Positions 1 to 34,284 of a stretch of DNA of 34,284 nt are shown here, in pieces. The notes under the pieces are model-generated. The model had not been told where the DNA came from, ran no database searches, and worked only from the letters and a program-made list of their open reading frames with translations. The translations under genes and the position numbers were made by a program. How positions within the stretch are numbered: position 1 is the first letter of the stretch; each line of letters starts with the position of its first letter. This DNA comes from a virus, in the IMG/VR virus record IMGVR_UViG_3300009103_000097, positions 1 to 34,284 of that record, one strand, 5' to 3'.

Positions 1-1
1 A

Positions 2-286
2 TACGCTCAATATCACGCCAAGGTATTGGAGATGCTGAATGATGCAGAGAAGAAAAAGATTGACGCTTTCATCCAGATGACTAGAGAGTTTGGGGTTAAA
101 ATTGGAGAGGACTATAAACCCAAATACGACCTACCGAAGCTCAAGGCCAAGGTAGAAGCCCGATACACCGTGCTAGACATGATGAGTTGTTGGGGAGGAT
201 GGAGATGGGACAAAGCCAATGGCGAAAAAATTGCGAACTATATCAATGTGATAGATGTTTGCACGGCTACAAAGGATTCTGCGTAG
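2..286 (+). CDS. Unknown protein, C-terminal fragment (5' truncated by window edge)
   Basis: The frame is open to the left edge. A TTG at 26 and an ATG at 32 lie inside it, but coding upstream (reading YAQYHAKVL) makes an off-window start more likely. The visible 94 residues are charged and Lys-rich at first, followed by a Trp/Gly patch (CWGGWRWDK). I do not recognise the family. A strong hairpin follows 6 nt after the stop, so this is the last gene of its unit. Confidence 0.6.
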   Translation, partial: YAQYHAKVLEMLNDAEKKKIDAFIQMTREFGVKIGEDYKPKYDLPKLKAKVEARYTVLDMMSCWGGWRWDKANGEKIANYINVIDVCTATKDSA

Positions 287-292
287 AAATAA

Positions 293-331
293 GGGAGGGC
301 GAGGTTTTAGTAGGTTTCACCTCGCTCTCCC
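293..331 (+). terminator. Hairpin terminator
   Basis: A 13-bp stem (GGGAGGGCGAGGT with ACCTCGCTCTCCC, one G-U pair) closes a 13-nt loop just after the stop at 286. The T-run after it is weak (TCTCAATTT), so it may be a weak terminator or a 3'-end stabiliser. Confidence 0.65.
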
Positions 332-420
332 TCTCAATTTAAGATGAAACAAAAAAGTTTATTTATATTAAGTTTTAGAGGTTCCTTCTCTGCGAGAAGA
401 AAAAATTAAAAAAAAAAGTA

Positions 421-450
421 TTGACAACCAGTGCAAAACCATGTTAGAAT
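421..450 (+). promoter_or_regulatory. Sigma-70-type promoter for the rIIB homologue
   Basis: TTGACA at 421-426, 18-bp spacer, TAGAAT at 445-450, with A-rich DNA just upstream that could act as an UP element. Unlike most promoters here it gives a real leader of about 20 nt with a GGAG ribosome-binding site at 466-469, 8 nt before the ATG at 478. Confidence 0.75.
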
Positions 451-477
451 AAGAGTATAGAAATTGGAGAAAACAAA

Positions 478-1320
478 ATGGAAAACATTCCTTACATACT
501 AACCGAACATAGCTTAACTGTTGTAATTGACGGAAAAGCGCAAACCATGCGAAACGACCATCCATCATGGGAGATGGCTAAAGTCGCTCTCAAAGATGAG
601 GCATGGGACACATTGGCCGAGTTGTTTGATGTACCGAAAGCGGTGCAAAGATATTTCGACCAAGAAGTTGGCATCGACATCAAGAATGGCGTTGTTTATT
701 ACGAGGGAGAACCTGTTCACAATATGGTTGTAGACAAGATTCTCGACTTCATGCGTAATGGATTACCGTACAAGCCGCTCGTAAAGTTTGCGGGTAAGCT
801 AATGGAGAATCCGTCACGGCGAGCCGTTGATGAATTGTATTCCTTTTTGGAACACAAAAATATGCCCATCACACCAGAAGGAAACTTTCTTGCGTACAAA
901 GGAGTAACTTCTGATTTCAGAGATTGTTATTCTAACAAGTTTGACAATTCTGTTGGGCAAACATTATCAATGACGCGCAACACGGTTTGCGATGATGCAA
1001 ACATTGGTTGCTCTCAAGGTTTCCATGCTGGAAGCTATGAGTATGCCAAGGGCTATGCGTCTAATGGGGGCAATCTGATGATTGTTGAAATTAATCCTGC
1101 TGATGTTGTAAGTGTACCGCATGATTGCGAATGTCAAAAATTGCGTACAGCAAAATACAAAGTTGTAGGTCACTATGAGACTATTGATGCGCCACCTCTG
1201 GAGGAGGGTCTGAATGATGATTATTATGATTATGATGAAGTAGGCGCAGCCGATGATTACGAAGAAGGCTACAATGCGGGATACAATGCGGCTATTGATA
1301 AGCTAAAAGACGGTGAGTAG
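478..1320 (+). CDS. rIIB: RIIB-like protein (T4 rIIB homologue)
   Basis: 280 residues that follow T4 RIIB through most of its length. Recognisable blocks are a leading beta segment (LTVVIDGKAQTM), DKILDFM, ENPSRRAVDELYSFL, FLAYKGV, NKFDNSVGQ, MTRNTVCDD and VEINPADVVSVPHD, and it ends in the conserved KLRTAKYKVV. In T4, rIIA/rIIB are membrane-associated early proteins tied to lysis inhibition and resistance to the lambda Rex exclusion system. Differences from T4: the N-terminal helix-turn-helix-like part is missing, and an acidic Tyr-rich tail with EGYNAGYNAA is added. No rIIA is visible in the window. Start chosen from the GGAG site and promoter; an intrinsic terminator follows the stop. Confidence 0.85.
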   Translation: MENIPYILTEHSLTVVIDGKAQTMRNDHPSWEMAKVALKDEAWDTLAELFDVPKAVQRYFDQEVGIDIKNGVVYYEGEPVHNMVVDKILDFMRNGLPYKPLVKFAGKLMENPSRRAVDELYSFLEHKNMPITPEGNFLAYKGVTSDFRDCYSNKFDNSVGQTLSMTRNTVCDDANIGCSQGFHAGSYEYAKGYASNGGNLMIVEINPADVVSVPHDCECQKLRTAKYKVVGHYETIDAPPLEEGLNDDYYDYDEVGAADDYEEGYNAGYNAAIDKLKDGE

Positions 1321-1330
1321 TAGGAACGAA

Positions 1331-1370
1331 GGGAGGTTACTCGCGGCGTTGCGGGTAGCCTCCCTTTTTT
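1331..1370 (+). terminator. Strong intrinsic terminator after rIIB
   Basis: A stem of about 14 bp (GGGAGGTTACTCGC with GCGGGTAGCCTCCC, G-U pairs included), 6-nt loop GGCGTT, followed directly by six T. Confidence 0.9.
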
Positions 1371-1397
1371 AGAATATAAAAAAATTAATTAATTATT

Positions 1398-1679
1398 ATG
1401 AATTGGCGCGGAAAATTTGAAGATTTAGAATTTGAGGAAGATGACTTTGGCATCATGGCTAGAGTGAAGCTCGACAATGGAATAGAAGTAACGGTTATTC
1501 AAAGCCGTGTGTCTTATGGAGGCGTGAGCGGGTTATTTGAAATCGGCGCACACGGAGACACAGACATGATTCACATCGAAAGATGGGGCGACCAAGTGAA
1601 GGGATGGCTCACGCCAGAAGGTGTGGAAAAGGAAATTGATTACCTTGTTACATTAGACGATAACAAAGGAGATATATAA
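1398..1679 (+). CDS. Unknown small acidic protein
   Basis: 93 residues, strongly acidic at the N-terminus (EDLEFEEDDFG), then a likely beta-rich domain. No family recognised. The ATG follows TTAATTAATTATT with no Shine-Dalgarno sequence, a start context shared by many genes here. It leads a tight run with the next two genes (2-nt gaps), so the three are probably co-transcribed. Confidence 0.7.
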   Translation: MNWRGKFEDLEFEEDDFGIMARVKLDNGIEVTVIQSRVSYGGVSGLFEIGAHGDTDMIHIERWGDQVKGWLTPEGVEKEIDYLVTLDDNKGDI

Positions 1680-1681
1680 TT

Positions 1682-1918
1682 ATGGTTATTAAAAAAGAAA
1701 ATGCGAAGTGGATTCCACCATTACCGCCAGAATGTCAGAATGGTACAAACTGGCACGGATGGATGAATTATGATGGTGAAATATGGGAGATTACAAACAT
1801 TCATAGTTATGATGATTATGGTGTTAGCTTGGAGACTTTTACTCTCGAAAGAGATGGTCAAAAAATAGAACTCTACTCTTATGATGAGGGAGAAACATTC
1901 ATATCAGATATAGATTAA
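1682..1918 (+). CDS. Unknown small acidic protein
   Basis: 78 residues, rich in Trp, Tyr and acidic residues (WHGWMNYDGEIWEI; SYDEGETF). No family recognised. The start follows ATATAATT directly, without a Shine-Dalgarno sequence, 2 nt after the preceding stop. Confidence 0.65.
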   Translation: MVIKKENAKWIPPLPPECQNGTNWHGWMNYDGEIWEITNIHSYDDYGVSLETFTLERDGQKIELYSYDEGETFISDID

Positions 1919-1920
1919 TT

Positions 1921-2280
1921 ATGAAAATTAAATGGGAAAGAAATAGCAGGTCGTTGCGGTTGGCGCGTGAAGGTAAAATTAACATGAAAGATGTTGTTGA
2001 TAAAACTCAAACAGTCAACTTTGAAGCAGATGCTTGTACGGTAAGAATGGCGAAGCCAACAGAACCGATTCCATTCGTTACATTGCATATTCGCGGCAAG
2101 TCAAGGCAGAAAACATACGGTTGGATGAAGCACACAGTCGAGTGTGCAGAAACTTGTCGCGTAAATTTTGGAGGAAACTACGATAATAATATGTGTTCCA
2201 ACGGCAATCTCGACGCTCAATATAGTTGGAAAGATGTGCATAATGCAGTTGAAGAAGTAAAGAAAGTAATGGGTATTTAA
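1921..2280 (+). CDS. Unknown protein
   Basis: 119 residues, basic N-terminus and three Cys in the second half (ECAETC, NNMC). Not recognised. It begins 2 nt after the previous stop in an AATT-ATG context and ends the three-gene run. Confidence 0.65.
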   Translation: MKIKWERNSRSLRLAREGKINMKDVVDKTQTVNFEADACTVRMAKPTEPIPFVTLHIRGKSRQKTYGWMKHTVECAETCRVNFGGNYDNNMCSNGNLDAQYSWKDVHNAVEEVKKVMGI

Positions 2281-2356
2281 TTAAAAAGTACCACAAAGAA
2301 ACCTGTTTATTAATATATGAACCGAAACCTACTACATATAAGAAAGGTAACTTGTT

Positions 2357-2434
2357 ATGATAGTATTGGTTATATTATTTGCATTAGGAATATGGTGGAT
2401 GGTAGATGCTGCAAATGGATTAAAGAACTTGTAG
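2357..2434 (+). CDS. Putative membrane micropeptide (25 aa)
   Basis: A 25-codon ORF beginning MIVLVILFALGIWWMVDA, one hydrophobic span with a short polar tail, preceded by a GA-rich site (AAGAAAGG). It resembles other tiny hydrophobic peptides at 7809, 10146, 12800 and 13791. A longer frame from 2317 overlaps it but has an unconvincing Cys/Arg-rich composition. Existence is inferred from composition and recurrence only. Confidence 0.45.
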   Translation: MIVLVILFALGIWWMVDAANGLKNL

Positions 2435-2455
2435 CGCGGTGTGGTAAAGTGTTGA

Positions 2456-2494
2456 AAAGTGGGGAAAAGTGTGGAATTTCCCCCTTTTCACTTT
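2456..2494 (+). other. Hairpin in intergenic DNA
   Basis: Outer pairing AAAGTG with CACTTT and inner GGGAAA with TTTCCC form an imperfect long hairpin downstream of the 2357 micropeptide. There is no clear T-run, so it could be a weak terminator or a processing structure. Confidence 0.4.
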
Positions 2495-2554
2495 ATCCCC
2501 TTCAGCATAGGAGCTTAAATAAGGACGTACATAATTAAATTAAAATATACTGTT

Positions 2555-2659
2555 ATGAACTGGGCAAAAGATATTTATACAAAAGTCAAGAAGAAAATAA
2601 CTTATTATATATACGATAAGTATGATAAAGCCTTTAAGTGGATACATATTAATACATAA
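2555..2659 (+). CDS. Putative small basic Tyr/Lys-rich protein (34 aa)
   Basis: A 34-codon ORF starting MNWAKDIYTKVKKKI, rich in Lys and Tyr and likely a single amphipathic helix. There is no Shine-Dalgarno sequence (context ATACTGTT-ATG). Unrecognised; it could be a chance ORF, but it fills the gap in the same orientation as its neighbours. Confidence 0.4.
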   Translation: MNWAKDIYTKVKKKITYYIYDKYDKAFKWIHINT

Positions 2660-2743
2660 CATAGTGTAATTAAATATAAGTAATTTATTATATTTTGATT
2701 TTGGCCCCCTTCCGAGGATTGGCCGAAATATGTTATTCATACT

Positions 2744-2929
2744 ATGGAAATTGTCTTTTTAATACTTGTATTCGCCGCGATAAGTATGAGAATTATCGCC
2801 GCACTAGACTGGCGCGACTACCGCAAAGTTATTAAAAACTATCACGAAAGAAATCCGGCCCCCTTCCGCGCAAAAACCGAAATAAGGAAGCCGAAACCCA
2901 CTAATATAAAACGTGATATAAATGAATAA
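2744..2929 (+). CDS. Small single-span membrane protein
   Basis: 61 residues: an N-terminal hydrophobic span (about residues 2-21) followed by a basic, proline-containing tail (RNPAPFRAKTEIRKPKP), which predicts a cytoplasmic C-terminus. No family recognised. The short motif GGCCCCCTTCCG occurs just upstream (about 2703) and again inside the gene (about 2858). Confidence 0.6.
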   Translation: MEIVFLILVFAAISMRIIAALDWRDYRKVIKNYHERNPAPFRAKTEIRKPKPTNIKRDINE

Positions 2930-3036
2930 TTTATTAAATATAATGATTATTTGTGTTATTTAGTGTGATTAATTGTTATTTTTAAGTTATTAGCCGCGCA
3001 TATATTAAAATTTTGTTATATGGCGCGTCATTATAC

Positions 3037-3066
3037 TTGACAAAGAGAATAAAAACGTGATAGTAT
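3037..3066 (+). promoter_or_regulatory. Leaderless sigma-70 promoter
   Basis: TTGACA at 3037-3042, 18-bp spacer, TAGTAT at 3061-3066, then only 6 nt before the ATG at 3073. The predicted transcription start coincides with the A of the start codon. Confidence 0.75.
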
Positions 3067-3072
3067 TACATA

Positions 3073-3354
3073 ATGAGCAAAGAATCTTCAAAGAAACCAC
3101 AAAATAAAGCACTGCCCACAGGCATGGCATATAAATACGAAGTTGCGTATACGCAGTTGTTCGATATGGAAAAGGATTGGCGCAAGGCAATCATCATCGA
3201 CGAACCAACGAGTCGTCACGGCGCGGAGTTAGCTCACATGGCCGCTATCTTGGCCGAGAGAGGTGAAATATCCGCACGGGAATGCCACCTTGGCGATGTT
3301 AAATATGACCCTTATCATCTACAACAGAAGATGGCAGTTTCGGGCCAAAAATAA
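3073..3354 (+). CDS. Unknown small protein
   Basis: 93 residues with a Lys/Ser-rich start and a helical middle (HGAELAHMAAILAERGEIS). Family not recognised. The start is fixed by the promoter, whose expected +1 falls on the ATG. It is followed 11 nt later by another small gene. Confidence 0.7.
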   Translation: MSKESSKKPQNKALPTGMAYKYEVAYTQLFDMEKDWRKAIIIDEPTSRHGAELAHMAAILAERGEISARECHLGDVKYDPYHLQQKMAVSGQK

Positions 3355-3365
3355 ATATAATAATT

Positions 3366-3542
3366 ATGAACAAAAAAGACCGTAAGTATTGGGAGCAACA
3401 TAAAGAGGTTCTCAATAGAGAGTTAGAAAAATTAGATGTTAAAACTATTAGTAATATGTTTGAAGATCCACACAGTTCACATTCTAGAAAGTTCGCCGCA
3501 AAGGTAGACAGCCTAACAAAAAAAGAATTAGAATTAAGTTAA
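3366..3542 (+). CDS. Small charged alpha-helical protein (58 aa)
   Basis: 58 codons beginning MNKKDRKYWEQHKEVLNREL, highly charged and likely helical throughout. Not recognised. SD-less start in an ATAATT-ATG context. Probably translated from the transcript begun at 3073. Confidence 0.6.
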   Translation: MNKKDRKYWEQHKEVLNRELEKLDVKTISNMFEDPHSSHSRKFAAKVDSLTKKELELS

Positions 3543-3551
3543 TTAATTTTC

Positions 3552-3581
3552 TTGACAGGTATATCAAAGTTATGTTATACT
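3552..3581 (+). promoter_or_regulatory. Leaderless sigma-70 promoter
   Basis: TTGACA at 3552-3557, 18-bp spacer, TATACT at 3576-3581, 7 nt to the ATG at 3589. Confidence 0.78.
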
Positions 3582-3588
3582 TGGTCTT

Positions 3589-3858
3589 ATGGGTAGGAAA
3601 AAAGGTTCAGGACGTACAAAGGGCGCAGGGTCGTTTGTTAAAGTTTCATTAAAAGAACTTAACAGACTCTTGCGCCCAGAAGCCGTAGTTATTATTAATC
3701 GTCGTTATGCCGAGCTTATTGGTTTAGCTAATGAGGATTTCGTAGCGACTACGGAAAACATCAAAGCGGCTGGCGAACAGGTCGATTTCCAAGTGACCAA
3801 GCTAGACTCTGAAGAAGAGGCCGCTTTACCTATGACATTTAAGTCTGAAGATTGGTAA
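3589..3858 (+). CDS. Unknown small protein with basic N-terminus
   Basis: 89 residues. A basic glycine-rich start (MGRKKGSGRTKGAGSF) could contact nucleic acid; the rest is mixed alpha/beta with an acidic C-terminus. No family recognised. Single-gene unit from a leaderless promoter, and the next gene has its own. Confidence 0.7.
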   Translation: MGRKKGSGRTKGAGSFVKVSLKELNRLLRPEAVVIINRRYAELIGLANEDFVATTENIKAAGEQVDFQVTKLDSEEEAALPMTFKSEDW

Positions 3859-3867
3859 ACTTTGGGC

Positions 3868-3897
3868 TTGACTTAATTAAGAAATCCGTGCTACTAT
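3868..3897 (+). promoter_or_regulatory. Leaderless sigma-70 promoter for the RuvB-like gene
   Basis: TTGACT at 3868-3873, 18-bp spacer ending TGC (extended -10), TACTAT at 3892-3897, 6 nt to the ATG at 3904. Confidence 0.75.
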
Positions 3898-3903
3898 TAG
3901 AAC

Positions 3904-4878
3904 ATGATTACGACAGACTTATTCGATGGCCTTATCGGCCAAGACGTTGCCAAGCGTAAACTTGGCTTTTATCACGCTGGTTACATGGCTAACCAGATTG
4001 TGCCTCATCTTATGTTTGTTGCGCCGAAAGGTTGCGGCAAAACAACTCTCGCAAAAGCAATGGGTAAGTTGCTAGTGGATAGTGATGGAGAAAAACCTAA
4101 AAAGTTTTATGAAATTAATTGTGCTTCTATAAAGAATCTTAATCAATTATGTAATCAATTTTTCATTCCTCATGTCGTGCAAAATGAATGTACCGTTTTG
4201 TTTGATGAGTGCAGCGAGCTTCCAAAGGATGTGACTATGGCATTATTGACCATACTTAATCCTAATCCAGAGAATCGTAACACCTTTGCGTATGAAGATT
4301 ATGTGATGGATTTCAATTTTCGTCAACAGTCGTTCATGTTCGCTACAACTGAAGCACAAAGTATTTTCCATGCTCTCATGGATAGGTGTGAGCGTGTTGA
4401 CCTTGAGGAATATACTTTCAATGAGCTTGGCAGGATTGTTTCTCTTGGCACACCTGACGTTGAGTTTGAGGATGGGTTGTTGGATAAGATTGCTGAAGTG
4501 CTGCGTGGTAATGCGCGAGCGGCGCAGAAGATGGCAATGAATATCATGTCGTATCTTGGCGGCGTGGATAGCACCACCTTCACTTCCAAAGATTGGGATG
4601 AGTTGCAGCATCAGCTTGGCATACTTCCTCTTGGCTTGAGTCGCATTGAATTGCAAGTGTTGAATATCTTGACCGAGAAGAAAGAGTGCAGCTTAACAAA
4701 TCTCGCCGCCAAAACTGGCTTGACTCCAGAGTGCTTGCGGCGTGACTTCGAGATGTATCTTCAGAAGATGAATCTCATGGACATTACCACAGCAGGACGT
4801 TCGATAACTCCAGATGGTCAGCAGTATCTTCGGGCCTTGGAGAAGCGGCGTAATAAGAAAGCAAAAGTAAAAGCATAA
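3904..4878 (+). CDS. RuvB-like AAA+ ATPase
   Basis: 324 residues laid out like bacterial RuvB, the hexameric ATPase that drives Holliday-junction branch migration. An N-terminal FDGLIGQ block is followed by Walker A APKGCGKT (40-47), Walker B LFDE (99-102), sensor 1 FATTE (146-150), an Asp-Arg at 160-161 in the usual arginine-finger area, and a sensor 2-like GNARAAQKM near 205. The C-terminal 75 residues form a winged helix (LTNLAAKTGLTPECLRR), as in RuvB. A role in phage recombination or replication-fork processing is inferred; no RuvA or RuvC lies in the window. Expressed from its own leaderless promoter and closed by a branched terminator directly after the stop. Confidence 0.8.
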   Translation: MITTDLFDGLIGQDVAKRKLGFYHAGYMANQIVPHLMFVAPKGCGKTTLAKAMGKLLVDSDGEKPKKFYEINCASIKNLNQLCNQFFIPHVVQNECTVLFDECSELPKDVTMALLTILNPNPENRNTFAYEDYVMDFNFRQQSFMFATTEAQSIFHALMDRCERVDLEEYTFNELGRIVSLGTPDVEFEDGLLDKIAEVLRGNARAAQKMAMNIMSYLGGVDSTTFTSKDWDELQHQLGILPLGLSRIELQVLNILTEKKECSLTNLAAKTGLTPECLRRDFEMYLQKMNLMDITTAGRSITPDGQQYLRALEKRRNKKAKVKA

Positions 4879-4957
4879 GGGGTAGTGAGGAATGGAGTCG
4901 GAGGAGAACTCCGAACGGCCAAGTCGTGGCTCATGCGAACACCTCACCGCCCTTTTT
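4879..4957 (+). terminator. Branched (multi-hairpin) intrinsic terminator
   Basis: It begins at the base after the stop codon. GTGAGG (4885-4890) pairs with CCTCAC (4942-4947) and encloses two hairpins: CGGAG-GAGAA-CTCCG and GCCA-AGTCG-TGGC. GCCC then five T follow. A three-way junction before a T-run is more elaborate than an ordinary terminator, so it may also act as a small RNA or 3'-end protector. Confidence 0.75.
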
Positions 4958-5076
4958 AAATAACTTCAAATAATTTAAACTCTAAATAGGAACAAATACA
5001 AATAGGAACAAATAGAAATGTAAATAAATAATTAAAATTTTTGTAAGTTAGTGCTTGACATTTTGCGCAAGGTCTG

Positions 5077-5090
5077 GCGGCCCGGGCCGC
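5077..5090. repeat. GC palindrome, copy 1 (cassette boundary element)
   Basis: Perfect 14-bp palindrome GCGGCCCGGGCCGC. First of about 13 copies of a CCCGGG-centred element between 5.0 and 13.4 kb. Here it sits where the -10 box would fall for an orphan TTGACA at 5055-5060. Confidence 0.8.
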
Positions 5091-5143
5091 GAAGCATTGA
5101 GACTGAATCTCATAACTTTTTTCACTTTTCTTAAGAATAATGC

Positions 5144-5173
5144 TTGACTTAATTGCTAAACCCATGCTATACT
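5144..5173 (+). promoter_or_regulatory. Sigma-70 promoter for the DUF932-like gene
   Basis: TTGACT at 5144-5149, 18-bp spacer ending TGC, TATACT at 5168-5173. The leader is about 40 nt with a weak GA-rich site (AAAGAGAAAG) before the ATG at 5220, so this gene is not leaderless. Confidence 0.75.
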
Positions 5174-5219
5174 TTATAAAGAGTTAAGGATATAACAACT
5201 AAAGAGAAAGATACAAAAC

Positions 5220-6089
5220 ATGGCACGATCCGCTAATCAAACTGATAACTACAACTACAACGTCGAATCCGTTAAACTGTTCACTCCTGATGGCCAAGAG
5301 TCTGGCTGGTTTGGCAATCGTCGCACTGATACTGGTGACATTCTAGGCATCTGCACCGAGCAGTATAACATTGTCCAAAATGAGGATATTTTCAGCAAGG
5401 CTGATGAGGCTATCGAGTCTCGTGGTCTTACTCCTACCTCAAAGCGTATCGTAGTGAGCGATGGTGGAGCTAAAGTTCGAGGCATCTATGACTTTACTAA
5501 TGAGGTTAAGAAAGTCAAGAGCGTTGGCGATGACATGGGCTTTCGCTTAATTGTTAACAACTCCTTTGACCGTAGCTTACGCATTAGCTTCCAACTTGGA
5601 TTGCTGCGTTTGGTCTGCACCAATGGCATGACCACTCTTGAAAAAGAGTTTGACCTTACCAAAAAGCACTCTTCACAGTGCAAGCTGGATGACCTACTGA
5701 CAGATGATAATCTGGACAAGGCTTTTGGCAAGTTCGAGGCATCTCTTGGAGTGTATGACCGTCTTGCTGGTGTGAAGCTCAAGCAAGAAGAGGGATTGAA
5801 CATCCTGCAACGTCTTGCGAAAGCTAACACTATCAGCGAGAAGCTGCGCGAAGGGATTGCGAACATCTGGAACAATCCGACTTACAAAGAGGACAAAGCT
5901 CGCAACCTTTACAACCTCAACAACGCCGTGACTCAATACGTCACAGAGAACGTGGCGGAAGATAGGTTTGAGTATGCGAATCGTATCACCAGCCAAGTGT
6001 TGACCAAGTTCAACCGCGCTGCAAAGAGCAAGTCACAGCTAACCAAGCTGGCTTCCGCTCTCCCTGCGCCAGTGGTTGCAAATAACTAA
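5220..6089 (+). CDS. DUF932-family phage/plasmid protein
   Basis: 289 residues matching the DUF932 pattern, a widespread phage and plasmid family of unknown activity. Seen: GDILGICTEQYNIVQNEDIF near residue 40 (the family's V...Y.vvqN.eaf signature), the beta block GFRLIVNNSFDRSLRISFQLG, and the conserved LLRLVCTNGMT. Helical C-terminus with a basic Ser/Lys tail. It lies between a normal promoter with leader and a strong terminator, so it forms its own unit. The function of the family is not established. Confidence 0.75.
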   Translation: MARSANQTDNYNYNVESVKLFTPDGQESGWFGNRRTDTGDILGICTEQYNIVQNEDIFSKADEAIESRGLTPTSKRIVVSDGGAKVRGIYDFTNEVKKVKSVGDDMGFRLIVNNSFDRSLRISFQLGLLRLVCTNGMTTLEKEFDLTKKHSSQCKLDDLLTDDNLDKAFGKFEASLGVYDRLAGVKLKQEEGLNILQRLAKANTISEKLREGIANIWNNPTYKEDKARNLYNLNNAVTQYVTENVAEDRFEYANRITSQVLTKFNRAAKSKSQLTKLASALPAPVVANN

Positions 6090-6114
6090 ATAATAAAATA
6101 CAAAATAACAAATA

Positions 6115-6143
6115 GCTCACCCTTTTGGGTGGGCATTTTTTTT
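6115..6143 (+). terminator. Strong intrinsic terminator
   Basis: GCTCACCC-TTTT-GGGTGGGC (8 bp, one G-U) followed by A and at least eight T, 25 nt after the DUF932-like stop. Confidence 0.92.
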
Positions 6144-6173
6144 GCTTGACTTTCGGGGCCCGGGCTGTCAAGC
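6144..6173. repeat. GC palindrome, copy 2, flanked by inverted -35-like motifs
   Basis: GCTTGAC (6144-6150) and GTCAAGC (6167-6173) form inverted arms around GGGCCCGGGC (6156-6165). The preceding T-run and inverted TTGAC motifs make it look like two facing -35 boxes around the palindrome. Confidence 0.75.
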
Positions 6174-6197
6174 TTTTTCGGTGTGCCATATTGTCTC

Positions 6198-6226
6198 TTG
6201 ACTTTCGGGTTGTTGTGTGCTATATT
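6198..6226 (+). promoter_or_regulatory. Leaderless early promoter
   Basis: TTGACT 6198-6203, 17-bp spacer ending TGTGC (extended -10), TATATT 6221-6226, 6 nt to the ATG at 6233. Confidence 0.85.
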
Positions 6227-6232
6227 ATAACT

Positions 6233-6355
6233 ATGAAAGACAAAGAAGAAGCCAAACAAGCAGCCGCGCAGGAAGTACCCAACTACGACGAGATGTGGAG
6301 CGTGTCAGGCTACTACCTCGACAATGACGGAAACGACATCAGAGACAGAGACTAG
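6233..6355 (+). CDS. Small acidic protein (40 aa)
   Basis: 40 residues starting MKDKEEAKQAAAQEVPNYDE: a short charged helix, then an acidic tail. Unknown function. The start is fixed by the promoter, whose expected +1 is the ATG. Single-gene unit, since another promoter follows within 20 nt. Confidence 0.65.
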   Translation: MKDKEEAKQAAAQEVPNYDEMWSVSGYYLDNDGNDIRDRD

Positions 6356-6374
6356 AGAAAAGCAAAAAAAGTGC

Positions 6375-6403
6375 TTGACAATCGACAGGAATTGTGCTAT
6401 ATT
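6375..6403 (+). promoter_or_regulatory. Leaderless early promoter
   Basis: A-tract, then TTGACA 6375-6380, 17-bp spacer ending TGTGC, TATATT 6398-6403, 6 nt to the ATG at 6410. No GC palindrome precedes this copy. Confidence 0.88.
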
Positions 6404-6409
6404 ATACTT

Positions 6410-6571
6410 ATGACAGTTAAAGAAAAGAAGAAGTTGGATTATGTGTTGTTCATGCAAGTGGTTGCTGGCACACGCAATGTGAAACCTATTGACCGTTTGG
6501 TGGCCCTCGCAAAAGATGTTGTCGCTATCCGTGACGGTGAAGAACCCAAAGAATCGAAGGAGCTTGTTTAA
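6410..6571 (+). CDS. Unknown small basic protein (53 aa)
   Basis: 53 residues, Lys-rich start (MTVKEKKKLDYVLF) with a predicted helix over the middle (IDRLVALAKDVVAIRDGEE). Not recognised. First gene of a two-gene unit; the next ATG is 1 nt beyond its stop, and an AAGGAG inside this gene serves that start. Confidence 0.65.
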   Translation: MTVKEKKKLDYVLFMQVVAGTRNVKPIDRLVALAKDVVAIRDGEEPKESKELV

Positions 6572-6572
6572 C

Positions 6573-7037
6573 ATGGAAAATCATTGGAACAAAAAAGTAG
6601 AATTGCTCTACCGTAACTGTGGCACAAACTGGGCTGTGTTTATTCGTGGCTCACTTGAGGACGTAGAGCAGGAATTTTACGGTATGTATAACCACGGAGC
6701 CACCAACGGAGAATTAGAATGGCAAACGCCAGAGAACGCTTATTTTTGGACTACTAGAGAAAAGCTCGAAAAGTGTCTCACGAACCGAGCATTGTTCTGG
6801 CTATTGAATCAAGACGGACACGAAGAATCTGACGAGGAAGAATTGCTACCCGTAGCGAAACAGATGGCTGAAACTCTCATGGGTGAGATGGTTCAACAGT
6901 CGAACTTGATGACCTTTGGGAATACTTATGACACTTATGAACTTGGTGAAGTGTCAGCGGAATCGAGCGAGGAGCATATCAACAACGGCCCATCTACTGT
7001 GCAAGTTAACATCAGCAGATTAATGGGATCTCTATAA
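6573..7037 (+). CDS. Unknown acidic protein (154 aa)
   Basis: 154 residues starting MENHWNKKVELLYRNCGTN, with a Trp/Phe-rich first half and an acidic stretch (EESDEEELL), then a likely helical region. No family recognised. Start chosen at 6573 because AAGGAG lies at 6557-6562 and the upstream extension of the frame merely overlaps the previous gene. Confidence 0.65.
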   Translation: MENHWNKKVELLYRNCGTNWAVFIRGSLEDVEQEFYGMYNHGATNGELEWQTPENAYFWTTREKLEKCLTNRALFWLLNQDGHEESDEEELLPVAKQMAETLMGEMVQQSNLMTFGNTYDTYELGEVSAESSEEHINNGPSTVQVNISRLMGSL

Positions 7038-7045
7038 AAAAGGGC

Positions 7046-7074
7046 TTGACAATCAAGCTGAAACGTGCTATATT
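7046..7074 (+). promoter_or_regulatory. Leaderless early promoter
   Basis: TTGACA 7046-7051, 17-bp spacer ending CGTGC, TATATT 7069-7074, 6 nt to the ATG at 7081. No palindrome upstream. Confidence 0.88.
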
Positions 7075-7080
7075 ATACTC

Positions 7081-7809
7081 ATGAAACTACTTGGAATCGA
7101 CACAAACGCAAAAACCCGTAAAGGCCAGAAAAAAGGTTATATGACGGGAATCTCTTACCTCGCACCCAGCAATGCCAGCGGTGTGATGAACACTTGCCCA
7201 TCAGCGAGCAAAGGCTGTCGTGCAGCTTGCCTGTTTACGTCAGGGAGAGGCCGTATGAATCCTGTTATGGAAGCTAGAATCAACAAGACAAAACTTCTTG
7301 CCAGTGATTCGCTGTCATACTTAAAACAGCTTAAACGTGAGATTGAAGCTCTAATGAAACGCGCAGCGAAGAATGATAAAACCGCCTGTGTTCGTCTCAA
7401 TGGCACTAGCGATATTGCTTGGGAGGAATACTTGTTAGACGGAAAGAATATCTTTGAGCATTTCCCGAATTGTCAATTTTACGACTACACAAAGCGTCTG
7501 GCTCGTGTTGCTGATTATGCAAACGGAAAGTTGCCGAGCAACTATCACTTGACTTTTTCTCATAGTGAAAACACTAGCGAAGAAACTGTGAAAGATGTTT
7601 TGAATCGTGGCGTGAATGTCGCTGTGGTTTACAAAGACGCTTTACCGGCAGAAGATTTCGGTGGTGTAGAGGTCGTCAATGGTGATGAAGATGATTTGCG
7701 TTTTTTAGATGCTATCGGAAAAATCGTTGGCCTAGTCTATAAGAAAACTAAAGCAACGGAAGATGAATGGAATGGCTTTGTGCGCCTCACGAAAGTAGAG
7801 GTGGCGTAA
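7081..7809 (+). CDS. Gp88-like phage protein of unknown function
   Basis: 242 residues resembling a family common in phages (I recall it as Gp88-like/DUF7227). Seen: an N-terminal block GYMTGISYLAPSNASG, then three conserved Cys (39, 46, 50; TCPSASKGCRAACL) followed by SGRGRMN, and later RLNGTSDIAWE and HLTFSHSENT. The Cys cluster suggests metal or iron-sulfur binding, an inference only. The biochemical role of the family is not established to my knowledge. Driven by a leaderless promoter; its stop overlaps the start of a membrane micropeptide. Confidence 0.65.
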   Translation: MKLLGIDTNAKTRKGQKKGYMTGISYLAPSNASGVMNTCPSASKGCRAACLFTSGRGRMNPVMEARINKTKLLASDSLSYLKQLKREIEALMKRAAKNDKTACVRLNGTSDIAWEEYLLDGKNIFEHFPNCQFYDYTKRLARVADYANGKLPSNYHLTFSHSENTSEETVKDVLNRGVNVAVVYKDALPAEDFGGVEVVNGDEDDLRFLDAIGKIVGLVYKKTKATEDEWNGFVRLTKVEVA

Positions 7810-7868
7810 TGTTAATTATTACAATCTTTATGATATGGTGTGCTTATTCTATGGCTCGAAGAATGTGA
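7809..7868 (+). CDS. Membrane micropeptide (19 aa)
   Basis: MLIITIFMIWCAYSMARRM: one hydrophobic span with a dibasic end. The ATG shares its A with the previous stop (TAATG), a layout for coupled translation. One of four 19-codon ORFs of this type, the others at 10146, 12800 and 13791. No known family. Confidence 0.55.
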   Translation: MLIITIFMIWCAYSMARRM

Positions 7869-7917
7869 TTCTTAAATAGATAATATAAAATAGGTTAGTA
7901 AAGTATCACAATTAAAT

Positions 7918-7991
7918 AGTGGTGTGGCCAAGTGGTAAGGCGTTGCTCTGCAAAAGCGAGATCGTGGGTTCGATTCCCACCACCACTTCCA
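7918..7991 (+). tRNA. tRNA-Cys (GCA)
   Basis: Complete cloverleaf: acceptor AGTGGTG/CACCACT, D-stem GCC/GGC with loop AAGTGGTAA, anticodon stem TTGCT/AGCGA with loop CTGCAAA (anticodon GCA), 4-nt variable loop, T-arm GTGGG-TTCGATT-CCCAC, discriminator T73 (a known tRNA-Cys identity base) and an encoded CCA at 7989-7991. The GC palindrome follows 8 nt after the CCA. Confidence 0.93.
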
Positions 7992-7998
7992 CTTCGGC

Positions 7999-8008
7999 GG
8001 CCCGGGCC
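7999..8008. repeat. GC palindrome, copy 3
   Basis: GGCCCGGGCC, perfect 10-bp palindrome just after the tRNA, followed by a long A-tract and then a promoter. Confidence 0.8.
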
Positions 8009-8042
8009 TCGAAAAAAAAATGAAAAAAATGCCCTCCAGCCC

Positions 8043-8071
8043 TTGACAAACCCCCTTTTCTGTGCTATATT
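8043..8071 (+). promoter_or_regulatory. Leaderless early promoter
   Basis: TTGACA 8043-8048, 17-bp spacer ending TGTGC, TATATT 8066-8071, 7 nt to the ATG at 8079. An A-tract (UP-element-like) lies between the palindrome and the -35 box. Confidence 0.9.
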
Positions 8072-8078
8072 ATAGCAT

Positions 8079-8363
8079 ATGAAAAACATGAAACCTATCG
8101 ACGGCGGCGAATCTTTTGCAGTACATCAACACATTATCCTGAGTAACTATTGGGAGTATTACCTCGGAGAGACTGATGAAGATGGCGTGGCTTTTGGCTA
8201 TGTGATGGGGTTTGAGAATGAGTGGGGCAGCGTCTACATGCCAGAGATTGAGCCTCACATTCTAAGCATTGCACGAGGCAAAGAGCTTGAAGATGTCATG
8301 CCCCCATTTAACTATAAGTGGGAAGAGTCTGCCCTTCAAGATTTTCTCGAAGAAAGTGCTTGA
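8079..8363 (+). CDS. Unknown acidic protein (94 aa)
   Basis: 94 residues beginning MKNMKPIDGGESFAVHQH, acidic, with likely beta strands. Family not recognised. Its stop codon TGA (8361-8363) is embedded in the TTGACA of the next promoter, so the two units overlap. Confidence 0.68.
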   Translation: MKNMKPIDGGESFAVHQHIILSNYWEYYLGETDEDGVAFGYVMGFENEWGSVYMPEIEPHILSIARGKELEDVMPPFNYKWEESALQDFLEESA

Positions 8364-8388
8364 CAAACAGGGGGAAGTGTGGTATATT
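8360..8388 (+). promoter_or_regulatory. Leaderless early promoter overlapping a stop codon
   Basis: TTGACA 8360-8365 contains the TGA stop of the upstream gene. 17-bp spacer ending TGTGG, TATATT 8383-8388, 7 nt to the ATG at 8396. Confidence 0.88.
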
Positions 8389-8395
8389 ATAGCAT

Positions 8396-8647
8396 ATGAA
8401 GTTACAAGAAGAAAGAAAAAGAGCAAAGAATCTGAAACTAGGCGCAGTCTATTTTCATGATAATGAAGCAAAACGGCTAGACCACATCATAAGCTGTCAA
8501 GGTGTGTGGCTTGTTGATGCCGTTGGTAACGGGTATGGTGAAACTATCCCCTTTGATGAGGTTGGGTACGCTGACCTTGATGAAGTGCAAGATTTCGTTG
8601 ATGATTGCAAAGTAGCACTAGGGGAGAAAGCTCCTTTAGATTATTGA
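8396..8647 (+). CDS. Unknown small acidic protein (83 aa)
   Basis: 83 residues: a basic helical start (MKLQEERKRAKNLKLG), then an SH3-like-looking beta region (GAVYFHDNEAKRLDHI, GVWLVDAVGNGYGE) and an acidic helix. Function unknown. Start fixed by the promoter. Confidence 0.66.
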   Translation: MKLQEERKRAKNLKLGAVYFHDNEAKRLDHIISCQGVWLVDAVGNGYGETIPFDEVGYADLDEVQDFVDDCKVALGEKAPLDY

Positions 8648-8656
8648 AATTAATTC

Positions 8657-8686
8657 TTGACAAAGTGGTCAAGTTTGTGGTATTAT
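8657..8686 (+). promoter_or_regulatory. Promoter for the large structured RNA
   Basis: TTGACA 8657-8662, 18-bp spacer ending TGTGG, TATTAT 8681-8686. The expected start is near 8693 and no ORF begins there. Downstream TTCTTTGAAAATTT (8710-8723) resembles boxA-type antitermination leaders of rRNA operons. Confidence 0.75.
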
Positions 8687-8692
8687 TATATA

Positions 8693-9181
8693 CAGTTGAG
8701 CGAGAAATCGTTCTTTGAAAATTTAAGGGTGAAATTGGTGTTGCTGGACTGGATAACAGGGTTCGAAGGTCAAACAAGGCGACAGCCTGACGCAGGAAAG
8801 CCCCTAGTGGAAGCGCGACGAAGCTAGACGGTGATACGATACTGGTCGGGTCAGGTTCGAATCCTGACACCCTGAACAATTTAAGCTGACGACGGTTGGC
8901 TTAAGGGAATGGCTGAATAACCCTCCATCATAAGGGGTAAGGCATAAGGCTACTTGAGAGAGTGCAATCGTATGACTTTCGTAGTTTTAGTAGACTGGAA
9001 ACTGAACTGTATTGTGCACCGGTCTTGATGGTAATGCAGCAATCCATCTTCCCACTAATTTATAGGGTGAAGCAACAAACGTCCGCAAAGAGGAAACGGC
9101 CCAATAAACAAAGTGCAAGGAGTTGTGTCGTAACGGTGCACCGTGACACGTAAAGCACTTTAAAAATTCTCCCCTTTTTTT
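8693..9181 (+). ncRNA. Large structured noncoding RNA, class unknown
   Basis: About 490 nt with its own promoter and a terminator but no credible ORF. Seen: a 5' domain closed by AGGGTG (8726-8731) with CACCCT (8868-8873), extended by AAATT/AATTT pairing; inside it a tRNA-like T-arm TCAGG-TTCGAAT-CCTGA (8851-8867). A 10-bp hairpin follows (TTAAGCTGAC-GACG-GTTGGCTTAA, ending 8904), and a 3' domain is closed by AAAGTGC/GCACTTT with nested GTGTC/GACAC. The palindrome GTGCAC occurs twice (about 9015 and 9138), so loop-loop or intermolecular contacts are possible. Size, tRNA neighbourhood and phage location recall the ornate large RNAs GOLLD and ROOL; membership is not shown. tmRNA, RNase P RNA and intron-bearing tRNA were considered and rejected. 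Confidence 0.7.
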
Positions 9182-9221
9182 GTCGATCATAAATACCTTT
9201 TTTTGATCGGCAATTTTTTTT
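9181..9221 (+). terminator. Intrinsic terminator of the large RNA
   Basis: TGTCGATCA (9181-9189) pairs with TGATCGGCA (9204-9212) over 9 bp with one G-U, followed by A and eight T. It sits in a run of related T-tract units (T7-8 then GTCGATCAT or GATCGGCAAT) from 9174 to about 9260, giving several possible stop points. Confidence 0.7.
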
Positions 9222-9314
9222 GTCGATCATTCGTGAGCGGCTAATTCTTTTGTCAATCAATTATGGCAATTAATGAGCGACAAAGAGGGTAATTGTTTTG
9301 CAAGATAATACTGT

Positions 9315-9391
9315 TTTCGTGGGATATCTCCTCCAATAATTTCGTAAATAGCACGAATTTCTCATCGGAGAAACACCCCCTTTTTACGAAA
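9315..9391 (+). other. Nested-helix RNA element in a gene-free stretch
   Basis: The gene-free interval 9222-9447 holds this structure and little else. TTTCGT (9315-9320) pairs with ACGAAA (9386-9391), GGG with CCC just inside, TCTCC (9327-9331) with GGAGA (9367-9371), and a central hairpin TTCGT (9341-9345) with ACGAA (9353-9357). Inner and outer helices reuse the same sequence, so alternative pairings are possible. Function unknown; it could be a small RNA or the 3' part of the preceding transcript. Confidence 0.5.
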
Positions 9392-9414
9392 CTTAAATGT
9401 GATACTCATCCGGC

Positions 9415-9425
9415 GGCCCGGGGCC
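9415..9425. repeat. GC palindrome, copy 4
   Basis: GGCCCGGGGCC followed by TGAAAAAAAGTAAAAAAAGTGC and then TTGACT: the standard palindrome/A-tract/promoter order. Confidence 0.78.
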
Positions 9426-9447
9426 TGAAAAAAAGTAAAAAAAGTGC

Positions 9448-9475
9448 TTGACTTTTCGGCTGATTCCTGTATAAT
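9448..9475 (+). promoter_or_regulatory. Near-leaderless early promoter
   Basis: TTGACT 9448-9453, 16-bp spacer, perfect TATAAT 9470-9475, 9 nt to the ATG at 9485, so at most about 3 nt of leader. Confidence 0.8.
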
Positions 9476-9484
9476 CAATGGCAT

Positions 9485-9721
9485 ATGAACAACACATTAG
9501 AGAACCTATTCACCTCCCACATCAACCGTATCCAGAAGGACATTGACGAGCGAGATGGTCGGCTTCCATGCCTCACCGAAGTAGACCTCAAGAACATTGC
9601 CTCTCTACGAGAGGGCCGTGTGCCTCTGTATAGTGACCATATAGACGACAACGATGCTGGTCCGATGTGGGAGTTTGACGATATCGTCAAGGAACAACAA
9701 CGCTTGGCTACTACTCCCTAG
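9485..9721 (+). CDS. Unknown small acidic protein (78 aa)
   Basis: 78 residues starting MNNTLENLFTSHINRIQKDI, likely helical in the first half and acidic in the second. Not recognised. An out-of-frame ATG at 9478 lies even closer to the start of transcription but opens only a short frame. Confidence 0.66.
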   Translation: MNNTLENLFTSHINRIQKDIDERDGRLPCLTEVDLKNIASLREGRVPLYSDHIDDNDAGPMWEFDDIVKEQQRLATTP

Positions 9722-9728
9722 TGGAAGG

Positions 9729-9785
9729 CCTCGCTCAGTCTAGCCGCCAAAGCTGCGCTTGAGACACAGCGCGACGAGGGGCTAG
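9729..9785 (+). other. Candidate H-type pseudoknot
   Basis: CCTCG (9729-9733) pairs with CGAGG (9775-9779), and CTAGCC (9740-9745) pairs with GGCTAG (9780-9785). The 3' strands are contiguous, so the two helices could stack coaxially. A small GC hairpin fits in the loop near 9752-9772. It lies just after a stop codon and just before GC palindrome copy 5. Confidence 0.45.
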
Positions 9786-9787
9786 GC

Positions 9788-9805
9788 TCAGGGCCCGGGC
9801 CCTGA
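9788..9805. repeat. GC palindrome, copy 5 (perfect 18 bp)
   Basis: TCAGGGCCCGGGCCCTGA, a perfect 18-bp palindrome and the best candidate for the consensus of the family, followed by AAAAAAGTGC and TTGACA. Confidence 0.88.
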
Positions 9806-9814
9806 AAAAAGTGC

Positions 9815-9843
9815 TTGACAAACACCCGTTTATGTGTTACATT
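9815..9843 (+). promoter_or_regulatory. Leaderless early promoter for the ArfA-like gene
   Basis: TTGACA 9815-9820, 17-bp spacer ending TGTGT, TACATT 9838-9843, 6 nt to the ATG at 9850. Confidence 0.85.
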
Positions 9844-9849
9844 ATAACA

Positions 9850-9978
9850 ATGAAACGACGAATCAAAGCACGGGTCAACAGAGATGGCCTGATGGGCAGC
9901 GCGTCTCGTGTCCATCGTGTGAGGAAGGGCAAGGGCTCTTATTGTCGTAAGTCTAAACACAAGAAAAATGAGTGGTAA
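9850..9978 (+). CDS. arfA: Minimal ArfA-like ribosome-rescue factor (42 aa)
   Basis: 42 residues, very basic. The block VRKGKGSYCRKSKHKK (residues 23-38) matches the core KGKGSYMRKGKH region of E. coli ArfA, and the preceding GLMGSASRVHR sits where ArfA contacts the release factor. In E. coli, ArfA recruits RF2 to ribosomes stalled on mRNAs without a stop codon, as a backup to tmRNA. E. coli ArfA is about 72 residues and this one is much shorter, so the family call is by motif. Expressed from a leaderless promoter; the 3' end overlaps the next gene by 11 nt. A small basic protein of another kind remains possible. Confidence 0.65.
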   Translation: MKRRIKARVNRDGLMGSASRVHRVRKGKGSYCRKSKHKKNEW

Positions 9979-10144
9979 CTATTATGATGATGAAGGTTAC
10001 TTGGGCGATCACTATGTCGGTCAAAGTAAGTATGACTATGTACTCAAGGAGTGCAAGCGGTGTGGTCAGAAGGTGGACATGAGTTCTGATCATGCTATCT
10101 GTAATTCATGTGCCGATGCAATGGAGCGTGGGTGGGAGTATTGA
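9968..10144 (+). CDS. Small zinc-ribbon protein (58 aa)
   Basis: 58 residues with two Cys pairs, CKRCG and CNSC, about 17 residues apart, the layout of a zinc ribbon. The N-terminus is Tyr/Gly/Asp-rich (MSGNYYDDEGYLGDHYVG). The role is unknown; small zinc proteins in phage early regions often bind host proteins or nucleic acid. Overlaps the end of the ArfA-like gene by 11 nt, which suggests coupled translation. Confidence 0.65.
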   Translation: MSGNYYDDEGYLGDHYVGQSKYDYVLKECKRCGQKVDMSSDHAICNSCADAMERGWEY

Positions 10145-10145
10145 T

Positions 10146-10205
10146 TTGATCCTGCTTACCCTGCTAATAATAGTAACGATTTGGCTAATGGTTAAGAGGT
10201 ACTGA
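10146..10205 (+). CDS. Membrane micropeptide with TTG start (19 aa)
   Basis: TTG-initiated 19-codon ORF; read from a formyl-Met start it is MILLTLLIIVTIWLMVKRY. One hydrophobic span with a Lys-Arg end, 1 nt after the zinc-ribbon stop, preceded by a GGGAG about 9 nt upstream. Matches the micropeptides at 7809, 12800 and 13791 in length and pattern. Start codon uncertain. Confidence 0.45.
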   Translation: MILLTLLIIVTIWLMVKRY

Positions 10206-10207
10206 GG

Positions 10208-10231
10208 GAGCCCGGGGTCTGAAAGTCAAGC
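10208..10231. repeat. GC palindrome, copy 6, with inverted -35-like arm
   Basis: AGCCCGGGGTCT (core CCCGGG 10211-10216) followed by GAAAGTCAAGC, an inverted TTGAC motif as in copies 2 and 9, then the A-tract. Confidence 0.7.
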
Positions 10232-10254
10232 ATAAAAAAAAATAAAAAAACCCC

Positions 10255-10283
10255 TTGACAAGAGGCTGTTTCTGTGTTATATT
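10255..10283 (+). promoter_or_regulatory. Leaderless early promoter
   Basis: TTGACA 10255-10260, 17-bp spacer ending TGTGT, TATATT 10278-10283, 7 nt to the ATG at 10291. Long A-tract upstream. Confidence 0.88.
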
Positions 10284-10290
10284 ATGTCAT

Positions 10291-10536
10291 ATGAAAAACG
10301 ATACAGTAACTCAAACCATCACCGAAGCCCAAGTCACCCAGCGCAAGCTGAATGAGATTAACAACAATTTCAACCTCACCGATGAGTACGTCGAGCATTT
10401 GGATCAAGCCGTGACTCAACTACTAGCTAACAAGGAACGCCTGAATAAGGCTCTAGGCATCCTCAACAAGCTGCCTTCTTCCTTGGAGGATAAGTTCGTC
10501 AAGGTCGACCCTAACCAGCAAGGACGCCGCTGGTAG
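10291..10536 (+). CDS. Unknown helical protein, possible coiled coil (81 aa)
   Basis: 81 residues starting MKNDTVTQTITEAQVTQRKL, predicted mostly helical with heptad-like spacing (LDQAVTQLLANKERLNKALG), so perhaps a short coiled-coil oligomer. The basic C-terminus ends GRRW. Start chosen at 10291 because transcription is expected to begin there; an in-frame extension to 10255 would lie within the promoter. Confidence 0.66.
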   Translation: MKNDTVTQTITEAQVTQRKLNEINNNFNLTDEYVEHLDQAVTQLLANKERLNKALGILNKLPSSLEDKFVKVDPNQQGRRW

Positions 10537-10541
10537 GCCTT

Positions 10542-10565
10542 GGCCCTTCGGGGCCCGGGCCCTGA
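10542..10565. repeat. GC palindrome, copy 7, joined to a UUCG hairpin
   Basis: GGCCC-TTCG-GGGCC (10542-10555) forms a 5-bp UUCG hairpin that overlaps the palindrome GGGCCCGGGCCC (10551-10562) and TGA. The alternative hairpin could act as an upstream 3'-end structure. Confidence 0.75.
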
Positions 10566-10584
10566 AAAAAGTTAAAAAAATCGC

Positions 10585-10613
10585 TTGACAAACACCCATT
10601 CCTGTGTTATATT
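10585..10613 (+). promoter_or_regulatory. Leaderless early promoter
   Basis: TTGACA 10585-10590, 17-bp spacer ending TGTGT, TATATT 10608-10613, 6 nt to the ATG at 10620. Confidence 0.88.
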
Positions 10614-10619
10614 ATACCA

Positions 10620-10826
10620 ATGATGAGCGAGATGGATAATTTCAAAGAGGAGGCGGCTTTCCGTCTATTCGGGCGCAGCCGTATGCTGGCTATTGCTGGC
10701 AAGGGGTGCGTGAAGTGCGGCGAGAGCGCAGCGGATTTCCGCGACGAACTCTCCCGTAAGGAGTATGGCATTTCTGGCTTTTGCCAGTCGTGTCAGGACG
10801 ACATCTTCGGAGGCCCAGAATCATGA
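10620..10826 (+). CDS. Small phage zinc-finger protein (68 aa)
   Basis: 68 residues with CVKCGE and CQSC pairs and the segment FRDELSRKEYGISGFCQ between them, a pattern I recall from small zinc-finger proteins in many phages; function not established. There are two in-frame ATGs (10620 and 10623) at the predicted transcription start. The stop overlaps the next gene's start as ATGA. Confidence 0.7.
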   Translation: MMSEMDNFKEEAAFRLFGRSRMLAIAGKGCVKCGESAADFRDELSRKEYGISGFCQSCQDDIFGGPES

Positions 10827-10969
10827 CCTCAGAAACAGATAAATTAAGTGGGCTATTAGATAGCATTAATAGCGAAGAAGAGTGGTTGGCCTATGGGGAA
10901 TCTCTCCCCTTAACGCCAATAGACCCAAATGATGATGTCCCTTGGGATTATGATACAAAAATCTTCTGA
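10823..10969 (+). CDS. Unknown small acidic protein (48 aa)
   Basis: 48 residues starting MTSETDKLSGLLDSINSEEE, acidic (DPNDDVPWDYD). ATGA overlap with the zinc-finger gene and a GGAGG at 10809-10813, 9 nt upstream, make this the likely start. The stop TGA abuts GC palindrome copy 8. Function unknown. Confidence 0.62.
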   Translation: MTSETDKLSGLLDSINSEEEWLAYGESLPLTPIDPNDDVPWDYDTKIF

Positions 10970-10983
10970 GGCCCGGGGCCTGA
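10967..10983. repeat. GC palindrome, copy 8
   Basis: TGAGGCCCGGGGCCTGA. The first TGA is the stop codon of the preceding gene. An A-tract and a promoter follow. Confidence 0.82.
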
Positions 10984-11013
10984 AAAAAAAGTAAAAAAAG
11001 TGCCTTCCAGCCC

Positions 11014-11042
11014 TTGACAAGGGGCCATTTGTGTGCTATATT
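11014..11042 (+). promoter_or_regulatory. Leaderless early promoter
   Basis: TTGACA 11014-11019, 17-bp spacer ending TGTGC, TATATT 11037-11042, 6 nt to the ATG at 11049. The sequence AAAAAAAGTGCC-TTCCAGCCC before the -35 closely repeats that upstream of 8043. Confidence 0.9.
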
Positions 11043-11048
11043 ATGGTA

Positions 11049-11330
11049 ATGAAAAACGATACTCCAACTTACACCCTCTGGAACGGGCCTACTCTAATCG
11101 ACACTTTTGAGCATAACCGTGAGGGCTATGACTCTGCTCTAGAGCGAGCTTTCGACCTTGGCCCTAGTGCCTCCATCTACTCCACTCGTGATGACCTTGT
11201 GTGGTCTGCGCGTGAAGATGAGCCAAATGAGCCTAGCGATGCGTGGCACGATGCCGACGCGCTTGCCTCTGCTGGATGGGGTACTGATGAGGATTATGGC
11301 TGCTACGGCCCAGAGGATTGCTGGGAATAG
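11049..11330 (+). CDS. Unknown acidic protein (94 aa)
   Basis: 93 codons starting MKNDTPTYTLWNGPTLIDTF, Asp/Glu/Ala-rich, ending in a Gly/Cys/Trp patch (DYGCYGPEDCWE). The N-terminus resembles that of the 10291 product over the first few residues (MKNDT), perhaps from cassette duplication. Function unknown. An in-frame ATG at 11043 lies upstream of the expected transcription start. Confidence 0.65.
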   Translation: MKNDTPTYTLWNGPTLIDTFEHNREGYDSALERAFDLGPSASIYSTRDDLVWSAREDEPNEPSDAWHDADALASAGWGTDEDYGCYGPEDCWE

Positions 11331-11336
11331 CAATCT

Positions 11337-11356
11337 CAGGCCCCGGGCTGTCAAGC
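11337..11356. repeat. GC palindrome, copy 9, with inverted -35-like arm
   Basis: CAGGCCCCGGGCTGTCAAGC: the palindrome plus an inverted TTGACA motif, followed by an A-tract. The promoter proper lies 33 nt further on. Confidence 0.75.
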
Positions 11357-11388
11357 AAAAAAAGTTATTCACAATCGAAGAAAGTGCC

Positions 11389-11417
11389 TTGACAAACGGG
11401 TGATTCTGTGCTATATT
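11389..11417 (+). promoter_or_regulatory. Early promoter with short leader
   Basis: TTGACA 11389-11394, 17-bp spacer ending TGTGC, TATATT 11412-11417. The ATG is 15 nt downstream (11433), so the leader is about 8 nt with no Shine-Dalgarno sequence. Confidence 0.87.
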
Positions 11418-11432
11418 ATAAGTATAACAACG

Positions 11433-11636
11433 ATGAAAAACTACACACCGACAATCGCTCAAAGAACTAGGATGATGAGTGCTATTGAAAACGAGCTAGA
11501 ACGAGAGAATCCGAATTATGCACATTTGACTATTACCTTTGGTATGATGCAGCACGCTGCCAACGAAGGCACAGGAGGAGACCATTACGACTATTTAGAG
11601 AGATTGTGGAATATGTTCAATCTCGAAAAAAGATGA
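11433..11636 (+). CDS. Unknown small protein (67 aa)
   Basis: 67 residues starting MKNYTPTIAQRTRMMSAIEN, mainly helical by composition. The first seven residues echo those of the 11049 product (MKNDTPT). Unknown function. Start at 11433 because the in-frame codons further upstream fall before the expected transcript start. Confidence 0.65.
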   Translation: MKNYTPTIAQRTRMMSAIENELERENPNYAHLTITFGMMQHAANEGTGGDHYDYLERLWNMFNLEKR

Positions 11637-11645
11637 AAAAAGTGC

Positions 11646-11674
11646 TTGACAAACGGTCGATTATGTGGTATATT
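11646..11674 (+). promoter_or_regulatory. Early promoter with short leader
   Basis: TTGACA 11646-11651, 17-bp spacer ending TGTGG, TATATT 11669-11674. The ATG is 14 nt downstream. Begins 9 nt after the previous stop, with no palindrome. Confidence 0.86.
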
Positions 11675-11688
11675 TAGGTATTAAGATT

Positions 11689-11943
11689 ATGATAAACGAG
11701 ACAGAACTATTACTGAATCAAGAGGTAGAAGTGACATTCCAACGAAGCCAACTTTGGGGCAAGCGTGGTCACGTTCTAGGCATTATGGCTGATGGTCGCA
11801 CATTGGATATTGAGCTACACGGTGGCAAACGGGTATTCCTAGATGTCACTTTTGTGGATGAGATTCGTGAACGCACACAGTTCGCCAAGACCGAGCAAAG
11901 TCTCGGCCCAATCGCTAACCATCTCATTAAGGACACGCTTTAA
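11689..11943 (+). CDS. Unknown protein, possible SH3-like beta barrel (84 aa)
   Basis: 84 residues starting MINETELLLNQEVEVTFQRS. The centre (KRGHVLGIMADGRTLDIELH) looks like a small beta barrel of the KOW/SH3 kind, an inference from strand spacing. The C-terminus is charged. It heads a run of five tightly packed or overlapping small genes up to 12551 served by one promoter. Confidence 0.65.
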   Translation: MINETELLLNQEVEVTFQRSQLWGKRGHVLGIMADGRTLDIELHGGKRVFLDVTFVDEIRERTQFAKTEQSLGPIANHLIKDTL

Positions 11944-11945
11944 TT

Positions 11946-12176
11946 ATGAAACTCATTGTAAAGGAAATGCCCGCAAGGCAAAAGTTCTATCAGTTAGTAG
12001 ATGCTGCGTGTTACGCTAGATTGGGATGCTCCATGCATGACTTGCCTGATTTCCCATATAGTGACTACTATGATGATGAGATTGCGTCTCACGAGGAAAT
12101 GGTTAATGCAGCGGATATGTGCATTGAGGATTTAGTGCTTGAGCTTAAAAATGATTGCGAAGGATATTGGTTATGA
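11946..12176 (+). CDS. Unknown small acidic protein (76 aa)
   Basis: 76 residues starting MKLIVKEMPARQKFYQLVDA, acidic in the middle (DLPDFPYSDYYDDEI), helical towards the end. Two nucleotides separate it from the previous stop; the start context is TTTAATT-ATG without a Shine-Dalgarno sequence. Not recognised. Confidence 0.62.
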   Translation: MKLIVKEMPARQKFYQLVDAACYARLGCSMHDLPDFPYSDYYDDEIASHEEMVNAADMCIEDLVLELKNDCEGYWL

Positions 12177-12256
12177 AGAATTGGCTTGATATGTATGGCG
12201 TATGGCTTGCGATAATTCTCTACTTCATTATAACAACTATTATTTGGAAATGGTAA
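12173..12256 (+). CDS. Small single-span membrane peptide (27 aa)
   Basis: 27 residues: MKNWLDMYGVWLAIILYF and a further hydrophobic stretch ending TTIIWKW. ATGA overlap with the previous gene and an AAGGA about 8 nt upstream support translation. One of several tiny membrane proteins here. Confidence 0.55.
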   Translation: MKNWLDMYGVWLAIILYFIITTIIWKW

Positions 12257-12405
12257 AAAAACAAAAAGAACAAAAGCCTGTGATGGCGAAATTAGTATGT
12301 GTGTTAAAAGATAAGCCTAAAGGTCTTACTCTTAACGAAATCAAAGGCAAAGGTTTACAACTACCTTCTGGCCCCGCTTTAATCAATGGACAATGGACTT
12401 GGTAA
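12250..12405 (+). CDS. Small basic protein (51 aa)
   Basis: 51 residues starting MVKKQKEQKPVMAKLVCVLK, Lys-rich with a compact Gly/Leu part (GLTLNEIKGKGLQL). The start overlaps the last 7 nt of the membrane peptide, which implies coupled translation. Function unknown. Confidence 0.58.
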   Translation: MVKKQKEQKPVMAKLVCVLKDKPKGLTLNEIKGKGLQLPSGPALINGQWTW

Positions 12406-12407
12406 TT

Positions 12408-12551
12408 ATGAACGAAGAATACGCAAAGCATTTAATAGAAAATTCAAATGAGGGGCCTATTACTCTTTGGCTCAAATTCGTACTTGTGCAAATAGGTTTT
12501 GGCTTGCTACTAATGGGCATCATAGGCCTTTGCCTATGGGTCGCCAGCTGA
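12408..12551 (+). CDS. Small single-span membrane protein (47 aa)
   Basis: 47 residues: a soluble charged start (MNEEYAKHLIENSNEG), then a long hydrophobic span (WLKFVLVQIGFGLLLMGIIG). Start context GTAATT-ATG, SD-less. The stop TGA abuts GC palindrome copy 10. Unknown function; membrane location inferred. Confidence 0.6.
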   Translation: MNEEYAKHLIENSNEGPITLWLKFVLVQIGFGLLLMGIIGLCLWVAS

Positions 12552-12564
12552 GGGCCCGGGGCTC
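12549..12564. repeat. GC palindrome, copy 10
   Basis: TGAGGGCCCGGGGCTC, with the first three bases being the upstream stop codon. AAAAAAAGTAAAAAAA and a promoter follow. Confidence 0.8.
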
Positions 12565-12584
12565 AAAAAAAGTAAAAAAACCCC

Positions 12585-12613
12585 TTGACAGCACCTTATA
12601 TCTGTGGTATATT
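12585..12613 (+). promoter_or_regulatory. Leaderless early promoter
   Basis: TTGACA 12585-12590, 17-bp spacer ending TGTGG, TATATT 12608-12613, 5 nt to the ATG at 12619. Confidence 0.88.
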
Positions 12614-12618
12614 ATAGC

Positions 12619-12792
12619 ATGATTGAACGACAAGATTGGACTATCACCTTCAACGATGGCAGCACTGCCAACTACTACCAAATGACTGCCTTGGAGGCGC
12701 TCAGAATCGCAGCCAATGACTGGTGGGGCTTAAAGCATCCCGTAGAATGGGCTCCGCTTGAGCGTGTCAGCGTATGGGATTTGGAGTATTAA
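12619..12792 (+). CDS. Unknown small protein (57 aa)
   Basis: 57 residues starting MIERQDWTITFNDGSTANYY, Trp-rich, probably an N-terminal beta hairpin and a central helix (MTALEALRIAANDWWG). Not recognised. Followed 7 nt later by a membrane micropeptide in the same unit. Confidence 0.64.
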   Translation: MIERQDWTITFNDGSTANYYQMTALEALRIAANDWWGLKHPVEWAPLERVSVWDLEY

Positions 12793-12799
12793 GAGGCCC

Positions 12800-12859
12800 A
12801 TGTTGCTAATAGCGCTAATAGTGGTGTGGTGGACATGGCTCGCAGTGGAGCAGGTCTGA
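12800..12859 (+). CDS. Membrane micropeptide (19 aa)
   Basis: MLLIALIVVWWTWLAVEQV: a single hydrophobic span, 19 codons like those at 7809, 10146 and 13791. The stop TGA forms the left arm of GC palindrome copy 11. No obvious Shine-Dalgarno sequence (AAGAGGCCC-ATG). Confidence 0.5.
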   Translation: MLLIALIVVWWTWLAVEQV

Positions 12860-12873
12860 GGGCCCGGGCCTTG
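12857..12873. repeat. GC palindrome, copy 11
   Basis: TGAGGGCCCGGGCCTTG; the leading TGA is the micropeptide stop. An A-tract and a promoter follow within 12 nt. Confidence 0.82.
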
Positions 12874-12883
12874 AAAAAAGTCC

Positions 12884-12912
12884 TTGACAAGGAGGTGTTT
12901 GTGTGCTATATT
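12884..12912 (+). promoter_or_regulatory. Leaderless early promoter
   Basis: TTGACA 12884-12889, 17-bp spacer ending TGTGC, TATATT 12907-12912, 5 nt to the ATG at 12918. Confidence 0.88.
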
Positions 12913-12917
12913 ACAGT

Positions 12918-13091
12918 ATGACATTTAACAAAGGCGACAAAGTAGCGCATAGAGATAACCCAATTCATTGGAGAGGTGAGGTGACAGAGGTGAAATTAAA
13001 TGGGCGAATGAAGGTGATGCTCATCAACGGTACTGAGGTAGAGGTCGGGCCATATGTGCCATTGAAGCCAGATGTCTTTGCTGACGAATAA
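12918..13091 (+). CDS. Unknown protein, possible SH3-like domain (57 aa)
   Basis: 57 residues starting MTFNKGDKVAHRDNPIHWRG. KGDKVAH, GEVTEVKLNGRMKVML and GTEVEVGPYVPL suggest a five-strand SH3-like barrel of the size seen in small nucleic-acid- or protein-binding phage proteins (inference). Single-gene unit, with GC-rich inverted repeats after the stop. Confidence 0.65.
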   Translation: MTFNKGDKVAHRDNPIHWRGEVTEVKLNGRMKVMLINGTEVEVGPYVPLKPDVFADE

Positions 13092-13101
13092 GCAATGACC
13101 C

Positions 13102-13130
13102 ACCCCCCATGGGGGAGGGGGTACCCCCCA
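13102..13130. repeat. C/G-run inverted repeats
   Basis: Alternating runs C6-AT-G5-A-G5-TA-C6: the central G runs can pair with either C run, giving two mutually exclusive hairpins. It sits after a stop codon with no T-run. It could be a 3'-end structure or a replication/recombination hotspot. Confidence 0.6.
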
Positions 13131-13139
13131 CCCCTACTC

Positions 13140-13179
13140 GAGGCCCGGGGTTTGAGACATGACCCGGATGGGGTGCCTC
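13140..13179. repeat. GC palindrome, copy 12, within a larger hairpin
   Basis: GAGGC (13140-13144) pairs with GCCTC (13175-13179), and CCGGG with CCCGG inside, so the usual CCCGGG element is part of a longer stem-loop here. The promoter lies 16 nt downstream. Confidence 0.65.
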
Positions 13180-13194
13180 TCTAGAAAAAAGCCC

Positions 13195-13223
13195 TTGACA
13201 GACCAACACTTTTGTGGTATATT
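13195..13223 (+). promoter_or_regulatory. Leaderless early promoter
   Basis: TTGACA 13195-13200, 17-bp spacer ending TGTGG, TATATT 13218-13223, 5 nt to the ATG at 13229. Confidence 0.87.
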
Positions 13224-13228
13224 ATGGT

Positions 13229-13327
13229 ATGAAAGATGATTATAGAGACATTTATTTCGTGATTTGCGTCGGTATATTTTCCTTCCTCGCTATTTTGGCA
13301 ACAGGAATTTACATCGAGACGCTTTAG
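13229..13327 (+). CDS. Small single-span membrane protein (32 aa)
   Basis: 32 residues: an acidic start (MKDDYRDIY), then one hydrophobic span (FVICVGIFSFLAILATGIYI). Its own strong leaderless promoter argues that this tiny ORF is real. Function unknown. Confidence 0.65.
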   Translation: MKDDYRDIYFVICVGIFSFLAILATGIYIETL

Positions 13328-13360
13328 CCGTTCTTTTTGGCTTGGCTCGACCTCTGATTC

Positions 13361-13375
13361 GGCCCCCGGGGTGCC
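13361..13375. repeat. GC palindrome, copy 13 (degenerate)
   Basis: GGCCCCCGGGGTGCC: the core is kept and the arms are imperfect. A T/A-rich tract and a promoter follow. Last copy in the window. Confidence 0.7.
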
Positions 13376-13402
13376 TGTGAATAACTTTTTTTAAAAAACC
13401 CC

Positions 13403-13431
13403 TTGACAAAGGGTCATTTCTGTGGTATATT
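13403..13431 (+). promoter_or_regulatory. Leaderless early promoter
   Basis: TTGACA 13403-13408, 17-bp spacer ending TGTGG, TATATT 13426-13431, 6 nt to the ATG at 13438. Last promoter of the array. Confidence 0.88.
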
Positions 13432-13437
13432 ATACTA

Positions 13438-13602
13438 ATGAAAACGATAAAAAGGTTCAACGACGAATTCAATCGCATGTTTAACGATGATATCTTCATG
13501 CCGATGATAAAATTTTCAGGTTTACTGATTTTTCTCCTCATTATTTTGGATTATAGCTTTCAGATGATCGAAGCGATCGATATTTTAACGGTGGGACCGT
13601 AG
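13438..13602 (+). CDS. Small membrane protein (54 aa)
   Basis: 54 residues: a basic/charged N-terminus (MKTIKRFNDEFNRMFNDD), a hydrophobic span (IKFSGLLIFLLIILDYSF) and a short tail. Probably an inner-membrane protein with a cytoplasmic N-terminus. Function unknown; the start is fixed by the leaderless promoter. Confidence 0.65.
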   Translation: MKTIKRFNDEFNRMFNDDIFMPMIKFSGLLIFLLIILDYSFQMIEAIDILTVGP

Positions 13603-13631
13603 ATGTCTCACCCTATATGGTAAACTATATT

Positions 13632-13757
13632 ATGTTTGAAGATCAATTAGACGAAAATGAAATTTTGATGAGGGATTTGCTTGAAAAAGTGTGCGAAGGA
13701 GTAATCGTGCCGTCAGATTCAGAATCTGAAGAAGCGAATGATCTACAAAATGGATAA
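13632..13757 (+). CDS. Unknown small acidic protein (41 aa)
   Basis: 41 residues starting MFEDQLDENEILMRDLLEKV, strongly acidic, with a Ser/Glu tail (PSDSESEEANDL). No Shine-Dalgarno sequence (context CTATATT-ATG). Probably read from the 13403 promoter. Confidence 0.5.
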   Translation: MFEDQLDENEILMRDLLEKVCEGVIVPSDSESEEANDLQNG

Positions 13758-13790
13758 ATTAGTAAACGAAAGTAGAAAGTCAAGAAAATT

Positions 13791-13850
13791 ATGTTAATTC
13801 TATCAATTATCGCGGTATATGTATTCGGCTCAATGACATGGAGAATGTAA
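13791..13850 (+). CDS. Membrane micropeptide (19 aa)
   Basis: MLILSIIAVYVFGSMTWRM: one hydrophobic span ending W-R-M, very like the 7809 peptide ending A-R-R-M. The start is in an AAAATT-ATG context. Last member of the 19-residue group in the window; a terminator follows. Confidence 0.52.
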   Translation: MLILSIIAVYVFGSMTWRM

Positions 13851-13893
13851 AGCAAAAAAGTCAAGACAAAAATCATAAATTAAAATTATAAGA

Positions 13894-13917
13894 GGGGGCT
13901 AACCCACCCCCATTTTT
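13894..13917 (+). terminator. Intrinsic terminator closing the early array
   Basis: GGGGG (13894-13898), 8-nt loop, CCCCC (13907-13911), then A and five T. It marks the boundary between the GC-richer cassette region and the AT-rich late region. Between it and 14050 I see only AT-rich DNA with a second GGGGGGCTAA near 13956. Confidence 0.75.
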
Positions 13918-14049
13918 GAAAAAAAACGAATAAAAATCACACATTTGTGAGCGTGGGGGGCTAATTTATATCTGCCCGAGACATTTCAAAATAACTGTTT
14001 TTCATATATCTCTTGTTATATACCTTATATGCCGTGTAATTAAAAGTAT

Positions 14050-14280
14050 ATGGAACTTCTATTAGAAGGTTATCCAGTGATCGTCTATGCAGATAAGATG
14101 GGTAGATGGCAAAACGACCTTGTAGAGATAAAAGATCTTGCCGGAGACCTATCTTCAAACCATTATCGCTATATTATCAATTACCTTTACTCTGAAGGAT
14201 TCATATTAGATAGACGAGTTAAAACTCACATCGTAGACAAAGATAATAACATCATAAAAAAATATACAGGACTAGAATAA
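14050..14280 (+). CDS. Unknown small protein (76 aa)
   Basis: 76 residues starting MELLLEGYPVIVYADKMGRW, mixed alpha/beta, with a basic C-terminal half (FILDRRVKTHIVDKDNNIIKK). No family recognised. SD-less start (AAAAGTAT-ATG), 5 nt before phoH, so probably co-transcribed with it. Confidence 0.6.
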   Translation: MELLLEGYPVIVYADKMGRWQNDLVEIKDLAGDLSSNHYRYIINYLYSEGFILDRRVKTHIVDKDNNIIKKYTGLE

Positions 14281-14285
14281 TTATT

Positions 14286-15062
14286 ATGCCTAGAAAAACA
14301 AAAAAACAATTAGAAGCTGAACTAGCTGAATTAGACGCAAAGAATCAAATAGAAGAAGCACTAACACCTAAATGGGCGAATCCAAATCCAATTAAGAGTT
14401 TAATAAAACTTAAAAATTTCGAGTGGACAAAAAAACAAAAAGAATTTTTTAGAACCGCACTTCATCCAGATACGAGAATAATGTTTGTAAATGGACCCGC
14501 AGGAACTAGTAAAACTCTTTTAGCCACATACTGCGGATTGCAATTGCTCAATATGAAAGCTGTTTCAGATATTATGTATCTTAGATCAGCGGTTGAATCT
14601 TCAGATAGAAGCTTGGGTTTTCTACCGGGATCGGCTGACGACAAATTAAAATTCTACAATTTACCCTTTTTGGACAAATTAGATGAATTACTAGTAAATA
14701 CGCGGCCAGAAAAACTTGAAGAACAAAAAAGAGTAAGCATGTTTCCCGTGAACTTTGCAAGAGGGATGAATTGGATAGCAAAATGCATAATTTTAGATGA
14801 ATCGCAGAACTGCACAGAGAAAGAAATAACGACTGTGCTAACTAGGATGGGCAAAGGTAGTAGAGCGTTCGTTTTAGCAGATCCCATGCAAACAGATATA
14901 AGAACAGAGAGTAAACAAGGTTCATTTGAAAAAATGGTAAGTATATTTGATGACCAAGAAAGTAGAGAAAAAGGCATATATAACTTTAAATTTGATGAAA
15001 ATGACATCATGCGCTCGGAATTAATAAAATTTTTAATAAAAAGATTAAATTCCGTAAAATAA
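14286..15062 (+). CDS. phoH: PhoH-like ATPase
   Basis: 258 residues with the full PhoH signature: Walker A NGPAGTSKT (69-77), the PhoH block LGFLPGSADDKLKFYNLPFLD (110-130), Walker B IILDESQN (168-175) and ADPMQTD (about 198-204). The N-terminus is a charged helix (KTKKQLEAELAELDAKNQ). PhoH proteins are RNA-binding P-loop ATPases with RNA-helicase/nuclease-related roles and are common in aquatic phages; the phage role is unsettled. It lies upstream of the protease and HAD genes in one orientation with short gaps. SD-less start in an ATAATTATT-ATG context. Confidence 0.9.
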   Translation: MPRKTKKQLEAELAELDAKNQIEEALTPKWANPNPIKSLIKLKNFEWTKKQKEFFRTALHPDTRIMFVNGPAGTSKTLLATYCGLQLLNMKAVSDIMYLRSAVESSDRSLGFLPGSADDKLKFYNLPFLDKLDELLVNTRPEKLEEQKRVSMFPVNFARGMNWIAKCIILDESQNCTEKEITTVLTRMGKGSRAFVLADPMQTDIRTESKQGSFEKMVSIFDDQESREKGIYNFKFDENDIMRSELIKFLIKRLNSVK

Positions 15063-15083
15063 ATAAGGAGTGTAAACAATTAT

Positions 15084-15830
15084 ATGAGTGAAGAGAAGAA
15101 ATCAAGGGCTGAGAAAGCCGCTGATCTAGCTTCAAAAGAAGCAGAAACTCGAAAAGCCTTAGCTGAAGCAGCTAAAATCGAGGCAGAGACAAAAAAAGTC
15201 GAAGCAGAAGCGGGAAAAGCACAACTTGAATATCATGCTGAGCATCGAAAAAGAGAAAAAGAGATGGCAACAGATGAAGAGAACCATTTGTATAGGTTTT
15301 CTAAAGACGTAAATCATAATTCTGTTACAGCTTGTATGAGTAAATTGACGCAATGGCACAGGCAAGATCCAAAATGCGATATAGAGATCGTTTTTTCTTC
15401 TCCGGGAGGTAGTATCATTGACGGGTTTGAATTATTTGATTTCATTCAAGAACTTAGAGTCTCTCATAGAGTAACTACGGGCTCTTTGGGCATGGCCGCC
15501 TCTATGGCGGGTATTTTGCTCCAAGCTGGAACCCATAGGTGGATTGGTCACCAAGCATGGTTAATGATCCACAGAGCGGCATTTGGGGCCATTGGGAAGA
15601 CGTTTGAAGTAGAAGACGAAGTTAAATTAGTAAAAAGAATTGAACAAAGAATTGTAGATATCTTCACATCGAGATCAAAATTAACAAATCAAAAAATTAA
15701 AAGAAATTGGGATCGTAAAGATTGGTGGATTGATGCAGATGAGTGTTTAGATCTTGGTCTTGTTGACGAAGTGAGAGCTATGATGCCAGAACATCATTTG
15801 AGCAGCAAGAAAAGAAAAAAGAAAAAGTGA
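15084..15830 (+). CDS. ClpP-like serine protease with N-terminal coiled coil
   Basis: 248 residues. Residues 1-62 are an Ala/Glu/Lys-rich coiled coil not found in bacterial ClpP. The S14 fold follows: FSSPGGSIIDG (104-114), catalytic Ser140 in MAASMAG, His163 in MIHRA, and a probable Asp near 213 before ADECLDLGLVDEV, ending in a poly-Lys tail. In phages, ClpP-type proteases often mature the prohead, while others may act on host proteins; the location 6 kb upstream of terL fits either. AAGGAG lies about 12 nt before the ATG. The stop overlaps the next gene's GTG (GTGA). Confidence 0.85.
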   Translation: MSEEKKSRAEKAADLASKEAETRKALAEAAKIEAETKKVEAEAGKAQLEYHAEHRKREKEMATDEENHLYRFSKDVNHNSVTACMSKLTQWHRQDPKCDIEIVFSSPGGSIIDGFELFDFIQELRVSHRVTTGSLGMAASMAGILLQAGTHRWIGHQAWLMIHRAAFGAIGKTFEVEDEVKLVKRIEQRIVDIFTSRSKLTNQKIKRNWDRKDWWIDADECLDLGLVDEVRAMMPEHHLSSKKRKKKK

Positions 15831-16246
15831 ACAACGAACACCCAGAAGCATCTCAATATAAAGAATATATGAAAAATAAAACATTTCATGAATCGGATAG
15901 ACTTGCTCCCGAAGGGGAGCAAAAATTGGTGCTCGTAGACATAGATGAGACGATTTGTTTTTATTCTGGTAAACGTAGCTATGATTTGGCGGAACCTCAT
16001 GAAGAAAATATAGCAAAAATAAATAAGTTATATGACGAAGGATGGAAGGTGATTTATTGGACTGCTAGAGGCGGCTCTAAAAGTTCAAAAAAAGCTGGCA
16101 GATGTTATTATGACTTTACTTGGAAGCAATTAGAATCTTGGGGATGTAAATTTCATGATTTATCTACTGGAACAAAGGGTGATTATATAAAGCCCACATA
16201 TGATTTAGTAATAGATGATAAATCGAAAAGAATAGAAGAAATATGA
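15827..16246 (+). CDS. HAD-superfamily hydrolase
   Basis: 139 residues. DIDET (38-42) supplies the HAD nucleophile and second Asp, YWTARG (about 77-82) is motif II, a Lys lies in the following helix region, and YDLVIDDK (about 125-132) is motif IV with the acidic pair. This is the compact cap-less form seen in phage and bacterial polynucleotide or nucleotide phosphatases; the substrate is not predictable. GTG start overlaps the protease stop; an internal ATG at 15869 is an alternative. The stop overlaps the lipoprotein start (ATGA). Confidence 0.8.
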   Translation: MNNEHPEASQYKEYMKNKTFHESDRLAPEGEQKLVLVDIDETICFYSGKRSYDLAEPHEENIAKINKLYDEGWKVIYWTARGGSKSSKKAGRCYYDFTWKQLESWGCKFHDLSTGTKGDYIKPTYDLVIDDKSKRIEEI

Positions 16247-16392
16247 AAACAATTATTGCATTATTTACGTGCATTTTTGTAATCGGTTGTAACTGGGGAA
16301 ATTCCGGATGTTCGGAGTGCTCCTGTGAAGCAGGCTGTTGTTCATCCGACAGTTGCTCAGTTGCCGATTGCAATTGTGTATGTAAAGACTAA
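16243..16392 (+). CDS. Cys-rich putative lipoprotein (49 aa)
   Basis: 49 residues. A signal-peptide-like start (MKTIIALFTCIFVIGC) gives a lipobox with Cys16 as the lipid-bearing residue. The remaining 33 residues contain 9 Cys (CSECSCEAGCC and more) and few hydrophobics. Small phage lipoproteins include outer spanins and superinfection-exclusion proteins, but the dense Cys points to metal binding or disulfides. ATGA overlap with the HAD gene implies co-translation. Not in any family I recognise. Confidence 0.65.
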   Translation: MKTIIALFTCIFVIGCNWGNSGCSECSCEAGCCSSDSCSVADCNCVCKD

Positions 16393-16409
16393 AACAGGAG
16401 CTCGAGTCA

Positions 16410-16688
16410 ATGTGCGAGCTCTGTGAACTACATACAATAGAAGAAGAGTTTTATAGAGATGACGACTTTGTAATTATAAGTTGTATGAATTGTCATGTCC
16501 CTATGGCTGTACCTTTCGAGCATATAGACCCCAAAGAAGGTGGAAGCCAAGTATTACGAGATAAAATGGAGCATATGTTAATAAAAGTTGGAGAGAGATT
16601 CTTCAGGGGGCAAGAATTCTTTATAGATAAGGAGGAAAAGACTATATTCGATCACATGCATTGGCATGCTAGAAAAAAGGAGAATTAA
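16410..16688 (+). CDS. Small Cys/His protein, HIT-like phage family
   Basis: 92 residues starting MCELCELHTIEEEFYRDDDF. CELC and CMNC pairs, then VPMAVPFEH, and a C-terminal His-rich DHMHWH. I recall related phage and bacterial proteins with the same C-x2-C, CxxCxxPM and HxHxH-like ends that sit near the HIT superfamily; enzyme activity is not established. A GGAG lies 11 nt before the ATG. Two nt separate it from the next gene. Confidence 0.6.
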   Translation: MCELCELHTIEEEFYRDDDFVIISCMNCHVPMAVPFEHIDPKEGGSQVLRDKMEHMLIKVGERFFRGQEFFIDKEEKTIFDHMHWHARKKEN

Positions 16689-16690
16689 TT

Positions 16691-16930
16691 ATGGGAACTT
16701 GGAGTTCAGGAACAGGTAAATTTGTCAAAAAAGACCCAAACCATGGAATTTGGTGGAAAAAGATTAAAAATTGGTGGTGTTCGGCGGGATTATGTAATTT
16801 AGATAAGTGTGAAAGTACTATACATAACAAAGACATCTCTAATGATTGTAAAAGAGACAAATGTATTTGTAAGAAACACGAAAAAGCGCCTACAGATCAT
16901 TTTGAAAAGAGGTTCTTAGATAGATCTTAA
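16691..16930 (+). CDS. Small Cys-rich basic protein
   Basis: 79 residues starting MGTWSSGTGKFVKKDPNHGI, Trp- and Lys-rich, with six Cys arranged as C...C...C then C-x4-C-x-C (DCKRDKCICKKH), which suggests metal binding. No family recognised. SD-less start (GAATTAATT-ATG). The 3' end overlaps the reverse-strand gene by 15 nt, a convergent arrangement. Confidence 0.62.
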   Translation: MGTWSSGTGKFVKKDPNHGIWWKKIKNWWCSAGLCNLDKCESTIHNKDISNDCKRDKCICKKHEKAPTDHFEKRFLDRS

Positions 16931-17113
16931 GTTTTTATGTACTTTATCATATAGTTTGTGCGCCCGCTGGTTAATGTCTACGGCGATTTCCCATTCTTCA
17001 TCTTTTCCGTATTCTGTCTGATGTCGTGCTATAAATCTTAAAGTTTCACCACCAATATCTTTAAGTTCATTTTCTACTTCTTCTAGAAGATTTTTTACTT
17101 TTTGTTCGTTCAT
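16916..17113 (-). CDS. Unknown alpha-helical protein, reverse strand
   Basis: 65 residues starting MNEQKVKNLLEEVENELKDI, strongly helical and charged, likely a helical hairpin. It overlaps the end of the metallopeptidase gene by 47 nt in another frame, so the two are probably one reverse-strand unit. No Shine-Dalgarno sequence. Function unknown. Confidence 0.62.
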   Translation of the reverse strand: MNEQKVKNLLEEVENELKDIGGETLRFIARHQTEYGKDEEWEIAVDINQRAHKLYDKVHKNLRSI

Positions 17114-17489
17114 TGCTTTTGTCTACTTTCTCTTTTTCAAGTAACCCTGACTTATAGGCGTCTCCTTTCTTGTACTTTCTTCTTTCTAGTTTACGCCATT
17201 TACAATAACTGTATAGAAACCTACTTAATGTATCTCCAAACTTTTTAATTTGAGCCTCGGGTTTATCCCAAAAAAATGCATGAGCAACTTCGTGTATAGC
17301 CGTATTTAGTTCTGATTGTTTAGTAAGATATGGATTGATATATATTTTTGGATGATCTGAATTTGGATCTTGACATGTTCCGTCAGCTTCTCCGTAGTGA
17401 TGTGTGTTGGGCTTTTTAAAGAGGATTTCGTATTCTATCCCCTCCATATTTTTGAAGGTGAACTTACGTTTTTTTCTTTTCCTAGGCAT
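17067..17489 (-). CDS. HExxH metallopeptidase-like protein, reverse strand
   Basis: 140 residues. HEVAH (66-70) in NTAIHEVAHAFFWD is the zinc-binding HExxH motif; IYINPYLTKQSEL just before it matches the strand and helix that lead into the active site in SprT-like and related minimal metallopeptidases. Both ends are very basic (RKRKKRKF; TKSKKSSRRSRK), which suggests DNA or RNA contact. Related phage proteins exist, but the substrate is unknown. With the 65-residue gene it is the only reverse-strand unit in the window. Confidence 0.7.
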   Translation of the reverse strand: MPRKRKKRKFTFKNMEGIEYEILFKKPNTHHYGEADGTCQDPNSDHPKIYINPYLTKQSELNTAIHEVAHAFFWDKPEAQIKKFGDTLSRFLYSYCKWRKLERRKYKKGDAYKSGLLEKEKVDKSNERTKSKKSSRRSRK

Positions 17490-17687
17490 TTTTCAAATAA
17501 TGTTCATAATTTAAGTATGGATATTCTATGGCAGATTGGCCCATCCTTTGCCACAATTTGACTTTTTTTAAAATCTCTCGTAACCCGTTTAGCTTTGGCC
17601 TCCGGAACGCGATCTGTCTATATATATTTTACACCATGGCGGCCATAATCTCAATCATTTTGTTTTTATTTTATATCAAATATGGGG
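17490..17687. other. Divergent intergenic region
   Basis: About 200 nt between the reverse metallopeptidase unit and the forward late operon. AT-rich with two GC islands (about 17581-17616 and 17636-17643). It should carry promoters for both directions; only the forward -10 at 17688 is clear to me. Confidence 0.5.
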
Positions 17688-17693
17688 TATAAT
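17688..17693 (+). promoter_or_regulatory. -10 box (TATAAT), leaderless, weak -35
   Basis: Perfect TATAAT 7 nt before the ATG at 17701, the spacing of the leaderless early promoters, but the -35 region (TTTATT at 17665-17670) is poor. It may depend on an activator or be a middle promoter. Confidence 0.5.
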
Positions 17694-17700
17694 TAAGTGT

Positions 17701-18120
17701 ATGAGAATTTACTGCCAAAAATGCGGTCAACCATCTGAGTATTCTGGTGCTTTAGGGAAGCCTAAATTTTGCTCCCATTGCGGGACTCCTTATGGTGTCA
17801 CGAACTACCGTTTAGATGCTGCTAAAGAAACGCCTCCTGTATCTAAAGCTAATAAACCTAATCCTATCGTGGAGGCACAGATAGATTATGAAGATGATAT
17901 TCCAAATATTCCAAATATTTCTAAATTAGACTTTGATATAGACACCTCTTTTGAAGAGCCTAGGTCAGTAACCATAGGCGATTTAGCTGGTTCTGAAAGC
18001 ATGATTAATGCAGATGAGCCAAGACTCCCTGACCCAGATATGAGCAGCGAAGAATTTTTGCAGAGTTTCCAAAAGGAAGCTGGTTCATTAAGGCCGAAGG
18101 GAAGCAATAGCGATGGCTAA
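17701..18120 (+). CDS. Zinc-ribbon protein with acidic tail
   Basis: 139 residues. An N-terminal zinc ribbon (YCQKCGQPSEY ... FCSHCGTPYG, Cys 5, 8, 23, 26), then a long acidic, Pro- and Ile-rich region that looks disordered. The 3' end overlaps the sigma-factor gene by 8 nt, so it may be a transcription partner of it, such as an adaptor or anti-sigma protein; that role is inferred from position only. Confidence 0.68.
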   Translation: MRIYCQKCGQPSEYSGALGKPKFCSHCGTPYGVTNYRLDAAKETPPVSKANKPNPIVEAQIDYEDDIPNIPNISKLDFDIDTSFEEPRSVTIGDLAGSESMINADEPRLPDPDMSSEEFLQSFQKEAGSLRPKGSNSDG

Positions 18121-18802
18121 AAAAAAGGCTCCGAAATACGAGGACTATAGTTCTGTTATAGATACCGAAATAGCGAAGCGACGAACGAAGTGGAGTCTCA
18201 CTGCGTTAGCGTGGATGGACTTCGATGACGTGTCTCAAATTATTCGCATACATATTCATAAAAAATGGAAGTTATACGATTCTTCCAAGCCTATTCTCCC
18301 ATGGATTAATCGTATAATCTCCAATCAATTAAAAAACTTAATTAGAAATCATTACGGTAATTTTTCTAGACCTTGTTTGAAATGTGCGGCGGCTGAATCA
18401 GATGATTTATGTAATATATATGTTAAACAATGTTCTGCTTGTCCGTTATATGCTCATTGGGAAAAATTTAAAAAACGAGCGCACGATACGAAATTAGCTT
18501 TACCCCTAGAAAATCACGTTAAGGAGGTTTCTAGTCAATTTGAGGATTCTATAGATATTGAAGTAACTGCTGAACACATGCATGACCGAATGAAGACGGT
18601 ATTAAAACCTATTGAGTGGACAGTGTATGAAGTTTTATACATTAAAAATAAAGACGAGCAAGAAGCAGCTAAAGTAATGGGATATTCTACTTCTGAAAAA
18701 AACAGGGGGCCGGGATACAAACATATTAAAAATATTAAAAAAACTATAATCAATAAAGTTAAAAAAATGCTGTCTAATGGAGAAATAGATATTTATGGGT
18801 AA
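18113..18802 (+). CDS. Phage RNA polymerase sigma factor, probably late
   Basis: 229 residues. Residues 35-80 resemble sigma region 2 (MDFDDVSQIIRIHI, then PWINRIISNQLKNLIRNHYG, which follows the region 2.3-2.4 helix pattern). Residues 88-110 add a Cys cluster (88, 91, 100, 107, 110; CLKC ... CSACPLY), likely a zinc-binding insertion. Residues 165-215 look like region 4 (LKPIEWTVYEVLYIKNKDEQ then EAAKVMGYS). I recall close relatives in marine phages with the same layout. It probably directs host polymerase to the downstream packaging and virion genes. Overlaps both neighbours. Confidence 0.75.
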   Translation: MAKKKAPKYEDYSSVIDTEIAKRRTKWSLTALAWMDFDDVSQIIRIHIHKKWKLYDSSKPILPWINRIISNQLKNLIRNHYGNFSRPCLKCAAAESDDLCNIYVKQCSACPLYAHWEKFKKRAHDTKLALPLENHVKEVSSQFEDSIDIEVTAEHMHDRMKTVLKPIEWTVYEVLYIKNKDEQEAAKVMGYSTSEKNRGPGYKHIKNIKKTIINKVKKMLSNGEIDIYG

Positions 18803-19871
18803 TATTAAACTTAATGATGAACAATGTTCGAAGATTTTAGATGCATGGAATGAAAATCCTAATGATCCACCTGCGTTATTAAAATTAATACGTATTGCTT
18901 TTCCAGATAAAAATGTTGATGGCAGAAGCAAGGAGGGTAGAGCAGTTAAAGAATTTTTAGCATCAAATGATCTTAAAGCACGTGCTTCTCACGAATATAA
19001 GCCAAAAGAAAAAATTGAATTAGATGATGAGCAAAAAGAATTTATAAATAATAACGCTTCTATGATGAACTGCGTAGAAATGGCTAGAGTAGTTTTTAAA
19101 AATGAAGAATTGAGTAACCTGCATCAAGAGACTAGGACGGTCAATGATTATGTCGATACGTTGGAGGGGGTAACTGTTAGACCCGAAGAAGAAGAAGATA
19201 TAGAGGATTTTAAACCACCTAAGACTTTCTATACAATGTTAAATAGAATTAATAAATACGTTTACGAAGGTATAGACAAAGATAAGATAACAAATCAACA
19301 AAATAGAGAAATAGAGGCCCTTATAAAATATGTAAATACTTACAGATTTGGTCATCAAATGAATAGATATACGACCACAAGCGATAGAGAGTTATATGAG
19401 AGTAGTTTCGTAAGATATACATATAATAAAGCTGACCTAACACAAGAGGAAGTTGATCAATTTATAGTACTTTCTGCAGAGGTAGTTATAGCTTCGAATA
19501 TCCAACAAAGAGTGCAACATTTGCAAAGATTATTGGACGATGTTGCTGAAGACACAGAGGGAAGAAGAATTTCCATGGCTTTAGTAGACGCTATTAATAC
19601 AGCGCAAACAGAATACAATCAGTCAGTTACTCGTCAACAGAAATTACTGAATGACCTAAAGGAGAAGCGTAGTGATAGACTTAAAAATCAAATAAGAGAT
19701 AATGCTAGTATTTTGAATTTAGTTGAAATGTGGAAAAGTGAAGAATCAAGACAGAAAATGATAAAGCTTGCGCAGTTGCGTAAAAAATCCTTACATGAAG
19801 AAAAGGAAAATCTAGGTAACATGGATGAAATGAAAGCTAGAATAATGGGTTTAACAGACGAAGAAATATGA
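18795..19871 (+). CDS. Unknown alpha-helical protein, candidate small terminase
   Basis: 358 residues, almost entirely helical and charged, with a possible DNA-binding start (NDEQCSKILDAWNEN; GRSKEGRAVKEFLAS, resembling repeated helix-turn-helix-like units, the second near EFINNNASMMNCVEMARVVF) and a coiled-coil C-terminal half (RQQKLLNDLKEKRSDRLKNQ). Position between the sigma factor and the nuclease/TerL pair, with helix-turn-helix-like repeats, makes a small terminase or packaging accessory role possible, but the length is large and no motif proves it. Overlaps both neighbours. Confidence 0.65.
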   Translation: MGNIKLNDEQCSKILDAWNENPNDPPALLKLIRIAFPDKNVDGRSKEGRAVKEFLASNDLKARASHEYKPKEKIELDDEQKEFINNNASMMNCVEMARVVFKNEELSNLHQETRTVNDYVDTLEGVTVRPEEEEDIEDFKPPKTFYTMLNRINKYVYEGIDKDKITNQQNREIEALIKYVNTYRFGHQMNRYTTTSDRELYESSFVRYTYNKADLTQEEVDQFIVLSAEVVIASNIQQRVQHLQRLLDDVAEDTEGRRISMALVDAINTAQTEYNQSVTRQQKLLNDLKEKRSDRLKNQIRDNASILNLVEMWKSEESRQKMIKLAQLRKKSLHEEKENLGNMDEMKARIMGLTDEEI

Positions 19872-20809
19872 GTGATTTAATTAAATGTAAAGTTTGCGGA
19901 AAAGAGTTTGAATCTGAAGGTTCTTTACATAAGCACCTAAAAGTTCATAAGTTGAGAATGGCTGCGTATTATCAAAAATACTATCCGAGACATGATAGAT
20001 ATGATAATAAAATTATAAAATTTAAATCGAAGAAATATTATTTTGAGACCGACTTTAATTCTAGGCGCAATCTAAAACTATGGTTAACGAAACAGCCAGA
20101 AAACATAGCGAAATCTTATTGTAAAGATAAATTTTTAAAACGTATAGAGGAAAAAAATATAAAATATGCCCCTTCAGAAGTAGAGTTAAGAAGTTTAATG
20201 TTTCCTCCTATTACTTATCTAAATAAGTTGTTTGGTAATTACTATAATTTTTGTGAAGAACTAGGACTTAAAAATAAATATAAGATCTTTCCCAAACATA
20301 TATATGCAGATAACGCCCCCTCTAAAGATAAAAAAATATTTATAGACACAAGGGAACAAAAGCCTTTAAAATTTGATTTGCCTATAGAAATTAAAACTTT
20401 GAACTTTGGAGACTATGCCTATAGTCATGAGGAAAATTCTTGTAACACTTATATAGAAAGAAAGTCTATAAGTGATTTTGTTGGAACATTAAGTGGTGGT
20501 TATGAAAGATTTGAAAAAGAAATTATAAGATCTGTAGAAAATGATGCGTATTTAATCATTCTAGTAGAAGATAGCCTAGATAACTGTAAATCATTTAATT
20601 ACTTACCTCATGTTTCTAAAAAAATAAGGGCTACCCCTGAATTTGTATTTCATAATGTTAGGGAATTAATTCAAAAGTACCCAACAATACAATTTTTATT
20701 TGTAAATGGTAGAAAGGAAGCTTCTAGAATTATACAAAGAATTTTTAGCTGTAAATGTTTTCATAAGAAAGTAGATCTTCAGCTAGCGTATGATGCTAAA
20801 GTATTATAA
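19868..20809 (+). CDS. C2H2 zinc finger - ERCC4 nuclease fusion
   Basis: 313 residues. The N-terminus holds a classical C2H2 finger (C7, C10, H23, H27; CKVCGKEFESEGSLHKHLKV). A basic linker with two further repeats follows (about 50-140). From about 155 the ERCC4 (XPF/Mus81-type) nuclease core appears: FIDTREQKPLKF, LNFGDYAY and IERKSISDFVGTL, giving the D...ERK catalytic arrangement. Such enzymes cut branched or flap DNA. Start and stop overlap the genes on both sides (ATGA, TAATG), placing it in the packaging operon, so trimming of branched concatemers before packaging is a fair inference. Confidence 0.82.
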   Translation: MSDLIKCKVCGKEFESEGSLHKHLKVHKLRMAAYYQKYYPRHDRYDNKIIKFKSKKYYFETDFNSRRNLKLWLTKQPENIAKSYCKDKFLKRIEEKNIKYAPSEVELRSLMFPPITYLNKLFGNYYNFCEELGLKNKYKIFPKHIYADNAPSKDKKIFIDTREQKPLKFDLPIEIKTLNFGDYAYSHEENSCNTYIERKSISDFVGTLSGGYERFEKEIIRSVENDAYLIILVEDSLDNCKSFNYLPHVSKKIRATPEFVFHNVRELIQKYPTIQFLFVNGRKEASRIIQRIFSCKCFHKKVDLQLAYDAKVL

Positions 20810-22638
20810 TGTGGTACGCCCCAGAACAATATAAACCAAAAGATGTTGTCGATTTAAATGAAGAACTCTTAAAAATCGAGGGCGAATTAAATACAAAAGA
20901 AGCTAAGATATCCTTGGCTAAATTTCTTCATCATAACTTGGGATTTACTACCGAACTGATTTCTGGTATCAAATTAGCACCTTTTCAAGAAATAACATTG
21001 AGAGGGATGATGGAGAAAAATTTTTCGATGTGCGTATGGGGTCGTGGCTGTGGAAAAACCTTTATCGCTTCGGTCTTTTGTTTCTTGTATTGTATATTTT
21101 ATCCCGGTGCTAAAATAATGTTAGCTGGCCCGACTTTTCGTACTGCTAGATTCATTTTCAATAATTTAGAAAAGTTAGTGGAATCCAAAGGAGCAGAGCT
21201 TCTTATGCAATGTTTCGGTGCCAAGTCAAAACGCAATGATCAATATGAGTGGAAAATCAATGGGGGAACTATAACCGCTATTCCTCTTAGTGGAGAAAAA
21301 ATTCGTGGTTTTCGTGCAAACGTACTTCTACTTGATGAGTACTTACTTCTCCCAGAAGAAACTATTAAAACTGTTCTTATGCCATTCTTGGTGGCTCCGC
21401 AAAACATGAAAGAACGAATAGAGATTAGAGAAATAGAAGATAAGTTAATAGCTAATGGAGAAATGAAGGAAGAAGATAGAATGAAATTTGAAAATGATTC
21501 GAAAATGATAGCTCTCTCTTCTGCTTCTTATACTTTTGAAAATTTATACAAAACATATTGTGATTGGAAAGAAAAAATATATAACCCCGAGAATAATGAT
21601 GACGCACAATATTTTATATCTCAATTAGGATATGAAGCTTTACCAGAACATATGATTGATACTACTATTATTGATGAGGCTCAAAGTGGGGGACAAAGCC
21701 ACTCGAGTTTTCAACGGGAATATTGCGCTCAATTTACAGATGGTTCTGATTCTTATTTTAGCGCGAAAAAGATGCATGAATGTACTATACCAGATGGGCA
21801 AGATCCAACAACTTTAATCAAAGGTAAACGTGGGTCGAAATATATTTTAGCAATTGACCCTAGCTTCTCTAATAGTCCCACATCTGATTATTTTGCTATG
21901 AGTATCCTTGAAATGGACGAAGAAAGAAAACAAGGTACGCTAGTTCATTCTTATGCCGTGGCAGGAGGAGACTTAAAAGATCACATGCAGTATTTGCATT
22001 ATATAGTAACTAATTTTGATTTAGAAATGATTTGTATTGATAATGCGGGTTATCAATTTATTGATAGCTGCAATGAGAGTAAGTGGTTTTTGAATGATAG
22101 AATTAATTTAAAATTTGTAGATTTTAGTAGCGAAAAAGACGGAAGTGATTATGATAAAGAATTAAAAAAATTTAAAAGATATTATAATAAAGAAAGGGGA
22201 GCTATAGTATTTAAACAAACTTTCACTTCTGATTTTATAAGAAAAGCAAATGAGCATTTACAGGCATGCGTTGATCATAAAAGAATTTGGTTTGCATCTA
22301 GATGTTCGGCTAATGGAGCCACTTTTGATAGAACTATTACTCAAAAGATACCTCTGAATAGGACGGGACAAAAGACCCTTTTAGATCTAATCGAAGAACA
22401 GGATAGCTTGATCTATCAGACTAAGAAACAATGCGCTCTGGTTGAGGTTACAACAACCGCAAGGGGCACACAGACGTTTGACCTTCCCTTGCACTTAAGA
22501 CGCTCCACAAGCGCAAATAGAGCCCGTAAAGACAACTATACGACCCTTATGTTATCCAACTGGGCTTTAAAGTGCTACTTTGATATGAATTCAATAGAAG
22601 ACGAAGGAAATCTTACATTTACGCCCAGAATGGTTTGA
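20809..22638 (+). CDS. terL: Terminase large subunit
   Basis: 609 residues. ATPase: Walker A WGRGCGKTF (77-85), Walker B LLLDE (173-177), coupling segment SSASYTF. RNase H-like nuclease: first Asp in LAIDPSFSNS (about 351), second in CIDNAG (about 410), third in ARKDNYTTLML (about 573). This is the motor that cuts and pumps the genome into proheads through the portal. The length and motif spacing are typical of large-phage TerL. The start shares its A with the stop of the nuclease gene. Confidence 0.93.
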   Translation: MWYAPEQYKPKDVVDLNEELLKIEGELNTKEAKISLAKFLHHNLGFTTELISGIKLAPFQEITLRGMMEKNFSMCVWGRGCGKTFIASVFCFLYCIFYPGAKIMLAGPTFRTARFIFNNLEKLVESKGAELLMQCFGAKSKRNDQYEWKINGGTITAIPLSGEKIRGFRANVLLLDEYLLLPEETIKTVLMPFLVAPQNMKERIEIREIEDKLIANGEMKEEDRMKFENDSKMIALSSASYTFENLYKTYCDWKEKIYNPENNDDAQYFISQLGYEALPEHMIDTTIIDEAQSGGQSHSSFQREYCAQFTDGSDSYFSAKKMHECTIPDGQDPTTLIKGKRGSKYILAIDPSFSNSPTSDYFAMSILEMDEERKQGTLVHSYAVAGGDLKDHMQYLHYIVTNFDLEMICIDNAGYQFIDSCNESKWFLNDRINLKFVDFSSEKDGSDYDKELKKFKRYYNKERGAIVFKQTFTSDFIRKANEHLQACVDHKRIWFASRCSANGATFDRTITQKIPLNRTGQKTLLDLIEEQDSLIYQTKKQCALVEVTTTARGTQTFDLPLHLRRSTSANRARKDNYTTLMLSNWALKCYFDMNSIEDEGNLTFTPRMV

Positions 22639-22685
22639 TAATTAGTGTAATAATGATCAACGGTAGTCGTTTTAAGGAGTAAGGA

Positions 22686-23936
22686 ATGTCCCAGAATTTA
22701 ATTAGAATAAAACAGTTAGATCAAAATGAACTAACTAATTTTGTTTTAGATGCAGCACCACAAGGGCCCACGGGAGCAACTGGTGCTGTTGGTACTACTG
22801 GGCCTACAGGATTAACTGGTCCCCAAGGAACGATTGGACTTACAGGACCCGCTGGACCAACCGGATTACAAGGTTACACAGGACCTACTGGACCGAAAGG
22901 TGATACTCAATATGGTGGCCCCACTGGACCAGTTGGTATTCAAGGACCAACGGGACCAGCTGGTCAATTTGGAGGACCGACAGGGCCTCAAGGTGTTACG
23001 GGGCCTCAAGGTTTAACTGGTCCTACTGGGCCGGAAATTCCCGGGCCTACTGGAGCCACAGGTGATCAAGGTATACAAGGTATACAAGGTCCTACTGGCG
23101 AAATAGGCCCCATAGGCATTACTGGATCAGTTGGTGACCCCGGAGATAGATACAGAACTACTTCTTATACAACCTTAACAATTCCTTACAACCCAACTCA
23201 AGTTACATTAACTCTTGAAGAAAATTTAGCTTTTACAGCTGGGCAGGAAATTATTATAGCTTTTGATAGTGCTAGGAATTTCACAGCTACAGTTGATTCT
23301 TATAATAAAGGTACGGGTATAATGCTCGCCACTTCTATTTTTTCGAATGGCTCGGGACAATTTTCATATTGGACAGTTAATTTATCAAAAGCTCAAGGAA
23401 GACAAGGAGAACAAGGGCCCACCGGATTAAAGGGTGACGTTGGAGGAATAACGTTTGATATAGGTATTGATAATGCTAATGGATATACTTTCCAAGGATT
23501 TGTGGGAACAAACCCAGAATTAACAGTTGTTAAAGGAATGACTTATATATTTAATTTTATAGATCCCACAAACGCAATAACGCACCCAATGTTTTTAAAA
23601 GATCTAAGCGGAAATTCTTTACAATCTATTGATGGGGTTTTAAATAATGGCTCTGCTAGCGTAACTTTTAAAGTGCCTTTTAGTGCTGCTGATAATTTAC
23701 AATATGTTTGCAGTTCATTTCCAGCATTTACAGGAACAATTAGAGTGTCTGATGTTGCTGGTCCACAAGGGCCAACTGGAGCAACAGGTGCAGTTGGAGC
23801 TACTGGCCCAGCTTGGGGAGCTACTGGAGCTACTGGGGCTACCGGAATTCAAGGTATAACGGGTCCGACGGGCCCATCACGTGTAATTAATACAGGAAAA
23901 TTATTAGAATTAACTATGGTTTTCGCATCAGAATAA
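22686..23936 (+). CDS. Collagen-like fibre protein with cupredoxin-like domain
   Basis: 416 residues. A short helix, then about 125 residues of Gly-X-Y triplets dominated by GPTG/GPQG (about 28-155), a globular module ([17 protein letters not shown] ... [16 protein letters not shown]), then about 100 residues resembling a cupredoxin fold ([46 protein letters not shown]), then more triplets and a hydrophobic end. The cupredoxin His and Cys are present, but the C-x2-H-x2-M end of the copper site reads CSSFPAF, so copper binding is unlikely. Probably a trimeric tail or head fibre. AAGGAG lies 7 nt before the ATG. Confidence 0.8.
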
Positions 23937-23945
23937 GGGAGAAAA

Positions 23946-24281
23946 ATGGTAACAGGAACATATATAGGCACAGGGGATTATACGACACTTATACAAGCAT
24001 TAGGTGTCAAACATATAGTCATGGGAGTTACTCTCTGTAATTCTCATGAAACTTCTGGTGAATTTGTCGATCTTCATGCGGTCACCAGCGGTGACTCAGC
24101 CGGTGGACATAATCTTTTATTTAAAAATTTATTCCTTCCTCCCGAAGAAACTTATAATATGCATAATCGTATCGTATTAGGAAACGAGGAAAAACTTGTT
24201 GCTAAAACCGCCGGATCGGTTCATAGTAACAATGTAATAAATGCAGTAACAACTTATACAAAATTAGATGGATTAGGATAA
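23946..24281 (+). CDS. Small beta-rich virion protein (111 aa)
   Basis: 111 residues starting [20 protein letters not shown], beta-rich with Gly/Thr turns ([17 protein letters not shown]). Similar in size and strand pattern to the 25779 product. The two alternate with the collagen-like proteins, so they probably cap or attach fibres (inference). AGGGAG lies 6 nt upstream of the ATG. Confidence 0.7.
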
Positions 24282-24285
24282 AATT

Positions 24286-25767
24286 ATGTCACATTTCGTA
24301 AAACAAGGATATATAGGACCAACAGGACCAACTGGATCGATAGGACCCACGGGTCCGGGAGCAGGGCCGACTGGACCAGCAGGACCAGAGGGTCCAACTG
24401 GATCAGTGGGGCCCCAAGGCACTGGACCTACTGGACCAGCAGGACCAATGGGCCCAACAGGGTTAGGAGGCCCAACAGGGCCACAATCTACCGTAGTAGG
24501 CCCAACTGGGCCTCAAGGTAATATAGGCCCCACTGGAGATAGGTGGACCACCACGTATAGTAGTTCTATTACGTTACCTGTTCCTAATCAGGTAATGCCA
24601 TCGTTAAATATCGGAACTGGATACGCGTATAGTAAAGAGCAGAAAGTAATTATAGCTAATACAGATACGACTACTTGGACTCAAGTTAATTTTATTAAAG
24701 GTTATGTAAGCGCTTATTCTGGTGGAAATCTAACTATTAGAGCAAGTAACTTGTCATCGGAGATTGATGGTACTGCTGGAGCTACTGGTTCAGATTGGTC
24801 TATTACGATAGATGGTGCTATTGCTAAACAGGGAGAAACTGGTCCAGATGGTCCCACTGGAGTGGCAGGCCCAACAGGAGCAGTGGGTGCAACAGGCGCT
24901 GCTGGAGCAGCAGGACCGACTGGGGCAGCTTCAAGCGTTGCTGGGCCAACTGGAGCAGCTGGAGATAAATATAAAGGCTCTTCCACGACAGCAACTTATA
25001 TACCTCAAGTAAATAGTTCTGTAACTATTACTTTAGCAGAAGCAGACCTAGCTTACACCCTCGGGCAAAAAGTCTTGGTTGTAGCTGATGCTGATAATAG
25101 TTTCACTGGAGAAATTACTACTTTGGCAAATTCTAATAAGGATTTGACTATCAAATGTTTAACAAGACGTATAAATGGAGTAGACGGATCTACGCAGGCT
25201 GGTTCCTCTTTCTCTAGTTGGGAAATCAATCTCGATGGCGCAATTGGCAAACAGGGACCGACAGGCGCAATTGGAGTAACTGGAGCCACAGGAACACCCG
25301 GGGATTTATATTCGACACAAATTAATGCTAGTTCGACTACAGCATTCCCTATTCCTTTACCGGGAACAACAGGAGCGCAAGTAAATCAACAGATTACTGT
25401 AGGAACTAGTTTAGCTTATACAATAGGTCAAAAGGTAATTGTTGCTCATGACGCAACTAACTGGTTTAAGGGGCCAGTTCTTTCTTATAATCCTTCTACG
25501 GGTACAATGGCAATTCAAGTAGATGCGTCTGCTAGAACTTATCCTTATGACTCTTGGAATGATCATAAGGTAAATCTTGATGGAGCAGTTGGACAACAAG
25601 GTATACAAGGTGTAACTGGACCAACTGGTTTACTCGGAGCAACAGGAGATGTAGGTCCCACGGGAGCAGACTCTACCGTGGCTGGACCAACTGGTGCTAT
25701 TGGTAATACTGGACCAACAGGAGCGCAAGGAATCGCTGATGTGATATACGTTCAATTATTTAGTTAA
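24286..25767 (+). CDS. Collagen-like fibre protein with three repeated globular modules
   Basis: 493 residues. Triplet-rich GPTG/GPAG segments alternate with three copies of a module of about 90 residues, beginning near 85, 227 and 345, each starting with Gly-Asp plus an aromatic ([22 protein letters not shown]), containing A/G-Y-(S/T)-x-G/E-Q-K-V-(L/I)-(V/I)-A (for example [14 protein letters not shown]) and ending SW.I..DGA..KQG before the next triplets. The same module occurs once in the 22686 product. Probably a rod-and-bead fibre. SD-less start (AAAATT-ATG). Confidence 0.82.
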
Positions 25768-25778
25768 AAGGAAAAAAA

Positions 25779-26135
25779 ATGGCAGCATATACAAAACATA
25801 AATTAACAGGATCAACATATGGAAAAGGAATTACTATATCTAGTACTTCTTCTGCTAGCCCAAATTTAATTCATACGGCGGTTGCTGGCACAACCGATTT
25901 CGACGAATTATGGTTATGGGCATATAATGATCATACAGATACGCAACCCGTAAATTTAACGGTAGAATTTGGAACGACAAACGCTACTAAAATTACTATG
26001 GCTATCACACAGCGTAGCGGCTTATATTTAGTGTGTCCGGGATTACCGGTCCAGTTTGGATTAAATGTAAACGCATATACTGATCTAGCTAATAAAGTTA
26101 CCGTTTATGGTTACGTAAATCGTATTACTCATTAA
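25779..26135 (+). CDS. Small beta-rich virion protein (118 aa)
   Basis: 118 residues starting MAAYTKHKLTGSTYGKGITI, beta-sandwich-like (LTVEFGTTNATKITMAI; NKVTVYGYVNRI). A probable distant partner of the 23946 product. AAAAGGAA precedes the ATG by about 6 nt. Virion role inferred from its place between a fibre and the adhesin gene. Confidence 0.7.
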   Translation: MAAYTKHKLTGSTYGKGITISSTSSASPNLIHTAVAGTTDFDELWLWAYNDHTDTQPVNLTVEFGTTNATKITMAITQRSGLYLVCPGLPVQFGLNVNAYTDLANKVTVYGYVNRITH

Positions 26136-26157
26136 CTTATAAAACTAAGATCAGTTT

Positions 26158-29100
26158 ATGAGCAGAAATACAAATACAGGTAGATCTGGCAAGACTAGAG
26201 TAACGGGACCGATAAATAATGAGACAAAAAAATCGGATGTTACTACTGGTAGGTCTATCTCTAATAATCATAAAAGAACTGGTCCAACCGATAAAGAATT
26301 AAATAAATTTAACAAAGTTTTATCCCCGATCGTTTCTCCCGGAGAGGGTAATACAACTAAAGACTTTACCTTAACTTTAACAAATCCACAGCCTTCTGCT
26401 ACGTATAAATATACAATAGACGGCTCTTCTCCTACTGGCGCTGGAGCCCAAACATTAGTAAATAATCAAGTTTCACTTACATTAACGGGTTCTCCCGGGT
26501 ATTTAAATGTAAATATATATGGTACTAGAAATGATTATTCTCCTTCTGATATCATTGATTTAGAATATAATATAAAACCTGCTCAGGATGTGGTGGCGAC
26601 TCCTCCTGCTGGCTCTGTACCCGGCAATCAACTTGTAAAGTTAACTGTAGAAAACGGGGCCACAGGATATTATACATTAGATGGGTCAACACCTTCTGGC
26701 GGAGCTAATACCACATCAACCAAATATACTGGACCATTCGTATTAAATTTTTCGAATGCGTCTTCAGTAATTTTAAAAGCTATTGCTGATAAAGGAAATC
26801 ATGCTAGTAGTTCTATAACTAGTGGAACATATTTTTATAATTCTTCAATTACATATGGAGGGGCTTATGATGGAGTTAGAGATGTTGATGGCAAATTAGT
26901 TACATATTCTCCTACGGGAAGTAAAATACCGTATCCATCAAAGGTTTTCATGTCTACGACAGAGGGGCTAGCTATAGAAAGAAAAGTGTCCTTTTGGGGA
27001 ACGGATTATTACGTAGAAAACAATAAGCCTTCAACGAAAAATGATTATATATCTTTAAAAGCTGGACAAAATCACGCGATTGCTCTAACTAAAAGTGGTA
27101 CTGTAGTAGCGTGGGGAGATAACTCTCTCAATCAAACTACTTTATCTTCTAGTCTGACAACAAACGGATTAATTACAAGTATAGACGCGGGAGATTCCCA
27201 TAATCTAGCTTTAACTTCAGACAACGATGTGATCGCTTGGGGTGACAACGCTCAAGGACAAACAACTGTTCCAACGAATTTAAAAGCCATAAGGGTCGCT
27301 GCTGGAGGAGAACATAGTATAGCTTTAAAATCTGATAGAACATTAGTTGGATGGGGAGAAAATTCAGATGGCCAAATTAACTTCCCCTTAAATTTAAATG
27401 ATGTAATAGAAATTTCTGCTGGAGAAAATCACAGCGCTGCATTAATAGGTTATGGAACAAAAACCTGTAAAACATTAGAGTATTCCAACAACACATGGGT
27501 AGTCGTAGAGAAACAAAGATCTGTAGGAAAAGCGGTAGCTTGGGGTATAAACGATATGAACCAAAAAAATGTTCCTAGTGATTTAGCGAATGGTTCACCA
27601 AATTTAATAGCTATTTCTTGCGGAGGAAATCACACTTTAGTATTAGATGCTAATGGCGATGTATTTGGTTGGGGAGATAATGGTTACGGGCAAGTTACTA
27701 TACCAGCATTAAATGAAATTGACGGTACTAAAGCGCATATAGTTTCAATTGATGCAGGATTTAGCCATAGTTTAGCGCTTTCTGAAAAAGGAACAGTTTT
27801 CGCTTGGGGTAGTAATCAGCACAATCAAACAAATATAACTAATCTATTATCTAATGTTTCTTTAATAGCGGGCGGAGATAATTATAGTATAGCATACGGT
27901 TTAGATCCTAATGAAAATATTTATTATGGGTTAGGAAGTAATGATCCGAGTATTTTATATACTGGTTCAATTGACGTTTCTTCTGATACTACATTTAGAG
28001 CTATATCTGTAGATAAAACATCGCAAGCTTCAAGCAATATTTCGGAAAAAAGTTATACCCAACAGCAATTAAATCCCATCCAATCTGCTGGAGTTATTTC
28101 TAGTAGAGGAACTAATCAACCCTTGGAAACGGGTAATTTAAATCCAGCGACATTTACTTCTAAAAGATTATACGCAGTTAAAATTCATCAAGATGATGTT
28201 GGTAAAAAGCCTAGCGTTACATATAAATTATCTCATCCGGGGCATTATACAGTTTATAATACAGAAGACTTAACAAATGATGATGCTACAGAGAAAAGAT
28301 TTTCAAGTACATTAATAACGGGAGACGTTAATAAACCTTACGATGGAGATAAAACAATAGATAATTACGCCGCTTTCTATCCCGGGGGTTATATAGGTTA
28401 TAAGTTTGATTCTCCCAAAAGAATTACAAAATTAGATTTCGCAACTAATGCAGATGATTTTCATAAATTAGGAGCAGGATTAATACAGGGTTCTAATGAC
28501 AATGTAATTTGGCATGATATAGACTTTTTCTCGAACAAGTTTCCAGATAATTATCCCGCATTTCTTTCCTTAGATGGCCAAGCATTAGATAGAATAGCTA
28601 CTTTAGAAATGACTTCTAAAGGCTCCGGGTATACAGAAGATCCAATAATAAGGTTTGTTAACGCAGCGGGAGAAGAAGGACAAGATGCAAAAGCTAAAGC
28701 TTTATTTGATCCATTCGCTTTGAATGGGTTTTCTATGATAAATAATGGCACTGGTTATACAAGCGTTCCTACGGTAAATATAACTTCTGTAGATGGGGGC
28801 GCTGGGGCAGCTGGAACAGCCGTATTATCAAGCACTTCTGTGGTTCATGGGGTATCTTTAACTAATAAGGGAGATGGGTATACAACCGCTCCAACGGTTA
28901 CAATTACCGGAGGGCATGCAGCGGGGTATACTCCTATTCATAGTGACTACGCAAGCGGCGTAGCGCACTTGACTCCAACTCAAATAACTGGCGTTGAAAT
29001 AATAAAAAACAAAGTTCCTTATAGAAATGCTCCCACAACAACTCTAGTTGGTGGCGGTGGAACTAATGCTGCCGCTATTGCTCACTTATCTTCTTTTGTG

Positions 29101-32100
29101 GTAGGGCAAATAAACCCGAGCGGAATACTTATAGGCAATGTTGATAATAAGCCCCCGTTTGGTTATCACCTATATGATGGAGTAATTGTTCCCGGAATCG
29201 GCGCGCCAACATTAGGTAATTTCGGTGGAGGCTATTATGGAAATAATGATGATGTTCCAACTGGTTTATATAAATTAGACCACTTTGATATAACTAATGT
29301 GGGTAGTAATTATACAAGTGCCCCCAGTGTTTCACTGGACGGCGGTTTATTAACTAAAACTGGACAGCCATACGCTGTTGAATTTGAAGTGGTTAGAAGG
29401 GGGCCAGTTAGTGGCGCTGCAGAAACCGAGGCTAGTGACTTTGAAATTGCTAATAAAGATTATCTCTCCGGCTACTTTGTTAATCCTAAGACGAATGCGT
29501 TAGTTTCAAGTGGGTATAACTATTGGGATGCTAGTTTTGCTACAGAAATGGCGGCAGCATGGAATAATTTAGGGCAGCCGCCCGGACAGGCCGATTACGA
29601 CCCGAACTCAGTCATGGGGCCCCTTAGATATTTCTTTAATCATTACAATACCAGAGGGTCCAATAGTGAATTTGATAGATATCACACAATTGATACTAGA
29701 CCATATCATTTAAAATTTCATAAAGATTCAGCGCTCACTCAAAAAATAATGGTTACTGGAGGGGGTGGCGCAGGCATGTCGGGATACGTGGAGTTAAGAA
29801 ACCATAATGAACTTTTAGGATTTGATGACGATGATACTCTATTAGATAAATTAATTGCTCTTAATACTCACCCTGATTATAGAAATAGCAGGCTAGATTA
29901 CGACGCCTTAGATAATAATAATATATCATATGAAGAATTATTATGGAGTACCCCGACGAGCAAAGGGGGCGTTCTACCCGATGAAGATGCGACTTTAATT
30001 CCTTACAAATTACATATAACCGAAGCGGGTCAAGGATATACTGGTGCGCCTATAATTACTGAAGAATTTGATAGATCATTCCCGGGGATGATGTTCATGC
30101 TTGAATCAGGTGGAATAAAACTAAATGAAGATAGACCCTCGCCACTGCCCTTAACCGGGGGCAACAACGAGAATGGGCTTTACACTCTTGGTCATCCGGA
30201 AGGATACACATTACTTTGGGGAAGCGGCGATTGCAATGGCAATAGTGCTGGTGCTGGACCGAATGGTATTTGCAGTCAAGCCTTAACGGGAGTATATGAG
30301 GAAGTATATAATCAAATCGGCGGCTACACAACTGGTCACTATTTAAAGAATAAATATTTAAGTACTAATAATAAATTCTACAGATGGTATCCACTTCACT
30401 TTGATCAGGGTTGTTGGGATACTCATTTCCCATTACAATTTGAAGCTTATGCTCCTACGGTAACTGGTACGGCTGGAGTTCATGCAAACGATATGAATAA
30501 CGCTAACTCAGCTGCTAGATTAAACTTCGAAAATAAATTAGCAGATAATATTAAATTTACAGCTATTATGCCAGAGCATTCAGAGGTCGATACTTTCTTA
30601 GCTAGTGGATCACTTGATAGAGTTGAGGTAACTAATATGGGTGCTAATTTTAGTACCACACCTGTTGTAAATTTTGCTGGAGGAACGACTACTACATCAG
30701 CAGTTGGGGTAGCTTTAACTTCAAAAACCGTAAGTGGTATAACTTTAACCAACGGAGGCGCTGGTTATAGGGCTTTTCCAGATATAGACGTTTCTGGAGG
30801 GGGAGGCGCAGGTGCTTCTGTAGTGGGAACCAAGGCGTCTAGTGAAATGACTGGAATGTTGTTGGTAGATGGCGGTAAAAATTTTACTAATGCGCCAACA
30901 ATAGACGTTTCTGGAGGTGGCGCTATAGTTACGGGAAGCAATAAAGCAACTGCAAAATGCAGATTGCCGGTAGCGTTAAGCTCTGCCACCTTTACTAACA
31001 ATAACTTTTACAATTATTATAGAATACTGGGACAAGGCGATAACGCCCTGATTAATTCTCAAGTAAATGAATTAGAATTTTATTCTGGAGATAATAGGGT
31101 ATCTAAATATTCTAATCGAAAAGACCATTCTTTAGCTATTAAAAGCAATGGAGAATTAATGAGTTGGGGGGATGATTCTAATTCTCAATTAATGTCTTCG
31201 GGGGTAACTAACGCAATAGAAGTATCTGCCGGAAACAAACATAGCCTAGTTCTTAAAAACAATGGTACGGTTATAGCTTTTGGTAATAATGATTATGGTC
31301 AATGTAATATACCTAGTGACTTAAATAATATTATTACTGTTTCTGCTGGAGAAAATCATAGCCTAGGATTACTCGCTGGTGGAATGGTTAGAGCTTGGGG
31401 CAGAAATAACTCAGGACAATCTAATGTACCTTCTTCTTTGGCTGATTATCAAAGCGGAAATAACGGCGCAATATCAGTTAAGGCTGGTAATAATCATAGC
31501 CTAGCGCTTAGAGGAGATGGTACGATTTTAGCTTGGGGCGCGACGGAACCCTCTACGGTACCAGCTAATTTATCTGGAGTAAGGGAAATTGCTGCGGGAA
31601 ATAGATTCAGCTTAGCTTTAAAAGAAAATGGAGATGTAGTAGGCTGGGGAGGCGGATATGGAGCAACAATACCTTCTGATCTAAAAGATGTAGTTAGCAT
31701 AGCGGCGAATAATGATCACGCAATTGCTTTACAAGTCGATGGATCTGTTACTGGGTGGGGTAAAGTTTACGATGGTTCCAATTATGTTAATTTAGCAGAT
31801 ACAATACCTAATAATTTAAATACTGGAATATCTGTTTATGCAGGAAAAGATCATGGGGCTATTTTGAAAAGCGATGGTTCTTTATTGCTCTTTGGCTCTA
31901 TATGCTCTAGTGGAACAGAGCAATACTATGACGGAGTCGTTCCAAGTACATTCCCTAATTCTCATTGCTGTGGCACAACAGGGTTTGTTACTTTTGATTT
32001 AGGAACAGTATATAGCGGCAAACTAAACACTGACGAGAACTTAGCTTATAGGAGCGTAGATGTGAGTACGAAAACTACTCCTAATGCTGCATTTCCACCT

Positions 32101-32739
32101 GATAATGCTGCATTACAAAATAAAGTAAGAATAGTTACTCAAGTAACGGGGGTAGGGTATCTAAGTTCTGATACTATTACAGGAGAATACAACGTGGTTA
32201 AATTAACCCCAATTGTTTCTCCTGAAACTAATGCAAATTATGGACCATCGATTACAGTACCTAACTGGGATCAAAATTCCATAGATTCTCTTACTGTAAG
32301 ATATACTACGGACGGTACAGATCCTAAGACGGGTAGTACTTATAGTTATACGACTTTACAACCAAATAGTGGAGAATTTTTACAAACACTAGCTACATCA
32401 GAATTTAATAATAGTACTACTTTGAAGGTTTACGCTTATTCTGACGTCTATTTAGACTCAGACATAATATCTTATCAAAGGCAGCAACTTTCTGTTCCGA
32501 CGGTAAATATTACAGCAACTGGAACGAATGTACTTTATGTAACCATGAATGGATCAGCGCCTTCTCCAGAAACACGAGACGTAAACATTTATTATACATT
32601 AGATGGATCTACCCCAACCTCTAGTTCTTATTTATATACTAATCCAGTTACTTTACAAGGAAGCTCTGCGACAGTGAAAGCTATCTCTTCATTAGTCGGG
32701 TATATAGATAGTAGTGTAACTACTGAAACACATCCATAA
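26158..32739 (+). CDS. Giant modular adhesin with two RCC1-type propellers
   Basis: 2193 residues. Order: two chitobiase C-terminal-like (CHB_HEX_C/Fn3-associated) beta domains (about 45-225; TIDGSSPTG, YTLDGSTPSGG); seven RCC1-type blades (about 295-580; AGGEHSIAL, VAWGDN, GYGQVTIP); a discoidin-like segment (about 725-800; GYIGYKFDSPKRITKLDF); repeats of GxGYTxxPxVxxxGG (about 815-1060 and 1285-1600) around an irregular region; a second set of seven RCC1 blades (about 1654-1915); and two more chitobiase-like domains at the C-terminus (YTTDGTDPKTG, YTLDGSTPTSS). Most probably a receptor-binding tail fibre or baseplate-attached adhesin. Confidence 0.82.
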   Translation: MSRNTNTGRSGKTRVTGPINNETKKSDVTTGRSISNNHKRTGPTDKELNKFNKVLSPIVSPGEGNTTKDFTLTLTNPQPSATYKYTIDGSSPTGAGAQTLVNNQVSLTLTGSPGYLNVNIYGTRNDYSPSDIIDLEYNIKPAQDVVATPPAGSVPGNQLVKLTVENGATGYYTLDGSTPSGGANTTSTKYTGPFVLNFSNASSVILKAIADKGNHASSSITSGTYFYNSSITYGGAYDGVRDVDGKLVTYSPTGSKIPYPSKVFMSTTEGLAIERKVSFWGTDYYVENNKPSTKNDYISLKAGQNHAIALTKSGTVVAWGDNSLNQTTLSSSLTTNGLITSIDAGDSHNLALTSDNDVIAWGDNAQGQTTVPTNLKAIRVAAGGEHSIALKSDRTLVGWGENSDGQINFPLNLNDVIEISAGENHSAALIGYGTKTCKTLEYSNNTWVVVEKQRSVGKAVAWGINDMNQKNVPSDLANGSPNLIAISCGGNHTLVLDANGDVFGWGDNGYGQVTIPALNEIDGTKAHIVSIDAGFSHSLALSEKGTVFAWGSNQHNQTNITNLLSNVSLIAGGDNYSIAYGLDPNENIYYGLGSNDPSILYTGSIDVSSDTTFRAISVDKTSQASSNISEKSYTQQQLNPIQSAGVISSRGTNQPLETGNLNPATFTSKRLYAVKIHQDDVGKKPSVTYKLSHPGHYTVYNTEDLTNDDATEKRFSSTLITGDVNKPYDGDKTIDNYAAFYPGGYIGYKFDSPKRITKLDFATNADDFHKLGAGLIQGSNDNVIWHDIDFFSNKFPDNYPAFLSLDGQALDRIATLEMTSKGSGYTEDPIIRFVNAAGEEGQDAKAKALFDPFALNGFSMINNGTGYTSVPTVNITSVDGGAGAAGTAVLSSTSVVHGVSLTNKGDGYTTAPTVTITGGHAAGYTPIHSDYASGVAHLTPTQITGVEIIKNKVPYRNAPTTTLVGGGGTNAAAIAHLSSFVVGQINPSGILIGNVDNKPPFGYHLYDGVIVPGIGAPTLGNFGGGYYGNNDDVPTGLYKLDHFDITNVGSNYTSAPSVSLDGGLLTKTGQPYAVEFEVVRRGPVSGAAETEASDFEIANKDYLSGYFVNPKTNALVSSGYNYWDASFATEMAAAWNNLGQPPGQADYDPNSVMGPLRYFFNHYNTRGSNSEFDRYHTIDTRPYHLKFHKDSALTQKIMVTGGGGAGMSGYVELRNHNELLGFDDDDTLLDKLIALNTHPDYRNSRLDYDALDNNNISYEELLWSTPTSKGGVLPDEDATLIPYKLHITEAGQGYTGAPIITEEFDRSFPGMMFMLESGGIKLNEDRPSPLPLTGGNNENGLYTLGHPEGYTLLWGSGDCNGNSAGAGPNGICSQALTGVYEEVYNQIGGYTTGHYLKNKYLSTNNKFYRWYPLHFDQGCWDTHFPLQFEAYAPTVTGTAGVHANDMNNANSAARLNFENKLADNIKFTAIMPEHSEVDTFLASGSLDRVEVTNMGANFSTTPVVNFAGGTTTTSAVGVALTSKTVSGITLTNGGAGYRAFPDIDVSGGGGAGASVVGTKASSEMTGMLLVDGGKNFTNAPTIDVSGGGAIVTGSNKATAKCRLPVALSSATFTNNNFYNYYRILGQGDNALINSQVNELEFYSGDNRVSKYSNRKDHSLAIKSNGELMSWGDDSNSQLMSSGVTNAIEVSAGNKHSLVLKNNGTVIAFGNNDYGQCNIPSDLNNIITVSAGENHSLGLLAGGMVRAWGRNNSGQSNVPSSLADYQSGNNGAISVKAGNNHSLALRGDGTILAWGATEPSTVPANLSGVREIAAGNRFSLALKENGDVVGWGGGYGATIPSDLKDVVSIAANNDHAIALQVDGSVTGWGKVYDGSNYVNLADTIPNNLNTGISVYAGKDHGAILKSDGSLLLFGSICSSGTEQYYDGVVPSTFPNSHCCGTTGFVTFDLGTVYSGKLNTDENLAYRSVDVSTKTTPNAAFPPDNAALQNKVRIVTQVTGVGYLSSDTITGEYNVVKLTPIVSPETNANYGPSITVPNWDQNSIDSLTVRYTTDGTDPKTGSTYSYTTLQPNSGEFLQTLATSEFNNSTTLKVYAYSDVYLDSDIISYQRQQLSVPTVNITATGTNVLYVTMNGSAPSPETRDVNIYYTLDGSTPTSSSYLYTNPVTLQGSSATVKAISSLVGYIDSSVTTETHP

Positions 32740-32776
32740 TAATGGAAAAAATAATTTTTATAAAATATAATAACTA

Positions 32777-34284
32777 ATGGCAGAAGAAAAACCAAAACAG
32801 AAAAGAAGACCTAGGCCAAAGCAGATAACTCCCCTGATGGCTGAAGGTGCTGCGTCTGGCACAACAGAGTCTACTCGCGTAAGGAGAAATATAACTTCTC
32901 AAATTGAAAGCGTTAATCGTTTTGCTAATATTAATGATGGCTTAATTCCTTTTAAAAATTCTTCTTCAATGTCTAGTTCTAGTAGTGTTTCTGTAAGGGA
33001 TGCTGTTGTTCTATGTCAGAAAGCTTATTATAATTTTTCTACATTCAGAAATATTATTGATTTAATGACAGAATTTTCTACGGGAGAATTACATTTTAAG
33101 GGTGGAACTAAAAAGACTAGATTATTTTTCGAGGCCTTTTTTAAGAAGATTGGAATGAGACAATTCCAAGACAGATGGTTTAGGGAGTATTATAGAAGCG
33201 GAAACGTGTTTGTATATAGATTTGAATCTAAATTAAGAAAACAAGACGTAAGAAAAATTACCCAAGTTTTTGGCGCTGGTGACCAAGAAGTCGGATATAC
33301 AGATCTAGTTCTTACGTCACCCCCTAGATCTTCTAAGAAACTTTCTGGTCCTCCGGGGGTTAAAAATTTAGTTGTTCCAGCTAGATATGTTCTTTTGAAT
33401 CCAGCAGATATACAAATGGAAGGTTCGGCTTCTTTCGCTAAAGGAAAATATTCTAAAGCTATTACTGACTACGAATTAGAAAGATTAAGAAAGCCTTATA
33501 CCGAGGAAGATGAAGATATCGTAAGGAGTCTCGACTCTAATACCAAGAAAAAATTAAAAGAGAGTAGGCTCGCTTCTTTATTGCTTCCATTAGACCCAGA
33601 ACATATGGTCGTAGTTTTTTATAAGAAACAAGATTATGAACCATTTGCTGTTCCTATGGGATTCCCAGTTCTAGACGATATCAATTTAAAAGCAGAAATG
33701 AAAAAGATGGATGCTGCTATTTTGAGAACTATGCAGCAAGCTATTCTTTTGGTTACTATGGGTGCAGAGCCAGATAAAGGAGGAATTAATCAAAAGAATT
33801 TAATGGCAATGCAAAAGCTCTTTGAGAATGAGTCGGTAGGCAGAGTTTTAATTTCCGATTATACAACTAAGGCAGAATTCGTAGTACCAAAAATTGCTGA
33901 TCTTCTAGATCCAAGAAAATATGAAGTAGTAGAGAGAGACATAAATGTTGGTTTAAATAACATACTGTTTTCTGGAGAAACTTTTTCTAATCAATCTGGC
34001 AAGGTGGATGTATTTATAGCTAGATTAAATCATGGAAGACAAGCTTTTATAGAAGAGTTTCTGCTTCCTGAAATAAAAAGAATTGCCAAAGCCTTGGGAT
34101 TTAGAAATTATCCCACGCCTGTGTTTAATAAAATTTTATTGAAAGATGCTTCTCAAATAGGAAGATTGTGGAATCAATTAGCTCAATATGGATTATTAAC
34201 TCCAGAGGAAGTTATGCAAGCTCACGAGACCGGTAGGTTACCTTCTCCAGAAGAATCCGAAGAATCTCAGAAGAAATATAAAGA
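32777..34284 (+). CDS. Portal protein, 3' truncated by window edge
   Basis: 502 visible codons, open at the right edge. The N-terminus is basic (MAEEKPKQKRRPRPKQI), and the body follows the portal pattern of large phages: RDAVVLCQKAYYNFSTFRNI, then LMTEFSTGELHFKGG, RWFREYYRSGNVFVYRFES, VPARYVLLNPADIQM, DPEHMVVVFYKKQ, and the helical stem-like LKAEMKKMDAAILRTMQQA. Portals form the dodecameric DNA channel that docks TerL. No Shine-Dalgarno sequence (AATAACTA-ATG). The gene lies about 10 kb from terL, separated by the fibre cluster. Confidence 0.85.
   Translation, partial: MAEEKPKQKRRPRPKQITPLMAEGAASGTTESTRVRRNITSQIESVNRFANINDGLIPFKNSSSMSSSSSVSVRDAVVLCQKAYYNFSTFRNIIDLMTEFSTGELHFKGGTKKTRLFFEAFFKKIGMRQFQDRWFREYYRSGNVFVYRFESKLRKQDVRKITQVFGAGDQEVGYTDLVLTSPPRSSKKLSGPPGVKNLVVPARYVLLNPADIQMEGSASFAKGKYSKAITDYELERLRKPYTEEDEDIVRSLDSNTKKKLKESRLASLLLPLDPEHMVVVFYKKQDYEPFAVPMGFPVLDDINLKAEMKKMDAAILRTMQQAILLVTMGAEPDKGGINQKNLMAMQKLFENESVGRVLISDYTTKAEFVVPKIADLLDPRKYEVVERDINVGLNNILFSGETFSNQSGKVDVFIARLNHGRQAFIEEFLLPEIKRIAKALGFRNYPTPVFNKILLKDASQIGRLWNQLAQYGLLTPEEVMQAHETGRLPSPEESEESQKKYK

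Follow-up and report, generated by a model that had tools for sequence, protein, structure and literature searches.

Putative leaderless expression with repeated promoter cassettes in an uncultured phage family

Promoters and genes of the window

The stretch of DNA analyzed here (the window) comprises positions 1 to 34,284 of IMGVR_UViG_3300009103_000097 (34,284 nt, one strand). Between positions 6198 and 13431, we found 16 sigma-70-type promoters (-35 TTGACA, spacer of 16-18 bp, and -10 resembling TATAAT), most of which precede small ORFs (Table 1). The spacer is 17 bp in 15 of these promoters and 16 bp in the remaining one (9448), which is also the only one without TGn. The interval between the -10 hexamer and the ATG (the gap) is 5-7 nt in 13 promoters and 9 nt at 9448, while the gaps of 15 and 14 nt at 11389 and 11646 correspond to predicted leaders of about 8-9 nt. 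A preliminary description of this DNA had listed the same promoters, spacers, gaps, and short-leader cases, and the scan recovered all of them; its claim of an extended TGn holds at 15 of the 16 promoters and fails at 9448. Three further promoters at 3037 (TAGTAT), 3552 (TATACT), and 3868 (TACTAT) have 18-bp spacers and gaps of 6, 7, and 6 nt, also as described previously; 3037 and 3868 fell marginally under the cut-off of the promoter scan and were taken directly from the sequence. At 17688, said to repeat the geometry, the TATAAT hexamer and the gap of 7 nt are present but a good -35 and TGn are not. The ORF behind it (17701-18120) heads a block with sigma-like and terminase genes. Overall, the region 3037-13440 contains 17 leaderless-type and two short-leader starts, rather than about 18 leaderless genes, with one further leaderless-type start at 17701.

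Table 1. Promoters, genes, and RNAs of the window; the gap is the distance from the -10 hexamer to the ATG.
Element	Strand	Promoter	Gap (nt)	Gene or RNA
3037-3354	+	3037-3066, TTGACA-18-TAGTAT	6	ORF 3073-3354 (93 aa)
3552-3858	+	TTGACA-18-TATACT	7	ORF 3589-3858 (89 aa)
3868-4878	+	TTGACT-18-TACTAT	6	ORF 3904-4878 (AAA+/RuvB-like, 324 aa)
5144-6089	+	TTGACT-18-TATACT (leadered contrast)	46	DUF932 gene 5220-6089
6198-6355	+	TTGACT-17-TGnTATATT	6	ORF 6233-6355 (40 aa)
6375-6571	+	6375	6	ORF 6410-6571 (53 aa)
7046-7809	+	7046	6	ORF 7081-7809 (GP88 family, 242 aa)
7918-7991	+			tRNA-Cys(GCA)
8043-8363	+	8043	7	ORF 8079-8363 (94 aa)
8360-8647	+	8360	7	ORF 8396-8647 (83 aa)
8657-9058	+	TTGACA-18-TATTAT	no ATG	tRNA-like RNA ~8693-8875; manA RNA 8882-9058
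9448-9721	+	TTGACT-16-TATAAT	9	ORF 9485-9721 (78 aa)
9815-9978	+	TTGACA-17-TGnTACATT	6	ORF 9850-9978 (42 aa)
10255-10536	+	10255	7	ORF 10291-10536 (81 aa)
10585-10826	+	10585	6	ORF 10620-10826 (68 aa)
11014-11330	+	11014	6	ORF 11049-11330 (93 aa)
11389-11636	+	11389	15	ORF 11433-11636
11646-11943	+	11646	14 (leader ~8 nt)	ORF 11689-11943
12585-12792	+	12585	5	ORF 12619-12792 (57 aa)
12884-13091	+	12884	5	ORF 12918-13091 (57 aa)
13195-13327	+	13195	5	ORF 13229-13327 (32 aa)
13403-13602	+	13403	6	ORF 13438-13602 (54 aa)
17688-18120	+	-10 TATAAT	7	ORF 17701-18120 (cysteine-rich start, 139 aa)

The repeated element consists of A-tracts, TTGACA, 17 bp, and TGnTATATT-ATA, and ends at approximately the start codon. 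The pattern TTGACA-N14-TGn-TATATTAT-N0-25-ATG has 11 matches in the window and none in 100 dinucleotide-preserving shuffles. None of the 18 leaderless-type starts of the window has an SD core in the 5-9 nt before the ATG, and the promoter lies further upstream. Three window promoters of the same general type, which the preliminary description lacked, are not leaderless: 421 (gap of 27 nt, with GGAG ahead of the ATG), 5144 (the DUF932 gene), and 8657, which has no ATG within 60 nt and is followed by structured RNAs.

The promoter type and the small ORFs suggest that these genes may be expressed early. The preliminary description had called the array an early region; the geometry is not restricted to it, because 17701 in the downstream block and other ATGs in the genomes share it. 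Behind promoter 11014, a second in-frame ATG directly follows the -10 hexamer. The 9-mers at 11365-11373 and 13376-13384, upstream of the -35, are predicted sites that we take to be DnaA-box-like.

Coding and conservation of the leaderless-type starts

Comparison of the window with its 95-kb relative G001 revealed 88, 70, and 254 differences at codon positions 1, 2, and 3, respectively (1624 aligned codons from 17 of the 18 ORFs compared; ORF 6410 was left out, and ORF 6233 has no orthologue in G001). When only codons 2-13 were considered (204 codons), the differences were 8, 8, and 21. The first Met is the alignment start for most of these ORF pairs. Among the 18 genes with leaderless-type starts, only 12918 has, in its first 30 codons, an internal in-frame start preceded by an SD-like core (GAGG before GTGs at codons 21 and 24). 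These patterns support translation of the ORFs from the promoter-proximal ATG. The preliminary description would have been overturned by real starts located downstream, against which both the divergence phased from codon 2 and the near absence of internal SD-led starts argue. Gene 12918 and the gaps of 14-50 nt at 15 of 110 promoters in the same genomes fit transcripts that begin upstream, or true starts that lie downstream behind an SD, but given the first-Met alignments and the codon-phased differences we regard this alternative as very improbable. A reading in which the promoters produce short RNAs and the small ORFs do not represent genes is hardly credible: promoter 8657 does precede structured RNAs, but the third-position excess in the 17 pooled ORFs disfavors this reading, and orthologues are recognizable at the protein level.

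The gap is retained in many orthologues. In G001, it is 6 nt for ORF 3073 (84/93 identical residues), 7 nt for ORF 6410 (50/53 identical), 7 nt for ORF 8079 (with changed discriminator bases), and 9 nt for ORF 9485; the 14-15 nt gaps of ORFs 11433 and 11689 (leaders of 8-9 nt) are the same as well. Promoters with gaps of 6-8 nt precede the orthologues of ORF 3589 in G001, G025, G009, G013, and G012 (none was called in G026 and G029) and those of ORF 10620 in G001, G029, and G013 (none called in G025, G016, and G027). ORF 9850 has gaps of 7 nt in G029 and 6 nt in G012, and ORF 13438 has a gap of 6 nt also in G001, G018, and G008, with no promoter called in G029. For ORF 6410, no promoter was called in G029, G009, G013, and G016. 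The AAA gene (3904) has such a promoter in only two of seven orthologues (G001, gap of 6 nt; G025, gap of 8 nt), and its orthologue in G026 has a -10 at a gap of 8 nt with no -35 match.

Two genes differ in arrangement over large divergence. The GP88 gene has a -10 at a gap of 6-8 nt in the window and six orthologues (G001, G026, G029, G025, G009, and G012) with identity down to about 28%; among more remote relatives, L002 has two cases and L003-L009 have no convincing one. The DUF932 gene has a predicted leader of 45-51 nt in six of the eight full-length orthologues (window counted), with no leader promoter called in G025 and G026. With most of its strong promoters abutting the start codon, this family lends itself to studying under which conditions leaderless initiation is favored and whether it matters during infection.

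For ORF 17701, we examined 80 loci, of which 51 have an orthologue; removal of nine redundant ones left 42. A -10 is located 5-8 nt before the start in 19 of these, and none is present at 4-11 nt in 17. Inspection of the rows by eye revealed some orthologues with gaps of 12-19 nt and some with AAGGA contexts. Leaderless and SD-led contexts both seem to be represented, which offers a route to ask how leaderless starts turn SD-led.

Related contigs and control viral contigs

The preliminary description had proposed an alignment of -10 to ATG intervals in the complete genome and relatives, and we compared these intervals in related contigs. The family set contains 14 contigs: the window, six found with a gap-6 promoter pattern, and seven found by homology, among which the membership of G008 rests on one small ORF (27/48). 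After removal of 16 near-identical copies from 126 promoters, 75 of the remaining 110 have an ATG 5-8 nt past the -10. The gaps are 5 (seven promoters), 6 (47), 7 (17), 8 (four), and 9 nt (nine); the others are 0 (two), 14-15 (two), and 22-50 nt (13), or lack an ATG (nine). By contig source, gaps of 5-8 nt were counted by eye from the rows in 12/18 promoters of the window, which was picked for the feature itself, in 46/61 of the six pattern-found contigs, for which the search demanded one gap of 6 nt, and in 17/31 of the seven homology-found contigs. Shuffling of the 60 nt after the -10 placed only 1.3% of the family promoters at this gap. Among equally strong promoters of other viral contigs, which were picked for having a strong promoter and searched without an ATG condition, the gap is 5-8 nt in 10 of 200 (7/114 and 3/86) and 15-45 nt in 91.

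The signal extends beyond the strong promoters, as ATGs in other parts of the genomes also have a -10 located 5-8 nt upstream. In uncurated sets of first-ATG ORFs (at least 60 or 100 codons), 13.6% of the starts in the family have such a -10, compared to 2.7% in control contigs; for three large relatives that were selected through their terminase (G025, G026, and G029), the values are 59/478 vs. 59/2151 in controls. Among 20 homology-reached records, a strong promoter was matched in seven and not in 13 (split by eye). Within 10 kb of the terminase, one was found at seven of 80 loci, many of whose flanks may stop short of the promoter region.

Probable leaderless expression and its alternatives

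Host-type sigma-70 RNA polymerase initiates transcription some 7 nt downstream of the -10 hexamer. A gap of 6 nt places the A of the ATG at this position. At gaps of 8 or 9 nt, the position is occupied by an A in 13 of 13 promoters, in indirect support of a transcript 5' end close to the start codon. At gaps of 5 (seven promoters) and 7 nt (17 promoters), the A of the ATG is off this position, such that initiation would have to shift one base upstream or leave a leader of 1 nt. Because the predicted +1 coincides with the A of the ATG or is at most 3 nt away, the mRNAs would be leaderless, and the commonest arrangement behind strong promoters in this phage family is a start codon at this predicted +1. 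About 17 mostly small window genes would use this arrangement, and their messages may be read by a 5'-AUG (70S-type) route rather than via an SD. Promoter-ATG distance, coding from the first codons, the near absence of internal SD-led starts, conservation among several orthologues, and contrast with other viral contigs are in line with the leaderless reading proposed before, and the sequence evidence favors leaderless transcripts in the window. We consider it very probable that leaderless expression is a plan shared across this uncultured phage family, in which repeated promoter cassettes terminate at the start codon. Because the repeated element terminates at about the start codon, each gene may represent a self-contained promoter-plus-ORF cassette, and recombination at the repeat could exchange cassettes with translation intact. 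A dedicated programme run by the phage appears improbable; here, infection would shift the host to 5'-AUG initiation (by 70S or modified ribosomes), leaderless phage messages would outcompete the SD-led messages of the host, and the programme would be inherited in units of promoter-to-ATG cassettes.

Alternatively, a promoter repeat whose end coincides with the ATG by chance may spread by recombination, and the leaderless starts would be a by-product that is tolerated rather than selected. Direct repeats of 49-82 nt span the A-tract and promoter and stop a few nt from the ATG or just beyond it, and two cassettes are swapped in order between the window (10235-10580 and 10551-10788) and G001 (36907-37253 and 36312-36549). 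However, one shared repeat is insufficient alone, because similar gaps occur with other spacer sequences (G025, GGATAACC-TATACT; G029, TAACTATC-TATAAT) and at starts whose -35 is weak, for instance 17701. Moreover, the similarity between 10291 and 11049 extends into the ORF. We find this explanation rather unlikely.

The leaderless cI mRNA of phage lambda is made from PRM, and to our knowledge leaderless phage messages are mostly known as single cases. Published work shows partial likenesses to the arrangement proposed here. The cI mRNA has a 5'-terminal AUG in a phage message (PMC9031893) but concerns a single coliphage gene, compared to about 17 genes in the window and many more in relatives. 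The leaderless TA-led genes of bacterial and archaeal genomes (Zheng et al., 2011; PMC3160421) carry a TA signal resembling a -10 some 10-12 bp upstream of the start codon, where the window promoters also have a -10-like hexamer, and in several genomes of low GC content their Pribnow box follows a TG; the present case differs in that it concerns a phage family, in which a near-consensus -35 together with an extended -10 recurs from gene to gene. In Lactococcus cremoris (PMC10986495), leader lengths have two modes, one below 5 nt and one around 40 nt, and no leader was found between 4 and 14 nt; those are RNA data from a bacterium, whereas here leaders are predicted from promoter positions in phages and two genes have predicted leaders of 8-9 nt. 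Phage transcripts are said to be often leaderless in a study of phage AR9 (PMC5312081), but the 5' UTRs of AR9 itself are 26-491 nt. Leaderless genes are already known. No leaderless phage gene array was described in the titles and abstract openings of the literature matches listed, with subscription journals mostly outside their scope. Gene callers that depend on SD models may set wrong starts in such phages or overlook their very small genes.

Another explanation, to which we give a little less than an even chance, is that the host itself is widely leaderless or weak in SD use and the phage follows this habit. SD-like motifs precede 21% of the starts in family contigs, compared to 44% in the viral control contigs, the -10 signal extends across the genomes, and the L. 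cremoris study reports about 13% leaderless mRNAs with a similar two-mode leader distribution (PMC10986495). Against this, G325, the single bacterial genome analyzed, has no enrichment (eight starts at 5-8 nt vs. 2-12 in other bins; 299 ORFs), although its link to the phage as a host is very weak. G325 is one of nine among 199 genomes in the phylum of G038 (titled Planctomycetes MAG) that match the aldehyde dehydrogenase of G001 (E <= 1e-130; 46-49% identity); at this threshold, there was no match among 194 genomes in the phylum of G037 or 299 in that of G039, nor at 1e-100 among the eight starting genomes. A saccharopine dehydrogenase-like gene (E <= 1e-20) matched 54/199 and 8/194 genomes at an uninformative 28-38% identity, and no host was drawn from either gene. 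The terminase search against GTDB genomes yielded no confirmed relative among 10 pattern stretches. The gap-6 promoter pattern itself occurs in 88 stretches of GTDB genomes, with one match each, and many of these are from Clostridia.

Promoters and start codons in the window

The window is a virus record of 34 kb. The preliminary description had listed 16 sigma-70-like promoters between 6198 and 13431, and all of them were found on the plus strand, each followed by one ORF of 32-242 codons. These promoters share TTGACA or TTGACT, a spacer of 17 bp (16 bp in one case), TGn in 15/16, and usually TATATT-ATA. The gap from the end of the -10 hexamer to the ATG is 5-7 nt in 13 promoters, 9 nt in one, and 14-15 nt in the two promoters described as having short leaders. 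These counts agree with the earlier ones, as does the similar spacing at three further promoters (3037, 3552, and 3868) and at the TATAAT hexamer at 17688 (see table). Occurrences of the strict motif followed by an ATG no more than 25 nt away numbered 11 in the window and 0 in 100 shuffles. Palindromes of the GGCCCGGG type lie ahead of many window promoters and, judged by eye, do not look like ordinary terminators.

Most window promoters are shared with G001, a close relative of 95.5 kb, at equal or nearly equal gaps. Across 17 of 18 ORFs (1624 aligned codons, both short-leader ORFs included), the two genomes differ at codon positions 1/2/3 by 88/70/254, and codons 2-13 alone (204 codons) gave 8/8/21. 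No orthologue of ORF 6233 was found in the G001 comparison; ORF 6410, which is outside the 17, is 50/53 identical to its G001 orthologue. An SD-like core precedes an internal in-frame start within 30 codons in one of the 18 leaderless-type starts (12918). These substitution patterns support coding of the window ORFs from the promoter-adjacent ATG.

Features of the window and its relatives (gap, nt from the end of the -10 hexamer to the ATG)
Feature	Position	Gap	Remarks
Promoter	3037	6	18-bp spacer
Promoter	3552	7	18-bp spacer
Promoter	3868	6	18-bp spacer
-10 hexamer	17688	7	TATAAT
Non-leaderless promoter	421	27	
Non-leaderless promoter	5144	46	DUF932 gene
Non-leaderless promoter	8657		Upstream of tRNA-like RNA and manA RNA
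GGCCCGGG-type palindromes	5079, 6157, 7999, 9415, 9792, 10552, 10970, 12553, 12861, 13142		5' of A-tracts
DnaA-box-like 9-mer	11365-11373, 13376-13384		Also at promoters of G009, G013, G014, G016, G029, and others
RNA-like region	~8693-8875		Directly 5' of manA RNA
Second manA RNA	L215:4518-4696		Relative G029
Metabolic and sigma factor genes	L130:1144-7556		G001
Collagen-like ORFs	22686-25767		Adjoin terminase

Distribution of the short gap in the phage family

The window terminase has 353 confirmed IMG/VR relatives, and among the best 80 (70-89% identity) just seven loci have a strong promoter within 10 kb of the terminase. Strong promoters were found in 17 of 30 records searched (10/10 found by a promoter pattern and 7/20 reached by homology), and a reversed control pattern matched in 0/30. 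From 14 contigs we obtained 126 promoters, or 110 once near-identical ones were removed, and scored the first ATG opening an ORF of at least 25 codons. The comparison of -10-to-ATG intervals across relatives, as proposed in the preliminary description, gave a gap of 5-8 nt in 75/110 promoters versus 10/200 strong promoters of control viral contigs taken without an ATG condition (7/114 and 3/86); 91 of these 200 have gaps of 15-45 nt. When the 60 nt downstream of the -10 were shuffled, 1.3% fell at gap 5-8. The remaining gaps are 9 nt in nine promoters, 0 in two, 14-15 in two, and 22-50 in 13, with no ATG in nine; window promoter 11014, scored at gap 0, has another in-frame ATG at gap 6. The way contigs were selected affects these proportions: by source, gaps of 5-8 nt make up 12/18 in the window, 46/61 in six contigs found by a gap-6 pattern, and 17/31 in seven contigs reached by homology, among which G018, G020, and G027 were picked for holding promoter matches regardless of gap. 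The short-gap arrangement is common across the family but not universal.

The -10-near-ATG signal also extends genome-wide in family contigs. Among first-ATG ORFs of at least 60 codons, a -10-like hexamer lies 5-8 nt before the ATG in 131/966 (14 contigs) and 59/478 (G025, G026, and G029) versus 59/2151 in control viral contigs, and SD-like cores are found in 21, 22, and 44%, respectively. In the control contigs, -10s are commoner at 17-36 nt before the ATG than in family contigs. In G025 and G029, the spacer beside the -10 is unlike that of the window, and the gap is equal or 1-2 nt longer. Contigs without a clear signal are G027 (zero -10s at 5-8 nt) and G018 (two).

Predicted leader types among orthologous genes

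The window gene for GP88 (ORF 7081-7809) and its orthologues in G001, G026, G029, G025, G009, and G012 all have a -10 at gap 6-8, with identities to the window protein that range from 28 to 99%; in G012 the gap of 6 is measured from an in-frame ATG just upstream of the called internal TTG start. The DUF932 gene has a leader of 45-51 nt in 6/8 full-length orthologues (window counted), and the other two have no called promoter. The gene for the RuvB-like AAA+ protein has a promoter at gap 6-8 in just 2/7 orthologues. For the gene starting at 17701, the best 80 of the 353 terminase relatives yielded 42 nonredundant orthologues, with a -10 at 5-8 nt in 19, at 4-11 nt in 25, and none at 4-11 nt in 17; by eye, seven have a -10 at 12-19 nt, a count taken as the background for this AT-rich stretch. 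At four loci (L147, L207, L212, and L213), an AGGA-type motif precedes the ATG in place of the -10 (by eye). Because some orthologues have a near -10 and these four have the AGGA-type motif instead, leaderless-type and AGGA-type contexts both seem to be represented among its copies.

Probable transcription start, possible mechanism, and neighboring features

All 13 cases with a gap of 8 or 9 have an A at position 7 downstream of the -10, and at gap 6 that position is the A of the ATG, a pattern that fits a polymerase start at position 7. Such a start would leave no leader at gap 6, 1 nt at gap 7, and 2-3 nt at gaps 8-9; gap 5 would require a start one base earlier. The earlier reading of the presumed early genes as mostly leaderless is supported and widened by a short-gap signal that is both family-wide and genome-wide, and judging from sequence a leaderless mechanism is probable. 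The repeat spans the A-tracts, -35, spacer, and -10 and ends near the start codon, and the order of two cassettes is swapped between the window and G001; a cassette ending near the start codon would keep its function after a move. Leaderless translation may be selected in its own right, follow a host habit, or be a tolerated by-product.

Zheng et al. (PMC3160421) use a TA-like signal ~10-12 bp before the start to mark leaderless bacterial genes, and these phage genes have such a signal. The AR9 paper calls leaderless transcripts frequent in phages, but AR9 itself differs in having leaders of 26-491 nt (PMC5312081). Leaders in Lactococcus cremoris are reported as <5 or ~40 nt, with none found between 4 and 14 (PMC10986495), two classes that resemble the gap classes 5-9 and 22-50 of these phages. 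Lambda cI is cited as a leaderless phage mRNA in a review (PMC9031893). In a literature search covering few subscription papers, none of the entries listed described a comparable phage gene array.

In 35/110 promoters, the DnaA-box-like 9-mer TTATTCACA or its complement (at most one mismatch) occurs in the 40 nt preceding the -35, versus 1.7% of random positions. Its offsets are mostly recurrent and spaced by about one helical turn: sites in one orientation lie at 4-5 or 15-16 nt, those in the other at 8 or 17-19 nt. A T-arm (GGTTCGAATCC) and what may be an acceptor stem are seen in the conserved RNA-like region, which has zero matches by ARAGORN or Rfam; related sequence is also found in G013. 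The G001 genes listed encode an aldehyde dehydrogenase, a saccharopine dehydrogenase-like protein, glycosyltransferases, and an ECF-like sigma factor. Both collagen-like ORFs carry Gly-X-Y repeats, the first judged by eye and the second matching Pfam Collagen.
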